Shown one piece after another: positions 1 to 64,000 of a stretch of 64,000 bases of DNA; position 1 is the first letter of the stretch, and each line of letters opens with the position of its first letter. A model generated the notes under the pieces. That model was not told the origin of the DNA, did no database searches, and saw only the letters and a program-made list of their open reading frames with translations. Made by a program: the position numbers and the translations under genes. This DNA is from Flavobacterium hydatis (lineage in GTDB: Bacteria; Bacteroidota; Bacteroidia; Flavobacteriales; Flavobacteriaceae). The DNA is taken from positions 62,001-126,000 of the forward strand of contig NZ_JPRM01000036.1 of the NCBI RefSeq assembly GCF_000737695.1. The letters are read 5' to 3'.

Positions 1-936
1 CTAGATAAAAAGAATAGTTTATTTTATGCAAATGAATATATTAAAGTAAGTGACAGCATTAATACGGTTCAAAAAAATTCTCATAATAAATATGCCAGAA
101 TTGAATATGAAACTTCAAAAATTGAAGATAAAAATAAGGTTTTGGCCAAAAGCAATTTTTATATTTTAATTATTTCATTAGGATTGATTGCATTACTGGT
201 AGTAACTATCATAGTGAGGTTTTTGAGGCATAAAAGCAAGGAGGTTCAGTTTTTAAAAAGACAACAAGCAGCCAATGATGAGGTTTATATGCTATTAATT
301 GAGCAACATAAAAAAATAGATATCGCAAAAGAGAGAGAGAAAGCTAAAATAGCCAAAGAATTGCATGATGGTATATTGAATAAAATTTATGGAGTTCGAA
401 TGAATTTAGGCTTTTTTAATTCTAAAATAGAACCAGAAATAATTGAAAAACGGAAAATTTATATACATGAATTGCAAAACATTGAGTATGAGATTAGAAA
501 TATATCACATGACTTAAGTCGCGGTTCTTTTTTTGATGGTAATGATTTTAATGTGTTGTTGTCGGATTTGATTGAAAATCAAAAAGATATAAGTAGTACC
601 CAGTTTAAATATATAAGTGATAAAACCATCGATTGGGGAGTTATTGAAAATATATATAAGATAAATATATATCGTATAATCCAAGAAACCATTTTGAATG
701 TTAATAAACATGCAAATGCAAAATACTGTAATGTAATACTCAGAAAAAAGAAAAATAATCTTTTAAAACTGTGTATTATCGATGACGGAGTAGGGTTTGA
801 TGTTAAAAATAAAAAAAATGGAATTGGTTTAAGTAATATAAAGGAAAGAGCGAGTTCAATAGGAGGCCAATTTACTATTGAATCGAAAATCGGAAAAGGA
901 TCAAAAATTGAAGTTGCGTTTAATCCCTGGGCGTAA
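1..936 (+). CDS. Sensor histidine kinase, 5'-truncated (TPR/NarL-DegS type)
   Basis: The frame is open from base 1, so the true start lies upstream; the in-frame TTG at 142 is only an internal codon. Visible parts in order: a charged helical stretch typical of the end of a TPR sensor region; one membrane segment (about 150-220, hydrophobic I/L/V run) followed by RFLRHK; a HisKA_3 dimerisation box with the phospho-accepting His at 364-366 in KELHDG; an N-box (QETILNVNKHANA); and HATPase G-boxes DDGVGFD and GIGLSNIKERA. It would autophosphorylate and signal to a LuxR-type response regulator. None is encoded downstream, so the partner is upstream or elsewhere. It ends 384 bp before the PKS genes and is probably the cluster's flanking gene; whether it controls the cluster is unknown. 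Family is certain, role is not. Confidence 0.88.
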   Translation, partial: LDKKNSLFYANEYIKVSDSINTVQKNSHNKYARIEYETSKIEDKNKVLAKSNFYILIISLGLIALLVVTIIVRFLRHKSKEVQFLKRQQAANDEVYMLLIEQHKKIDIAKEREKAKIAKELHDGILNKIYGVRMNLGFFNSKIEPEIIEKRKIYIHELQNIEYEIRNISHDLSRGSFFDGNDFNVLLSDLIENQKDISSTQFKYISDKTIDWGVIENIYKINIYRIIQETILNVNKHANAKYCNVILRKKKNNLLKLCIIDDGVGFDVKNKKNGIGLSNIKERASSIGGQFTIESKIGKGSKIEVAFNPWA

Positions 937-974
937 AAGTCCGTAATTTTTATGCATAAAGTCCGTAATTTTTA
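936..974. repeat. Two 17-bp direct repeats, 22-bp period
   Basis: AAAGTCCGTAATTTTTA occurs exactly at 936-952 and 958-974. The first copy begins on the last base of the histidine kinase stop codon. A 22-bp period is about two helical turns and resembles the arrangement used by regulators that bind direct repeats on one DNA face, such as LytTR-type response regulators. Binding is inference; the repeat itself is plain in the sequence. Confidence 0.75.
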
Positions 975-992
975 GGTGAATGTTACTGCTAT

Positions 993-1004
993 TTTTACGT
1001 AAAA
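993..1004. promoter_or_regulatory. 12-bp palindrome, possible operator
   Basis: TTTTACGTAAAA is a perfect palindrome 19 bp after the direct repeats, in the leader of the PKS operon. A dimeric regulator site is possible, but AT-rich palindromes of this size also arise by chance. Confidence 0.3.
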
Positions 1005-1111
1005 TCAATTATGGTTTGTGTTACAATTAAAGCAAATGAAATCAATTATTTTAAAGTCTCTTAAATAAAAAATAATAGCTAAATATACAGTTATAAGGGC
1101 TATTTATTCTT

Positions 1112-1140
1112 TTTGTTAAAGAAGCTGATTGATGAATTTG
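1112..1140 (+). promoter_or_regulatory. Weak candidate Bacteroidota promoter
   Basis: TTTG at 1112-1115, a 17-bp gap, then TGAATTTG at 1133-1140, one mismatch from the Bacteroidota -7 consensus TAnnTTTG. It would leave a leader of about 170 nt before the first PKS start. It is the best match seen in 937-1320, but such matches are frequent in AT-rich DNA. Confidence 0.22.
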
Positions 1141-1320
1141 ATGCTGATGTAATATCAAGCTATAAGTGGTATACAGCTAAAATTAGTTTTTGAAATGAAA
1201 AAACATATTATGTGGAATTTAATCTCCATATATAAAATCAAAAACTTAGCTGCTCATAGTTGTTTTTAAATAAGCAACGTGAGTTTATTACAATAGTAAA
1301 AAGGCAAAAAGCATCCGAAA

Positions 1321-2613
1321 ATGAATACTTACTGTTTAAAAAGAGATTACTCTCTAAATATCCCTCAGATGTTATATGGGAGAATGTCTGAGAATTGGCT
1401 TTTAAAAGAATTAGGAGACATTCATTGGGAAATGATATCAAAGGGGTTAGGAGCGCCTTCAGATGCAATCTTTGATAGTAATGGCGAACGTCTTTATGCC
1501 AGTTTTGTAAGAATACAATGGAGCTGCCAAAACGATATAGGATTAAAATGTTTTGTTGAGAACGATGAAACGATAATCGAGTCATGCTTAGAGCAGTTTA
1601 AAACCAAAATGTTTTTAAGCAATGGAACTGTAAAAAATATAACAAGAGGTAGTGCTTTACAAACCTCAATGATTTCTATTTTTTCTGCTAGAAAGAATGA
1701 TGATAATCAAAATTTAGTCAAAGGGACACCTGTTCAAAAAGACGATTCTAAAGTACCTTTATTAAAAATAATACCTAAATACGTTAAAGCTTTCTTTAAT
1801 GTAAAGAACCACATATCCTCTTTGGCGACAGCTGAAGAAGAAACTTCAAACAAGCATTATTTCTACGATTCAGAGTTTACTATTCTGGCTGAACCATTGT
1901 TTACCAGAACTTATGAAGTAGAACCTTATGACGATATTAACGGCGTAGGGCTTTTATATTTTGCCTCTTACCCTAATATTAGTGATAAATGTGAGCGTCA
2001 TTTTTTTGAAGAGCATATTCTTATAGATGGAGAAAAAATAAATTGGGCAATTCATGCTATTTGTATAGCGAGAGATATTCATTATTATGGAAATGCCAAT
2101 CCGAATGAAAAATTAATATATCAACTCGATCAAGCCATATTAGTAGATGATTTAACCATACAATTAACATCGTCATTATATAGAGAAGAGGATGGTCAAA
2201 TTATTGCCAAGATTTTTACGGTAAAAAAGCTAAATCAAAAAGTAATTATAACCAGTGAAGTTGCAGAAGGAGTAAAGAAAGAAAAAGAGCTTTTACAGCA
2301 TGATAAAAAGAATTCGTCTGTTAAAAATGAAGTAATAGAAACTCCTAAAAAAGTTCTTGAAGAAATCGTTGATGGCAATATAAATATCTCATCAGAAGAA
2401 CTTTCGGGTACTATCATAGGCTTTTTTAATTCGGTTTATGAAGGTAGTGAAGTCGATTTAAATACAGACTTACGCAAATTAGGAGTAGAATCGATTATTT
2501 ATACAGAACTGTCTGAATATCTTAATCTTGAATGTGGATTAAAAACAAATCCAAGTCGATTTTTCGGATTGTATTCTGTTAAAGAAATTATTGCTTACTG
2601 CTTAGGAAAATCT
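1321..2613 (+). other. Loading module: LnmK-like (Pnap_2097 family) domain + ACP1
   Basis: The first 308 residues carry the family hallmark MSENWLLKELGDIHW near the N-terminus, then RLYASFVRI and a second hot-dog half. LnmK-type enzymes are bifunctional: they take methylmalonyl-CoA, load it on an ACP and decarboxylate it to propionyl-ACP. Placed at the head of the line and fused to an ACP, the domain most simply supplies a propionyl starter. The ACP has Glu where Asp normally precedes the phosphopantetheine Ser (Ser391). Starter identity is inference. Confidence 0.8.
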
Positions 2614-5600
2614 GTAATAGAAGATTCAAAAAGAGAAGAAAAAAATGATAATTATAGTTCGGATATAGCTATAATAAGTACTTGTTGCAGATTGCCTAAC
2701 GCCGATACTGCCGAGTCATTTTGGAAAAATCTTAAAGATGGTATTTCATCAATAACAACCACACCAGATGATAGATGGATTTGGCCTGAAGGAATCGAGA
2801 ATAAATATGAAGGAATAAATTATGGCGGATATATAAACGACATAGACAGTTTTGATTCTTTATTTTTTGAAATTTCTCCTAGAGAAGCTCAATTAATGGA
2901 TCCTCAACAGCGAATGCTTTTGCAATTAACTTGGGAGTTGTTTGAAAATGCAAAACAAAAACCAAGTCAATATAAGAAGAGTAATACTGGAGTGTTTATT
3001 GGGGTTAGTGGTAGTGACTATGAACGAGTAGTGGCAGAAAATGACTTAACCCAAGAAGGAACTGTTACCGGTAATGCGATTGCTCTTCTGGCTAATCGTA
3101 TTTCTTATTTTTATGATTTTGAAGGACCGAGCATGAGTATTGATACTGCTTGTTCCTCATCTTTAGTAGCCATAGCCGAGGCTGTAAAAGCATTGAAACA
3201 AAAACAATGTGATCAAGCAGTTGTAGGAGGAATCCATTTGATGTGCCATCCGGCAAAAAGTATAGCTTACAGCAATGCAAGTATGCTTAGTAAAGATGGA
3301 AAATGTCACACTTTTGATATTGATGCAAATGGCTATGTAAGGGGAGAAGGCGCTGTTGTAATGCTTTTAAAAACTTTAGATAAAGCGCTGGAAGATGGGG
3401 ATGAAATCTTAGGAATTATAAAAGGCACAGAAGTTAATCATGGAGGTTATTCGGGAGGAGTTACGGTACCTAATCCGTTTCAACAACAAAAACTGATTAC
3501 TAATGCTTACAAGCAAGCTAATATTCCGATAGAAACGGTTAGCTATATCGAAGCACATGGTACTGGAACTAAACTTGGAGATCCTATTGAAGTTAAGGCG
3601 CTTAGAGATGCTTTTGAACAAATACAGCATAATGAATCAGTAACTAAATGGTGCAGTTTAGGGTCTGTTAAAACTAACATCGGACATCTGGAAGCTGCTT
3701 CAGGAATTGCTGGATTGTTAAAAGTGCTGTTGTCAATGCAAAAACAATATTTGCCCGCAACATTAAATTTCGGAACATTAAATCCACATATAGAATTAGA
3801 AAACAGTCCTTTTAGAATTCAAACGGAGGGACAAGTATGGAAATCATCTACTAACGTGCCTCTTAGAGCAGGTGTTAGTAGTTTTGGGATAGGAGGAACT
3901 AATGCGCATGTAGTAGTCGAAGCATACGATAAGAATCCTGAATTAGATTCGGACGAATACATTCAGCTGCCTATGTATGTGTTTGTATTATCAGCTTTAA
4001 ACCAAGAAAGCTTAGAAAGATATGCTCATGAAATGTATAACTGGATACAAAAGCAAGAAACAATCCAATTAGCATCTTTTGCATATTCATTGCAAACAAC
4101 CAAAGAAGAATTTGCAGAGCGATTAGCATTTACATATAAAGATTATAATGACTTAGTAAATAAGTTAAAAAGTTTCCTTTCGAAAGAAAAGAAAGACTCG
4201 GCATTGTATTATATAGAAAATACAAAACAATACAAAGAGGTTCATAAAGAGGAGTCTACATCGAAGCAGTATATAATCGAACAAAATTTTGAAGCACTAG
4301 CTATGTTCTGGAGTAAAGGAGGAATTGTAAAATGGGAACAATTATATAACAAGTTTCAAATTTCAAAAATAGCCTTGCCAACATATCCATTTGCAAAGAA
4401 AAGGTTTTGGATAGGGAAAAAAATTGAAAGAAAAGAAAGCCAAAACATTTCAATTATACATCAAGCAGCGCTTACACAAGAAACTATTATAGCTCCTCAA
4501 GAGAGTGTAGTGATATCTATGGAATCAAAGAAGATTTTTACAGCAGATAAAATTAAGCTTATACCTGTAAATCAAATACCTACTATTGAGAAAGAAGTTC
4601 AGTTAGTATCTTCTTATCAGGGAGAAAATTTAGAATTAGTATTATCTCAAATATTAGCAGAATTATTATATCTGGAACAGGAAGAAATTAGTGAAGATCA
4701 GACGTTTGTAGAGTTAGGTTTAGATTCTATTTTGGGTGTTGAATTTACAAAAAAGATAAACAAAACTTTGGGACTTGCATTAAGTACTGCAAAGCTGTAT
4801 AGTTATCCTTCAGTAAAAGAGTTGGCAAATGCACTTAAGATAGTAGCTCAGCCACCTGTTGAAAATAAAAAAGAAGGCTTTGCTAAAATTAAGCTTCAAC
4901 CAATTGAAACTTTTGGTGATAAGCAAATTACTATTGAAAATGAAACGAAAGTAATATCGATTGAAACACTGAATGAGGATTACGAAAAAACATTAAATGA
5001 GCTTTTATGTGATTTATTATATCTGACTCCAGAAGAATTAGAACTCGAACAAACTTTTGTAGAGCTTGGGCTAGATTCTATTTTGGGAGTTGAATTCACT
5101 AAAAAAATCAGAAAACAATGGAATATTGATTTTGCTACCGCACAATTATATAGCCATCCTACTCTAAAAGAATTAGCAGGATACTTACAGAAAGTAGACA
5201 ATCGTAATCAGGTTTTAATAGCTGACGAGAACGAAACAATTTTATCAAGTAAAGAAATCGATAAAAATTACGCAGTACAGGATAATCATAAAGCTCAACA
5301 TACTAATATTCAGAAGGAGTTGCTAACATTGGTATCGGAGTTATTGTATCTGGAAGAATCCGAAGTAGATGACACACAAACTTTTGTATCATTAGGTTTA
5401 GATTCTATTTTGGGAGTAGAATTGGTGAAGAAAATCAATAAAAAATGGCAGCTTTCTATGCCTACATCACAAATTTATAGCTATCCTAATATAGTAGAAT
5501 TAAGTGATTATATAATATCAAGTTTTGAATCAACAGGAACTAATGAAACAAGAAAGCCTTTTGTAGAAAGCGTTGCGCAGGAAATTATAAATGTATTTGA

Positions 5601-8600
5601 AGAAGGTGAGCTAAAAAATATTTTGGCAGAGCTTTTATATTTAGAAAAAGAAGAAGTTTCGAGTACAGATACTTTTGTATCATTAGGCTTAGATTCTATT
5701 TTGGGTGTAGAATTCGTTAAGAAAATAAACAAAGAATTTGGGACACAATGCCCAACATCTTTGCTTTACAGTTATCCAACTTTGTCTGAGTTGTATGCCA
5801 ATTTGGTTTTGAACCATACAATTAAAAGCAACAGAAAAGAAGAAGTAAATAGTACGATTAATTCTTTTTTTAAGCCAATTACTATCATTGGTAATATCGA
5901 AAAGGATGATGAATCGAATATTGAATATCACTTAAGCACAGCAAATACACCATGTTTAAGAGATCACAAAGTATTTAATGAATACATCTTACCAACAGAT
6001 GCTTATGTTGAATTAATATATAGTTTTTTTAGAGAGCAATTGGGCAAAAAAAGCTTAACGCTAAAACAATTCCGTATCTCGGAAGTTTTAATTGCCCAAA
6101 AGGGAGAAATCGTTCCTGTTGTACTGAATTTGAAAAAAGTTGGCGAAGGAACAATTCGCTTTATAATTATTAACAAAGAATCACAGAAGGTTTATGTTAG
6201 GGGAACTATTGTAGAAGAAATTACTTTAATAGATGATTTGGTTTATGCACCTAAAGAATCCAGCATTAAGCTAGACCTAGACGCATTAACAGATTGGACT
6301 AAAGATATTTTATCTGATAGTTATTTTCAAGTTAGGAGATTTCTGGAGATTTCTGAAGAATTTGCCAAAGGGATTGTTGCTGTTACAAGACCGCAGAATC
6401 AGGCTATTAGTTACGTATCTCAATGGTTAGATGGAGCACTATTATTTGCAATACAATATGCAGCAATACAACAACGTCAAGGAAAAATTGATGGAGTGAT
6501 GTATTTGCCTTATCGTATAGAAGCTATCAATATACACGCACCAGCACAGTCTAATGTAGACTATAATTGCCACATGATTTGCCATGAAGCAGACGAGGAT
6601 AAATTTCTTTTTTCGATAGAAATAACTTCGGATTATGGTAAGTTGATAACAATTAAAAACTTAGAAGTTAGAAAAATTGATCAAAAGCAATTATTAGTAT
6701 CACAAGAAAGAAAGATAAGTACAGAAGTACAGAAAGAAGATATTATAAATGTTAAGAAACCTATAGAATCTGATGTGGCTATTATCGGAATGTCATGTCG
6801 TTTTCCTGGAGCAGAAAATACAGTAGAATTTTGGGAAAATTTAAAGCAAGGTGTCGACTCTATTACTGAAATAGATTTAGAACAATGGCAAGATATTGAT
6901 TGGTATGATAAAGACCCAAAGCAGCAAAAAAAATCTTATAGTAAGTGGGCTGGATTTATAAAAGACAAAGATAAGTTTGATCCTTTGTTTTTTGGAATAT
7001 CACCTCGCGAGGCAGAAGTAATGGATCCTCAGCATCGTATATTTTTACAAGAATGTTGGAGAACAATAGAAGACGCAGGTTATACATCAAAAGCAATTGA
7101 TAAACAAAATGTAGGTGTTTTTGTCGGGGCAAGCTCAGGTGATTATCAACAATTATTGGCTCAAAATCAATCTGATAAAGATGGTTTTGCTTTTATGGGA
7201 AATTCTCAAGCGATATTGGCAGGAAGAATTGCTTTTTTATTGAATTTAAAAGGACCAGCTTTAACACTAGATACGGCATGTTCATCTTCGTTAGTCGCTA
7301 TTGACAGAGCATATCAAAGTGTCGCATCTGGAGAAACAGATATGGCTCTTGCAGGAGGCGTAAAATTAATGTGTACTCCGTTATTGCACATTTGGACAAG
7401 TCAAGTAGGAATGGCATCTAAGGATGGAAAATGTAAAACGTTTGATAATAAAGGCGATGGTATTGTTTCTTCTGAAGGGGTGGGAGTACTGTTCTTAAAA
7501 AGACTAGATGCAGCTATAAAAGATGGAGACCAAATACATGCAGTAATTAAAGCTAGTGGTATTAATCAAGATGGCAAAACAAATGGTATTACAGCGCCTA
7601 ATGGAGCAGCACAAGCTTTGCTCCAACAGCGCATTTATAACCAATATAATATAGATCCAGCAACCATAAAATATGTAGAAACTCATGGTACTGGAACTAA
7701 GCTAGGAGATCCTATAGAAATTGAAGCATTAAAAACGAGTTTTGGTACAAAATCAGCATTAGATAATAGTTGCGCATTAGGATCGGTAAAAACAAATATT
7801 GGTCATGCTGCTGAGGCTGCAGGAGTTTCGGGAGTTATTAAGACCATACTCATGCTTAAGAACAAGTATCTTGTACCTAGCTTGCATTTTGAGCAACTTA
7901 ATGATGAGATATCTTTAGAGAAGTCTCCATTTTATATTAATACTACGCTCAAACCTTGGCAACTTAACAACGAAAATCTTAGGCGAGCAGTTGTAAGTAG
8001 TTTTGGATTTAGCGGAACCAATGCTCATTTGGTTTTAGAAGAATATCCAGAATCAAAAGCTGGTAAAATTACAGATGATGGCACGGAACAATTGATACTG
8101 CTTTCTGCTAAAACAGAATATAGTCTTAAAACTCAGGTACAGCAGGTGGTAGATTACCTTAAAGAAACTAAAGAATCTTTAAGAGCAATTGCTTATACGC
8201 TACAATTAGGGAGAGATGCTATGCAGGAACGCTTAGCTGTTATAGGAAACTCTAAAGAAGAAATCATAAAGCATCTTTCTAAATTTCTTGATGCATCTAA
8301 TCATGAAGTATTAAGAGGAACAGTTGAAAAACGAAAAAAAATTACAGCATCTATAAGTCAGGAAGAAATAGATACTGCTATACTAAAAAAGAATTACCGA
8401 ACTCTGGCAGAAACATGGATTTCGGGAATAAATATAAATTGGGCACTTGTATATGATAAAGAACAAATACGAAAAGTTCAATTACCAACTTATGCTTTCG
8501 AAAAAGACAGGTACTGGATAGAACCTGTAAAATCAAGTGTAATAACGGAATCGGTTTTAGAACCTGTTCATAATCAATTGCATCCATTAGTGCATCGTAA

Positions 8601-11600
8601 TGTTTCAGCATCGGACGGACATTTGTATGTAAGTAAGTATTCAGGGCAAGAAACGATTTATAAGGATCATGTAATTGATGGTAACAAAGTTCTGGCAGGA
8701 GTTGCTTATATAGAGCAAGCTAGTATTGCTTTAGAGCAAGCTACTTTGCAACGAATATGGGGACTCAAAGATATTTTTTGGCAACAACCACTTTTAGTAA
8801 ATACTCAAAAAGAGGTGTTTACCAGAATATATTCAGACTCAAAAAATAATAACTATGAGATTTATACTAAAGAAAATGGAAGTATTTTAATTCATGGTAA
8901 AGGAACTGCTATTTTGCAAGAGCCATTGCAACCAGAAAAAATAGATTTAAGAAGGTTGTTGAGTTTAAGTCAAAAAAAGACTTCAAGAGAAGAATTCTAT
9001 GCTTTTCTTAAAACAAAAGGTTTTGATTTAGGAGCAAGTTTTAGTGGAGTACAAGAACAGTATTCAACTTCAGATTTTTCTATTTCTAAAATACAGTTGC
9101 CTTTACAAGAAGGGTATAAGATGCAACCAGGTGCTTTGGATAGTGCATTGCAAAACGCATTGGGTTGGATTATGATGGAGGGAGTATTAGATCAGGCACT
9201 TCCGTTTAGTATGAAAACATGCTACCGATTTGTTGAGCAATTGCCAGAAACATTTTGGTCGTATGCTCGCAAAAGCAAATCAAACCAAGTAACCGATAAA
9301 GTTCAGGAATATGATATAGATATTTTAGACGAGCAAGGTAATGTCTTAGTTCAATTTCAGCAATGTGTATTTCTTCCTATAAAAGATAAAAGAAAAAAAG
9401 AGTCTGGTAATGCACTAGATATTCAGGAAGTTACATGGCAAAAAGTAGCCTATCACAAAAATCAGGAATCAGTTTATAGCCATACAATTGTATATATGAT
9501 TGGAGGTAATCCAATTTTGGAGGATGCAATTAGAAATTCTTATGAGGCAGAGATTCAATCTATAACTATTGAAAATGAGATTTCGACCTATATTCAAATT
9601 TTTGAAGATGTAAAACAAAGACTTCATACAAAAGTAAGAACGCAATTAATTGTTTTAGGATCAAACGAAGAATATGAACAGTTTGGTTTCCTTTCGGGAA
9701 TGCTGAAAACGCTAACATTAGAACATCCTAATTTAGAAGGGAAAGTAATTGCTATTGAAGATTTTTCAATTCATAATATCGATGAGATACTTGAAATATT
9801 ACATAAAGAACAATTTAATAAAGCAGTTGAGGTAAAATATACATCTCTAGAAAGACTAGAAAAAAGCAATGCAGAACTTATTATTCATAAACAGCAAGAT
9901 AGTTTAATTAAAACTTCTGGAGTATATGTATTAGTAGGAGGAACAGGTGAAATAGGACGTACTGTTTCTGAATATATTCTTGAAACTTTTGATACTAAAG
10001 TGATATTGTTAGGCAGAAGTGAACAGCCCAACAAAAAATTACCTCAAGGTGCATATTATTATCAATGTGATAGCACAGATGCATCTTCTGTAGCCAGAAC
10101 TTTTAAAGAAATTAGAGAGCAGTTTGTTACAATTAATGGTATAATTTATCTCGCTGGGATTACGGCTGATGGTTATGCGAAAAATAAAACGATAACGGAT
10201 GCTACAAAAGTTTTAAAAGTAAAGATAGAAGGTATCAAGAATATTGATAAAGAAACGAAGCATGATTCTTTAGATTTCATGGTTTTATTCTCTTCTGTAG
10301 CGGCAATTTATGGCAATATAGGACAGATAGATTATGCTGCAGCAAATGCTTTTCTTGATGATTATGCAAGATATAGAGAAAATCAACGTAGCAAAGGAAA
10401 TCGCTACGGGATTACTAAAAGCATCAATTGGCCTTTGTGGAAAAATGGTGGAATGCAGATTAATGCAGATACAGAAGCATTTTTGCAAAAAAAGTGGGGA
10501 ATGCAAGCTATGCCTAATGAAGAAGGTATAAAAGCATTGAAACAAATTTTGGACTCAGATTGTGTTCAGGCTTCCGTTATATATAAAGTTTCATCAGAAA
10601 AAGTTCCAACGAAGGCAGAAAACAGTATCAATTCGAATAGAATTTCGACCAAAACGTTGCTAGTAAAATTAACAGAATTAGCAGCAACATTGGTTAAAAT
10701 GAATCCGGAAAAAATAATTTCTCATATAGAACTGGGAGATTACGGTTTTGATTCTATTTTATATACACAGTTTTGTAATGAAATCAATGGATTTTTTGGA
10801 TTAGATGTAACTCCAACATTGTTTTTTAATTACCCAACTTTAGATGAATTAACAGCACATTTAGAATCGACTTATACCCTTTCGGTAAAAGAAGATCTGT
10901 CACTTAATCATGAAAGTGAGAACATAGCGATTTCTACAGTTCAAGATGAGGCGACAAAAGTAAGTTTTGATATCAATTCGAATAAAGCTGAACGTAGAAA
11001 AGAAGTAGCCATAGTAGGTATGAGCGGACGTTTTCCAGGTGCGGAAAATGTAGATCAGCTATGGGAACACTTAAAAAATAAAGAAGACTTAATTACAGAA
11101 GTTCCTGAGAGTAGATGGGATTGGAAGAAGTATTACGGAGATCCACAACAAGAAGAAAATACGACTTTATGTAAATGGGGCGGTTTTCTGGACGGAATAG
11201 ATGAGTTTGATCCTTTGTTTTTTAATATTTCGCCTGTCGAGGCAGAATTGATGGATCCTCAGCAACGATTAGTATTGCAGGAAGTATATCATGCTTTAGA
11301 AGATGCTGCAATTTCAATTAATACAATTAAAGGAACAGATACTGGAGTTTTTATCGGAGTATCAAGTTCAGATTATTCGACTTTATTAAAAGAACAAACG
11401 AACCAAATAGGGATGGCGCAATTTGCGACAGGATCTGCCCATTCCGTTTTAGTAAACAGAATATCCTATATTTTCGATTTGCATGGCCCAAGTGAGCCTA
11501 TCGATACAGCATGTTCTAGTTCTCTGATAGCAATACATAGAGCTGCAGAACATATAAGAAATGGTCATGGTACAATGGCAATTGCAGGAGGTGTAAATGC

Positions 11601-14600
11601 TATATTATCACCTGAGTTAACGCTTTCATTTAGCCAAGCAGGAATGCTAAGTAAAGATGGTCGTTGCAAAACATTTGATCAAGATGCAAATGGTTATGTA
11701 AGAGGAGAAGGCGTTGGAATTTTAATATTAAAAGATTTAGATCAAGCCATTGAAGATAAAAATCCTATTTACGGAATTTTAAAAGGAAGTGCAGAAAATC
11801 ATGGAGGGAAAGCCAATACATTGACTTCTCCAAATCCAAAAGCCCAACAAAATCTACTAATCAAAGCATATAAAACCGCAGGGATAGATCCTAGATTAGT
11901 AAGTTATATCGAAGCTCACGGAACAGGAACGCCATTAGGTGACCCGATTGAAACAGAAGGTTTAAAGTTAGCTTTTGAAACTTTATATAAAGATTCTGAA
12001 TCCTCTTATGGACAAGAGGTTCATTGTGCTATTGGTAGTATCAAAACAAATATTGGGCATCTAGAAGCTGCTGCCGGAGTAGCAGGAGCAATCAAGGTTT
12101 TGATGGCAATGAAAAATAATAAGATTCCTGGGAATCCATTGCTACATCAGCCAAATAAATATTTGAAGTTAGAGAATACCCCTTTTTATCTCCAAAAAGA
12201 CACAACAGATTGGAACGTAACAAAAGGACAACATAAAATTGCAGGTGTAAGTAGTTTTGGTTTTGGCGGAGCAAATGCTCATATAATCATCGAAGAATAT
12301 ATAGAAGCTGAGGTAACAAATCATTTTCCAGAAGCCATACCTGTTTTTGTGCTATCAGCCAAAGATACTGATGGTTTAAAACGTCTTACAAAATCGATGA
12401 GTGCGTATTTATCAATTAGTGATACTGCTTTTCAGAATGTATTATATACGCTACAGTCTGGAAGAGAAGTACAGGAATATCGATTGGCATTTGTTGTAAA
12501 TAATCGAAAAGAATGTATCAATCGATTAAATGAATTTGTTGAGACTAATCATGCATCAACCGATATGTACATTGGTAATAATGAAGATACTATTTTGAGT
12601 TCTGATAAAAGAGCGTTTCAGGATATTATAAACAATCTGATTACAGATAAAGAGGCAAATACAATTGCTAAATTATGGAGTCAGGGTGTAGAAATAGATT
12701 GGAAACTTTTATACGGAGATAAAACACCTCAAAAAAATCATTTGCCTACCTATCCTTTTAAGAAAGATAGCTATTGGTTTGTTTCTACAAAAAAGGTAAA
12801 AGAAACAATAGCAAAAACTTCTGAAAAGAATCATCCATTGGTACAAACGATTGTAAATGATACCACTTACGAAAGTGTTTTTTCTGGAATGGAACCCATT
12901 TTTGCATCACATAAAGTAAATGGAATAAATGTTTTACCAGGAGCGGCTCAAATAGAATGGATTCGAGAAGTAGGAACTCAATATAAGAAACAGGCTGTGA
13001 CCAAGATTACAGATGTTGTTTTTAGAGCACCTATTCAAGAAAATGACAATGAACCAGTTGAGGTTGTTGTGGCATTAGAAGAAACTGAAAGCGGGTTGAG
13101 TTATAATTTCAGAAAGAAATCAGATTCAACATCTATTTACAGTAATGGTATTATTCAATACGATTCACTCCCAGCAATAAAATCAGTAGCTATAGATAAT
13201 ATAGCCTTGCGACTGCCTAAAAGTTTAAGTAAGGAAGATTATTATAAACTACTGAATGTTAAAGGAATTACTTACGGAAAACATTTTCAAGGTATTCAGG
13301 AAATTATGTATTCAGATAATGAAGTCCTAACGGAAATCTGCTTGACAGAAACGAAAGAGAAATATATGCTTTCGCCGTTTTTATTAGATAGTGCAGTACA
13401 AACAGTGATGGGACTTAGTTTTGGGTTTGATAAAAAGAATGCTACCAAACTTCCATTTCGCGTTAGAGAAGTGAGAATTTATAAAGAACTACCACAACAA
13501 TTTTGGTCGTATGCCAAAAAAATAGAACCGAAAAATGGAGAAGCACTCCCAACATACGATGTAGATTTAATAGATGAAGATGGTGAAATCTTAGTTCAAT
13601 TTGAAGGTTTTGTCGCTTTAGATATAAAGACACCACCCATTGTAGAACAAGAACCGTGTTCGATAGAAGATTTGATGTATGTATCTGAATGGAAAAGAGA
13701 AACACTATCTAAACAAGAAGAGACCCATAGCGGAAATGCTTTAATTATTTCTTACCAAAATGAAGAAAGCAAGATGGCAAATCAATTGGGAGCCTATTTA
13801 ATTGATAAAGATGTAACCATTTTTAATTCAGTTGATTCGTTTGCAATACCAGAAGGAATTACAGATTTGTACATTGTGCATGATGCGCCAGATGAAAACA
13901 CTTTTACAGCATCAGAAACATTTTGGGAGAGAAATGAATTAGAAGTTTTTAAACAACTCAAAAAACTATTATCGTCTGCTTATATACATAAAGAATTAAA
14001 CATTACAGTTTTATCAGATCGTACACAAAAAGTATTGGCTAGTGATAAAGTACAGTGCCATGGTAGTGGGATTTTGGGATTAATGAGTTCATTGGCCAAA
14101 GAGCAAACCAACTGGAATGTTCGTATCATCGATGTAGATGCATCAAATAAAATAACATCAGAGGATATCACACAGTTATTAAGAATACCGTATGATTCTA
14201 ATGGCGAAATAATAGCGTATCGTAATCAAAATACCTATATAAGAAATCTATACCCTTTAGAAACACAAACCATTACGACCAAATTTAAAAAAGGAGGCGT
14301 ATATGTAATTCTAGGAGGTGCAGGTGGTATCGGGAAAGTTACCTCGGCATATTTGGTTAAAAAATACCAAGCTCAGATAATTTGGTTAGGACGCAGCCCA
14401 GAAAACGAAACAATCATAAGTGCACAAGAAGAAATAGCACAATGGGGGCCAAGACCAGATTATATTCAATGTAATGCAATTCTGGAAAATGAAGTAAAAG
14501 CTGCCTATCATAAAATTAAGCAAACCCATCAAAATATTAATGGAGTATTTCACTCAGCATTGGTACTTAGGGATAGTTTAATTCACCAAATGGACGAAAG

Positions 14601-14979
14601 TACTTTTGTTGAAGTTTTTGAATCTAAAGCAACGGCGAGTCACTATTTGATAGATGTATTTGCCAAAGAACCATTAGACTTTATATGTTTTTATTCCTCG
14701 ATGCAATCTCAGGTAAATGCTTTGGGACAAGCAAATTATGCTGCAGCATGTATGTATAAAGACAGTTTTGCATATACGGTTCAACAAAAATATAATATCC
14801 CGGTACATATCATTAACTGGGGATATTGGGGATCTGTAGGCGTAGTAGCTTCAGATGGATATAGAAATAAGATGGAACAATTAGGCATTGGCAGCATAGA
14901 AGCAGAAGAAGGAATGGCAATTTTAGAAGAAGTAATTGCACAAGAATACCAACAAGTAATTGCTGCAAAATTTATATAA
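1321..14979 (+). CDS. Trans-AT polyketide synthase A: loading module, M1, M2, first part of M3
   Basis: 4552 aa. Domain order (aa): LnmK-like starter domain 1-308; ACP1 342-431 (Ser391, in GVESI rather than GxDS); KS1 447-870 (C611, H746, H789); four ACPs with Ser1136, Ser1253, Ser1362, Ser1459; DH-like domain 1515-1788; KS2 from 1816 (C1987, H2122, H2162); DH 2417-2690 (H2450, D2607); KR with GGTGEIG and Ser-Tyr-Asn set; ACP6 (Ser3145); KS3 from 3226 (C3398, H3533, H3580); DH 3838-4105 (H3864, D4023); KR ending at the C-terminus. No AT domain is present, and KS-linker ends of the LPTYPFxKxxYW type follow each KS, as in trans-AT systems. The last module stops after its KR and is completed by the cMT-ACP that opens the next protein. 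The ATG at 1321 fits the start of the LnmK-like homology. First gene of the long operon. Confidence 0.96.
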   Translation: MNTYCLKRDYSLNIPQMLYGRMSENWLLKELGDIHWEMISKGLGAPSDAIFDSNGERLYASFVRIQWSCQNDIGLKCFVENDETIIESCLEQFKTKMFLSNGTVKNITRGSALQTSMISIFSARKNDDNQNLVKGTPVQKDDSKVPLLKIIPKYVKAFFNVKNHISSLATAEEETSNKHYFYDSEFTILAEPLFTRTYEVEPYDDINGVGLLYFASYPNISDKCERHFFEEHILIDGEKINWAIHAICIARDIHYYGNANPNEKLIYQLDQAILVDDLTIQLTSSLYREEDGQIIAKIFTVKKLNQKVIITSEVAEGVKKEKELLQHDKKNSSVKNEVIETPKKVLEEIVDGNINISSEELSGTIIGFFNSVYEGSEVDLNTDLRKLGVESIIYTELSEYLNLECGLKTNPSRFFGLYSVKEIIAYCLGKSVIEDSKREEKNDNYSSDIAIISTCCRLPNADTAESFWKNLKDGISSITTTPDDRWIWPEGIENKYEGINYGGYINDIDSFDSLFFEISPREAQLMDPQQRMLLQLTWELFENAKQKPSQYKKSNTGVFIGVSGSDYERVVAENDLTQEGTVTGNAIALLANRISYFYDFEGPSMSIDTACSSSLVAIAEAVKALKQKQCDQAVVGGIHLMCHPAKSIAYSNASMLSKDGKCHTFDIDANGYVRGEGAVVMLLKTLDKALEDGDEILGIIKGTEVNHGGYSGGVTVPNPFQQQKLITNAYKQANIPIETVSYIEAHGTGTKLGDPIEVKALRDAFEQIQHNESVTKWCSLGSVKTNIGHLEAASGIAGLLKVLLSMQKQYLPATLNFGTLNPHIELENSPFRIQTEGQVWKSSTNVPLRAGVSSFGIGGTNAHVVVEAYDKNPELDSDEYIQLPMYVFVLSALNQESLERYAHEMYNWIQKQETIQLASFAYSLQTTKEEFAERLAFTYKDYNDLVNKLKSFLSKEKKDSALYYIENTKQYKEVHKEESTSKQYIIEQNFEALAMFWSKGGIVKWEQLYNKFQISKIALPTYPFAKKRFWIGKKIERKESQNISIIHQAALTQETIIAPQESVVISMESKKIFTADKIKLIPVNQIPTIEKEVQLVSSYQGENLELVLSQILAELLYLEQEEISEDQTFVELGLDSILGVEFTKKINKTLGLALSTAKLYSYPSVKELANALKIVAQPPVENKKEGFAKIKLQPIETFGDKQITIENETKVISIETLNEDYEKTLNELLCDLLYLTPEELELEQTFVELGLDSILGVEFTKKIRKQWNIDFATAQLYSHPTLKELAGYLQKVDNRNQVLIADENETILSSKEIDKNYAVQDNHKAQHTNIQKELLTLVSELLYLEESEVDDTQTFVSLGLDSILGVELVKKINKKWQLSMPTSQIYSYPNIVELSDYIISSFESTGTNETRKPFVESVAQEIINVFEEGELKNILAELLYLEKEEVSSTDTFVSLGLDSILGVEFVKKINKEFGTQCPTSLLYSYPTLSELYANLVLNHTIKSNRKEEVNSTINSFFKPITIIGNIEKDDESNIEYHLSTANTPCLRDHKVFNEYILPTDAYVELIYSFFREQLGKKSLTLKQFRISEVLIAQKGEIVPVVLNLKKVGEGTIRFIIINKESQKVYVRGTIVEEITLIDDLVYAPKESSIKLDLDALTDWTKDILSDSYFQVRRFLEISEEFAKGIVAVTRPQNQAISYVSQWLDGALLFAIQYAAIQQRQGKIDGVMYLPYRIEAINIHAPAQSNVDYNCHMICHEADEDKFLFSIEITSDYGKLITIKNLEVRKIDQKQLLVSQERKISTEVQKEDIINVKKPIESDVAIIGMSCRFPGAENTVEFWENLKQGVDSITEIDLEQWQDIDWYDKDPKQQKKSYSKWAGFIKDKDKFDPLFFGISPREAEVMDPQHRIFLQECWRTIEDAGYTSKAIDKQNVGVFVGASSGDYQQLLAQNQSDKDGFAFMGNSQAILAGRIAFLLNLKGPALTLDTACSSSLVAIDRAYQSVASGETDMALAGGVKLMCTPLLHIWTSQVGMASKDGKCKTFDNKGDGIVSSEGVGVLFLKRLDAAIKDGDQIHAVIKASGINQDGKTNGITAPNGAAQALLQQRIYNQYNIDPATIKYVETHGTGTKLGDPIEIEALKTSFGTKSALDNSCALGSVKTNIGHAAEAAGVSGVIKTILMLKNKYLVPSLHFEQLNDEISLEKSPFYINTTLKPWQLNNENLRRAVVSSFGFSGTNAHLVLEEYPESKAGKITDDGTEQLILLSAKTEYSLKTQVQQVVDYLKETKESLRAIAYTLQLGRDAMQERLAVIGNSKEEIIKHLSKFLDASNHEVLRGTVEKRKKITASISQEEIDTAILKKNYRTLAETWISGININWALVYDKEQIRKVQLPTYAFEKDRYWIEPVKSSVITESVLEPVHNQLHPLVHRNVSASDGHLYVSKYSGQETIYKDHVIDGNKVLAGVAYIEQASIALEQATLQRIWGLKDIFWQQPLLVNTQKEVFTRIYSDSKNNNYEIYTKENGSILIHGKGTAILQEPLQPEKIDLRRLLSLSQKKTSREEFYAFLKTKGFDLGASFSGVQEQYSTSDFSISKIQLPLQEGYKMQPGALDSALQNALGWIMMEGVLDQALPFSMKTCYRFVEQLPETFWSYARKSKSNQVTDKVQEYDIDILDEQGNVLVQFQQCVFLPIKDKRKKESGNALDIQEVTWQKVAYHKNQESVYSHTIVYMIGGNPILEDAIRNSYEAEIQSITIENEISTYIQIFEDVKQRLHTKVRTQLIVLGSNEEYEQFGFLSGMLKTLTLEHPNLEGKVIAIEDFSIHNIDEILEILHKEQFNKAVEVKYTSLERLEKSNAELIIHKQQDSLIKTSGVYVLVGGTGEIGRTVSEYILETFDTKVILLGRSEQPNKKLPQGAYYYQCDSTDASSVARTFKEIREQFVTINGIIYLAGITADGYAKNKTITDATKVLKVKIEGIKNIDKETKHDSLDFMVLFSSVAAIYGNIGQIDYAAANAFLDDYARYRENQRSKGNRYGITKSINWPLWKNGGMQINADTEAFLQKKWGMQAMPNEEGIKALKQILDSDCVQASVIYKVSSEKVPTKAENSINSNRISTKTLLVKLTELAATLVKMNPEKIISHIELGDYGFDSILYTQFCNEINGFFGLDVTPTLFFNYPTLDELTAHLESTYTLSVKEDLSLNHESENIAISTVQDEATKVSFDINSNKAERRKEVAIVGMSGRFPGAENVDQLWEHLKNKEDLITEVPESRWDWKKYYGDPQQEENTTLCKWGGFLDGIDEFDPLFFNISPVEAELMDPQQRLVLQEVYHALEDAAISINTIKGTDTGVFIGVSSSDYSTLLKEQTNQIGMAQFATGSAHSVLVNRISYIFDLHGPSEPIDTACSSSLIAIHRAAEHIRNGHGTMAIAGGVNAILSPELTLSFSQAGMLSKDGRCKTFDQDANGYVRGEGVGILILKDLDQAIEDKNPIYGILKGSAENHGGKANTLTSPNPKAQQNLLIKAYKTAGIDPRLVSYIEAHGTGTPLGDPIETEGLKLAFETLYKDSESSYGQEVHCAIGSIKTNIGHLEAAAGVAGAIKVLMAMKNNKIPGNPLLHQPNKYLKLENTPFYLQKDTTDWNVTKGQHKIAGVSSFGFGGANAHIIIEEYIEAEVTNHFPEAIPVFVLSAKDTDGLKRLTKSMSAYLSISDTAFQNVLYTLQSGREVQEYRLAFVVNNRKECINRLNEFVETNHASTDMYIGNNEDTILSSDKRAFQDIINNLITDKEANTIAKLWSQGVEIDWKLLYGDKTPQKNHLPTYPFKKDSYWFVSTKKVKETIAKTSEKNHPLVQTIVNDTTYESVFSGMEPIFASHKVNGINVLPGAAQIEWIREVGTQYKKQAVTKITDVVFRAPIQENDNEPVEVVVALEETESGLSYNFRKKSDSTSIYSNGIIQYDSLPAIKSVAIDNIALRLPKSLSKEDYYKLLNVKGITYGKHFQGIQEIMYSDNEVLTEICLTETKEKYMLSPFLLDSAVQTVMGLSFGFDKKNATKLPFRVREVRIYKELPQQFWSYAKKIEPKNGEALPTYDVDLIDEDGEILVQFEGFVALDIKTPPIVEQEPCSIEDLMYVSEWKRETLSKQEETHSGNALIISYQNEESKMANQLGAYLIDKDVTIFNSVDSFAIPEGITDLYIVHDAPDENTFTASETFWERNELEVFKQLKKLLSSAYIHKELNITVLSDRTQKVLASDKVQCHGSGILGLMSSLAKEQTNWNVRIIDVDASNKITSEDITQLLRIPYDSNGEIIAYRNQNTYIRNLYPLETQTITTKFKKGGVYVILGGAGGIGKVTSAYLVKKYQAQIIWLGRSPENETIISAQEEIAQWGPRPDYIQCNAILENEVKAAYHKIKQTHQNINGVFHSALVLRDSLIHQMDESTFVEVFESKATASHYLIDVFAKEPLDFICFYSSMQSQVNALGQANYAAACMYKDSFAYTVQQKYNIPVHIINWGYWGSVGVVASDGYRNKMEQLGIGSIEAEEGMAILEEVIAQEYQQVIAAKFI
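2659..5823 (+). other. PKS module 1: KS + four tandem ACPs, no reductive domains
   Basis: KS1 is intact (C611, H746, H789). After its linker (end near aa 1030) come four ACPs at about 4624-4854, 4990-5205, 5311-5520 and 5608-5823, all built on LGLDSILGVE. It is the only module without a KR, so it would leave a beta-ketone, the substrate for the HMGS cassette at 57239-61533. Tandem ACPs are usual at beta-branching sites. The Trp expected six residues after the Ser in branching ACPs is Phe, Phe, Leu and Phe here. Confidence 0.85.
5863..6684 (+). other. DH-like double hot-dog domain between ACP5 and KS2
   Basis: It lies between the fourth tandem ACP and KS2 with no ACP of its own. It keeps a His in RDHKVFNEYILPTDAY (H1549), where an active DH has HxxxGxxxLPG, and an Asp in WLDGALLFA (D1704), where a DH has DSALQ. 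The glycines around both residues and the Gln/His of the second motif are lost. It may be an inactive DH, an isomerising or cyclising DH relative, or act on the branched intermediate. Confidence 0.6.
6766..10890 (+). other. PKS module 2: KS-DH-KR-ACP
   Basis: KS2 C1987; DH H2450 and D2607 (LAG instead of LPG in the first motif); KR with GGTGEIG, SSVAAIYG...YAAAN, and an Asp at the B-type position (AGITADG); ACP6 Ser3145. Predicted outcome: one E double bond. Confidence 0.88.
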
Positions 14980-16507
14980 AAGCCTAAGATCACACTAATC
15001 GAAACAAATAATTATGATTAAGATTAATAAAAATAAAAAAGTGACTTTGGTGCAAGAAAGCACACTTTTGACTCCTCAAATTCCAACTTTAACTTTATAT
15101 AAAAAAGATATAGTTGCCGAAAATGATTTTAAAGAAGATTGCGCTCTAGCCATATTACAAATATTAATGCGAATGGGGATTGAATCCTTGCGCGCAAATA
15201 CAATTGAAGAATGGCGAAAAGAACTAAACATAATTCCTCAATATGATTCTTTGTTTCAAACGATTATTAAAGAACTCGAGAGAATGTCTTATATCCAAAT
15301 TGCGAATCAAAGCGTAGTTATACCAAAAGGCATTGAAGAAAAAATAACTCTTTTTTCTCTACAAAATCAGTTAGCAAAAGCAAGAAGAGAGGCAAATAGT
15401 CATCATAATTACTATGCATTATTAAACCAAACGATTCGATCGTTTGAAGAAATTTTGAATGGAAAGACTAAGGCTACCGATGTATTGTTTCCAGAAGGAA
15501 ATTCTAGATTGGTAAGCGCTATTTATAATGGAGATTACAGATCTAATTATTTCAACTCGATAGTAGCATCAATTGTAGAAAATACAATTAAGAACTACGA
15601 AGGAAATAACAAAAAAATAAACATCTTAGAAGTAGGCGGAGGAACAGGAGGAACAACTGTGCGCATTCTGGAAAAGTTAAAAAAATATGGTAATAAGGTA
15701 AAATATACGTTTACAGATGTTTCTCAAGGTTTTTTAATTGAAGCGGAAGAAAAATTCGAAGACATTATACCTTATTTTGAAACCAAAAGATTTGATATTA
15801 CCCAATCTGCATTAAAGCAGGATATAGCAATAGGTACCTATGATATTGTGATAGGAGCCAATGTTGTTCATGCTACTGCAAATATTGCAGAAACCCTTAA
15901 AAATATAAAACCAATTCTTAAGAAAGACGGGGTTCTGATTATTAATGAGTTGAGTGGACTGGAAATGTTTACGACATTAACATTTGGTTTGCTTTCTGAT
16001 TGGTGGAATCATGAAGATAAAGAATTAAGAATTTCAGGTAGTCCGGCATTAACATTCGATAAATGGGAACAAGTATTGTCTGAAGTTGGATTTACCGATT
16101 GTGATATATATCCTAAACAAGAAGATATTCCGCAACAAATAATAATAGCCAGAAGTAATGGCAGAGTATTAATTGATACACAACAACCAGAAGAATTTAC
16201 CAAGATTGTAAGAGAAAAAATAGTAAAAGAGCTTGAACCAAAGGTTTTAGATACTGCAATAGATTTGAATGATTTTCAGCAGAAATTAATTGCTATTGCT
16301 GCAGGTACTATCAAACTTCCGTTGACAGCTTTTAAGAAAGAAAAACCATTTTCAGATTATGGTTTTGATTCGATTTTAGGGCTTACACTTATCAAAAATA
16401 TTAATAAAACCCTAGAGATAACTCTAGATGTTACGGCTATATTTAATTATCCAACCATTCCGTTGTTGGCACAGCATATATTAGATATATGCCCAGAATT
16501 ACTTGAT
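10996..16507 (+). other. PKS module 3 (split over two proteins): KS-DH-KR // cMT-ACP
   Basis: KS3, DH and KR end protein A at 14979. The matching C-methyltransferase (about 15095-16170, SAM motif ILEVGGGTGG at aa 204-213) and ACP7 (Ser453) open protein B after a 34-bp gap. The KR is of a distinct type with YAAAC instead of YAAAN, shared with the KRs of M7 and M9. Predicted outcome: alpha-methylated double bond. Confidence 0.85.
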
Positions 16508-19500
16508 GTAAAAAAGGAAACTGCAACAGAAATAATTGAATCAATTACTGAAAAAGAGGTAGAGGAACCAAGCTTCTCAAAAAATGATAATAAGCAAGAA
16601 AATGATAAAATTGCTATTATAGGAATGAGCGGGCAATTTGGGAAAGCAAATGATCTTGAGGAGTTTTGGGAAGCCCTAAAAAAAGGAAAAAGTCTTGTGG
16701 AGGAAGTTCCAGATGATAGATGGGATATTGGATTACATTTTGATGAAAATCCAAAAGCCAGACAGAAAACATATAGCAAATGGGGAAGTTTTTTAAGAGA
16801 CATAGATAAGTTCGACCCAGAGTTTTTTAAGATATCAGGTAGAGAAGCAGAAAACATGGATCCGCAACAGCGTATATTTCTGCAACATTGTTGGAAAGCA
16901 TTAGAAGATGCAGCAATTGATCCTAACATTTTACAAGATTCTAAGTGTGGAGTATATGTTGGCGCAACAGATGGAGATTATTACAAAACCTATTTAGAAG
17001 AAGCAAACGAAGCTTCGGCATTTTGGGGTATTTCGGGTTCTATATTAGCAGCTCGTATTTCATATTTCCTTAATCTAAAAGGAGCTGCAGTAGCCATAGA
17101 CACAGCATGTTCAAGTTCGTTGGTAGCAATGGATATGGGCTGTAAAAGTTTATTGACAAAAGAAACTGATCTTATTATAACCGGAGGAATTTCATTATCT
17201 GTAACGCCCGAGTTTTACAAACTGAGCAGTATGGCAGGAATGTTATCTCCCGATGGGCAGTGTTATACTTTTGATGAGAGAGCAAATGGATTTGTTCCTG
17301 GCGAAGGTGTAGGAGTACTTATTATGAAACGTTTAGAGGATGCCATAAAAGATGGTGATCCTATTTATGCCGTTATACAAGGAATCCTTACCAACCAAGA
17401 TGGGGCAACCAACGGAATTACTGCTCCAAGTGTATTATCTCAGCAAGACATTCAGAAAGAAGTTTTTAATAGATATAAAATTAATCCAGAGACAATTACT
17501 TATGTAGAAGCTCACGGAACAGGAACAAAATTGGGCGATCCTATAGAGTTACAGGCTCTTAAATCATCTTTTAGAGAACATACATCCAAAGTAAATTATT
17601 GCGGGATTGGTAGTGTAAAAACAAATGTAGGACATACTCTTAGAGCAGCTGGAATGGCAGGTGTAATCAAAGTATTGTTGGCCATGAAAAACAATCAATT
17701 ACCGCCATCTATTAATTATGAGAACCTCAACCAATATATTCAATTAAAAGATAGTCCTTTTATTATTCAGGAAAAATTAACTTCTTGGGATAGCACAACA
17801 CCTAAACGAGCTTCGGTAAGTAGTTTTGGAATTAGTGGTACCAATGCATTTGTTGTTCTAGAAGAATATTTGCAAAAAAATAGTATCTCAGGAGCAAGTG
17901 ATGAACCTGTAATAATAGTTTTATCGGCATTAAATGATGAAAGATTAAAGGGTAAAGCAGCGCAACTTGTTCATTTTATAAAAAATGAAAAGAAAGTAAA
18001 CCTTCACGATATTGCTTATACATTGCAGGTAGGAAGAAAAGTAATGGAGTGTCGTAAAGCTTTTATTGTAAGCCATAAAGAAGAATTAATAGCTCAATTA
18101 CAACAATTTGTTCAAGAGGAAACTGCTGGTCTTTATAAAAAAGATGAGGAAGTTAATGAGTCCAAAATTCAGCAAGCAATTGATAAGAAGAAATATGCTG
18201 CAATAGCAAAATACTGGGAACAAGGAAATACTATAAATTGGTTGAGTTTGTACAATGTATATCAGCCTAAAAAGATTCATTTACCTAGCTATATTTTTGC
18301 TAAAGAATCCTATTGGATAACTCCTAAAACAGAAATAGCATTATCTAATATAAAAACGTTACATCCATTAGTACATGAAAATATTTCAGATTTTGAATCG
18401 CAAAAATTTTCATCTTGTTTAACAGGTAAAGAATCTATCTTATCAGATCATATAGTACAAGGAAAAAAAATACTTCCGGGAGTTGCGTATGTAGAGATGG
18501 CAAGAGAAGCAGCACAACGAAGTGGATTAGATTTATTAGACAGTTTCTCAGACATAAAATGGTTGCAACCAATAGAGATACATAAAGAGTCAGTCCTAAT
18601 AGAAACTGAAATTTATGCGAATTCAGAGGGCACTTTTGTCGAAATAAAGAGTATAAAAGATAATGAAGTTACAATTCATTTTCAAGCAAGTATAACAGAA
18701 AATAAGGAAGTAATCGAACCTATTTATAGAGATATATCCTCTATAAAAGAGCAAAGTATTGCGTCATATACAAGTGACGAATGTTATCAAATTTTTGGAA
18801 CAAAAGGAATTAATTATGGAGATAGTTTACGATTAATAAATTCTGCGGATGTTCTAAAAGAGGAAGTATTTACAGGTATTTCGGTTTTTGATAAAAGTAA
18901 ATTTAAACTTCCAGTTGAAATATTAGATAATGCACTTCAGACATGTGCCTTATTATGGATGCAAAATTCTGATGAGCTAGCCTTACCTTATTCTATAGAA
19001 AAGATTTCGTTGTATGATTTAGAAGAGGAAGTTAAATATTGTCATGCTTATTATTCCGATAAGGAAAAAAAGAAAGGTTTTGAAATTGAATTATTAAGTG
19101 CGTCAGGAAAAGTTCTTATTGCGCTATCAAGATATAAAATGATGCCCGTTTTAGGAATTAAACCTAATACGGCACAAACTTATTTGTATGAATCGATATG
19201 GCAGCCTAAAACGAATGCAAATAATATAGTTGATTTTTCTGCCGTATCTAATGAGTTTATAGTTGTAGGCAATTTTCCTAAGATCGAATTACAAGGCACT
19301 ATAACAAGAATTACAGATATTGAAGAAAGGACATTATTTTCTGCAGTTTTTGATAAAGTTAAGCAAGCGATAATTTCTAGAAATCCAGTGCGTTTTGTAA
19401 TTATTTACGATTATAAGAACGAACATCAAGTACAGTTTTTATCAGGATTATTAAGAACCGCAACAATTGAAAATCCTAAAATTTTATGGAAATGTGTAGG

Positions 19501-22500
19501 CATTGATTTAGATAAAAATAGCAATGCAGAACAATTATCGAAAATTATTACAGATGAATTAAATGAAAAGGAAACAACCGTTAGATATCAGGATTTAAAG
19601 AGAGAAGTAAAAACTATCGTTCCAATAATACATCCATTAACGGCATCAAATGAAAATATAAAGTTCATTCAAGCAGGAGTTTATATCATTACAGGTGGTA
19701 TGGGCGGAGTTGGAAAAATGCTGGTAGAACACCTTTTTGACACATATAATGATATTAAAATCATTGTTTGCGGGAGGTCTATTTTAGATTCAAACAATCA
19801 GGAATATGTAAAATCATTTAGGAATCTGATATATTACCGTTGTGATATTACGAATAAGCTAGCCACTCAACAATTAATTGATGAGATACAAAATCAGTAC
19901 GGTAAACTCAACGGAATCATTCATGCGGCAGGCATTATTAACGACAATTTTATTCAGCAAAAAAATAGTGGTGAAGCATTACAAGTTTTAGAAGTAAAAA
20001 CGAAAGGAATACGTAACCTTCATGAAGCTACACAGCATATTTCGCTAGATTTTATGATGGTATTTTCGTCATTATCTGCTGTTTTAGGAAATTCAGGACA
20101 AGCAGATTATGCAGCTGCAAATGAGTATTTAAGAGATTTTGCAAAATTCAGAAATAAAGAAGTATCACAACAAAGAGCTTTTGGTAAAACAATAACTATA
20201 GCATGGCCACTATGGGATAGTAGCGGAATGCAAATGAATGATGAACGTAAGAAATCGCTCGAAAAGAAACTAAACATAGTTCCTTTACCACAAAAGGAAG
20301 GAATATATTGGTTAGAAAAATTACTGGGCAGCACTGCAGAATCAGTAGTGTTACATTATGGAAAAGCATCTTTACCCGAAATATTTTTATTGGATTTAAA
20401 TGAAGCTCCAGAAAGTAGTATTGATGAAAAAAATGAAAATGTAACAGAAGAGTTAACGGAAGAAAATTTAAAAGAAGTTACCTACGAATATCTTGTGGGG
20501 ATTTTAGCCGAAGAACTACGTTTTCCTAGAAGTAAATTTAAACTCGTAGATACTTTTGAGAAATACGGATTAGATTCTATAATGATGACGAGTCTTACAA
20601 GTCGTTTAGAAGAAACTTTTCCTAACATTCCGAAGACCTTGTTTTTTGAATTCTTAACCATAGAAGAATTGGTTATGTTTTTTGTCGAGGAATATTCTAA
20701 TGAGTTAAATGCAATTGGCAACAGCAAAAAAACACCTATTGCTATAAAAGAGCAGATTATTATTTCGCCAGAAATAAAGTCGACTTTTAAAAAAGCTGTG
20801 CCTCATAAGTTTGCAGAACTTTCAGAAACGAAACAAGACTATACAAGAAAAAATACCGATGTGGCTATCGTAGGATTAAGCGGTAGATATCCGCAAGCAG
20901 ATTCTATAGAAGAGTTCTGGGAAAATCTTAAAATAGGAAAAGATTGCATAACAGAGATTCCTAAAGATAGATGGAATATTGATGGCTTTTTTGATACAGA
21001 AAAAGGAAAGTCTGGGCGTAGTTATAGCAAGTGGGGAGGTTTTGTAAATGATATGGATAAGTTTGATCCATTGTTCTTTAATATAACACCTTTAGAGGCG
21101 GAGAAAATAGATCCGCAAGAGCGTTTGTTTTTGCAAATAGCTTGGGAAGCAGTCGAAGATGCAGGATATACCAACGAAACTTTAAAAAGGAATCCTTATA
21201 CAGGCGAACAAGACGGTAAAGTAGGTGTATATGTTGGAGTTATGTACCAAGAGTATCAACTATATGGAGTAGAAGAATCACTAAAAGGAAACCCAACAAC
21301 ACTTAGAGGAAGTTCGAGTAGTATAGCCAATAGAGTTTCGTACGTTTTTGATATTCACGGACCTAGTTTGTCTCTGGATACGATGTGTTCTTCGTCAAGT
21401 ACAGCTATTCATTTAGCATGCAAAGCCATACAAGAAGGAGAAATCAATATGGCCATTGCCGGAGGAGTAAACCTAAGTGTACATCCTAATAAATATTTGA
21501 TGCTTAGCGATGGTGGTTTTGCCAGTAGTAAAGGAAAATGTGAGAGTTTCGGGCAAGGCGGAGATGGATATGTTCCAGGAGAAGGAGTTGGAGCTGTTTT
21601 GTTAAAATCTCTTGAGCAAGCCGAGAAAGATGGAGATCATATTTATGGAGTAATTAAAGGAACAGCATTAAATCATGGAGGAAGAACTACAGGATATACG
21701 GTTCCGAATCCTAAGGCACAAACAGCAGTAATTAGAGATGCTATTAAAAAAGCGAATCTTAAACCAGAGTCTATTTCTTATATCGAAGCACATGGTACAG
21801 GAACAAGTTTAGGAGATCCTATAGAAATTGTAGGGCTAAAAAATGCATTAGAAAGAACAGCTGCAAATAAATGCCGTATAGGTTCTGTAAAATCTAATAT
21901 CGGACATTGTGAATCGGCAGCAGGTATTTCTGGAATTACTAAAGTATTGTTACAACTTAAATACAAACAGTTAGTTCCATCCATTCATTCGTCTATATTA
22001 AACCCTAATATACAGTTTGATCAAACAGCTTTTTTAGTTCAGCAAGAATTAGAACCTTGGAGATATCAAGACGAAAAATTGTTAACTGCAGGCATTAGTA
22101 GTTTTGGTGCAGGAGGAAGCAATGCGCATATCCTTATACAAGAGTATCCGAAAACAGAGATAGCTAATGATTTTAATAAAGAACCGGTTATAATAGTATT
22201 GTCGGCTAAAAACAAAAATCGCTTAAAAGCTTATGCAAGTCGATTATTAAGTTACGCAGAGAAAACTCCAGATGCTTTACAAAACATAGCGTATACTTTA
22301 CAGATTGGTAGAGAAGCTATGCCAGAACGATTGGCAATAGTGACAAGTTCTAAAGGAGAGTTGGTACAACAATTAGAGGACTTTATTAAAAATGATGTGC
22401 GTTTAGCAGAAGACATTTTTACTGCTAATATCAAAGATGAAAACAATGATTTTCTCCTAAAAGGTAAAGCTGGGGCTGCATATATTAAAGAAGCTATTCA

Positions 22501-25500
22501 GGAAAAAGAATTAGCATCTATAGCACAACTATGGACAAAAGGAGTCGAAATAAAATGGGAATTACTAAATTCTAGTACTAGTCCTTTGCAAAAAATAAGT
22601 TTGCCTACATATCCTTTTGCTAAGGAAAAGTATTGGGTACAAACAATAGATACAGTTGTAAAACACGGATCAATTGCTAAACTACATGAATTAGTTCATA
22701 CAAATGAATCAGATTTTGAAGCTCAGAAATTTGCTAGTGTTTTTACAGGAACAGAATGGTTTTTAGAAGATCATCTTGTTCAAAACGAAAAAGTAATTGC
22801 AGGTGTAGCCTATCTGGAAATGGCAAGAGAAGCTGTAGAAAGAAGTACGCATAAAAAAGTAACACAATTTAAGGACGTAACATGGTTGCATCCGATTAAA
22901 GTACTAGAACAACCCAAAAAAGTTGTTATTAGGCTGGAACCTTCTGGTGAGCAAATTAAATATCAGGTATATTCTAAAGAAAATGAACAAGAATACATTC
23001 ATGGTCAGGGAATTGTAACTACAATTGCTCAGGAAACACCTAAGCCTTATGATTTGGTAACTATTAAATCTCGTACTAATCAGACAGCGACAGGAACAGA
23101 ATGTTATAAAATGTTTAGCGCCCTCGGGTTTGGATATGGAGAAAGGTTTCAAGGGATACAAGAGTTATATTATAATGATACAGAAGCATTAGCTAAAATT
23201 GAATTACCTCAGCATAGGGATATGACCTTAGATCCTGGCGTATTAGATAGTACGCTTCAGGCATGTTTAGCATGGTTACTGTTAAAAGATAAGGATAAAA
23301 TGCCATTGTCTATCCCGTTTAGTGTGGGGAAAGTAACAGTTTATAAAGAGATTACATTTCCTGTATGGTCGTATGCAAGGTTTAGTCCAAATGCTAACCC
23401 AAAAGCAACTATACCGCAATGCGACATGGATTTACTAAACGACAAAGGAGAGGTTGTGGTAAGTTTTAAAGATTTTGTCATTTTACCATACGATGGAGGA
23501 TTTCTAAATCAGAACTCAAGAAAAGAATCCTTAGCGACAGAAATTTATGATTACCAATGGGAAACAACTGAACCAGAAAAAACGTATGCACATACTACAG
23601 ATTACAATGATGTGATTTTAGTTGGGGCTAGTCAAAATTTGGTGCAACAATTTAGTCAGGCATTTGAAGGAACAGTATTTAATGTAAATGAAGAAACAGA
23701 AGAATCTTATTTTCTGAAAATACTAGAGCTTCTTAAAAATAGAATGTCACAAAAGCTAAGAGGACATTTTTCGGTGCTTATAAATGAGGAAGATTATGAT
23801 AAATATGGATTTATTATAGGACTATTGAAATCGGCTTCAAAAGAAAATCCAAGAGTTAAGACTAAACTTATTTCTGTAACATCTATGAATGTTAAGGCAG
23901 GAAATGAATTAGTGCAAATCTTGAAAAATGAAAATCTTGATGAACAAGCAGAAGTACGTTATCTGAGCAAAACCAGAGAAGTAAAGAAGGCTACTTCAGT
24001 ATCTCAAAATCAGATTTCTGACCTTAAGATTAAAGAAGGAGGCGTTTATTTAATTACTGGAGGTGCAGGAGGAATCGGAAGTGTTTTTGCAGAACATATT
24101 GCCAAAACTCAGGGAACGCAACTTATACTTACAGGAAGAAGAACTAAAAATGATACCATCCAGAAGTATACAGAAAGTTTACCAAATGCTCAATATTACG
24201 CATGTGATGTTACTAAGTATGATGAAGTAGAAAATTTAATAGAAACTATTTTATCAGATTACAGAAAAATAGATGGGATTATTCATTGTGCAGGTATAGG
24301 TCTAGCTAGTACGATTATAGAGAAAACAGAAACAGAAATCTATAAGGTATTGCCGCCAAAAATTGCAGGAGTAAAAAATTTAGACAAGGCACTACAAAAT
24401 GAAACAATAGATTTTATGATGTACTGCTCTTCCATTTCTTCGGTATTGGGCGATATAGGATTATCAGATTATGCTGCTGCGAATGCCTATATGGACCATT
24501 TTGCAAAAAAACGTAATCGTTTAGTTAAAGACGGTAAACGCAAAGGAACTACAATTTCTGCAAATTGGGGATTATGGGAAACTGGCGGAATGCAAGCAAA
24601 TGCTGAGAGTATAGAATTTTTATCAAAACAATGGGGTATGTTTCCTTTACCAGAAGCAGAAGGAGTAAAAGCATTAGATAAAGTACTGCAACTAGCAAAT
24701 GAACAAACTATTATTGTTTATGGTTCTAAAAACAAACTAGACAAAACCTTTGGAACCAAAGCTAATAGTGTAGTTGTTGTAGATAAAAATAATGTTTCAG
24801 AGAAACCGACAGAAGACTTAAAAGCAATTGCTTATGAGAAAATAGTCGAAATATTTAAGAAAGAATTAAAATTAAAAGAAGAGCATATTCAAACTGAATT
24901 GCCTTTTGAAGAATATGGAATCGACTCTATGTTAGTGGTAAAACTAACCAATAGATTGGGCGATATTTTTGATAATGTTTCGGTATCCTTACTGTTTGAA
25001 TATCAAACAATAGATCAGCTTGTATCTTATTTTGTAAAAGAACATTCAGATACTTTACAAGCATTTAAAACTACAAAAAACACTTATGAAGTTCCAACTG
25101 ATAAAGTAATCAGAAATGAAGCGTTTTCTGTAATTGAAGCAAAGGAATATAAGCGCTTTATGCAACCAAAATTAGTTCCGGTTGTAAAAAAGGAAGAAAT
25201 AAAAAACGATGATATTGCCATAATTGGATTGAGTGGAATGTATCCTGGAGCAAATAATATTGCGGAGTTCTGGGAGAATCTTAAAGCAGGTAAAGATAGT
25301 ATTACAGAGATACCAGAACAACGATGGAATGTTCAGGAGTTTTATAGCGAACAGAAAGGAAAAAAAGGAAGCAGTTATAGCAAATGGGGAGGTTTTATTA
25401 ATGATATAGATAAGTTCGACCCCTTGTTTTTTAATATTTCGCCACGCGAAGCTTCAATGATGGATCCACAAGAACGTTTGTTTTTGCAAACAGCTTGGCA

Positions 25501-28500
25501 TGCAATTGAAGATGCAGGGTATACCAAGAAGAAATTACAAAATATAGGAAAAAAATCGGCTACAGATACAGGCGGTAATGTGGGTGTTTTTGTTGGAGTT
25601 ATGTATGAAGAATATCAATTGTTCGGAATAGAAGAAAGACTCAAAGGCAATTTTATTGCTCCAACCGGAAATGCGAGTAGTATAGCCAATAGAGTTTCTT
25701 ATTTTTTAGATCTTCATGGGCCAAGTATGGCAGTAGCAACGATGTGTTCTTCATCGTTAATTGCAATCCAGATGGCTTGCGAAAACATACATTTAGGCAA
25801 CTGTGAAGCAGCTATAGCAGGAGGTGTTAATTTAAGTATACATCCTGGCAAATATTTAATGTTAAGTGATTTACATCTGGTTTCAGAAAAAGGCAAATGT
25901 GAAACTTTTGGAGAAGGAGGAGATGGTTATGTTCCTTCAGAAGGAGTTGGCGCAATCATGTTAAAATCATTGGCAAAAGCCAAACAAGACGGAGATCAAA
26001 TTTATGGAGTCATCAAAGGTGGAGCTATAAACCACGGCGGAAAAGTAAACGGATATACCGTACCTAATCCTAATGCTCAGGCAGCGGTAATCTCGCAAGC
26101 AATGGAGAGAGCCGGAGTTTCGCCCCAAGCCTATAGTTATATTGAAGCTCATGGTACAGGAACAAAATTAGGAGATCCTATAGAGATTGCTGGACTCAAA
26201 AAAGCATTTACAGGTACAGCAAATCAATCATGTAAGATCGGTTCGGTAAAATCGAATATTGGGCATAGTGAGGCAGCAGCAGGTATATCTGGAGTGACCA
26301 AGGTGCTTTTGCAACTCAGGAATAAACAACTTGTTCCGTCATTACATTCTAAGAAATTAAATACCAATATCGACTTTGAGAATAGCCCTTTTCATGTACA
26401 ACAAGAATTAGAAGATTGGATTACATCAGATGGCAGACCAAGACTAGCCGGAATAAGCAGTTTTGGAGCAGGAGGTACTAATGTACATCTTGTAATTGAA
26501 GAATATAAAAATGATTCTCAGGATTTTACTGATTCTCAAGACCCAGTTATCATTCCTATATCGGCTAAAGATGCAGTACGATTAAAAGAACATGCTCAAA
26601 AAATAAGCAAATTTCTAGAAGAGAATATTGATAGTGTAACGATTAATGATATCGCCTATACATTGCAAATAGGTAGAGAAGCCATGGAAAGTAGAGTAGC
26701 TTTTATAGTTACAAATACAGCACAATTAATTGTAAAACTAAAGCAATATCTAGAAGATTCTACAACAGGAATAATAGGCGAAATAGAGACAAATAAATTG
26801 GTGGCTTACAAAAAAATAAGCGACGCAGTTGAGGAAGCTTTGATACAAAAAGACCAAACAACTTTAGCCACTTTATGGACTCAGGGAGAACGCATTAATT
26901 GGGATCAATTATATGATAAAATGCTTAATATTATTAGTCTTCCTAATTATCCATTTGCCAAAGATTATTGTTGGTTTAAGCCAAAAGATACGGTTGAGGT
27001 TCTGGCAATAAAAAATGAACATCCGCTAGTACATCAACAACTTAATAAATTAGATAGTTCTCGATTTATAAGTAAATATTCCGGTACTGAACAATTTCTG
27101 TCAGAACATATTCTGCATACAGAGAAAATCTTACCAGGCGTAGCTTATCTAGAGATGGCGAGAGTTTCTGGGGGATTATATATAGACCAAAAAATAGCTC
27201 AATTAAGAGATGTATTCTGGATGTCGCCGTTGCAAGTTAATGGACATTCCAGATCTGTGGTTACAGAATTACAAACATTAAACAAAGAAATCACTTTTAC
27301 TGTTAAAGATCAGGAACAAGAAAATATCATTTTCAGCCAAGGCAAAATCAGTCCTGTATTTATAGAGAAAATAGAGAAAGTTGATATAGAATTAATTAGT
27401 AATCGATTAGCGGATGTGCTGCATAAAGAAGAATATTATAAACTATTTAAAGAACTCGGATTTCATTACGGGACAAGTTTTCAAGGAATAGAATATATCC
27501 GATATTCCAGAAACGAAGCCTTAGCAAAAATTAATATTAATCAAGACCTTTCAGATAACTACTGGACTGTTCAGGCAATGGATAGTGCCTTACAAACTTG
27601 TTTAGGAATTCATCTTAAAGGAGATACAAAACAATTACCATTATCAATCCCATTTAGTGTTAAAGAGGTAAATATTTACAAAGAATTACCATCAGAGTTT
27701 TGGTCTTATGTAACTATAAGAGAACAAAGTGAAGAAAAGAATGCGCCAATACACTATGATGTAAAATTAATAGATGCTAGTGGCGAAGTGATAATGAGTT
27801 TTATAGATTTTGTAACGCTACCTTTTGCAAACCAAGAAAAAGCGACATCAAATAAAGTAGACGCATATACACAATTATATTCTTATGATTGGACATCTAA
27901 ACAAATCACAGAGAATGTAGTAATTAATTCTAACAGAAATTATGAAGTTATTTTGGCTGGTTCAACATCAGAAATAGCGGAACGATTAACAGATGAGTTA
28001 GAAATTGAGGTAACAAGCATACAAAGTCAGAACGAAGAAGAATTCTTTAATACTATTCTAAATCGTGTAAAACAGAATTTAGTCAATAAAAAGGAAACAC
28101 ATTTCTTAATACTATTTGAAGAACAAGAAACCTTGGCTTATAGTTTTGTTTCTGGAATATTGAAATCGGTAAACAAAGAAAATCCAATAATCTCAGGAAA
28201 AACTATAGCTGTAGATCAAATTTCGGTAGAGAATATAGACCTTCTTTGCAAGATTATAAGCGAAGAAAAAAACACTCAAGATGCAGAAGTTCAGTATATC
28301 AATAACAATCGAGAAGTTAGAGAAATAGGAATCTATAACCAGACATCCAATCAAAATGGAATTGATATTAAACCTAATGGAGTTTATATCATAACAGGAG
28401 GAGCTGGAGGACTAGGGATGATTTTTGCAAACTACTTAAATCAATTCAAAAACACGAAACTCTTTTTAATAGGAAGAAGCGAATTATCTCCAGAAAAGAA

Positions 28501-31300
28501 AAGTAATATCAATGCATTAAACGATGCAAAATACGTTCGTTGTGATGTTACCGATAGAACAGCTATGGCTACGGTAATTAATGAAATCCTGAGAGAAGAA
28601 GGACAAATTAATGGAATTATTCATAGTGCAGGAATAGGAACAGCCAGCCAGATAATAAAAAAGACCTCAGAAGAAATACATAAAGTATTATCACCAAAAA
28701 TTGACGCAACCAGAATTCTAGACGAAGTTACGCAACAAGTACCGCTAGATTTTATGATGTATGTGTCATCTATTTCTGCCATTATGGGAGATATAGGATT
28801 AGCAGACTATGCTTCTGCGAATGCTTATATGGATACCTATGCCTTATACAGAAACCAGTTGGTAAAAGAAGGCAAACGCTCAGGAAAATCTATTACGGTA
28901 AATTGGGGATTATGGCAAGATGGTGGACTACAAATAAATGAAGAAAGCCAGAAATATTTAAAGCATTATTGGGCAATGCTGCCATTGCCTACAGCCGAGG
29001 GACTTAAAGCATTGTCTTATATATTAAAAGAAGCACCTTCGCAAGTAATGGTTGTATATGAAAAAGCGTCTAAACTTTTAGAAAAGAAAGAGCACAAAAA
29101 GATAGCAACAGTTGCAAATACTTCGGGCATTACAAAAGATGCTTGTATAGGATATTTTAGAAACCTGATAGGCGAAGAGTTACAAATAGAACCAGAAAGA
29201 ATAGGTTTAACAACACCATTTGAAACTTATGGAATGGATTCTATTCGTATCGTAAAACTTACGAATAAATTAAATGAAGATTTTGAAGACATCTCAAATA
29301 CATTGTTTTTTGAGAATCCAACTTTAGATGATTTAGCCATATACTTTATGAAAAATTACTCTGATTCGATGCTGAAAATCACAGGGAATCAGAAAGAAAA
29401 TCAAGTAATTGTAGAAGATAAAAGCGAAATTTTTTATGCTAATAAAGAAATAAAAGAGCAAAAAGAAACTAATTACAGACTTACTGAAGAACCAATTGCA
29501 ATTATTGGTGTGGCAGGAAAATATCCAGGCGCTAATACAATAGAAGAATTTTGGAAAAACCTAAAACAAGGAAAAGATAGCATTACAGAAATTCCAAAAA
29601 ACAGATGGAATACCGAATTATTCTTTGATAAAGAAAAAGGCAAAGAAGGAAAAACCTATAGTAAGTGGGGTGGTTTTGTAGAAGATGTAGACAAATTTGA
29701 TCCTATATTTTTTAATATATCACCCAAAGAAGCGGAGTTAATGGATCCGCAAGAACGTTTGTTTTTGCAAACAGCTTGGAATACTGTCGAAAATGCAGGA
29801 TATACTCCAGAAGACCTTAATCAAAAAGTAGGAGTTTTTGTTGGAGTAATGTACAGTGAGTATGCCATGTTTGGTATAGATGCTATGCACGAAGGACAGT
29901 TTACAACACCAAAAGGAATTCATAGCAGTATTGCTAATAGGGTTTCTTATGTAATGAATTTTGAAGGACCAAGTATGGCTATCGATACGATGTGTTCTTC
30001 TTCTATCACCGCTATACATTTAGCTTGCGAGAGTATCCGAAAAGGCGAATGTACAACCGCAATTGCCGGAGGGGTTAATCTTAATTTGCATCCGTACAAA
30101 TATCTCTCACTAAGTAGTGCAGGTTTTGTATCGAGTCAAGGAAAATGTGCTGCTTTTGGTGAAGGAGCAGATGGATATGTTCCGGGCGAAGGTGTTGGAG
30201 CAGTACTCTTAAAACCACTATCGGAAGCGATAAAAGATAACGATCAAATTTATGGCGTTATCCGATCTACAGATATTAATCATGGCGGAAGATCCAATGG
30301 ATTTCATGTGCCTAATCCTAATGCACAAGCCAAAGTTATTCAAAAAGCGATTGAAAAAGCAGGAATAGAATCCTCCTCGTTGCAGTATATAGAAGCGCAT
30401 GGTACAGGAACAAGTTTAGGAGATCCGATAGAAATAGCGGGTTTAGCTCAAGCCTTAAACCTTGACCATAATGCTAGTTGCAAAATAGGATCTGTAAAAT
30501 CGAATATTGGGCATTGCGAGTCGGCAGCTGGAATTTCGGGATTGACAAAAATTTTACTTCAATTTAAGTACAAACAAATCGCACCTTCCATTCATAGTAA
30601 CATCCTTAATAAGAATATTCAATTTGGCGAAAGCCCATTTGAGATTCAGCAAGAATTAACAGATTGGGTAATTGCAGATTCAGAAAAAAGAAGAGCAGGT
30701 TTAAGCAGTTTTGGAGCAGGAGGAAGTAACGCACATGTTATACTCGAAGAATACCAAAGAACTGACAATAGAGATACGCGTGAAACAGAGTCGGTGCTTA
30801 TTGTTTTATCGGCTAAAAATACGGAACGATTAAAACAGAAAGCAGAAGAACTTATTAAGTTTCTAGACGAAGAAGAGACGATTTCGTTGGCTGATTTAGC
30901 CTATACATTACAAGTAGGAAGAGTTGCCATGGAAACTAGATTAAGCATAGAAGTTACTTCTATAAAAGAACTCAAAAAGGAACTTTATAACTATATGCAA
31001 GATCAATTTTTAGGGCATCAGCAAACCTTAAAAAGCTACGAGTTAAATAAAACTGACAATACAGATATTCTGTATGAAAAAGCTTTGGAGAATAAGGATC
31101 TAAACAAACTGGCGAAATTATGGATTCAGGGAGAATACATTGCTTGGGATAAGTTGTATGACAATGATACACAACCTAAGCGAATAAGTTTACCAACATA
31201 TCCATTTGTAAAAAAGAGGTATTGGTTACCAGAAATCTCTGAGAAATTAGAGAAAATAGAAAAGGTATCAAAAGTAATACATCCATTATTTCAAAATTAA
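15014..31300 (+). CDS. Trans-AT polyketide synthase B: end of M3, M4, M5, M6, start of M7
   Basis: 5428 aa, the largest gene here. Order: cMT (SAM motif aa 204-213) and ACP7 (Ser453) completing M3; M4 KS4 (C699, H834, H874)-DH (H1146, D1305)-KR-ACP8 (Ser1855); M5 KS5 (C2125, H2260, H2298)-DH-KR-ACP9 (Ser3305); M6 KS6 (C3578, H3713, H3751)-DH-KR-ACP10 (Ser4743); M7 KS7 with its linker, ending in HPLFQN, the first strand of a DH. KS5, KS6 and KS7 share the DTMCSSS/ATMCSSS active-site type and MDPQER-like motif and look like recent duplicates. KS4 belongs to another type (KISGREAENMDPQQR, NQDGATNG) seen again in KS8 and KS10. The stop at 31298 interrupts the DH; the next gene starts 5 bp later. 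One added A in the A4 run at 31293-31296 would join the two genes. Confidence 0.96.
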   Translation: MIKINKNKKVTLVQESTLLTPQIPTLTLYKKDIVAENDFKEDCALAILQILMRMGIESLRANTIEEWRKELNIIPQYDSLFQTIIKELERMSYIQIANQSVVIPKGIEEKITLFSLQNQLAKARREANSHHNYYALLNQTIRSFEEILNGKTKATDVLFPEGNSRLVSAIYNGDYRSNYFNSIVASIVENTIKNYEGNNKKINILEVGGGTGGTTVRILEKLKKYGNKVKYTFTDVSQGFLIEAEEKFEDIIPYFETKRFDITQSALKQDIAIGTYDIVIGANVVHATANIAETLKNIKPILKKDGVLIINELSGLEMFTTLTFGLLSDWWNHEDKELRISGSPALTFDKWEQVLSEVGFTDCDIYPKQEDIPQQIIIARSNGRVLIDTQQPEEFTKIVREKIVKELEPKVLDTAIDLNDFQQKLIAIAAGTIKLPLTAFKKEKPFSDYGFDSILGLTLIKNINKTLEITLDVTAIFNYPTIPLLAQHILDICPELLDVKKETATEIIESITEKEVEEPSFSKNDNKQENDKIAIIGMSGQFGKANDLEEFWEALKKGKSLVEEVPDDRWDIGLHFDENPKARQKTYSKWGSFLRDIDKFDPEFFKISGREAENMDPQQRIFLQHCWKALEDAAIDPNILQDSKCGVYVGATDGDYYKTYLEEANEASAFWGISGSILAARISYFLNLKGAAVAIDTACSSSLVAMDMGCKSLLTKETDLIITGGISLSVTPEFYKLSSMAGMLSPDGQCYTFDERANGFVPGEGVGVLIMKRLEDAIKDGDPIYAVIQGILTNQDGATNGITAPSVLSQQDIQKEVFNRYKINPETITYVEAHGTGTKLGDPIELQALKSSFREHTSKVNYCGIGSVKTNVGHTLRAAGMAGVIKVLLAMKNNQLPPSINYENLNQYIQLKDSPFIIQEKLTSWDSTTPKRASVSSFGISGTNAFVVLEEYLQKNSISGASDEPVIIVLSALNDERLKGKAAQLVHFIKNEKKVNLHDIAYTLQVGRKVMECRKAFIVSHKEELIAQLQQFVQEETAGLYKKDEEVNESKIQQAIDKKKYAAIAKYWEQGNTINWLSLYNVYQPKKIHLPSYIFAKESYWITPKTEIALSNIKTLHPLVHENISDFESQKFSSCLTGKESILSDHIVQGKKILPGVAYVEMAREAAQRSGLDLLDSFSDIKWLQPIEIHKESVLIETEIYANSEGTFVEIKSIKDNEVTIHFQASITENKEVIEPIYRDISSIKEQSIASYTSDECYQIFGTKGINYGDSLRLINSADVLKEEVFTGISVFDKSKFKLPVEILDNALQTCALLWMQNSDELALPYSIEKISLYDLEEEVKYCHAYYSDKEKKKGFEIELLSASGKVLIALSRYKMMPVLGIKPNTAQTYLYESIWQPKTNANNIVDFSAVSNEFIVVGNFPKIELQGTITRITDIEERTLFSAVFDKVKQAIISRNPVRFVIIYDYKNEHQVQFLSGLLRTATIENPKILWKCVGIDLDKNSNAEQLSKIITDELNEKETTVRYQDLKREVKTIVPIIHPLTASNENIKFIQAGVYIITGGMGGVGKMLVEHLFDTYNDIKIIVCGRSILDSNNQEYVKSFRNLIYYRCDITNKLATQQLIDEIQNQYGKLNGIIHAAGIINDNFIQQKNSGEALQVLEVKTKGIRNLHEATQHISLDFMMVFSSLSAVLGNSGQADYAAANEYLRDFAKFRNKEVSQQRAFGKTITIAWPLWDSSGMQMNDERKKSLEKKLNIVPLPQKEGIYWLEKLLGSTAESVVLHYGKASLPEIFLLDLNEAPESSIDEKNENVTEELTEENLKEVTYEYLVGILAEELRFPRSKFKLVDTFEKYGLDSIMMTSLTSRLEETFPNIPKTLFFEFLTIEELVMFFVEEYSNELNAIGNSKKTPIAIKEQIIISPEIKSTFKKAVPHKFAELSETKQDYTRKNTDVAIVGLSGRYPQADSIEEFWENLKIGKDCITEIPKDRWNIDGFFDTEKGKSGRSYSKWGGFVNDMDKFDPLFFNITPLEAEKIDPQERLFLQIAWEAVEDAGYTNETLKRNPYTGEQDGKVGVYVGVMYQEYQLYGVEESLKGNPTTLRGSSSSIANRVSYVFDIHGPSLSLDTMCSSSSTAIHLACKAIQEGEINMAIAGGVNLSVHPNKYLMLSDGGFASSKGKCESFGQGGDGYVPGEGVGAVLLKSLEQAEKDGDHIYGVIKGTALNHGGRTTGYTVPNPKAQTAVIRDAIKKANLKPESISYIEAHGTGTSLGDPIEIVGLKNALERTAANKCRIGSVKSNIGHCESAAGISGITKVLLQLKYKQLVPSIHSSILNPNIQFDQTAFLVQQELEPWRYQDEKLLTAGISSFGAGGSNAHILIQEYPKTEIANDFNKEPVIIVLSAKNKNRLKAYASRLLSYAEKTPDALQNIAYTLQIGREAMPERLAIVTSSKGELVQQLEDFIKNDVRLAEDIFTANIKDENNDFLLKGKAGAAYIKEAIQEKELASIAQLWTKGVEIKWELLNSSTSPLQKISLPTYPFAKEKYWVQTIDTVVKHGSIAKLHELVHTNESDFEAQKFASVFTGTEWFLEDHLVQNEKVIAGVAYLEMAREAVERSTHKKVTQFKDVTWLHPIKVLEQPKKVVIRLEPSGEQIKYQVYSKENEQEYIHGQGIVTTIAQETPKPYDLVTIKSRTNQTATGTECYKMFSALGFGYGERFQGIQELYYNDTEALAKIELPQHRDMTLDPGVLDSTLQACLAWLLLKDKDKMPLSIPFSVGKVTVYKEITFPVWSYARFSPNANPKATIPQCDMDLLNDKGEVVVSFKDFVILPYDGGFLNQNSRKESLATEIYDYQWETTEPEKTYAHTTDYNDVILVGASQNLVQQFSQAFEGTVFNVNEETEESYFLKILELLKNRMSQKLRGHFSVLINEEDYDKYGFIIGLLKSASKENPRVKTKLISVTSMNVKAGNELVQILKNENLDEQAEVRYLSKTREVKKATSVSQNQISDLKIKEGGVYLITGGAGGIGSVFAEHIAKTQGTQLILTGRRTKNDTIQKYTESLPNAQYYACDVTKYDEVENLIETILSDYRKIDGIIHCAGIGLASTIIEKTETEIYKVLPPKIAGVKNLDKALQNETIDFMMYCSSISSVLGDIGLSDYAAANAYMDHFAKKRNRLVKDGKRKGTTISANWGLWETGGMQANAESIEFLSKQWGMFPLPEAEGVKALDKVLQLANEQTIIVYGSKNKLDKTFGTKANSVVVVDKNNVSEKPTEDLKAIAYEKIVEIFKKELKLKEEHIQTELPFEEYGIDSMLVVKLTNRLGDIFDNVSVSLLFEYQTIDQLVSYFVKEHSDTLQAFKTTKNTYEVPTDKVIRNEAFSVIEAKEYKRFMQPKLVPVVKKEEIKNDDIAIIGLSGMYPGANNIAEFWENLKAGKDSITEIPEQRWNVQEFYSEQKGKKGSSYSKWGGFINDIDKFDPLFFNISPREASMMDPQERLFLQTAWHAIEDAGYTKKKLQNIGKKSATDTGGNVGVFVGVMYEEYQLFGIEERLKGNFIAPTGNASSIANRVSYFLDLHGPSMAVATMCSSSLIAIQMACENIHLGNCEAAIAGGVNLSIHPGKYLMLSDLHLVSEKGKCETFGEGGDGYVPSEGVGAIMLKSLAKAKQDGDQIYGVIKGGAINHGGKVNGYTVPNPNAQAAVISQAMERAGVSPQAYSYIEAHGTGTKLGDPIEIAGLKKAFTGTANQSCKIGSVKSNIGHSEAAAGISGVTKVLLQLRNKQLVPSLHSKKLNTNIDFENSPFHVQQELEDWITSDGRPRLAGISSFGAGGTNVHLVIEEYKNDSQDFTDSQDPVIIPISAKDAVRLKEHAQKISKFLEENIDSVTINDIAYTLQIGREAMESRVAFIVTNTAQLIVKLKQYLEDSTTGIIGEIETNKLVAYKKISDAVEEALIQKDQTTLATLWTQGERINWDQLYDKMLNIISLPNYPFAKDYCWFKPKDTVEVLAIKNEHPLVHQQLNKLDSSRFISKYSGTEQFLSEHILHTEKILPGVAYLEMARVSGGLYIDQKIAQLRDVFWMSPLQVNGHSRSVVTELQTLNKEITFTVKDQEQENIIFSQGKISPVFIEKIEKVDIELISNRLADVLHKEEYYKLFKELGFHYGTSFQGIEYIRYSRNEALAKININQDLSDNYWTVQAMDSALQTCLGIHLKGDTKQLPLSIPFSVKEVNIYKELPSEFWSYVTIREQSEEKNAPIHYDVKLIDASGEVIMSFIDFVTLPFANQEKATSNKVDAYTQLYSYDWTSKQITENVVINSNRNYEVILAGSTSEIAERLTDELEIEVTSIQSQNEEEFFNTILNRVKQNLVNKKETHFLILFEEQETLAYSFVSGILKSVNKENPIISGKTIAVDQISVENIDLLCKIISEEKNTQDAEVQYINNNREVREIGIYNQTSNQNGIDIKPNGVYIITGGAGGLGMIFANYLNQFKNTKLFLIGRSELSPEKKSNINALNDAKYVRCDVTDRTAMATVINEILREEGQINGIIHSAGIGTASQIIKKTSEEIHKVLSPKIDATRILDEVTQQVPLDFMMYVSSISAIMGDIGLADYASANAYMDTYALYRNQLVKEGKRSGKSITVNWGLWQDGGLQINEESQKYLKHYWAMLPLPTAEGLKALSYILKEAPSQVMVVYEKASKLLEKKEHKKIATVANTSGITKDACIGYFRNLIGEELQIEPERIGLTTPFETYGMDSIRIVKLTNKLNEDFEDISNTLFFENPTLDDLAIYFMKNYSDSMLKITGNQKENQVIVEDKSEIFYANKEIKEQKETNYRLTEEPIAIIGVAGKYPGANTIEEFWKNLKQGKDSITEIPKNRWNTELFFDKEKGKEGKTYSKWGGFVEDVDKFDPIFFNISPKEAELMDPQERLFLQTAWNTVENAGYTPEDLNQKVGVFVGVMYSEYAMFGIDAMHEGQFTTPKGIHSSIANRVSYVMNFEGPSMAIDTMCSSSITAIHLACESIRKGECTTAIAGGVNLNLHPYKYLSLSSAGFVSSQGKCAAFGEGADGYVPGEGVGAVLLKPLSEAIKDNDQIYGVIRSTDINHGGRSNGFHVPNPNAQAKVIQKAIEKAGIESSSLQYIEAHGTGTSLGDPIEIAGLAQALNLDHNASCKIGSVKSNIGHCESAAGISGLTKILLQFKYKQIAPSIHSNILNKNIQFGESPFEIQQELTDWVIADSEKRRAGLSSFGAGGSNAHVILEEYQRTDNRDTRETESVLIVLSAKNTERLKQKAEELIKFLDEEETISLADLAYTLQVGRVAMETRLSIEVTSIKELKKELYNYMQDQFLGHQQTLKSYELNKTDNTDILYEKALENKDLNKLAKLWIQGEYIAWDKLYDNDTQPKRISLPTYPFVKKRYWLPEISEKLEKIEKVSKVIHPLFQN
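16601..20716 (+). other. PKS module 4: KS-DH-KR-ACP
   Basis: KS4 intact. DH has SDH...LPGVAY with H1146 and ILDNALQ with D1305 (Asn replaces the usual Ser after the Asp). KR has GGMGGVG and SSLSAVLG...YAAAN with Asp at the B-type position (IINDN). ACP8 Ser1855. Predicted E double bond. Confidence 0.86.
20852..25066 (+). other. PKS module 5: KS-DH-KR(A-type)-ACP
   Basis: KS5 with DTMCSSS. DH keeps His (EDHLVQNEKVIAG, altered glycines) and Asp (PGVLDSTLQ). KR has GGAGGIG and SSISSVLG...YAAAN but lacks the B-type Asp (AGIGLAST), suggesting A-type reduction and thus possibly a Z double bond after the DH. ACP9 has GIDSM. Confidence 0.84.
25205..29386 (+). other. PKS module 6: KS-DH-KR(A-type)-ACP
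   Basis: KS6 has C3578 but reads VATMCSSS where the others have DTMCSSS or DTACSSS. DH retains His (SEHILHTEKILPG) and Asp (VQAMDSALQ). KR lacks the B-type Asp (AGIGTASQ), as in M5. ACP10 Ser4743. The reductive part closely resembles M5, suggesting duplication. Confidence 0.84.
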
Positions 31301-33710
31301 ATAGCATGAAATTCAAGATTATATATACAGGAAAAGAGTCATTCTTTCAATATTTAAAAGTAAACGGAAAGAAAACATTACCATTATCGGCTTATATAGA
31401 AATGATAAGAGTAGCAGGGAGTAAAGTAAATAATGGAGAAATTAATGTAATACGAAACTTTAAATGGAATCAGCCTATTGTAATAGAAAATGAACCGCTA
31501 GTACTTCATATAGAATTTAAGGAACAAAAAGAAGGATTCTCTTTTGAGTTCTATCAGGAGAATGATGTTTTAAATAAAATAATATATGCGCAAGGGGATT
31601 TATTAAATGCATTTAAAAATACACCTGAAAAGATTGAATTAGAGAATTTAATAAGCGAAGATACAGAGTTAAACAAAGAAGAATTCTATAAGCAGTTAGC
31701 AAAGAATTCATTAGAATATACAACTGAATTACAGAGTATCCATTCCTTATTTCAAATGCAAAATCAGGTATGGTCTAGGGTTATTCCTAAAGAGGAAGAA
31801 GAGCAATATGTGTTGCCATTAAATATATTAGAAAGTGCTTTCCAGACTTTAAATGGACAAAAAGATAATACTTCGACAATAGAAAGTATTGAAGCAATGC
31901 ATATATATGGCGATATTAAGAATACGCATTGGTGCCAAGTAATTAAAGAAGAAGACAAAGAAGATTTTTATACCGTTAATTTACTTAGTGCTGAGGGTGA
32001 AATACTTTTTGTATTTGAAGGAGTGAAATTACTCTTGGACGATAGTGTTTTAGAATTACAATATTTTGAAGAAAAATGGGAAGAGATTAAAGAAATAAAT
32101 CAAGAAAAAAATCCTTTTCAGGAAAAGAAAATTTTATGTCTGGGAGATAATAATGATTTGATTTTTGACTTTAAAAAGGCATTAACAAAACAAGATGCAG
32201 AAGTAGTTTATACTTCATCTATTGATGATATCGATGAATCTTTTGATCACGTATTTATATTCCCAAACCGTTCTTTTGTGTCTAACGATAGCGAAAATGG
32301 ATCTTATGGAAAAGAAGAAGAATTTGTTTTTATATGTTTAAAAAAGCTATTAGAATTTAAAAATAATAATTTTCAGATTCACATTATTGTAAACCAAACA
32401 CAACAGGTTTTCTCTACAGATACGGTTCAGGAAAAAGGAGCTGGAATCTTTGGTTTAGTTGGGACAGTAGCTGCAGAAATGCCTACTTGGAATTTTAGAG
32501 TAGTTGATATCAATGAAAATGAACCCATAGATTTTGAAAAACTAGCGATTAAAATAGTACAAACTAGCGAAACGTTAGTGGCTTATAGAAACGGAAATTT
32601 CTATAAAAAACTATTAAGTGCCTTAGCTACATTACCTGCAGTATCTTATTCTCATAGAATTAGAAAAAATGGAATTTATGTAATTCTTGGCGGAGCTGGC
32701 GGTTTAGGTAAAATCACTACAGAATACCTGATTAATAAATATAATGCCAAAGTATATTGGTTAGGAAGAAGACCGTCAGACAAAATAGTAGAAGCTAGTA
32801 TAGAAGAGTTTTCAGGATACGAAAGAAAGCCTGTTTATATACAATGCGATGCAAATAAACTAGAAGATATAAGAGCGGCTTTTAAGCAAATAAAATCTGG
32901 TGGAGAAGCTATAAATGGGGTTATTCATTCAGCTTTAGTGCTAGAAGATAAACCGTTTTATGCAATGAGTTTTTCTGATTTTAATAAAGCCTTTGCGCCA
33001 AAATCTATAGCAGTTCAAAATTTGGTTCAGGTATGCAAGAATGAGTTCTTGGATTTTATGTGTTTTTATTCCTCTATTCAAGGCTTTTTTAATGGTCCCG
33101 GACAAGCCAATTATGCAGCTGGTTGTACCTATAAAAATACTTTAGCAAAAGTAGTTGAGCAAAACTATAAGATCCCTACATATACAATTAATTGGGGATA
33201 TTGGGGGAATATTGGTGTGGCTTCAAACTCCAAATATGCAGACCGAATGGATCAAATGGGGGTAGGTAGCATCGAAGCAAAAGAAGGAATGATCGCCTTA
33301 GAGAAAATTCTTGAAGGCGAACTAAAAGAAATATATGCCGTTAAGTTTTCTAAAAAACCAATTGCAAAAAGCTTAACCTCTAGAATGAAAAAGGGCTCTT
33401 TGGTAAAAAAAATCACCGAAGAGAAAACCTTAATGAACCAATTTGAGTTAGAGACCGCAGATAACGAAGAACATCAGAATATTGTATTAGATAAAGTACA
33501 AAAAATAGCAGCGTCTTTAATCAAGCTTCCTCAGGGAGAGTTTGATCTCGATGAACCATTCTCTGCAATGGGATATGATTCTATTTTGAGTAGCCAACTT
33601 AGCGAGTACATAAATAGAGAACTAGATATCGATATCCAACCAACGGATTTATTTAATTATCCTAGTATTCGATCTTTAGTACAATATATTGTCGAAAATA
33701 AGGAGGGTTG
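29486..33710 (+). other. PKS module 7 (split): KS-DH(dead) // KR-ACP
   Basis: KS7 is intact (DTMCSSS). The DH is broken by the gene junction at 31298-31306 and has lost both catalytic residues: the His position is Leu17 and the Asp position is Glu176 of protein C. KR is complete (GGAGGLG, YSSIQ...NYAAGC) and of the type otherwise seen only before a cMT (M3, M9). No cMT follows; ACP11 (Ser759) comes after a short linker. Predicted outcome: beta-hydroxyl. Confidence 0.83.
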
Positions 33711-36700
33711 GAAACGTAAGATTATAAAAGATAATAATGTAAATACACCTATCCTTAAAGACGAAGCGCCTATAAAAAATTCAGCGCAAGAAGCGCAAGA
33801 AGCACAGAAAAACTCAGACGATATAGCCATTGTTGGTATGAGTGGGGCTTATGCAGGAACATCAAATCTAGAGGAATATTGGGAAGCTCTAAAAGGAGGA
33901 GAAAACCTGATAAGAGAAACTCCAATAGAAAGATGGGATAGCACACTTCATTACAGCCCCATTAAAAGCGAAGAAGATAAAACCTATAGTAAATGGAGTG
34001 GTTTTATGGATAATATAGACAAGTTTGATGCAGGATTTTTTAAAATATCGGGCATAGAAGCTGAAAATATGGATCCACAACAACGCTTGTTTTTAGAACA
34101 TTGTTGGCACGCATTAGAAGATGCAAATTTAACCCAAGACCATTTAGATGGTAAGCAAGTAGGAGTTTATGCGGGAGTAGGAAATAGCGATTATATTCAG
34201 AATCCAAAAAACAAACATGTGTCTGTTTTTTGGGGTATGGATAATTCAATTCTTGCAGCTAGAATTTCGTATTATCTAAACTTAAGAGGGCCTGCCTTAG
34301 CAATAGATTCTGCGTGTTCATCATCATTAGTAGCATTAGAGGCAGCTTGCAGAAACCTACAAACGGGCAATATCGATATGGGAATTTGTGGAGGAGTAAG
34401 TCTCGCCGCCACACCATTATTTCATAAAATGGCAAGTAAAGCTTCTATGTTAAGTGAGAACGGGCAGTGTTTTACATTCGATCATAGAGCAAACGGATTT
34501 GTACCGGGAGAAGGTGTAGGCGTAGTGGTAGTTAAACGATTAAACGATGCACTAAGAGATGGAGATATTATTCATGCAGTGATAAAGGGAATCTTAACGA
34601 ATCAAGATGGAGCAACCAATGGAATTTTAGCACCAAGTGCACCATCACAAGAAGCTTTAGAGAAACAAGTGTATGAAACTTTTAGTATAAATCCAGAAAC
34701 GATAAGTTATGTAGAAGCACATGGAACAGGAACTAAATTAGGAGATCCTATAGAGGTTGAGGCACTTACAAAAGCTTTTAGATCTAAAACACAAAAAAAG
34801 AATTACTGTGGTATTGGGAGTGTAAAAACCAATATTGGGCATACACTACATGCAGCAGGATTAGCAGGATTGCAAAAAGTGATTTTGTCAATGCAACACA
34901 AACAAATTCCGTCTTCTTTGAATTATCAAAAGAATAATGAATTTATCGATTTTGATAACAGCCCTTTTTATGTAAATACAACCCTTAAATCTTGGGATGA
35001 TTATACAGGAGGAAAAAGAAGAGCGGCTATTAGCAGTTTTGGATTTAGTGGTACTAATGCGCATGCTATTATTGAAGAATATATTCCTGCTGCTTCAGAA
35101 AAAGAAGTAGAAAAGAATGATAAAGTAATCTTAGCAATATCTGCAAAAGACAAAAATAGTCTCGAGAGATATTGTGAAAAAGTAGTATTGTTTGTTCAGC
35201 ACAACCCAAATGTTTCTTTAAACTCTTTAGCATATACATTTCAGGTTGGTCGTACAGCAATGGAAGAACGCTTTGCCTGTGTTGTACAGAATAATGATGA
35301 ATTAATATTGAAGCTGAAAAACTTCTTAAATCCCGAGAGTGAGAAATCCAGAACCTTAAATTATTATACAAATAATATAAGAGTTCAGGAGAATACTACA
35401 ATGAAAGGTGTTTCTGGAAAAGCATTTATAGAAAGTGCTATTAAGAACACAGAGTTAGAAACTGTAGCTGAATTGTGGACACAAGGAGTAAGAATTGATT
35501 GGGAGTTATTGTACAACCAAAAAGTAAAGAAAATTAAAATACCATCATATCCATTTGAGAGAGATCGATATTGGATTGAAGAAATAGAAATACAGACAGA
35601 AAAAGCGTCAAAAATACATCCGTTAATTCATCAAAATATCTCCACAATTAAGGAGCAGAAATTTGAAAGTAATTTTAGTGGAGAGGAGTATTTTATAAAA
35701 GATCATATAGTAAATGGTTCTGGTTTATTTCCCGGAGCGGCATATATAGAAATGGCGCTAGAAGCTGGAAAAATCAGTGCGAATGCTATGATTAATGAGT
35801 TATATGATATTACATGGCAAGAACCTTTAAGAAATAAAGAAAAAGGAATTGAGCTTAAAACAGTGATTTCAGAAATTTCAAGTTCAGAATATCAGTATCA
35901 AATATTTTCAAATCATAACGAGAAAAAAATCATACATAGCTCAGGTAAATTGAGAAAACAATCAGTTAATAACACATCTTCAGAGCGATTAAATGTAGAT
36001 GGAATAATAGCAGAGTTGCCTCAAATTAAAAGCAAAAAAGAAATATATGAGCACTTTAGTAATCTAGGATTTGATTACGGAAAAAACTTTCAAGGAATTG
36101 AAAATATTAAGTATTCTCAGGATAAAGCAGTTGTTGAATTAACATTCAATAAGCAGAATCAATTTGTTCTGGAACCGGGCATATTAGATAGCATATTTCA
36201 ATGTACGATAGGACTTTCGTTAGAAGGAAAAACAAATACAGTTTATGTTCCGTATAGCATACAAAGACTTAATATCTATAAAGATTTACCTCTTAAAGCT
36301 TGGTGTTTAGTTGAGTTATTTGCAACTAAATCTAGTACATCTGGAATCCGAAAATACAATATGGTTTTAGTAAATAGTTTAGGAGAAACGATCTTAAAGT
36401 TAGATGAATTTACGCTCTTGCCATTAGAAAATATTCTTGCAGATAAAAATGAAAGTCAAGAAGATAAAAAAGAAGGAATCCAATATTTTAATAATGTATG
36501 GAAAAATGTTGCTCCGCAAATAAGTAAGCATAAAGAAAATAAGCAACTGGTTTATTTGGCAGGATTTGAAAGTGCAATAAATGAAAAAATAAAGAACAAT
36601 ATTCTAGATGTTAGGTTGCTAGAAGATAGTGAAGATCCTAAATATGGGTTTCAGGTTATCTTTAAGAAACTCAAACAAATTATAGAAGCAAAGGAAGAAG

Positions 36701-39700
36701 TACAGCTTACTATCGTTATAGAAAATAATAGCTATAATCAGTACGGGCATTTGGCAGCATTGCTTCAATCTGCTCAATTAGAATATTCTAAAGTATTAGG
36801 AAAAGTAATTGTTCTGGATAATGTAGTTACAAAAAGTATAGAAGAAATCCTTGAAATTGTAGCATCAGAAAGTAAACTAGAAGCTCTGGAGGTTAGATAT
36901 ATAAACGGACAAAGAGAAGAAAAACATCTTGAAGTTTTAACACCACAAAAACAAACTTCGGACGTGAAAATTAAAGAGGGAGGAGTTTATTGGATAACTG
37001 GAGGAATGGGTGGTTTAGGACAAATATTCTTGGAACATATTCTGAAAACTAAGGATACAAAAGTAATTCTTACAGGCAGAAGTAGTAGTAACGATGCTTA
37101 CAATAAAATCGTAAACTCCTATCCTAATGTGATATATAATGCTTGTGATATTGCTGATAAAGAAGCTGTAGCATTACAATTTCAAAAAATAAAACAACAA
37201 TTTGGCGCTATAGATGGAATCATGCATAGTGCAGGAATTATTAAAGATAGTTTGATAATTCACAAAAGCGCAGAAGAGGCAGAAGCAGTATTAAAACCTA
37301 AAATGGATGGCATATTATTTTTAGATGAGGTTACTAAAAATGAAAAGTTAGATTTTTTTGTGAGTTTTTCTGCCGTAGCAGCAGTAAAGGGAAATCACGG
37401 GCAAAGTGATTACGCTGCTGCGAATGCTTTTATGGACAATTTTATGACTCATAGAAGAACAAAATATGAGCAAAAAACAAGATTTGGTAAGAGCATAAGT
37501 ATCAATTGGCCGCTATGGGAAAATGGAGGAATGAAAATGCCTGAGGAACAAAAAGAGTTTATAAAAAATCAGACAGGTATGTTGCCAATGCCTAATGAGG
37601 TAGGTACAAATAGTTTTGATTTTATATTATCTGGTGCACACAGTCAGATAATACCAGTATACGGTTTATTAGAAAGAATTAAAATACAAAAATCTAGTAA
37701 TAAGGAGATTGTAGAGGAAGTTAAAGAGAAGAAAGCCAAAGAATACAATCAAGAAGAACTGAAAGTATTTATTACTTCTTATTTAATAGATCTTTTATCG
37801 GCAGAATTTAAGTTGCCAAAAGAGCGATTTGAAGCCCATAAATATTTTGAAGATTTTGGAATAGATTCCATTAGTATTACGAAGTTAACAAACACCTTTG
37901 ATGTAGTTTTTAATGATATTCCGAGAACCTTGTTTTTTGAGTACCAATCACTTCAGGAGTTAATAGGTTATTTTCTAGAAAATCAGCAAGAAACAATACA
38001 AGAATTGTTACTAAAAAATGAAGACTCATTTTCTCATGAAGAAGATAAGGAAACATTTATTGGTGGAGATATTGAAGACAGAAATCAAGATTTAGACGAA
38101 TCTATAATAGAGGATAGTCCAAAATATCAAGATGAATTTCCAGTAGCCAAAAGTGTAGATAATGAAGATAAAATAGCAATTATAGGTTTAGCAGGAAAAT
38201 ATCCTGGGGCAAATAATGTACAAGAATTTTGGGAAAACCTAAAACAAGGAAAAGATAGTATTACCGAAATACCTAGTGATCGATGGGATTTGACAAGTTT
38301 TTATGATGAAGAAAAAGGGAAATCAGGTAATAGTTATAGTAAATGGGGAGGTTTTATAGAAGACGTAAATAAGTTTGACCCTTTATTTTTTAATATATCT
38401 CCTCGTGAAGCTGAAATTATGGAACCTCAAGAACGATTGTTTTTACAAACGGCTTGGGAAACTATAGAAGATGCAGGTTATACAAGAGAACGATTAGGAC
38501 AATCGACCCAAATAAATGAAATGACTGGTAATGTAGGCGTTTTTGTGGGAGTCATGTATGAAGAATATCAGCTATATGGTATAGAAGAACAGCAAAAAGG
38601 CAATCAGATTCATCTTGTGGGTAACCCGAGTAGTATAGCCAATAGAGTTTCGTATTTCTTTAATTTTCATGGGCCGAGTATGGCGCTAGATACGATGTGT
38701 TCATCCTCAATAACTGCAGTAGAGCTTGCATGCCAGAGTATTATGAATGGTGATTGCAAGGCAGCAATTGCTGGTGGAGTAAACGTAAGTATTCATCCTA
38801 ATAAATATTTGCTATTAAGTAAAGCAGGATTTGCATCAAGCACAGGACGTTGCAAAAGTTTTGGAGAAGGAGGAGACGGATATGTACCATCTGAAGGAGT
38901 TGGAGCTGTCTTGCTAAAGAAATTATCTGATGCAGAACGCGATGGAGATCATATTTATGGTGTTATCAGAGGAGCTTCTTTAAATCATGGAGGGAAAACA
39001 AATGGATATACAGTACCGAATCCTAAGGCTCAAACTTCGGTAATTAAAAGAGCTATGGAAAGAGCAAGCCTCAACGCAGGTGAAATCTCATATATCGAGG
39101 CTCATGGTACAGGAACAAGTTTGGGAGATCCGATAGAAGTTGCGAGTCTAAAAAAAGCATTTCAGGTAGAAGACGAAGATTATATATGCAAGATAGGCTC
39201 TGTAAAATCTAATATAGGACACTGTGAATCTGCAGCGGGAATATCCGGAATAACAAAAGTACTGTTGCAATTGAAGAATAAACAACTAGTACCATCTATT
39301 CATGCAGAGAAACAAAACCCAAATATTAATTTTAATAGTACTCCATTTAGAGTACAAAAAACATTAGAACCATGGGAAACTAACGGAAAATCAAGAATAG
39401 CAGGTATTAGCAGTTTTGGTGCAGGAGGTAGTAATGCTCATTTGATTATTGAAGAATATAACATGCAAGTGAAGCAACAAAAGTATGACCAGCCAATACC
39501 AATATGGGTTATGTCTGCAAAATCAGAAAAGCAACTCAAAGAATATGTAGAGAAGCTATTGTATTTTATAAAAAATCAAGAACAACTTTTGCCAGAAGAA
39601 GTTGCATATACATTACAGGTAGGAAGAGAAGCAATGTCTCACCGACTCGCTTTTTATGCTACGACTATAGAGGAAGCTACGGCTCAATTAAAAGCCTATT

Positions 39701-42243
39701 TAGATGAGGTTTCATTAGATTATTATTATGGGATTACAGCTCAAGACGCATTAATAAAGGAAGATGTATTAGATGCAGAAATTAAAAATTTATGGAAAAA
39801 TAGAGAGGTGAGACTATTAGAATTATGGTCTTCGGGAAGAAATATAGAGTGGTCTGCATATTATAACAAAAAGCAATTACCACAAAAGATAAGCTTGCCT
39901 ACATACCCTTTTGTGAAAAAATATTGTTGGTTCTCTAAAAAAGATAAAGCAAATGAAAATGCAGTAACATTAAATGGAGTGGCTGAGTTACACCCTATGC
40001 TTCATAAAAATGTATCTGATCTGGACGGAATTAAATTTCAAAGTGATTTCTCAGGAAACGAAACGTTCTTAAAAGATCATTTGGTCAATTCTGAAAAACT
40101 ATTTCCAGGAGTTGCCTATATAGAATTGGCTAGAAAAGCTTTAGAAGAAGTAACACATCAAGAAGTATTACAACTCAAAGATATTATTTGGTTGAAACCG
40201 CTAAAAGTTGATAACAAAATTAAAAAAGTTAGCACCCTTGTAACAAAAGATAAAAACGAGATTGTAGTACAAATATCGAGTAAAGAAGAAGGGAAAAGTA
40301 TAACACATGCGGAGATAAAATTAGGTAGAGAGGATTTAAAACAAGTTTCACGATATGATATTTCGGTTTTAAAAGAACGCATGCAAGGCGAAAAAGAAGG
40401 CGCAGCATGTTATGAAGCTTTTAAAACGGTAGGTTTAGAATATGGAGATAGTTTTCAAGGAATCAAAAAAATGTATTTCAATGAAGATGAATCATTAGTT
40501 AGTATTCATTTACCAGCGTGGGATGGAGTTATCTTAAATCCAGGTGTATTAGATGCAGCATTACAAGCAACCATAGGTGTAGATTTTAATAACAAACAAG
40601 GAGGTTTACAATTGCCATACAGTCTTCAGGCGGTAGATATCTACGCTACAGATTTGACGAAAGCTTCTTGGTGTTATGTACAAAAACATAAAGAAAAAAG
40701 CAGAATACACAGATATTCCATGCAAATACTGGATGAGGATGGGAATGTATTGATAGGCATGAGAGATTTTGTGTCGATACCATTAAGTCCAGAACCAAAA
40801 ATAACGCAAGAAAATAAAGATACAGAGTCTATCGGGATTTATTATGAATCGATATGGGAGAAAACATCTTTTGAAAAATCAGCAACAGCTTCTCATAAAA
40901 AGAATGCTTTTATAGGAGCTAAAAATGAATATACACTAACATTAGAAAAAGAAATACAAGCCAATGGCGGAAGCATAAATTGGTATAAAGATGCAACGGA
41001 TGTTCCTCAAGACATTAAATCTATTTATTTCCTGCAAGGAATATGGGATGCTGATGATAAAAGCGAAGTGCTTGAACAAATTGATAAAATAGAATTGAAT
41101 GTTTTTAAGAACATAAAGGCATTACAAAAAAGAAGCGCAGATAAACTAGATATAGTATTTGTAACTAAACAAACACAAAAGGTAACCTCATCTGATATTG
41201 TTACAGAAAAAGGATCAGGTATTCTAGGACTAGTTGGCTCTTTGGTAAAAGAAGAAATGAATTGGGGTTTTAAAAGTGTAGATGTTTCGCATCCTAATGA
41301 TATGAAACGTATTCTTGATACGCCTTATTCTAAAATGGGAGAATCCTTAGCAATTAGAAATCTCGATTTATATCAAAATATCCTCATACCAGTAGAAGAT
41401 AAAATAGAAAAACAATATTCTAAAATTAAAAAAGGTGGAGTATATGTGATTTTAGGAGGAGCTGGTGGTTTAGGAAAAGTAACCACTTCTTATTTAGTAA
41501 AAGAGTACCAAGCCAAAGTATATTGGTTAGGAAGAAGAGAGCAAGACGATACTATTACTGAGGCAATTGAAGAAATAGCACAGCTTGGAGTATCTCCAAC
41601 CTATATTCAATGCGATGCAGACAATAGGTTAAGTATGCAATCGGCGTATACACAAATCAAACTTACATCCGAAGAAATTAATGGAATTTTTCACTCGGCT
41701 ATTGTGCTTAATGATAAGATAATTGCCAATATGAATGAAGAAGATTTTACAAAATCATTCTACCCAAAATCAATCGGAAGTCAATATTTGATAGAAGCCT
41801 TTAGTCAGGAAGAACTAGACTTTATTTGTTTTTATTCTTCAGCTCAAAGTTTCTTTAGAGCAGCGGGTCAATCTAATTACTCAGCAGGATGCACCTATAA
41901 AGATAGTTTGGCAAAACAAGTACAGCAAAAATCAGGAATCCCAACATACGTAATTCATTGGGGATATTGGGGAAATACAGGTATTGTTTCTTCTAAAGGC
42001 TACGAACAACGAATGCAACAAATGGGCATAGGAAGTATTAATGAAGAGGAAGGAATGCAATCGTTAGAAAAAGTTTTTGCACAAAAAAATGGTCAACTTT
42101 TCGTAATGAAATTTTTGAATGATGCTGTAATTAAGAGAATGAACATTTTTCAATTAAAAAAGAGAAAAGTTCAACCTCCTAAAGAAGCAACAATAGAACT
42201 TAAAAGGATAAAATTAACTTCTCCAAAACAAATCTTAAATTAA
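31306..42243 (+). CDS. Trans-AT polyketide synthase C: end of M7, M8, start of M9
   Basis: 3645 aa. Order: remnant DH (about aa 1-245, L17 for His, E176 for Asp), KR7, ACP11 (Ser759); M8 KS8 (C1004, H1139, H1179)-DH-KR-ACP12 (Ser2188); M9 KS9 (C2465, H2600, H2639)-DH-KR, ending with a basic tail. KS8 has DSACSSS. In KR8 the residue at the catalytic Ser position (Tyr minus 13) is Ala2023. The start ATG at 31306 is the first in frame after the upstream stop, but the frame stays open upstream and the four codons before it (KLNS) still align with DH sequence, so this gene probably arose by splitting of a longer one. Its stop is one base before the next start. Confidence 0.95.
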   Translation: MKFKIIYTGKESFFQYLKVNGKKTLPLSAYIEMIRVAGSKVNNGEINVIRNFKWNQPIVIENEPLVLHIEFKEQKEGFSFEFYQENDVLNKIIYAQGDLLNAFKNTPEKIELENLISEDTELNKEEFYKQLAKNSLEYTTELQSIHSLFQMQNQVWSRVIPKEEEEQYVLPLNILESAFQTLNGQKDNTSTIESIEAMHIYGDIKNTHWCQVIKEEDKEDFYTVNLLSAEGEILFVFEGVKLLLDDSVLELQYFEEKWEEIKEINQEKNPFQEKKILCLGDNNDLIFDFKKALTKQDAEVVYTSSIDDIDESFDHVFIFPNRSFVSNDSENGSYGKEEEFVFICLKKLLEFKNNNFQIHIIVNQTQQVFSTDTVQEKGAGIFGLVGTVAAEMPTWNFRVVDINENEPIDFEKLAIKIVQTSETLVAYRNGNFYKKLLSALATLPAVSYSHRIRKNGIYVILGGAGGLGKITTEYLINKYNAKVYWLGRRPSDKIVEASIEEFSGYERKPVYIQCDANKLEDIRAAFKQIKSGGEAINGVIHSALVLEDKPFYAMSFSDFNKAFAPKSIAVQNLVQVCKNEFLDFMCFYSSIQGFFNGPGQANYAAGCTYKNTLAKVVEQNYKIPTYTINWGYWGNIGVASNSKYADRMDQMGVGSIEAKEGMIALEKILEGELKEIYAVKFSKKPIAKSLTSRMKKGSLVKKITEEKTLMNQFELETADNEEHQNIVLDKVQKIAASLIKLPQGEFDLDEPFSAMGYDSILSSQLSEYINRELDIDIQPTDLFNYPSIRSLVQYIVENKEGWKRKIIKDNNVNTPILKDEAPIKNSAQEAQEAQKNSDDIAIVGMSGAYAGTSNLEEYWEALKGGENLIRETPIERWDSTLHYSPIKSEEDKTYSKWSGFMDNIDKFDAGFFKISGIEAENMDPQQRLFLEHCWHALEDANLTQDHLDGKQVGVYAGVGNSDYIQNPKNKHVSVFWGMDNSILAARISYYLNLRGPALAIDSACSSSLVALEAACRNLQTGNIDMGICGGVSLAATPLFHKMASKASMLSENGQCFTFDHRANGFVPGEGVGVVVVKRLNDALRDGDIIHAVIKGILTNQDGATNGILAPSAPSQEALEKQVYETFSINPETISYVEAHGTGTKLGDPIEVEALTKAFRSKTQKKNYCGIGSVKTNIGHTLHAAGLAGLQKVILSMQHKQIPSSLNYQKNNEFIDFDNSPFYVNTTLKSWDDYTGGKRRAAISSFGFSGTNAHAIIEEYIPAASEKEVEKNDKVILAISAKDKNSLERYCEKVVLFVQHNPNVSLNSLAYTFQVGRTAMEERFACVVQNNDELILKLKNFLNPESEKSRTLNYYTNNIRVQENTTMKGVSGKAFIESAIKNTELETVAELWTQGVRIDWELLYNQKVKKIKIPSYPFERDRYWIEEIEIQTEKASKIHPLIHQNISTIKEQKFESNFSGEEYFIKDHIVNGSGLFPGAAYIEMALEAGKISANAMINELYDITWQEPLRNKEKGIELKTVISEISSSEYQYQIFSNHNEKKIIHSSGKLRKQSVNNTSSERLNVDGIIAELPQIKSKKEIYEHFSNLGFDYGKNFQGIENIKYSQDKAVVELTFNKQNQFVLEPGILDSIFQCTIGLSLEGKTNTVYVPYSIQRLNIYKDLPLKAWCLVELFATKSSTSGIRKYNMVLVNSLGETILKLDEFTLLPLENILADKNESQEDKKEGIQYFNNVWKNVAPQISKHKENKQLVYLAGFESAINEKIKNNILDVRLLEDSEDPKYGFQVIFKKLKQIIEAKEEVQLTIVIENNSYNQYGHLAALLQSAQLEYSKVLGKVIVLDNVVTKSIEEILEIVASESKLEALEVRYINGQREEKHLEVLTPQKQTSDVKIKEGGVYWITGGMGGLGQIFLEHILKTKDTKVILTGRSSSNDAYNKIVNSYPNVIYNACDIADKEAVALQFQKIKQQFGAIDGIMHSAGIIKDSLIIHKSAEEAEAVLKPKMDGILFLDEVTKNEKLDFFVSFSAVAAVKGNHGQSDYAAANAFMDNFMTHRRTKYEQKTRFGKSISINWPLWENGGMKMPEEQKEFIKNQTGMLPMPNEVGTNSFDFILSGAHSQIIPVYGLLERIKIQKSSNKEIVEEVKEKKAKEYNQEELKVFITSYLIDLLSAEFKLPKERFEAHKYFEDFGIDSISITKLTNTFDVVFNDIPRTLFFEYQSLQELIGYFLENQQETIQELLLKNEDSFSHEEDKETFIGGDIEDRNQDLDESIIEDSPKYQDEFPVAKSVDNEDKIAIIGLAGKYPGANNVQEFWENLKQGKDSITEIPSDRWDLTSFYDEEKGKSGNSYSKWGGFIEDVNKFDPLFFNISPREAEIMEPQERLFLQTAWETIEDAGYTRERLGQSTQINEMTGNVGVFVGVMYEEYQLYGIEEQQKGNQIHLVGNPSSIANRVSYFFNFHGPSMALDTMCSSSITAVELACQSIMNGDCKAAIAGGVNVSIHPNKYLLLSKAGFASSTGRCKSFGEGGDGYVPSEGVGAVLLKKLSDAERDGDHIYGVIRGASLNHGGKTNGYTVPNPKAQTSVIKRAMERASLNAGEISYIEAHGTGTSLGDPIEVASLKKAFQVEDEDYICKIGSVKSNIGHCESAAGISGITKVLLQLKNKQLVPSIHAEKQNPNINFNSTPFRVQKTLEPWETNGKSRIAGISSFGAGGSNAHLIIEEYNMQVKQQKYDQPIPIWVMSAKSEKQLKEYVEKLLYFIKNQEQLLPEEVAYTLQVGREAMSHRLAFYATTIEEATAQLKAYLDEVSLDYYYGITAQDALIKEDVLDAEIKNLWKNREVRLLELWSSGRNIEWSAYYNKKQLPQKISLPTYPFVKKYCWFSKKDKANENAVTLNGVAELHPMLHKNVSDLDGIKFQSDFSGNETFLKDHLVNSEKLFPGVAYIELARKALEEVTHQEVLQLKDIIWLKPLKVDNKIKKVSTLVTKDKNEIVVQISSKEEGKSITHAEIKLGREDLKQVSRYDISVLKERMQGEKEGAACYEAFKTVGLEYGDSFQGIKKMYFNEDESLVSIHLPAWDGVILNPGVLDAALQATIGVDFNNKQGGLQLPYSLQAVDIYATDLTKASWCYVQKHKEKSRIHRYSMQILDEDGNVLIGMRDFVSIPLSPEPKITQENKDTESIGIYYESIWEKTSFEKSATASHKKNAFIGAKNEYTLTLEKEIQANGGSINWYKDATDVPQDIKSIYFLQGIWDADDKSEVLEQIDKIELNVFKNIKALQKRSADKLDIVFVTKQTQKVTSSDIVTEKGSGILGLVGSLVKEEMNWGFKSVDVSHPNDMKRILDTPYSKMGESLAIRNLDLYQNILIPVEDKIEKQYSKIKKGGVYVILGGAGGLGKVTTSYLVKEYQAKVYWLGRREQDDTITEAIEEIAQLGVSPTYIQCDADNRLSMQSAYTQIKLTSEEINGIFHSAIVLNDKIIANMNEEDFTKSFYPKSIGSQYLIEAFSQEELDFICFYSSAQSFFRAAGQSNYSAGCTYKDSLAKQVQQKSGIPTYVIHWGYWGNTGIVSSKGYEQRMQQMGIGSINEEEGMQSLEKVFAQKNGQLFVMKFLNDAVIKRMNIFQLKKRKVQPPKEATIELKRIKLTSPKQILN
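33814..38010 (+). other. PKS module 8: KS-DH-KR(Ser to Ala)-ACP
   Basis: KS8 resembles KS4 and KS10 (KISGxEAExMDPQQR, NQDGxTNGI). DH is intact by motif (KDHIVNGSGLFPG; PGILDSIFQ). KR has GGMGGLG and YAAAN but FSAVAAV instead of FSSVAAV, so the catalytic Ser is Ala. ACP12 Ser2188. Outcome is either an alkene or, if the KR is inactive, a retained ketone. Confidence 0.83.
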
Positions 42244-44810
42244 AATGACTACCATAAAAAATAATGCCATAGAAATGCAAAGAATATGTCATAACTCTTT
42301 ACTCAGTATTTTGACAAGTATGGGTTTTAGAAGTGGCATAGCTAATGAAATAGATCAGTTAAAGACAGAATTAAAAGTAGTTGACAAACATACCCGTTTG
42401 CTAGAAGAATGTATTCGTAGTTTAAAAAGCTACGATTATCTTCATGAAAACGAAGGAGTATTAACCCTTACTGCAATAGCTCAGGAGGAATTGAGAGATT
42501 TTGACAGACAAGTAACGTTGCAAAATATCTTTACAGACATGCCAGAAATGGCAGGTCATGCTACATTACTACAAGTATGTTTAGATGGGCTGCAATCTAT
42601 ATTTCAGGGAAAAGTAAATGCTACAGATGTAATGTTCCCAGATGGAAGTATGGAGTTGGTTTCTGAAGTTTATAAAGGCAATGAACAAGCAGATTATTTC
42701 AATGATATATTATGCCAGGTAGTAGAAAATATTGTAGCAGATAATATCGAAAACTTAGGCGAAGGAGAAAAGTTTACCATTCTGGAAGTTGGCGCAGGTA
42801 CAGGAGGAACAAGTAACCTATTGTTTCAGGTATTAAGTACTTACAAAAACAAGATAAGTTATGTATATACAGATTTGTCTAAAAGTTTTCTGTTTCATGC
42901 AGAGAAGCATTTCAAGGCAATTGCACCTTATTTAGAAACGAAACTTTTTAATATCGAAAAGTCACCAGAAAATCAGGAACTACCCCTGGGAAGTTTTGAT
43001 ATGGTAATTGGAGCCAATGTAGTACATGCAACAAAAAACATTAGAAAAAGTCTTCAAAATATAAAAGGAGTACTTAAGAGAAACGGTGTCTTAGTTTTAA
43101 ACGAAATAGCACAAAACGATATATATGCTACCCTCACATTTGGATTACTCGATGGCTGGTGGTTATATGAAGATGCAGAAGTTAGGCTAGAAGGAAGCCC
43201 GGGTTTATCTACAAAAGGATGGCAAAAAGTATTAACAGATACAGGATTTGTTAATACAATGAGCTACCCAGAAGACGAAGAATTGTTTCAGCAAATTATA
43301 ATATCTCAAAGTGATGGAGAAATTATTTTGGCTGCCGAAGATGCTAAAGCTGAGCCAAGTTTAAGAGAAACTAAATCTGATAAAACAGAAATAGTTTCTA
43401 AACAAGCTGTGGGAACATCACAAGTTGTAGACATTAAGGAAGTAGAAAATTTTATAAAAAATAAATTAGCCTTAGTGCTAAAAATGGAGGTTTCGGAGTT
43501 TGACGAGATCACACCAATGTCTGATTATGGAGTAGATTCAATTATAGGTTTAGAATTAATAAAGGAAATAAATGAGACGCTAACAAATGCGATCCCAACT
43601 ACGATATTATTTGATTATCCTACCATAAAAGAATTTTCTAAATACTTAGCAGAAGAACATAGTTCGGCTTTTACAATACAGCCAACAGCATCAGAAAGCG
43701 AAATCAAAGCAGAAAATAAGAGAGACAATAAGACAGAAAATGAAGTTCTGAGTCAAAAAATAGAAATAGAAAAAAGAGAAGAAGCATCATTTTTAGTAAG
43801 CAAAGAAAAAGGTAAAGCACAACGATTATGGCTGGAAAAACCTGCCACGATTGATGATATTAAAATTGTAAATTTTGATTTACCCGCAATACAACAAGAT
43901 GAGGTTCTGGTTGAGATTTCTCATTTCTCGCTCAATTTTGGAGATTTACTTTGCGTAAAAGGATTATATCCTACAATGCCACCTTATCCTTTTTCTCCAG
44001 GTTTTGAGGCTTCGGGAACTATTATAGCAACAGGAAATAAAGTAACCAATTTTAGTATTGGAGACAGAGTAATAGTAATGACAGATGGTAGCTACGGCTT
44101 GCATAGTACACATTGTGTGGCTAACGAATTACAGTTGTTACCTATACCCGAAAATCAATCTTTTGAAGAAGCTTGTGCAATTCCTACAGTAGCTATGACA
44201 ATGGTGGAAGCATTTAGGAGAGTGCATGTTAAAAAAGGAGATTATATTTTAGTTCAAACTGCCACAGGTGGTATTGGGCATATTGCGATACAGCTAGCCA
44301 AGCATTTAGAATTAAAAGTTATTGCTACAGCAGGAAGTACCCTTAAAGTAGATTATTTAAGAGAAATTGGCGTTGAACATGCGATTAACTATAGAGAACA
44401 AGATTTTGAAGAAGAAGTAAATAGCATAACAAATGGGCAAGGAGTTACAGTTGTTGTAAATACCCTTTCGGGCGAAAACATTCAGAAAGGAATCAACTGT
44501 TTAGGAAAAAGAGGGCAATATATCGAGTTGTCAATGACGGCTTTAAAATCGGCAAATCATATTGATCTGAGCAAATTTTCAAACAATCAAACCTTTATAG
44601 CTGTTGATTTAAGAAAACTTATCGGCGAAGACCGAGAATATATCGAAGGTTTATGGGCAGAATGTAAACAGTATATAGAAAAGGGAGTTTTAAAATCGGT
44701 AATCAGTACAGAAGTTCCTTTTGAAGATTATAAAAAAGCCTATAAAATACTGGAGGATAGAGATAATATAGGGAAAGTAATTGTTAGAGCTAATTCGGCA
44801 AGAACAGCAC
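38161..44810 (+). other. PKS module 9 (split): KS-DH-KR // cMT-ACP-ER
   Basis: KS9, DH (KDHLVNSEKLFPG; PGVLDAALQ) and KR (YSSAQ...NYSAGC) end protein C. The cMT (SAM motif ILEVGAGTGG at aa 179-188), ACP13 (Ser432) and an MDR-type enoylreductase (about 43800-44810, TATGGIG at aa 672-678) open protein D. ER after ACP is an arrangement known from trans-AT lines. Predicted outcome: saturated, alpha-methylated two-carbon unit. Confidence 0.85.
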
Positions 44811-47800
44811 AGATAGAAATTCCATCAAGAAGTTCTAAAGAAATTAAACAATCCAATCAAAAAACTAAAGCATTAGACATTGCTATAGTTGGTATGAGTG
44901 GGCAATATGGTAGTGCAAAGGATTTAAATGATTTTTGGACAAAAATAAAAGATGGAGAAAGTCTTATAGAAGAAGTGCCAAATGATAGATGGAATATCGA
45001 CGAACACTTCTCTGCAGATCAAGAAGTAGCTAATAAAACGTATAGCAAGTGGGGAAGTTTTTTAAGAGACATAGATAAATTTGATCCCTTATTTTTTAGA
45101 ATATCAGGCAAAGAAGCCGAGGGAATGGATCCGCAACAACGTTTGTTTTTAGAACATTGCTGGAAAGCTTTTGAAGATGCCGCTATTGTAACCGATAAGC
45201 TAAATGGGGCAAAATGCGGAATATATGTTGGCGCAGGACAAGGAGATTATGTGCAAACGACTAATCTGGAGAATGCAGCAATTTATTGGGGAAACAGCAG
45301 CGCAATCCTAGCTTCAAGAATATCATATTTTCTTAACCTAAAAGGACCAGCAATCGCTATAGATACAGCATGTTCATCATCTTTGGTCGCAATCGAGATG
45401 GCGTGTAAAAGTTTGTATCATAAAGAAGTTGATATAGCATTAAGCGGTGGAGTATTTATTAATACAACACCTAGATTTTACAAATTGTCAAGCAAGGCAG
45501 GTATGCTAAGTAAAGACGGTCAATGTTATGCCTTTGATCATCGTGCTAACGGATTTGTACCGGGAGAAGGAGTAGGCGTTTTGGTACTCAAAAGGTTAGA
45601 AGACGCAAAAAGAGATGGCGATTATATACATGGTATTATCAAAGGAGTAGAAACCAATCAGGACGGAACTACTAATGGGATTTTGGCACCAAGTATGAAA
45701 TCTCAGGAAGAATTAGAAAATGAAGTATATCAAAAATATGATATTCACCCGGATAGCATAACTTATGTAGAGGCACATGGTACAGGAACAGGTCTTGGTG
45801 ATCCTATAGAATTTGAAGGATTAACACGTGCTTTTAGAAAGCAAACCAACAACACTAATTATTGCGGATTAGGAAGTGTAAAAACGAATATTGGGCATAC
45901 CGTTTATGCAGCAGGAGTAGCAGGAGTACAGAAAGTAATATTGGCATTACAGAATAAAATAATACCTCCAACCTTAAATTATGAAGAGAAAAATAGTTTA
46001 ATAAACTTAGAAAACAGTCCTTTTTATATAACAGATAAAATACAAGATTGGGCACATTCTGAAGCGACACCAAGGAGAGCGGCCGTAAGTAGTTTTGGAT
46101 TTAGCGGAACAAATGCGCACCTAGTTGTAGAGGAGTATGAAAACAAGCATCAAAAAAATATTTCTAGTAAAGAGTTTGTTATACCAATATCGGCAAAAAG
46201 TGAGAAAGCACTAGAACGCCAAATAATAAACCTGATTGATTATCTGGAACAAAAACCTGCAATTTCTATTTCTGATGTAGCTTATACATGGCAAGTAGGA
46301 CGTCAGCCCATGGAGTTTCGTAGCGTATTTATAACAGATTCTGTAGCAGATTTTTTAATTAAGCTAAAGAATAATAAAGGCTTAGTAAACTCCAATACAG
46401 CTTCTGCGAAAGAAAAAGAGCAATTCAAAACTTTTTTATCAAATGGAGCAGGAGAAGCCTATATAAAATATGCAACAGAACATAATGAATACCAGTCTTT
46501 AGCAAATTTATGGGCAATGGGAGTAAGTGTCGATTGGAATAAATTATATAGCAATAATCAAGAGAGACCTCAAAGAATAAGTTTGCCAACGTATGCTTTT
46601 GAAAAAGATAGATATTGGCTGAAAGCTAATACGATAATCGAATCGAATTCAGGAATACAAAAGCTACATCCGTTGCTACATCAAAGGATAAATGTTGATG
46701 GAGGAAATCAAAAATTCAGCAGTACGTATTTAGGAGAAGAACATTTTTTTAGAGATCATATTTTTAGGAATGAAAAAATATTGCCAGGAGTAGCCTATTT
46801 AGAGCTAGCCAAAACTGCTGGAGAAAAGAGTATAAATAAAAACATTACACAATTAAAAAATGTGTTATGGCTACAGCCAATATGGCATCGTGGTAAGACA
46901 GTACAAATTGAAACTGAAATTATAAAACAAGAAGAAAGCCTTCAGTATGTTATTTACAGTAATATAGAAACAGTAGGAGTTTCAGGTCAGGAAAAACAAA
47001 TTCACGGGCAAGGAGAGTTAACCTCAGCCGAAACCTCAGCACCTATAAAACATGATATAGAGAAGATTAAAAAATCTCTTAGTAAGAATATTTCCAGAGA
47101 TGCTTTTTATAAAAAATACCAAGAAATAGGATTAGAACTAGGAGCCTCTTTTCGAGGAGTACAACATTTGTGGTTTAGTTCTTCTGAGGCGATTTCTAAG
47201 ATTGAACTTCCAAAAGGAGAAGGATATGTTCTCACTCCGGGAATAATGGATAGCGCTTTACAAACTTGTATAGGAATTAATCTGGAGAAAGAAGTAACAG
47301 GCTTGCTATTTCCTTTTAGCGTAGAGCAAATAGATATATACCAACCATTAGAAGAAAATATATGGTCGTATGTACGAAAAAGTAAGAATAACAAATCAGA
47401 CGAAGTCATTAATTATGACGTAGATATTTGTAATGAGAATGGGGAAGTATTAATCGCATTTCAGAATGTATTATTTCTACCAGAAAGAAAAATAGCACCT
47501 CAAACAACGCTTACTGAAGATACACAACTTTATAAATCTGTTTGGAAAGAAACTCCGATAAGCAGTAAAAGAAATCTTGAGGTAAAACGTAAAATTATAA
47601 TTTGCGAAGCAGTACCAGAAAAGGTACCACATTTTAATGAATTTCTGAATGCCGATATAGAGATGATTGAAGCTGCGTCTCCCGAAGTTTATTTCGAAAA
47701 GACAATAGCAATAATTAAGCAAGTAATAGCGAGTAAAGAAAATGTTGAAGTAATCCTTGTATACCCTGTTAGTAAGCAGTTAGAAATAGAGTTTTTGAGT

Positions 47801-49999
47801 GCTTTATTAAAAACAGCATCATTAGAAAACTCAAAAATCATAACAAAAATGATAGGAGTAGATATGGAGTTTACCAAATCGAATAGTGATGCCATTTATA
47901 AAATAGTTGGAAACGAACTGGAAACAACAGATCAGGAAATTAAATACGCCAAAGGAAACAGAAATTGCAAACAACTAGAATTAGTTACACTCTCAAATTC
48001 TAAAGAAAAAACAACTATTAAGAGAAATGGACGCTATGTGATTACTGGCGGAATGGGAAGCTTAGGGCGCATTTTTGCAACATATATTACAAGTAAAAAA
48101 GCTAAAGTCATTCTTTTAGGGCGTAAAAAACTAAATAAAAGTCAAACAGATTTTATAGAGAGTTTGCCTAATGCAGCATACATGATTTGTGATATAGCAA
48201 ATAAGCAAAAAGTACAAAGTACAGTTTCTAAAATTAAAAAAGAGTATGGTAATATAAACGGAATCATTCACGCAGCCGGAATTACAAGAGATAGTTTAAT
48301 TCAGGTAAAAACAGAGGAAGAAATAAAAAATGTTTTCACTCCAAAAACGGAAGGATTAAAAAACTTAGACGAAGTATGCCAAAATGAGCCGTTAGATTTT
48401 ATGATGCTTTTCTCTTCTATTGTTAGCGAACTAGGTAATATAGGGCAGTCTGATTATACTGCCGCCAATGCGTATCTTAATAATTATGCTTTATATAGAG
48501 AAGAAGAACGATTACGAGGCAATAGAAAAGGTAAAACCTATAGTATTGGATGGGGATTTTGGCAAGACGGAGGGATGAGATTGCAAGAGGAGCAAATAGC
48601 ATATCTGGATGCGCAATGGGGAATGAAACCAATGCCAACGGAATTAGGATTAGAGCTATTTGAAACCATTTTAGCTACAGCTTCACAAAACCTATTAGTG
48701 GCTTATGGAGATTCAAAAAAAATCAACAACATCATAACAAACCGATTTACCGAAAAGAAAAAGGTCGAGAATGTGGTAGAACAGAATGGAGAAAATATTA
48801 AAGAAAAGCTTCAGGATAAGTTACACCTATTAATTGCTGATTTATTAAAGTTAGATAAAGCTAAAATAGATAGAGACAAAGACTTAGCAGCGTATGGAGT
48901 AGATTCAATTTTACTGACAGAATTAAATTCGGAGTTGAATGCCTATTATGAAATTTCATTATTGCCATCCGTATTCTATAATAACACAACCATAGAAAGT
49001 TTAGCCGAGCATTTATTAGAAGAATATAATTCAGAAGTTCATAATAAACATCAAGAGGTTAAGGAAGAATTTTCAGAAAAAGATTCGGATAATAAAAACA
49101 ATTTTTTCGATACAAAAAGTAATGAGCATAGTTTAAGTCAGCTCGATGTTAGCAAATTACAAAGTACCATCGAAGGATCTTCTTATTTGATACAATTTCA
49201 TAAGATAGCGCCCGAAAAGACTAATATTTTTATCATACCAGGCGTACCAGGAATTGCCTATGGATATTATGAATTGGCAGAACAGTTCTCTACATACGGA
49301 AACTGTTATGGAATTACCATGCAAGGAATTTTTGATAACAAAAAACCATTAGACAGTATAGAGAAAATGGCTGCTCATAATGTAGCAGAGATTACTAAGA
49401 TAACCCCACCAAATTCTGAGATACATCTTGTAACTCATAGTTTTGGCGGATTAATTAGTTATGAAATGGTAAAACAATTACAAGCATTAGATATAGAAGT
49501 TAAACAAATATTCATGCTAGATTGTTTTCCTAATACATTATCCAGCAACGAGATGGATAAAACGGTTTTGTTCCTGAATCTATTCCCGGAAATATTTGAT
49601 AAAGTAGAAATAGAAACATTAAAGAGTAAAGTGCACAGTATTCTACAAGAAAAAAATACAGACAGAAAAGAATTACTATACAATTTCATCACAACAAATG
49701 GAGTGACTGTAAATCAGAATATGTTCGACAAACTATGGGATGTTTTTGATGTATCTATGAGTTGCAGTTACGAAATGGATATTCAGCATCAAGTTCCTAT
49801 TACGCTGGCCAAAGTAAAAGATAAAGTAATTACAAATGAATTATACGATTTAGGCTGGAGTCAATATTTTGAACAGGTAGAAGTAATTAATGTAGAGGGG
49901 GATCACTTTTCTATAATACGAGAACCATATTGCTCTAAATGGGTTAAAGAAATAACATTTTATAAAGAAAAAACAGAACAAGTATCCTTAACCAGATAA
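42245..49999 (+). CDS. Trans-AT polyketide synthase D: end of M9, M10, thioesterase
   Basis: 2584 aa. Order: cMT about aa 1-370; ACP13 (Ser432); zinc-free MDR-type ER about aa 520-855; KS10 from aa 876 (C1043, H1178, H1218); DH (RDHIFRNEKILPG; PGIMDSALQ); KR (GGMGSLG, SSIVSELG...YTAAN, B-type Asp in ITRDS); ACP14 (Ser2221); C-terminal thioesterase. It finishes the assembly line and releases the chain. It follows protein C with a one-base gap, so the two are surely cotranscribed and probably translationally coupled. The head-of-protein cMT repeats the organisation at the start of protein B. Confidence 0.96.
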   Translation: MTTIKNNAIEMQRICHNSLLSILTSMGFRSGIANEIDQLKTELKVVDKHTRLLEECIRSLKSYDYLHENEGVLTLTAIAQEELRDFDRQVTLQNIFTDMPEMAGHATLLQVCLDGLQSIFQGKVNATDVMFPDGSMELVSEVYKGNEQADYFNDILCQVVENIVADNIENLGEGEKFTILEVGAGTGGTSNLLFQVLSTYKNKISYVYTDLSKSFLFHAEKHFKAIAPYLETKLFNIEKSPENQELPLGSFDMVIGANVVHATKNIRKSLQNIKGVLKRNGVLVLNEIAQNDIYATLTFGLLDGWWLYEDAEVRLEGSPGLSTKGWQKVLTDTGFVNTMSYPEDEELFQQIIISQSDGEIILAAEDAKAEPSLRETKSDKTEIVSKQAVGTSQVVDIKEVENFIKNKLALVLKMEVSEFDEITPMSDYGVDSIIGLELIKEINETLTNAIPTTILFDYPTIKEFSKYLAEEHSSAFTIQPTASESEIKAENKRDNKTENEVLSQKIEIEKREEASFLVSKEKGKAQRLWLEKPATIDDIKIVNFDLPAIQQDEVLVEISHFSLNFGDLLCVKGLYPTMPPYPFSPGFEASGTIIATGNKVTNFSIGDRVIVMTDGSYGLHSTHCVANELQLLPIPENQSFEEACAIPTVAMTMVEAFRRVHVKKGDYILVQTATGGIGHIAIQLAKHLELKVIATAGSTLKVDYLREIGVEHAINYREQDFEEEVNSITNGQGVTVVVNTLSGENIQKGINCLGKRGQYIELSMTALKSANHIDLSKFSNNQTFIAVDLRKLIGEDREYIEGLWAECKQYIEKGVLKSVISTEVPFEDYKKAYKILEDRDNIGKVIVRANSARTAQIEIPSRSSKEIKQSNQKTKALDIAIVGMSGQYGSAKDLNDFWTKIKDGESLIEEVPNDRWNIDEHFSADQEVANKTYSKWGSFLRDIDKFDPLFFRISGKEAEGMDPQQRLFLEHCWKAFEDAAIVTDKLNGAKCGIYVGAGQGDYVQTTNLENAAIYWGNSSAILASRISYFLNLKGPAIAIDTACSSSLVAIEMACKSLYHKEVDIALSGGVFINTTPRFYKLSSKAGMLSKDGQCYAFDHRANGFVPGEGVGVLVLKRLEDAKRDGDYIHGIIKGVETNQDGTTNGILAPSMKSQEELENEVYQKYDIHPDSITYVEAHGTGTGLGDPIEFEGLTRAFRKQTNNTNYCGLGSVKTNIGHTVYAAGVAGVQKVILALQNKIIPPTLNYEEKNSLINLENSPFYITDKIQDWAHSEATPRRAAVSSFGFSGTNAHLVVEEYENKHQKNISSKEFVIPISAKSEKALERQIINLIDYLEQKPAISISDVAYTWQVGRQPMEFRSVFITDSVADFLIKLKNNKGLVNSNTASAKEKEQFKTFLSNGAGEAYIKYATEHNEYQSLANLWAMGVSVDWNKLYSNNQERPQRISLPTYAFEKDRYWLKANTIIESNSGIQKLHPLLHQRINVDGGNQKFSSTYLGEEHFFRDHIFRNEKILPGVAYLELAKTAGEKSINKNITQLKNVLWLQPIWHRGKTVQIETEIIKQEESLQYVIYSNIETVGVSGQEKQIHGQGELTSAETSAPIKHDIEKIKKSLSKNISRDAFYKKYQEIGLELGASFRGVQHLWFSSSEAISKIELPKGEGYVLTPGIMDSALQTCIGINLEKEVTGLLFPFSVEQIDIYQPLEENIWSYVRKSKNNKSDEVINYDVDICNENGEVLIAFQNVLFLPERKIAPQTTLTEDTQLYKSVWKETPISSKRNLEVKRKIIICEAVPEKVPHFNEFLNADIEMIEAASPEVYFEKTIAIIKQVIASKENVEVILVYPVSKQLEIEFLSALLKTASLENSKIITKMIGVDMEFTKSNSDAIYKIVGNELETTDQEIKYAKGNRNCKQLELVTLSNSKEKTTIKRNGRYVITGGMGSLGRIFATYITSKKAKVILLGRKKLNKSQTDFIESLPNAAYMICDIANKQKVQSTVSKIKKEYGNINGIIHAAGITRDSLIQVKTEEEIKNVFTPKTEGLKNLDEVCQNEPLDFMMLFSSIVSELGNIGQSDYTAANAYLNNYALYREEERLRGNRKGKTYSIGWGFWQDGGMRLQEEQIAYLDAQWGMKPMPTELGLELFETILATASQNLLVAYGDSKKINNIITNRFTEKKKVENVVEQNGENIKEKLQDKLHLLIADLLKLDKAKIDRDKDLAAYGVDSILLTELNSELNAYYEISLLPSVFYNNTTIESLAEHLLEEYNSEVHNKHQEVKEEFSEKDSDNKNNFFDTKSNEHSLSQLDVSKLQSTIEGSSYLIQFHKIAPEKTNIFIIPGVPGIAYGYYELAEQFSTYGNCYGITMQGIFDNKKPLDSIEKMAAHNVAEITKITPPNSEIHLVTHSFGGLISYEMVKQLQALDIEVKQIFMLDCFPNTLSSNEMDKTVLFLNLFPEIFDKVEIETLKSKVHSILQEKNTDRKELLYNFITTNGVTVNQNMFDKLWDVFDVSMSCSYEMDIQHQVPITLAKVKDKVITNELYDLGWSQYFEQVEVINVEGDHFSIIREPYCSKWVKEITFYKEKTEQVSLTR
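44870..49040 (+). other. PKS module 10: KS-DH-KR-ACP
   Basis: All catalytic residues are visible (KS C1043/H1178/H1218; DH His and Asp motifs; KR Ser-Tyr-Asn). KS10 groups by motif with KS4, the other KS that directly follows a cMT module. Predicted alpha,beta-unsaturated acyl product handed to the thioesterase. Confidence 0.86.
49180..49999 (+). other. C-terminal thioesterase domain
   Basis: Alpha/beta-hydrolase TE of the PKS/NRPS type I class. Nucleophile Ser2399 sits in VTHSFGG (Thr replaces the first Gly of GxSxG), an Asp follows in MLDCFP, and His2554 is in EGDHFSI. It releases the finished chain by hydrolysis or lactonisation; sequence does not decide which. Confidence 0.85.
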
Positions 50000-50029
50000 C
50001 ATAAAATAACATAAAAAAAATACGCAACA

Positions 50030-50365
50030 ATGATAGTATCTATTACAAAAATAAAAAGCACATCACTATTAAAATCAATGTCATTATTCTCTGTAGAAAG
50101 CCGATTAAAAAAACAGATGAAAGAAGTAAAGTGCATAAAATATAGAAGTTTAAAACTCTTTAGAATTGTTTATACAATGACATTATGGAGAGACCAAGAA
50201 CATATGTTAGAATTTAGAAACAACGGAGAACATAGAAATGTTATGAAGGATATAGGCAAAATAGCAGTATACGGCGCCTATGTTTCTTATGAAACAGATA
50301 AAAGCCCTTCATGGAAATCTGCAATAAAGATGTTAAACGAAAAAGGAAAGAAAGTAAACTATTAA
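50030..50365 (+). CDS. Small ABM/DUF3291-like protein
   Basis: 111 aa. The pattern TMTLWRDQEHMLEF, followed by GEHRNVMKDIG and a C-terminal SPSWKSA segment, matches dimeric alpha/beta-barrel proteins of the antibiotic-biosynthesis-monooxygenase / DUF3291 (CrtA-like) group. Relatives bind or oxidise hydrophobic substrates without cofactors, or have no known activity. It sits between the last PKS gene (30 bp) and the Rieske-P450 (22 bp), so a tailoring or accessory role is likely, but the reaction cannot be named. Confidence 0.7.
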   Translation: MIVSITKIKSTSLLKSMSLFSVESRLKKQMKEVKCIKYRSLKLFRIVYTMTLWRDQEHMLEFRNNGEHRNVMKDIGKIAVYGAYVSYETDKSPSWKSAIKMLNEKGKKVNY

Positions 50366-50387
50366 TTGATTTATAAAATTACAGAAT

Positions 50388-52193
50388 ATGATGGAAACTG
50401 AAAAACAATTTTATCCGATTAGACTAATAAATATTAGTGAAATAAAGGATAATAAAATGATTGGTGTCAATAAAGAAAACGTAGAACTTGTAGTAGTTAA
50501 TCATAACGATGAGATTAAGATATTTCAAGGATTATGTCCACACGAAAAAGAACTGCTAAGTTTCGGAGAAATTGATGAAGAGCTAAATATTGTATGTCCT
50601 GCACATCAATGGAAGTTCAATTGTATATCAGGAGAAAATAAATGTAATTCAAAAGGCGGTCTAAAAACGTTCTATTATGAAATAGTCAACGGGGATATTT
50701 TTATCGATAAAAATGAACTTTTAGAGCATAAAAGAGAAATGGAAAATGCTCCTGCACAAAGACAAGTGCGTATAAAAACATTAAAAGATTTGCCAGGCCC
50801 AAAAGCAATACCTGTTTTTGGAAATTCGCTAAGCTTTCTTTCTAAAATGACAAAAGTGCATTTACAATACGAAGAATGGGCAAAGAAATATGGATCTTTT
50901 TATAAGATTAATGTTAATGGAGAAGACGGAGTAGTAATTTCGGAAGTGTCTTATATCAAGGAAATTTTAAATCAGCGACCTTATAAATACAGACGATTCA
51001 AAAATATCAGACCAGTATTAGAAGAGATGGATGTTCATAACCTTTTCTCGACAGAAGGAGATGAGTGGAAAAGAAGCAGAAAATATGTAACCCAAGCATT
51101 ATCAAATAAAGTACTCCGGTCTTTTTATCCATCGATAAAAGAAACTACAGAAGATCTTTATAATCACTGGGAGAGAACATTAGAAAAAACGTCAGAGATA
51201 GATGTACACAAAGACATTTTTAATTACTCATTTGATATCATATCTTATTTAGCATTTGGGCAGAAAATAGGAACTGTTGGAAATGAAGAAAATAAGATTC
51301 AGAACAATTACAAAAGAGTAATGAACATGATTCAATTTAGAATTGTAGTTCCTGTTCAATATTGGAAATTTTTTAAACTACCTAAAGATCATAAGTTAGA
51401 TAATGATCTAAAAGAAATAAAACAAGGTATTTGGAAATATATAAATGAAGCAAAAGAAAGGATAAGATTAAATCCTGAATTAAAAGAAAACCCTACAAAC
51501 TATATCGAGGCTTTATTACAAGCAACAGATGATCAGGGACTATACTTAACAGATGAAGAGATTTATCCGAGCATATTTGGTACGCTCGTAGCAGGAGAAG
51601 ATACTACTGCAAATACTATATTATGGGTGCTTCATTATATTACAGATTACCCAGAAGTTCAGAAAAAAATGAGAGAAGAAATATCACTTGTTTTAGGAGA
51701 CGAAAAGTTTTTACAAATAATGGATGATTCTAATCAGCTAGAATATGTAAATGCAGTTATTTATGAGGTGATGAGGTTAAAACCAGTAATTCCTGTTATA
51801 GCCTTAACTACAAATGAAGACTGTGTTATTGGAGAGTATGAAATACAAAAAGATACAGACGTGTTTTTATTATCTCACTACAGAGATCAGGAAAGTTGCC
51901 CATTTTTAAAAAGAGAAGCATTTGATCCGGAACGTTGGGTAGAAAGTAAGAGCATTACATTCCATACCAATCAAAGTAACCTTATTCCTTTTGGACTTGG
52001 AAAAAGAATATGTCCAGGAAAATCGTTGGCAATGGTAGAAATGAAAACCATTTTGTGTATGATTTTAAAAAATTATGAAATAAGCAAATCAGACAAAGAA
52101 AATAAGGTAGAAGATCACTTTAATACAACTCTGGGACCAAGTAAATTCAATATAAAAATAGAACGTATAAATGCGCCAGTTTTGGTAGTATAA
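50388..52193 (+). CDS. Rieske [2Fe-2S]-cytochrome P450 fusion
   Basis: 601 aa. Residues about 5-115 form a Rieske domain with the cluster ligands C50-x-H52 and C70-x-x-H73 (LCPH, VCPAH). After a short linker a full P450 follows (proline-rich start PGPKAIPVFG near 130): I-helix AGEDTT at 402-407, ExxR E460-R463, and heme-binding FGLGKRICPG with Cys542. The P450 part resembles class-II-like bacterial P450s. The Rieske domain probably serves as built-in electron carrier; no reductase gene is nearby. There is no signal peptide or membrane anchor. Likely role: hydroxylation or other oxidation of the polyketide. Either of the two adjacent ATGs (50388, 50391) could start it. Confidence 0.92.
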   Translation: MMETEKQFYPIRLINISEIKDNKMIGVNKENVELVVVNHNDEIKIFQGLCPHEKELLSFGEIDEELNIVCPAHQWKFNCISGENKCNSKGGLKTFYYEIVNGDIFIDKNELLEHKREMENAPAQRQVRIKTLKDLPGPKAIPVFGNSLSFLSKMTKVHLQYEEWAKKYGSFYKINVNGEDGVVISEVSYIKEILNQRPYKYRRFKNIRPVLEEMDVHNLFSTEGDEWKRSRKYVTQALSNKVLRSFYPSIKETTEDLYNHWERTLEKTSEIDVHKDIFNYSFDIISYLAFGQKIGTVGNEENKIQNNYKRVMNMIQFRIVVPVQYWKFFKLPKDHKLDNDLKEIKQGIWKYINEAKERIRLNPELKENPTNYIEALLQATDDQGLYLTDEEIYPSIFGTLVAGEDTTANTILWVLHYITDYPEVQKKMREEISLVLGDEKFLQIMDDSNQLEYVNAVIYEVMRLKPVIPVIALTTNEDCVIGEYEIQKDTDVFLLSHYRDQESCPFLKREAFDPERWVESKSITFHTNQSNLIPFGLGKRICPGKSLAMVEMKTILCMILKNYEISKSDKENKVEDHFNTTLGPSKFNIKIERINAPVLVV

Positions 52194-52245
52194 ATAAACC
52201 ATTTGAATTATAAACTAGAGCCTTAAAATTTTTAAAAATAATAAA

Positions 52246-53556
52246 ATGAATAACAAAACGGCAATTATATTAGGAGGTGGAATTTCTGGATTATTGGTTT
52301 CAAAAGTACTCAGTAAAAAGTATGAAAAAGTAATCATAATCGAAAAAGACAAACTAGAAGATAAACCACAAGTACGACAAGGACAATCTCATGCAGGACA
52401 GTTTCATGTGTTGTTGCTTAGAGGCTTAAATACCTTAGAACATTATTTTAAAGGAATTACAGGAGAGCTAAAAGAAGGTGGAGCGGTAGAGTTAGATTTA
52501 GGAAATGGTGCATACTGGTATTCTTATGGAGGTGTAAAACAAAATAAGATTACGGGTATAAATACATTACTGTCCAGCAGAAAAATAATTGATTATACAC
52601 TTAGAAAAAGAGTAGAAAAAATACCTAATGTTCAAATACTAGATAAAACCAAATATATTGATCTTATTGAAGAAAATGGGACAATTAAAGGAGTAAAAGT
52701 TAAGGGAGAAAATACCGAAGAATATGAAATAAAATCAGACTTGGTAATTGATGCAACCGGAAGAGGTTCCTTAACGCCTAAATGGTTAGAAAATCATAAT
52801 TACCCTAAAGTAGAAGAGGAGAGAACCTTAGTTAATATTACATACAAAACAGCCATATACAGCAGACTCGAAGGAGGACTTCAGGACGGAAAAATGCTAA
52901 TGTATTCGCCAACATCTCCCGAAAAAATAGGAGTAGTGATACAACCTATAGAGAATAATCAAAACCTGGTTTGTGTAGCTGGCTGGCATAAAGCAGACCC
53001 TCCGACTGATGAAGATTTACTGGAATTCCTTAAGCAATTACCAGACGAAAGATTTTATAAAGTATTGTCTGCATGCAAAAAAGAAAGTGATTTTGTAACC
53101 TATAAAGTTCCTTATTGCTTGAGAAGATATTTTGAAAAATTATCTGATTTCCCTAAAGGATTTCTTCCGATAGGCGATGTGTTTTGCAATCTGAATCCGG
53201 CACACGGACAAGGTATAACCTCAGCATGTTTGCAAGTAGAAATTTTAGAAGAACTAATAAAGAAACATGATCCAGCAAATATGTCTGAGATATATTTTAA
53301 AAGAATAGTTAAAGTTTTAGATGAATGTTGGAATGCCTCAGCCTATGAAAATTTTAGGTACGAGGAAACTATAGGTATAAAACCTAAAGCAGTAAACCTT
53401 GTTAATAAATATATGGTAGCAATTCATAAAGCAGCCAATAAAGATGCATCAGTATATGCTGAGCTCGTAAAGGTTTCGGTTATGATAAAACCTGCAATGA
53501 ATTTATTTTCTCCTCCTTTTATGTGGAAAGTATTCGCGGCTAATATGCGTAAATAG
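52246..53556 (+). CDS. FAD-dependent monooxygenase, Lsd18/MonCI-like epoxidase (1)
   Basis: 436 aa. N-terminal Rossmann motif GGGISG (about aa 10-15) ending in IIEKDK, then the PQVRQGQSHAGQFHVLL block typical of the group (Lsd18: RKGVPQARHAH), the DATGRGS motif, and the FAD-binding GDVFCNLNPAHGQG near the C-terminus. Lsd18 and MonCI epoxidise polyene chains in lasalocid and monensin biosynthesis. By analogy this enzyme would epoxidise one or more alkenes of the polyene. It shares organisation and much motif sequence with the protein at 55899, including the C-terminal KAANKD and MWKVF segments, so they are paralogues. Function as epoxidase is inference; a hydroxylase is the alternative. Confidence 0.85.
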   Translation: MNNKTAIILGGGISGLLVSKVLSKKYEKVIIIEKDKLEDKPQVRQGQSHAGQFHVLLLRGLNTLEHYFKGITGELKEGGAVELDLGNGAYWYSYGGVKQNKITGINTLLSSRKIIDYTLRKRVEKIPNVQILDKTKYIDLIEENGTIKGVKVKGENTEEYEIKSDLVIDATGRGSLTPKWLENHNYPKVEEERTLVNITYKTAIYSRLEGGLQDGKMLMYSPTSPEKIGVVIQPIENNQNLVCVAGWHKADPPTDEDLLEFLKQLPDERFYKVLSACKKESDFVTYKVPYCLRRYFEKLSDFPKGFLPIGDVFCNLNPAHGQGITSACLQVEILEELIKKHDPANMSEIYFKRIVKVLDECWNASAYENFRYEETIGIKPKAVNLVNKYMVAIHKAANKDASVYAELVKVSVMIKPAMNLFSPPFMWKVFAANMRK

Positions 53557-53589
53557 TTTTTTTTATTAATTAAAACCAAGAACAAATCG

Positions 53590-55866
53590 ATGAAAGCAAT
53601 AATGTTTCCAGGACAAGGAGCCCAATACAAAGGAATGGGGAAAAACCTTTTTGATAAGTATAAAGATAAAACGGAAATAGCTTCGAATATCCTCGGATAT
53701 GACCTAGAAGAATTATGTCTTAAAGATCCAAAAAGAGAACTTAACAAAACAGAATTTACCCAACCTGCTTTGTTTGTTGTTAACGCATTAAAATATGATG
53801 AACAATTTGCTGCAACCCAAGCAGATTATTTTATAGGTCATAGTTTAGGAGAATATAATGCTCTATTAGCAGCAGGAGCATTTGATTTTGAAACCGGAGT
53901 ACGAATTGTACAAAAGAGAGGAGCTTTGATGGGCGAAGCCTCTGGTGGAGCTATGGCAGCTGTTTTAGGATTAGATGAAATTGCTTTAAAAGATAAACTG
54001 AAAGAAGGAGGGCATCATGCTATAGATATAGCAAACTTCAATACTCCCACACAAGTAGTCGTATCAGGCCCTGAAGAAGCAATCAATCAGTTAGTAAAAG
54101 ATTTTGATCAGCAAAATATAAAAATTATTCAATTACTAGTTACAGCACCGTTTCACTCCAGATATATGCAAAGTGCAGTAGAAGAGTTTAATAGTTTTAT
54201 TCATAAACTAGAATTCAATAATCTTAAAGTTCCCGTAGTTTCTAATGTTACAGCGAGAAGTTATAATCAGCATCAAATTAAAGATTTACTGAGTACGCAA
54301 ATAGCAAGTTCGGTACAATGGGTAGATTCTATCCGTTATCTGATGGGAAAAAATGTTAAAGAATACGAAGAAGTAGGAGGAGATAGATTAACCAAAATGG
54401 TTGAGCAAATCCAGAGTAGTTGTACGCCTATTTACGAAGAAATAAAGGTAGAAAAGGTAATCCTTAATGGCGAAAAGAAAGTAGAAAAAGAAGTAACAGA
54501 AACAACTATAAGTCATAAAACAAATACGTTAGGAAGCAGCACATTTTGTAAAAGATACAACACTGCTTATGCTTATGTAGCAGGAGGACTCCACATGGGA
54601 ATAGCTTCTGTAGCGATGGTGAAAAAAATGGCAAACTCGCAGATGTTAGGATTTTTGGGAACCAAAGGACGTACTATAAAAGAAATTAATAATGATATAG
54701 AAAAGCTTCAAGAACAACTAACAAAAGAAAGACCTTTTGGGGTTAATTTATATCACAATATTCTAGAGCCTAATAAAGAAATTGAATTAGTTAATAGCTT
54801 GTTAGATCACGGGATAACAATAATAGAAGCAGGAGGATTTAGTCAAATCACCTTGGCATTAGCCTATTTTAGGACAGTTGGTTTAGTAAGGAAAAATGAT
54901 CAGAGTATAAAATGTAAGAACCGAATTATAGCCAAAATATCGCGACCAGAAGTAGCAGAAGGCTTTATGAAACCAGTTCCAGAAAGACTTATTAAGAGGT
55001 TGTTAGACAAAGAATGGATAACACAAGATCAGGCAGAAATGGCAAGAGAAATTCCTTTAAGTGGAGATATCTGTATTGAAGCAGATCCAGGAGGCGTAAC
55101 TCATAGAAGTTCTGCATTTGTTTTGTTTCCTTCTATAAAAAGTTTGCGTAACCAAATACAGCAACAATATGAGTATAAAGACCCTATACATCTAGGAATT
55201 TCGGGAGGAATAGGAACACCAGAAGCCGCTGTTAGTGCTTTTGTAATGGAAGCCGATTTTGTACTTACAGGTTCAATTAATCAATGTACAGTAGAATCTT
55301 GTTTAAGTTCTGTAGCCAAAGAGTTATTGCAAAATAGTGATGTACAAGATACAGCCTACATTCCAGACGAAGAACTATTTGAGATAGGGATACAAGCACA
55401 AGTATTAAAAAAGGGGGTTCTGTTTGCAACACGTGCCAAAAAACTATACGAGTTGTACCAACGATATGATAGTTTAGATGCAATTCCCGATGATGTAAGA
55501 GAACAATTAGAGGTTAAATACTTCAAGAAAACATTGCCCGAAGTATGGAAAACGATTAAGCAAGAATTTATACAAAGAGGCGAAATAACACAAATAGAGA
55601 GTATAGAAGAAAGACCTAAGAAAAAGATGGCCACCATATTTAAGTATTATCTAAGATTAGCAAACCAATATGCATTGGATGGAATTATAGAAGAGCAATC
55701 TAATTTTCAGATACAAACCGGAGCCGCTTTAGGAGCATTTAATCAATGGGTAAAAGGAACTCCATTAGAAATATGGCAAAACAGACATGTAGATGAAATA
55801 GGCATGAAAATTATGGAAGCTGCAGAAAAACTTATGAAAAATAAATTCACGCTAGCCGAAGTATAA
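53590..55866 (+). CDS. Trans-acting malonyl-CoA acyltransferase fused to PfaD-type enoylreductase
   Basis: 758 aa. Residues 1-280 are an AT: FPGQGAQ near the start, nucleophile Ser85 in GHSLGEY, and His189 in APFHS, with no YASH-type methylmalonyl motif. This is the in-trans AT that loads malonyl extender units on the AT-less PKS. Residues about 315-750 are a PfaD-like flavin enoylreductase (AYVAGGLHMGIAS, GGISTPE-like GGIGTPEAA, EADPGGVTHRS). AT-ER fusions are common in trans-AT clusters. The ER half could reduce an alkene in a module without its own ER; M9 already has one in cis, so its target is unclear. It lies between the two epoxidase genes. Confidence 0.95.
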   Translation: MKAIMFPGQGAQYKGMGKNLFDKYKDKTEIASNILGYDLEELCLKDPKRELNKTEFTQPALFVVNALKYDEQFAATQADYFIGHSLGEYNALLAAGAFDFETGVRIVQKRGALMGEASGGAMAAVLGLDEIALKDKLKEGGHHAIDIANFNTPTQVVVSGPEEAINQLVKDFDQQNIKIIQLLVTAPFHSRYMQSAVEEFNSFIHKLEFNNLKVPVVSNVTARSYNQHQIKDLLSTQIASSVQWVDSIRYLMGKNVKEYEEVGGDRLTKMVEQIQSSCTPIYEEIKVEKVILNGEKKVEKEVTETTISHKTNTLGSSTFCKRYNTAYAYVAGGLHMGIASVAMVKKMANSQMLGFLGTKGRTIKEINNDIEKLQEQLTKERPFGVNLYHNILEPNKEIELVNSLLDHGITIIEAGGFSQITLALAYFRTVGLVRKNDQSIKCKNRIIAKISRPEVAEGFMKPVPERLIKRLLDKEWITQDQAEMAREIPLSGDICIEADPGGVTHRSSAFVLFPSIKSLRNQIQQQYEYKDPIHLGISGGIGTPEAAVSAFVMEADFVLTGSINQCTVESCLSSVAKELLQNSDVQDTAYIPDEELFEIGIQAQVLKKGVLFATRAKKLYELYQRYDSLDAIPDDVREQLEVKYFKKTLPEVWKTIKQEFIQRGEITQIESIEERPKKKMATIFKYYLRLANQYALDGIIEEQSNFQIQTGAALGAFNQWVKGTPLEIWQNRHVDEIGMKIMEAAEKLMKNKFTLAEV

Positions 55867-55898
55867 TTACAGAATAAAAATATTAAAATAATAAGAAT

Positions 55899-57218
55899 AT
55901 GAGTACCAGAAGAGAACATGCAGTAGTAATTGGGGGGAGTATGGCAGGCTTAGTCGCAGCAAGAGTACTAAGCAAGCATTTTAGAAATGTAACTATTATA
56001 GAAAAAGATAAAGTAAATGATAAACCAGAAACGAGAAAAGGACAACCTCAAACTAGGCATATTCATTTGGTATTAGCGCAGGCAATGAACATACTGTTGG
56101 GATATTTTCCTTCGCTAAAAAAAGAATTGAAGGAAGCTGGCGCATTAGAGCTCGATGTCTGTAATGATTACAATTGGTATTCTTATGGCGGATATAAGAA
56201 AAAAGGAGTTACAGGAATTACAGCCCTTACTATGACAAGGCAACTTTTAGAATATCATGTAAAAAAGCATGTTTTGAGCATCAGGAATATTAAAATTCAA
56301 GATGAAACCAAAGCCTTAGAAATGAAAATGAAAGATGAAAATGTCTACGGTTTAGTATTAGAAAAAGATGGAGAAAAACAGCTTATAGATACTGATTTTG
56401 TTGTAGATGCATCAGGAAGAGGAACCAGAGCTTATAAATGGCTAGAGCAGCATGGATATGCAACACCAGAAGAAACTAAAATTAAAATTGATATAACGTA
56501 TGTAACCATATTATTTGAGCGCAAAGAAATACCTCAAGGAAAAAAAGCAGAAGTAATTAGCTATACTCCAGATGCACCAAACGAAAAATTAGGAGCAGTG
56601 CTTATGCCTATCGAAGATAATAGATGGGTACTTACGCTAATAGGAATGAGAGGAGTAGAACCACCCCAAAATGATGAAGAATTATTAAAATTCTTAAAAG
56701 GACTTCCTATTTCAGGATTATATGATAATATATCAGGAGCTAAGAGACTTACAGATTTTCTAGTATTTAAATGTCCGCATAGCATAAGAAGACATTATGA
56801 AAAACTAAAAAGATTCCCAGGAGCTTATTTAGTTTTAGGAGATTCAGTTTCAAACTTCAACCCGATGTATGCACAAGGAATGGCATCATCTATATGTCAG
56901 GCTAAAATTTTAGACGAAGTACTTACAATTATTCCATCAAATGATAAAGTATTTAAGCCTTATATAAATAAAGTAAATGACGTGATAGAAGATTTTTGGA
57001 CCGCGGGCTCTTACGAAGATTTTAAATATCCAGAAACAGAAGGAGAAAAACCAGTTGGACTAAAAATGGTTAATGGATATATGAAAGCTTTGCAAAAAGC
57101 AGCCAATAAAGACACAGAATTATTTAAAGAAATATTAGAAGTAGCGGGATATCTTAAATCAGGAAAAACACTATTTAGACCCAAAATTATGTGGAAAGTA
57201 TTTAAAACAAATCTATAA
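55899..57218 (+). CDS. FAD-dependent monooxygenase, Lsd18/MonCI-like epoxidase (2)
   Basis: 439 aa, paralogue of the 52246-53556 product. GGSMAGLVAARVL is the dinucleotide motif; ETRKGQPQTRHIH matches the epoxidase-group block even better than the first copy; DASGRGTRAYKW and GDSVSNFNPMYAQG complete the FAD-binding set. Expected to epoxidise the polyene or hydroxylate it. Two copies suggest two oxidation sites or two successive oxidations. No epoxide hydrolase of the MonB/Lsd19 type is visible in the window. Confidence 0.86.
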   Translation: MSTRREHAVVIGGSMAGLVAARVLSKHFRNVTIIEKDKVNDKPETRKGQPQTRHIHLVLAQAMNILLGYFPSLKKELKEAGALELDVCNDYNWYSYGGYKKKGVTGITALTMTRQLLEYHVKKHVLSIRNIKIQDETKALEMKMKDENVYGLVLEKDGEKQLIDTDFVVDASGRGTRAYKWLEQHGYATPEETKIKIDITYVTILFERKEIPQGKKAEVISYTPDAPNEKLGAVLMPIEDNRWVLTLIGMRGVEPPQNDEELLKFLKGLPISGLYDNISGAKRLTDFLVFKCPHSIRRHYEKLKRFPGAYLVLGDSVSNFNPMYAQGMASSICQAKILDEVLTIIPSNDKVFKPYINKVNDVIEDFWTAGSYEDFKYPETEGEKPVGLKMVNGYMKALQKAANKDTELFKEILEVAGYLKSGKTLFRPKIMWKVFKTNL

Positions 57219-57238
57219 TTAAAATAAAAAACAAGAAT

Positions 57239-57472
57239 ATGAAAAATCAAATAATAGAACAAATCAGAGAAAATTTACTTGAAATTATTCCAGAATTAGA
57301 AGGAACAACAATATCAAATGATGAGAAACTATCAGATATAGGAGCAAATTCTATTGATAGAGCAGAATTAATTGCATTAACATTAGAACAATTAGAAAAA
57401 GAAATTCCTAGAATAGAATTGGCAGGAGCGCAAACCATAAATGAATTAGCAGAATTGATTGCTGAAAAATAA
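57239..57472 (+). CDS. Free donor acyl carrier protein of the HMGS cassette
   Basis: 77 aa. The phosphopantetheine site is Ser38 in GANSIDRAEL, with Asn in place of the usual Asp; this ANSIDRAE signature is characteristic of donor ACPs (AcpK-like) used in beta-branching. It carries malonyl, is decarboxylated by the next protein to acetyl-ACP, and donates acetyl to the HMG synthase. First gene of the five-gene cassette. Confidence 0.93.
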   Translation: MKNQIIEQIRENLLEIIPELEGTTISNDEKLSDIGANSIDRAELIALTLEQLEKEIPRIELAGAQTINELAELIAEK

Positions 57473-57488
57473 AAACACCTACGTTTAT

Positions 57489-58757
57489 ATGAGTCCAGAT
57501 CAAATACATAAAGTTTGTGTAACAGGAATGGGAGTAGTTACGCCTGTAGGGATAGGAATCCCCGCTTTTACAGAGGCTTTAAAAAACGGAAAATCGAATT
57601 TTGCTATAAAAGAGTATGTTATAGAAGATAGAACTTTTAAATACATATATGGAAAAGTAGAAGATTTTGATCTAAAAAAGCACATATCTGATAGTGAGTT
57701 TGAGGAACATTGGAAACTAAAAGTTAAACGTTTACGAGATATTTCATTAAGTACTGCTTATGGAACATTTTGTGCGCTGGAAGCTTGGCATCATGCCAAG
57801 CTTCCATCAACTATTGATAAAAGTAAAATTGCTATAGTTGTAGCGGGAAATAATACACAACAGCAGCATTGTCAGGACATCAGAGATACTTACAAAAACA
57901 AAATGCAATTCATGAAACCTTCCTATGGATTCAATTTTTTGGATAGTGATATGATAGGTGTAGCGTCAGAATTATTTGAGATTACAGGAGAAGGATTTAC
58001 AGTAGGAGCTGCTAGTGCTAGCGGAAACATGGGAATCATTCAGGCTTGTAGACTTATAGAAGCAAAAGATTATGATGCCGTTATGGTAATTGCGCCTATG
58101 ATGGATTTATCAGTTTATGAGTATCAAGGACTTTCTGCTTTGGGAGCAATGCAACCAATATCGCCAGATGCAGAAGAAATTCCTTTATATAAACCTTTTG
58201 ATGTAGGTCATACAGGATTTGTATATGGGCAAAACGCAGGAGCAATTATTTTAGAATCAAAAGAACATGCTCAACAAAGAAAAGCAAAAGTATTTGGGAC
58301 TATATCAGGCTACGGAGTTACACTAGATGCCAATAGAAATCCAAATCCCTCCGTAGATGGAGAACAAAAGGCTATAGCCAAAGCAATGCAAAAAGCAGGT
58401 ATTGTACCAGAACAAATTGATTATATCAATGCACATGGTACAGGATCAAAACTTGGAGATTATACAGAGATAGAAGCTTTGATTAATTTGGAACTTAAAA
58501 ACAAACCTATAAACAGTACAAAATCATTAATTGGTCATGGCATCACAGCGGCAGGAACAGTCGAAGCTATTGCAAGTCTGATACAAATGAATGAAAATTT
58601 TGTGCATGAAAATCTTAATTTAAAAACACCAATAGACTTTCCTATGGATTGGATACAAAGCTATAGAGATGTTCATTCAATACAGTACACGTTAAGCAAT
58701 AGTTTTGGTTTTGGAGGTATCAATACAGCAATCATTCTAGAGGCGTCACCAATATAG
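57489..58757 (+). CDS. Decarboxylating ketosynthase (KS with Cys to Ser), HMGS cassette
   Basis: About 422 aa from the ATG at 57489 (MSPDQIHKVCVTGMGV), which starts just ahead of the conserved KS N-terminus. An upstream in-frame ATG at 57459 would add 10 residues and overlap the ACP gene by 14 bp. FabF-like fold with HGTGS and a GHG motif, but the active site reads GAASASGN: Ser replaces Cys (residue 176 from the 57489 start). Such KSs (PksF type) cannot condense and instead decarboxylate malonyl-ACP to acetyl-ACP for beta-branching. Confidence 0.92.
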   Translation: MSPDQIHKVCVTGMGVVTPVGIGIPAFTEALKNGKSNFAIKEYVIEDRTFKYIYGKVEDFDLKKHISDSEFEEHWKLKVKRLRDISLSTAYGTFCALEAWHHAKLPSTIDKSKIAIVVAGNNTQQQHCQDIRDTYKNKMQFMKPSYGFNFLDSDMIGVASELFEITGEGFTVGAASASGNMGIIQACRLIEAKDYDAVMVIAPMMDLSVYEYQGLSALGAMQPISPDAEEIPLYKPFDVGHTGFVYGQNAGAIILESKEHAQQRKAKVFGTISGYGVTLDANRNPNPSVDGEQKAIAKAMQKAGIVPEQIDYINAHGTGSKLGDYTEIEALINLELKNKPINSTKSLIGHGITAAGTVEAIASLIQMNENFVHENLNLKTPIDFPMDWIQSYRDVHSIQYTLSNSFGFGGINTAIILEASPI

Positions 58758-58772
58758 AATTAAAGAAAAAAT

Positions 58773-60020
58773 ATGAGAGCAGGAATAGAAGCTATAAATA
58801 TATATTGCGGATCAGCAGCGATAAACGTTGTTGAATTAGCAAAACATCGAGAATTAAACATCGAGCGATTTGAAAATTTATTGATGAAAGAGAAAACCGT
58901 ACCAATGCCCTATGAAGACCCAATTTCAAACGGAGTAAATGCGGCAAAACCTATATTAGATGCATTAACAGCAGAAGAAATAGAAAGCATAGATATGTTA
59001 ATCACTTGTTCAGAATCAGGAATAGATTTTGGAAAGTCGATGAGTACCTATATGCACGATTATTTAAAATTAAGCAGGAACTGCCGATTGTTTGAACTTA
59101 AGAATGCCTGTTATTCAGGAACGGCAGGTTTACAAATGGCTGTTAATTTTGTGCTTTCGGGTACAGCTCCGGGCAGAAAAGTTTTAGTTATCGCCACAGA
59201 TATTATGAGGATGAGTACAGTAGAAGGAGCTGCTATGGAAATGTCTTTTGTAGAGCCTTCTTCGGGATCAGGCGCAGTTGCTATGTTGGTTAGCGATAAA
59301 CCAAAGATATTCGAAATAGATAAAGGAGCTAGCGGTTATTACGGTTATGAAGTTATGGATACTTGCAGACCAGTACCAGACAAAGAAGCAGGAGATTCTG
59401 ATTTATCTTTATTATCATATTTAGATTGTTGCGAAAATAGTTTTAAAGAATACCAAAAAAGAGTCGATGCTATAGATTATCAAGATAGTTTTCAATACTT
59501 AGTATTTCATACACCATTTGGAGGAATGGTAAAAGGAGCACACCGAACCAACATGCGAAAATTTAAGAAAGCAAAACCAGATCAGATAGAAATAGATTTT
59601 CAAGAACGTGTAGCGCCTTCTTTAGAATATTGCCAGAGAGTTGGGAATATTATGGGAGCAACAACCTATTTGGCATTAGTTAGTATGATAGAAAAAGGAA
59701 ACTTTGAAACGCCAAAAAGAGTTGGAATATTTTCGTACGGATCAGGATGTTGCTCAGAGTTTTTTAGTGGAGTAATACATCCAGAAAGTCAAGATATAAT
59801 TTCGTCCTTGGCAATAGAAGAACATTTAGATCAACGCGTAGTATTATCTATGGAAGAATATGAAAGTACATTTTTAGTCAACTCAGAAATCAAATTCGGA
59901 ACAAGAGATTTTAAAATAGATACCACATTATATCCAGAACCCTTCAGTAAAGTAAAAGGAAAAAAGAAACTAATCTTTTCAGAAATTAAAAATTATCACA
60001 GAATTTACGAATGGGTATGA
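58773..60020 (+). CDS. HMG-CoA synthase-like enzyme (beta-branching HMGS)
   Basis: 415 aa, the usual length. Catalytic residues are visible: Glu81 in TCSESGID, Cys113 in NACYSGTAG, His246 in FHTPFGGMVKGAH. It condenses acetyl-ACP with the beta-ketone of the PKS-bound chain, giving an HMG-like intermediate (PksG/BaeG role). Its stop overlaps the start of ECH1 (ATGA). Its most likely target is module 1, the only one without a KR. Confidence 0.95.
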   Translation: MRAGIEAINIYCGSAAINVVELAKHRELNIERFENLLMKEKTVPMPYEDPISNGVNAAKPILDALTAEEIESIDMLITCSESGIDFGKSMSTYMHDYLKLSRNCRLFELKNACYSGTAGLQMAVNFVLSGTAPGRKVLVIATDIMRMSTVEGAAMEMSFVEPSSGSGAVAMLVSDKPKIFEIDKGASGYYGYEVMDTCRPVPDKEAGDSDLSLLSYLDCCENSFKEYQKRVDAIDYQDSFQYLVFHTPFGGMVKGAHRTNMRKFKKAKPDQIEIDFQERVAPSLEYCQRVGNIMGATTYLALVSMIEKGNFETPKRVGIFSYGSGCCSEFFSGVIHPESQDIISSLAIEEHLDQRVVLSMEEYESTFLVNSEIKFGTRDFKIDTTLYPEPFSKVKGKKKLIFSEIKNYHRIYEWV

Positions 60021-60799
60021 TACAAGGAGATATTATATATAGCACCGTTTTAGTAACGCAACAAAGAGAAGTTGTGCATATTCAGCTCAATAGACCTCAA
60101 CAGGATAATAGTATTAATGCTGTAATGGTAAATGAACTTTTGGAGGTTTTAGAAAATGTAAAACAAAATACAAAAGTTAAAATCATTGTATTATCTGGCA
60201 ATGAAAATCAATTTTGTACAGGAATGGATTTTGATGCAGTAGTAAACCAACAGGGCGAAGCCTTAATGAACGAACGACCAGATCAATATTATAATTTATT
60301 GAAAGCTATTAGCGAAATCGATAAGGTGGTAATAGCAAAAGTAGAAGGAAAAGTAAACGCAGGAGGATTAGGATTAGTTGCCGCTAGTGATATAGTAATA
60401 GCAAATAATCAGGCAACTTTTGGTTTATCCGAAGCCTTATTTGGATTATTACCTGCTTGTGTAATGCCTTTTTTGATACAAAGAATAGGGCCACAGAAAG
60501 CCAAATGGATGACATTAATTACACACGGAATAACAACCGAGCGAGCTTATGAAATAGGTTTAGTAGATGAGGTAGCAGACGAAATTAATAATCAGCTAAG
60601 GAAAAATATACTAAGACTTAGCCGATTAGAAACCAATACAATTCAAGAAATAAAATCCTATACAGCAAAACTTTGGATAATTAAAGACGAAACCAAAATA
60701 CTAGCAGTTAATAAATTACAGTCATTAATGGAATCAGAAATTGTACAAAATAATATAAAGAACTTTGTAGAGAAAGGAGAATATCCATGGGAGAAGTAG
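60017..60799 (+). CDS. Enoyl-CoA hydratase-like ECH1 (dehydratase), HMGS cassette
   Basis: 260 aa from the ATG at 60017, chosen because it gives an ATGA overlap with the HMGS stop; an in-frame ATG at 60011 is the alternative. Crotonase fold with NAGGLGLVAASD and the stretch FGLSEALFGLLPACV, typical of PksH/BaeH-type ECH1. It dehydrates the HMG-type intermediate to a glutaconyl-ACP. It overlaps ECH2 by 13 bp. Confidence 0.92.
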   Translation: MIQGDIIYSTVLVTQQREVVHIQLNRPQQDNSINAVMVNELLEVLENVKQNTKVKIIVLSGNENQFCTGMDFDAVVNQQGEALMNERPDQYYNLLKAISEIDKVVIAKVEGKVNAGGLGLVAASDIVIANNQATFGLSEALFGLLPACVMPFLIQRIGPQKAKWMTLITHGITTERAYEIGLVDEVADEINNQLRKNILRLSRLETNTIQEIKSYTAKLWIIKDETKILAVNKLQSLMESEIVQNNIKNFVEKGEYPWEK

Positions 60800-61533
60800 T
60801 AAGCATTACAGAAATAACCAATGATATCGTGCAAATAACAATGCAAGATAAAGAGTCAAGAAATACATTTTCTAAAGAATTAATAGAAGGATTAAAGGAA
60901 GCTTTTGCTATTGTAAAACAAAAGAAAAACTATAAAGTAGTCATCCTAACAGGATACGATAGTTATTTTTCTTGTGGAGGAACTCAGGATGAGCTGCAAC
61001 AAATATATGATCGGGAATTAAAATTTACCGAATTAGATTTTTTTACAGCACCAATTGATTGTGAGATACCTGTAATTGCTGCCATGCAAGGACATGCAAT
61101 AGGAGGCGGGCTTGTTTTTGGGTGTTATGCAGATTTTCAAATTTTAGGAAAAGAAAATATATATACTGCAAACTTCATGAAATACGGATTCACCCCAGGA
61201 ATGGGAGCAACCCATATGGTACCTTTACGTTTTGGATCATCATTAGGTTACGAAATGCTTTTTACAGCCGAAAGTTATAGAGGCGGAGAATTACAAGAAC
61301 GTGGAGTATCTTTGCAGGTAGTTCCCAAAAAAGAAGTTATTACAGAAGCAATAGTATTAGCAAAGAAGTTAGCCGAGAAGCCAAGACTTTCGTTAGTAAC
61401 GCTAAAAAAACACATGACATCAAAAATCAAGGTAAGTTTAAAAGAAGTATTTGAGCAGGAATTAGAAATGCACGAAATAACTTTTCAGCAATCAGAAGTC
61501 GAAGAAAATATAAAAGCCTTGTTTGGGAGGTAA
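60787..61533 (+). CDS. Enoyl-CoA hydratase-like ECH2 (decarboxylase), HMGS cassette
   Basis: 248 aa. Crotonase oxyanion motif HAIGGGLVFGCYAD and the ECH2-typical MKYGFTPGMGAT. It decarboxylates the glutaconyl intermediate made by ECH1, leaving a beta-methyl (or methylene) branch (PksI/BaeI role). Last gene of the cassette and probably of the long operon: a hairpin follows. Confidence 0.93.
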   Translation: MGEVVSITEITNDIVQITMQDKESRNTFSKELIEGLKEAFAIVKQKKNYKVVILTGYDSYFSCGGTQDELQQIYDRELKFTELDFFTAPIDCEIPVIAAMQGHAIGGGLVFGCYADFQILGKENIYTANFMKYGFTPGMGATHMVPLRFGSSLGYEMLFTAESYRGGELQERGVSLQVVPKKEVITEAIVLAKKLAEKPRLSLVTLKKHMTSKIKVSLKEVFEQELEMHEITFQQSEVEENIKALFGR

Positions 61534-61545
61534 ATAGCTAAACCG

Positions 61546-61580
61546 TATTCCATAAGAACACGATTAGCTTTTATGGAATA
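61546..61580 (+). terminator. Hairpin after ECH2, possible transcript end or processing site
   Basis: TATTCCATAA (61546-61555) and TTATGGAATA (61571-61580) form a perfect 10-bp stem with a 15-nt loop. The stem is AT-rich and no clear T-run follows, so a factor-independent terminator is uncertain. It lies in the only gap (98 bp) between the HMGS cassette and the last gene block. Confidence 0.45.
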
Positions 61581-61609
61581 TATTTAGCAATCAAAAAAAT
61601 ATAGTAATC

Positions 61610-61629
61610 TTACACAAGTTTTACACAAG
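61610..61629. repeat. Tandem 9-bp repeat just upstream of the acyl hydrolase gene
   Basis: TTACACAAG occurs at 61610-61618 and 61621-61629, an 11-bp period (one helical turn), ending two bases before the ATG at 61632. Position suggests an operator or translation-control element; function unknown. Confidence 0.5.
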
Positions 61630-61631
61630 GT

Positions 61632-62603
61632 ATGAAAAAGCATAAAGTTGTCTTTTTATTTTCTGGTCAAGGTAGTCAGTATCGTAATATGGGCAAAGAC
61701 CTATTTACGAATAATGCTACTTTTAGATCAAGTATTAAAGAAAGTGATTTAATTTTTCAGAACTATTTGCATAGATCACTTATAGAAGAATTATACCATA
61801 AAGACGATTCAGATTTTGATGAACTATTAATTACTCATCCAGCAATCGTAGCAATCGAGATTGCTATGATAGAGGTAATGAAGTCTTATGCTGTTTTTCC
61901 AGATTATGTTTTTGGGCAAAGTTTGGGGGAGTTTGCTGCTGGAGTTGCAAGTGGTGTTTGGTCGGCTCCAACGGCTATAAAAGCAGCTATAGAACAATCT
62001 AAATCTTTGATAAGAAGTAATCTTGAAGGCGGAATGCTTACGGTTATTGATGCTCAAGTACATTATAAATCTAAAACTTATGAGCAATATAATTTGCATC
62101 TGGCGAGTGATAATTTCCAGAGAAGCTTTACTGTTTCTGGCACAGCATCAAATTTAGATCAATACCAAAAAAACTTAAAGCAAGAAGAGATAATGCATTC
62201 CCGAATTCCAGTAACAGTTCCTTTTCATTCTCCTCTTATTAACGAAGGGTTAAATGATTTTTCGTGTTATATGCAACAAGGCATTGATTTGGCTAAGCCA
62301 AAGGTATCTTATGTATCTAGTCTAACATCAAATTTATTAACATACATCGATGCCGAGTATTATAATCAAGTTGTAAGTTCCTATTTTAATTACAGCAAAA
62401 CAATTAACTTTCTAGAACAACTCGGGCCGTGTTTATATATAGATTTAGGACCTTCAGGTACTAGTGCTACCTTTACTAAATATTCAATTCCAAAAACATC
62501 AGAGTCGCATATACAGCCTATTTTATCTCCTTTTGGAAATGAACTTAAACAGTTAGAAAAATTAAAAGGTTTAATTTCTAATCCCTCCAATTATGTTATA
62601 TGA
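61632..62603 (+). CDS. AT-like acyl hydrolase (proofreading, PedC-like)
   Basis: 323 aa. FabD/AT fold with SGQGSQYRNMG at the start, nucleophile Ser97 and His199 (VPFHS). The nucleophile elbow reads GQSLGE: Gln96 replaces the His of GHSLGE. This substitution, to my knowledge, marks the trans-AT acyl hydrolase clade (PedC type), which removes stalled acyl groups from ACPs rather than loading malonate. A second loading AT is the alternative. The gene overlaps the PPTase start by 11 bp. Confidence 0.82.
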   Translation: MKKHKVVFLFSGQGSQYRNMGKDLFTNNATFRSSIKESDLIFQNYLHRSLIEELYHKDDSDFDELLITHPAIVAIEIAMIEVMKSYAVFPDYVFGQSLGEFAAGVASGVWSAPTAIKAAIEQSKSLIRSNLEGGMLTVIDAQVHYKSKTYEQYNLHLASDNFQRSFTVSGTASNLDQYQKNLKQEEIMHSRIPVTVPFHSPLINEGLNDFSCYMQQGIDLAKPKVSYVSSLTSNLLTYIDAEYYNQVVSSYFNYSKTINFLEQLGPCLYIDLGPSGTSATFTKYSIPKTSESHIQPILSPFGNELKQLEKLKGLISNPSNYVI

Positions 62604-63333
62604 AGGCACAATAAAACTCGTAAGAGAAAATTCTGAACATTCAGCTGGATATACTATTATAAAGCGAGAATTACCCGATTTGCATGGATGTTTAAAAATT
62701 TTGCATTTAGATGAGATAACCTATTTAAATTCTTTAAAATTCGATAAACGAAAATCTAGTTATTTGTTAGGGCGTATAAGTGCAAAGAGAGCTTTAAACA
62801 AAATTATTCCAGTCGAGACAGCAATGAATTCTTTTAAAGTAGGTTTTGGAGTTTTTCAATTTCCTGTTATAGAGTATCTGCCTTACTCTGGTTTACAGGT
62901 TTCTATAACGCACTGCGATACTATTGGTATTTCTATGGCTTATCCAGAAGCCCATCCTATAGGTGTGGATATAGAGCGAATCAATCCAGAAAAAGTCGAT
63001 TCGATGGTAAATATGTTTACCCAAGAAGAAAAAAATTTAGCAAATTCAAAACTCAATAATAAGGCTACAGCCTATACGTTGCTTTGGACAGTAAAAGAAA
63101 GCTTGTCTAAAATTTTAAAGACAGGAATGATGATTGATTTTAAATATTTAGAAATAGATTGTCTTAATTATAAAGAAGGAATATACACGGGAAACTTTAA
63201 AAATTTCCCTCAATACAAATCATTTTCTATAGTTTTAAATTCTTATATCGTTTCTATTATCTGTCCCAGAAACACAAATATAGATTTAACCAATTTTGCA
63301 AAACATCTAACTTATCTAAACTCACAGTCTTAA
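62593..63333 (+). CDS. Sfp-type 4'-phosphopantetheinyl transferase
   Basis: 246 aa. Diagnostic motifs: Mg-binding GVDIERI (D126, E128), WTVKES (165-170) followed by LSK, and an upstream SITHC. It transfers phosphopantetheine from CoA to the Ser of the ACPs, here presumably the 14 PKS ACPs and the free ACP. Overlaps its neighbours on both sides (11 bp with the hydrolase gene; TAATG with the next gene), so the three form one unit. Confidence 0.93.
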   Translation: MLYEGTIKLVRENSEHSAGYTIIKRELPDLHGCLKILHLDEITYLNSLKFDKRKSSYLLGRISAKRALNKIIPVETAMNSFKVGFGVFQFPVIEYLPYSGLQVSITHCDTIGISMAYPEAHPIGVDIERINPEKVDSMVNMFTQEEKNLANSKLNNKATAYTLLWTVKESLSKILKTGMMIDFKYLEIDCLNYKEGIYTGNFKNFPQYKSFSIVLNSYIVSIICPRNTNIDLTNFAKHLTYLNSQS

Positions 63334-64000
63334 TGATTTATGTGCAACTTTTTGAGGTTACTAATGGTGTTTTTAATAATCAATGTTACCTAATTCATAA
63401 TCAGTATGAAGGTATTTTGATTGATCCGGCTTGGAATTACGAGCTTATCAATTCTTATATAGAAGAAAATGGAATCTTATTAAAGGGAGTATTGATTACA
63501 CATGGTCATCTAGATCATCTAGATTTGGCAGAAGAATTCTCCGAAAAAAATAATGTACCTATATGGATGTCAGAAATAGATGCAATTAATTTCCGATTAA
63601 CATATCCTAAATTACAATTGGTTACCCATTTACAAAGCTTTAAAATTGGTACAATCGAAATAACTCCAATTCTAACTCCAGGGCATACTTCGGGTAGTGT
63701 TTGTTATGTAATAGATAAGCATGTGTTTTCTGGAGATACTGTTTTTATCGAGGGCGTTGGAGTTTGTTCTAAAGAAGGAGCTGCAAATTTGTATGATTCC
63801 GTTCAGTTTTTAAAAAGTTATTTATCAGTTGATTCCCTATTTTGGCCTGGTCATTCGTATGGCGTAGCACCAGGAAAAGCAATGTCTTACCTAATGCTAT
63901 ATAATATTTACTTTCAATTTAACTCAAAAAAATCTTTTGTAGCTTTTCGAACTCGCAAAAATCAGCCTTCATTATTTAAATGGCCATTCGGTAAGAAAAA
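63333..64000 (+). CDS. Metallo-beta-lactamase-fold hydrolase, BaeB/PksB-like (3' end outside window)
   Basis: Starts at the ATG 63333-63335, overlapping the PPTase stop (TAATG), and stays open to the window end (222 codons). Glyoxalase-II-type metal ligands: H57, H59, D61, H62 in THGHLDH, then His in TPGHTSG, Asp in FSGDTVF, and His in WPGHSYG. Homologues in bacillaene and other trans-AT clusters hydrolyse acyl thioesters and are seen as housekeeping or editing enzymes. The family length is about 225 aa, so only a few residues should be missing. Third gene of the short downstream unit. Confidence 0.9.
   Translation, partial: MIYVQLFEVTNGVFNNQCYLIHNQYEGILIDPAWNYELINSYIEENGILLKGVLITHGHLDHLDLAEEFSEKNNVPIWMSEIDAINFRLTYPKLQLVTHLQSFKIGTIEITPILTPGHTSGSVCYVIDKHVFSGDTVFIEGVGVCSKEGAANLYDSVQFLKSYLSVDSLFWPGHSYGVAPGKAMSYLMLYNIYFQFNSKKSFVAFRTRKNQPSLFKWPFGKK

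Follow-up and report, generated by a model that had tools for sequence, protein, structure and literature searches.

An orphan trans-AT polyketide synthase cluster in Flavobacterium hydatis, predicted to make an oxidised, fatty-acid-like product

Gene content and domain order

We analyzed a window of 64,000 nucleotides from Flavobacterium hydatis. It encodes four polyketide synthase (PKS) proteins, PksA to PksD, which comprise modules M1 to M10, along with tailoring proteins and an HMGS cassette (Table 1). The initial annotation described a trans-AT PKS, and this is borne out: there are ten KSs, none of the 14 pieces between KSs has a match to an integrated AT (Pfam), and a discrete AT is encoded in the cluster. 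The domain order was checked with Pfam, NCBIfam, and an in-house HMM pass. (The in-house models were derived from the window's own domains, so the window's high scores with them are by construction.) Four features go beyond that annotation: the donor ACP, the Rieske domain of the P450, the split DH of M7, and the Ala in the KR of M8.

Table 1. Features of the window
Feature	Position	Strand	Domains or evidence
TPR sensor histidine kinase, 3' part	1..936	+	HATPase_c; TPR match; gene begins upstream of the window
PksA	1321..14979	+	loading LnmK-ACP; M1 KS1-ACPx4-DH (degenerate); M2 KS2-DH-KR-ACP; M3 KS3-DH-KR
LnmK-type bifunctional acyltransferase/decarboxylase domain (predicted propionyl starter)	1336..2235	+	TIGR04098
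Four tandem acceptor ACPs of M1, no KR	4639..5808	+	PP-binding, 4 stretches; GLDSI in 4/4
PksB	15014..31300	+	M3 MT-ACP; M4 KS4-DH-KR-ACP; M5 KS5-DH-KR-ACP; M6 KS6-DH-KR-ACP; M7 KS7-initial residues of DH7
PksC	31306..42243	+	M7 remainder of DH7 (His, Asp sites lost)-KR-ACP; M8 KS8-DH-KR (Ser to Ala)-ACP; M9 KS9-DH-KR
PksD	42245..49999	+	M9 MT-ACP-ER; M10 KS10-DH-KR-ACP; thioesterase (TE)
Small protein (111 aa)	50030..50365	+	weak DUF3291 match under cut-off; present in 3/3 species
Rieske [2Fe-2S]-cytochrome P450 fusion	50388..52193	+	PF00355 residues 13-84, PF00067 136-589
MonCI/Lsd18-type flavin epoxidase 1	52246..53556	+	phmmer to Lsd18 E=2.8e-38
Discrete malonyl AT fused to PfaD-type trans-acting ER	53590..55866	+	TIGR00128 302.9, TIGR02814 542.7 bits, both above cut-off
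MonCI/Lsd18-type flavin epoxidase 2	55899..57218	+	phmmer to MonCI E=2e-48
Donor ACP of HMGS cassette	57239..57472	+	PF00550; PRK07117 77.5 bits, slightly under cut-off 79
KS-like decarboxylase	57489..58757	+	PRK07103 above cut-off (scan from earlier TTG start); AASASG at the Cys-motif position of condensing KSs
HMG-CoA synthase homologue (HMGS)	58773..60020	+	PF08540, PF01154 above cut-off; TIGR01835 under its cut-off
ECH1	60011..60799	+	PRK07112 above cut-off
ECH2	60787..61533	+	PRK07110 above cut-off
Second AT-like protein (GQSLGE)	61632..62603	+	PF00698
4'-Phosphopantetheinyl transferase	62593..63333	+	PF01648
MBL-fold hydrolase	63333..63998 in window	+	PF00753; gene end 64022, 22 bases beyond the window

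The second AT-like protein may be either an acyl hydrolase or a second AT; its GQSLGE motif was weighed against parts of PMC11775670. For the MBL-fold hydrolase, the top NCBIfam model is SolJ (190.5 bits, under the cut-off of 350). The structure model of the 111 aa protein (pLDDT 56.6) was too poor for fold comparison, and we found no convincing solved relative of this protein. A divergent gene upstream of the histidine kinase encodes a response regulator, with a match slightly under the cut-off. The kinase and the regulator are candidate regulators of the cluster.

Conservation in other Flavobacterium

An identical domain order is found in Flavobacterium sp. KMS (NZ_JSYP01000020) and F. poyangense JXAS1 (NZ_JAALLN010000008), and hence in all three species including the window (in-house HMM pass), which excludes chance. 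PksA-D from KMS are 83-85% identical to those of the window, and the compared 2005 amino acids of PksD from F. poyangense are 80% identical. In both genomes, the tailoring genes are in the window's order and the donor ACP is also present; the F. poyangense copy was absent from the in-house HMM listing and was recovered by reading the gap. The 655 aa kinase and the 224 aa regulator are 82% and 93% identical in KMS, and neither had a match in the stretch of F. poyangense that we fetched. A sequencing frameshift could explain why PksB and PksC are separate proteins, but the split recurs in 3/3 species, so we set this aside.

Starter unit and module 1

LnmK forms propionyl-ACP from methylmalonyl-CoA, as in leinamycin biosynthesis. 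The LnmK domain of PksA scores 143.5 bits against TIGR04098 (cut-off 100), and the genome encodes methylmalonyl-CoA mutase. By analogy, we predict that this domain is a bifunctional AT/decarboxylase that decarboxylates the methylmalonyl group to give propionyl-ACP.

We built phylogenetic trees of KSs, with labels that were derived from domain content and known structures rather than from transATor. Fragments of KSs that covered fewer than 250 or 300 model positions were left out, as were, from 78 loci, the KSs without annotation before them (73 were kept). The KSs of KMS were omitted as near-duplicates, and those of F. poyangense were omitted from the 166-row tree and kept in the 103-row tree. 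All ten KSs of the cluster lie in groups shared with trans-AT KSs from Bacillus or other Bacteroidota, in trees without a cis-AT KS outgroup. KS1 belongs to a five-row set (support 100) of KS1s that are loaded by LnmK. LnmK-loaded KS1s are split over two places in the tree, and those of Aq821 and Biz1139 are apart from KS1. Both the TIGR04098 score and the placement of KS1 support the propionyl start that was first proposed. Ten extensions would follow, with malonyl supplied by the discrete AT. This agrees with the proposed C23 backbone (3 + 10 x 2 carbons) with three methyls.

The HMGS beta-branching cassette is complete: it includes the donor ACP, the decarboxylase KS, HMGS, two ECHs (of which ECH1 is presumably the dehydratase and ECH2 the decarboxylase), and the tandem acceptor ACPs without a KR. 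KS2 falls among KSs located directly after ECH/tandem-ACP modules (support of 86, 74, and 96/94 in separate trees). Given this grouping, the lack of a KR, the four ACPs, and the complete cassette, the original assignment of a beta-methyl to M1 stands. The cassette would convert the beta-ketone on the four ACPs to a beta-methyl alkene, C20=C21. The ACP beside LnmK could also be the donor for the beta-branch, as in leinamycin biosynthesis; we set this role aside because the cluster encodes its own donor ACP and a KS decarboxylase.

Modules 4 to 10 and release

KS5, KS6, KS7, and KS9 are in the alkene KS group and have Met before the Cys. KS5-7 thus support the alkenes that were assigned to M4, M5, and M6, which would form a conjugated triene, C10-C15, or a tetraene with M3. 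In M7, the DH that is split across PksB and PksC has L, Y, or F at the His site and E at the Asp site across the three species. Because both catalytic residues are lost, the hydroxyl would be kept at C9, as initially proposed; KS8, however, is outside the beta-OH KS group, and its membership was rejected.

M8 was described as giving an alkene or a ketone, and it stays either way: KS9 is in the alkene group, but the KR of M8 has Ala at the Ser site in 3/3 species. (We take this site to be the catalytic Ser.) Among 50 reference KRs from seven clusters, 36 match SS, 13 miss the pattern but keep the Ser by eye, and one, from Aquimarina RZ0, has SA. M8 might therefore leave C6=C7 or a C7 ketone. 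M9 would give a saturated alpha-methyl unit, in agreement with the first reading: it has its own ER, and KS10 is near difficidin KS14. For M10, domain content suggests an alkene. The chain would then be a 2-enoyl thioester, from which the TE probably frees a linear C26 acid.

Modules 2 and 3 and the predicted product

The initial annotation assigned alkenes to all of M2-M6 and described a hexaene. M4-M6 fit this, but M2 does not, M3 gains no support from KS4, and the hexaene as a whole is not supported.

For M2, the grouping of KS3 with 12 alkene KSs was rejected (AU test, dlnL 244, p = 1.2e-6; the groups were named after inspecting the tree, which weakens the p values). Unlike KS5-7 and KS9, with their Met-Cys, KS3 has Ala before the Cys; Ala at this position is common (65 of 103 rows), including after many DH-KR modules. 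KS3 forms a six-row set (100/100) with two KS1s that take an LnmK-loaded starter, and it is in a 14-row set (90/84) with macrolactin KS3 and bacillaene KS2. A set of 12 "saturated" KSs that includes KS3 did not hold up well as a single clade either, although the rejection is weak (dlnL 7.7, p = 0.04); the set contains bacillaene KS12 and KS13, which may take alkenes. Since KS3 is outside the alkene group, we consider it most likely that M2 is fully reduced, with the PfaD-type trans-ER that is part of the AT-ER protein as the reductase. The cluster thereby tests which predicts M2 better, KS kinship or domain content.

M3 would add an alpha-methyl at C16, with C16=C17 either an alkene or reduced. 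KS4 was rejected from the alpha-methyl-alkene group (dlnL 225), and it groups with KS10 and difficidin KS14 (100/96). KS4, KS8, and KS10 fall together in a separate clade, so neither M3 nor M7 has clade support. The rejection of KS4 as an alpha-methyl-alkene KS and of KS8 as a beta-OH KS both go against the simple reading.

We infer each chemical step of this pathway; the gene content, domain order, active-site losses, KS kinship, and conservation are demonstrated. With a probability of about two in three, we conclude that the cluster is a complete orphan ten-module trans-AT PKS for an oxidised, fatty-acid-like product with a triene or tetraene. This chromophore would probably be less conjugated than the hexaene. 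We computed neutral masses for the candidate acids: 398.2821 with M2 saturated (C26H38O3), 430.2719 for the same acid with two epoxide oxygens (C26H38O5), 414.2770 for its C7-ketone variant (C26H38O4), 400.2977 with both M2 and M3 saturated (C26H40O3), and 396.2664 for the hexaene (C26H36O3).

One sub-case of this reading, which we consider possible but doubtful, is that the trans-ER reduces both M2 and M3, so that only the C10-C15 triene is left and the epoxidases would target C20=C21 as well as other positions. The grouping of KS4 with KS10, which accepts an alpha-methyl saturated chain, and with difficidin KS14 argues for this. But KS8 belongs to this clade too, and the module before KS8 lacks an MT and is expected to leave a beta-hydroxyl, so the clade may reflect lineage instead of substrate. 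A strictly colinear product, with a conjugated hexaene across C10-C21 and a 9-hydroxyl and with epoxidation later on, seems improbable. In its favour, M2 and M3 each have intact DH and KR motifs and no integrated ER. But both KS3 and KS4 were rejected from the corresponding alkene groups, KS3 lacks the Met-Cys, and the trans-ER would be left without an obvious site, because M9 has its own ER.

Tailoring enzymes

The presence of two epoxidases and a P450, as originally described, was upheld by phmmer and Pfam, respectively. Both flavoproteins are homologous to MonCI and Lsd18 across the FAD and substrate domains, and we predict from this that they act on an alkene of the polyketide. The P450 fusion contains the Rieske motif (C-x-H...C-x-x-H) and the haem motif. 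We did not see this fusion in 394 other Bacteroidota genomes, and what we read of PMC10992505 describes none. The two epoxidases and the Rieske-fused P450 would oxidise the released chain.

If M3 leaves an alkene, then M1-M3 would form a 1,5-diene of the type that MonCI/Lsd18 epoxidases use. We tentatively suggest that the propionyl start, the HMGS-derived beta-methyl (C20=C21), C18-C19 saturated by the trans-ER, and the C-methylated C16=C17 yield a homo-isoprenoid 1,5-diene, with one epoxidase for each trisubstituted alkene, and that the P450 adds oxygen with its own Rieske ferredoxin. If so, polyether-type chemistry was reached convergently in Bacteroidota. Lsd18 (lasalocid) and MonCI (monensin) are from the same sequence family as the two flavoproteins, but Lsd18 works in a polyether pathway of actinomycetes that also has the epoxide hydrolase Lsd19 (PMC12144862); when the donor ACP and 13 tailoring proteins were scanned with Pfam, we recognized no MonB/Lsd19-type epoxide hydrolase. 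Class A flavin epoxidation does occur in trans-AT pathways, by mupirocin MmpE and the spliceostatin FMO, but these are built into the PKS (PMC7619045), while the cluster's two epoxidases are free-standing. The genome of B. spizizenii has no MonCI-type epoxidase. (No positive control was included when we searched 13 other trans-AT genomes for the epoxidase; in the Aquimarina search described below, all three were found.)

Relationship to known clusters

Trans-AT assembly lines are well known, and this cluster is a fresh, orphan example: we found no product for it in the literature. In one survey of Flavobacteriaceae, trans-AT clusters made up 0.50% of biosynthetic gene clusters and were from four genera (PMC10734526, in part). 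The cluster is apparently complete and is found in three Flavobacterium genomes, and its trans-AT PKS is accompanied by two polyether-type epoxidases, both free-standing, and by a Rieske-P450 fusion that was absent from the other genomes searched. It also yields checkable predictions, namely masses, the chromophore, and the site of the trans-ER.

The initial annotation raised cuniculene as a possible product. Cuniculene has been placed in A. muelleri, Aq78, Aq349, EL33, and RHTr2 (parts of PMC9323603 and PMC9860996), and we infer that the Aquimarina trans-AT cluster is of the cuniculene type. Both are flavobacterial trans-AT clusters, and the LnmK-ACP-KS start is common to both, at 47-55% identity in 10 of 66 genomes from the genus of Aquimarina sp. 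RZ0. But the best identity over residues 1-860 of PksA in those 66 genomes was just 55%. The one Aquimarina cluster that we read, in G522, has HMGS beside the PKS, yet it has more modules, other proteins in another order, and ECH-like domains inside the PKS. MonCI-type epoxidases were found in none of nine Aquimarina genomes with the other trans-AT cluster, versus 3/3 positive controls. (Eight of these nine have a match over residues 2-859 at 54-55%; the ninth, G478, has similar KS matches.) As far as these Aquimarina genomes allow us to judge, we regard identity or close homology with the cuniculene cluster as very improbable.

In Bacillus, we take the difficidin, macrolactin, and bacillaene PKSs to be those with the appropriate gene order and size. 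They have another module order and no LnmK loading, but they too have trans-AT KSs, and difficidin shares the DH-KR / MT-ACP-ER-KS arrangement of M9-M10.

Cluster content and conservation

The window (G000:C36:62001-126000, from a 5.88 Mb genome) contains a trans-AT PKS cluster that is real, conserved, and an orphan. The four PKS proteins, PksA-D, carry ten KSs, and domain scans of the pieces between the KSs found no AT domain. The genes 3' of PksD encode a 111-amino-acid protein, a P450, two flavoproteins, a discrete AT fused to a PfaD-type trans-ER (AT-ER), and an HMGS cassette; these are followed by a second AT-like protein, a phosphopantetheinyl transferase, and an MBL hydrolase. The initial annotation had read these genes correctly. 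Flavobacterium sp. KMS has the same gene order, with 83-85% identity for PksA-D and 84-95% for the tailoring proteins, and it also has the donor ACP. In F. poyangense JXAS1, we found the tailoring genes, the identical PKS domain order, and the donor ACP.

Features of the cluster (window coordinates)
Feature	Coordinates	Description
PksA-D	1321-49999	ten KSs
DH-like domain	5887-6714	degenerate motif; separates the four M1 ACPs from KS2
Split of DH7	31270-31340	few residues past HPL motif; parts five bases apart; 3/3 species
Rieske [2Fe-2S]-P450 fusion	50388-52193	Rieske N-terminal; C-x-H and C-x-x-H motifs
Donor ACP	57239-57472	77 aa; flanked by second epoxidase and decarboxylase KS

The initial annotation had also raised the possibility that this was the cluster for cuniculene, which two reports place in A. 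muelleri, Aq78, Aq349, EL33, and strain RHTr2 (PMC9323603, PMC9860996). We infer that the cluster in the Aquimarina genome G522 is of the cuniculene type, and its architecture is unlike that of the cluster in the window. Across 66 genomes from the genus of Aquimarina sp. RZ0, PksA residues 1-860 had matches in 35 (E <= 1e-80); among the matches listed, the LnmK part was covered in at least 10 of the 35 and the best identity was 55%.

Starter unit and M1

A match to the LnmK model spans residues 12-300 of PksA. We assume that, as in leinamycin, LnmK forms propionyl-ACP; methylmalonyl-CoA mutase is present in the genome. M1 has four ACPs and a DH-like domain, and a domain scan found no KR in it. 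The DH-like domain is a possible isomerase for the beta-branch alkene. KS2 clusters with KSs that follow ECH/tandem-ACP modules (support of 86, 74, and 96/94 in three trees). The residue before its active Cys is Ala; according to one report, Ala or Gly precedes the Cys in 94% of 64 KSs after beta-branching modules (PMC7619045). Because Ala is common generally (65 of the 103 KSs in our tree set), this carries little weight.

M2 probably gives a saturated unit

The domain content of M2 predicts an alkene, but the KS evidence points the other way. In a tree of 103 KSs, KS3 falls in a set of 8 (support 100) with KS1 of Aq821 and KS1 of Biz1139, which accept LnmK-loaded starters, and in a set of 16 (support 95) that contains macrolactin KS3 and bacillaene KS2; the identities of the three Bacillus clusters were assigned by our own recognition. 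A more careful tree of 34 KSs repeated this placement (100/100, six rows). From the structure of macrolactin, we take its KS3 to accept a saturated unit. Forcing KS3 among 12 alkene KSs cost 244 log-likelihood units (p = 1.2e-6). Three points weaken this reading: a hand-made "saturated" set was weakly rejected (p = 0.04), bacillaene KS12/13, within the wider set, may be alkene acceptors, and the KS groups were named only after the trees were seen. KS5, KS6, KS7, and KS9 have Met just ahead of the active Cys, but KS3 has Ala there. The trans-ER of the AT-ER protein matches the PfaD-type model above the cut-off. Because M9 already contains an ER, the natural place for the trans-ER to act is M2. 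We put the probability of a saturated unit from M2 at about 0.7.

M3 to M10

The hexaene that was originally predicted is unsupported: besides the KS evidence against the M2 alkene, the M3 alkene lacks clade support, as KS4 was rejected from the Bacillota alpha-methyl-alkene KSs (dlnL 225) and clusters with KS8, KS10, and difficidin KS14. The alkenes from M4-M6 are backed by KS5-7. MT domains are present in M3 and M9.

A placement of KS8 among the beta-OH KSs was rejected (p = 0.0003), which leaves the predicted C9 hydroxyl from M7 to DH7 alone. The His site of DH7 is L, Y, and F in the three species, and its Asp site is E. DH7 is divided between PksB and PksC, possibly as a docking arrangement. 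C7 is predicted to be an alkene or a ketone: in all three species, Ala occupies the Ser site of KR8, a substitution shared by 1 of 50 reference KRs, but KS9 falls in the alkene group. The predicted product of M9 is a saturated alpha-methyl unit. For M10, no KS follows that could serve as a clade check; the TE matches PF00975.

Tailoring enzymes

Both flavoproteins are homologous to MonCI/Lsd18. As described in one report, this family converts trisubstituted alkenes to (R,R) epoxides, and Lsd18 converts farnesyl acetate to a bisepoxide (PMC12144862). If M2 is saturated and M3 gives an alkene, then C16=C17 and C20=C21 would form a 1,5-diene like an Lsd18-type substrate, a reading that we consider rather unlikely. 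We recognized no epoxide hydrolase in the cluster. MonCI/Lsd18-type epoxidases were found in none of 13 other trans-AT genomes and, in a second search that recovered all three positive controls, in none of 11 further genomes (nine Aquimarina, Biz1139, and G412).

Among 60 genomes (F. hydatis and 59 relatives), full-length matches to the Rieske-P450 fusion were found only in F. hydatis itself and KMS; the fusion is also present in F. poyangense. The P450 has matches in 30 of 395 Bacteroidota genomes, including its own. None of the other 29 matches starts before residue 117, which places them all beyond the Rieske match, and none of the 394 other genomes has a full-length match.

Distribution

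We searched 397 evenly drawn Flavobacteriaceae genomes, including F. hydatis. HMGS was found in two (E <= 1e-20), F. hydatis and G412, whose HMGS-carrying cluster is unlike the one in the window. AT-ER was found in 10 (E <= 1e-60); of the nine other genomes, two had matches that cover both AT and ER, and seven had a part only. A LnmK-ACP query had matches in all four genomes of chosen loci, including F. poyangense. LnmK-ACP starts also occur in trans-AT clusters of Aquimarina sp. RZ0 (two), uncultured Aquimarina 821-3Z, and Flavobacterium sp. H122.

The cluster may be located in a mobile region. Upstream is a PRTRC-system ThiF gene (TIGR03736, above the cut-off). Downstream is a DUF2586 protein amid genes of phage-like appearance; for a 677-amino-acid protein in this stretch, no match was found. 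In another genus of the family, G131:C7:303278-304255 matches the AT part of AT-ER at 56% identity with six stops, and is possibly a decayed trans-AT remnant.
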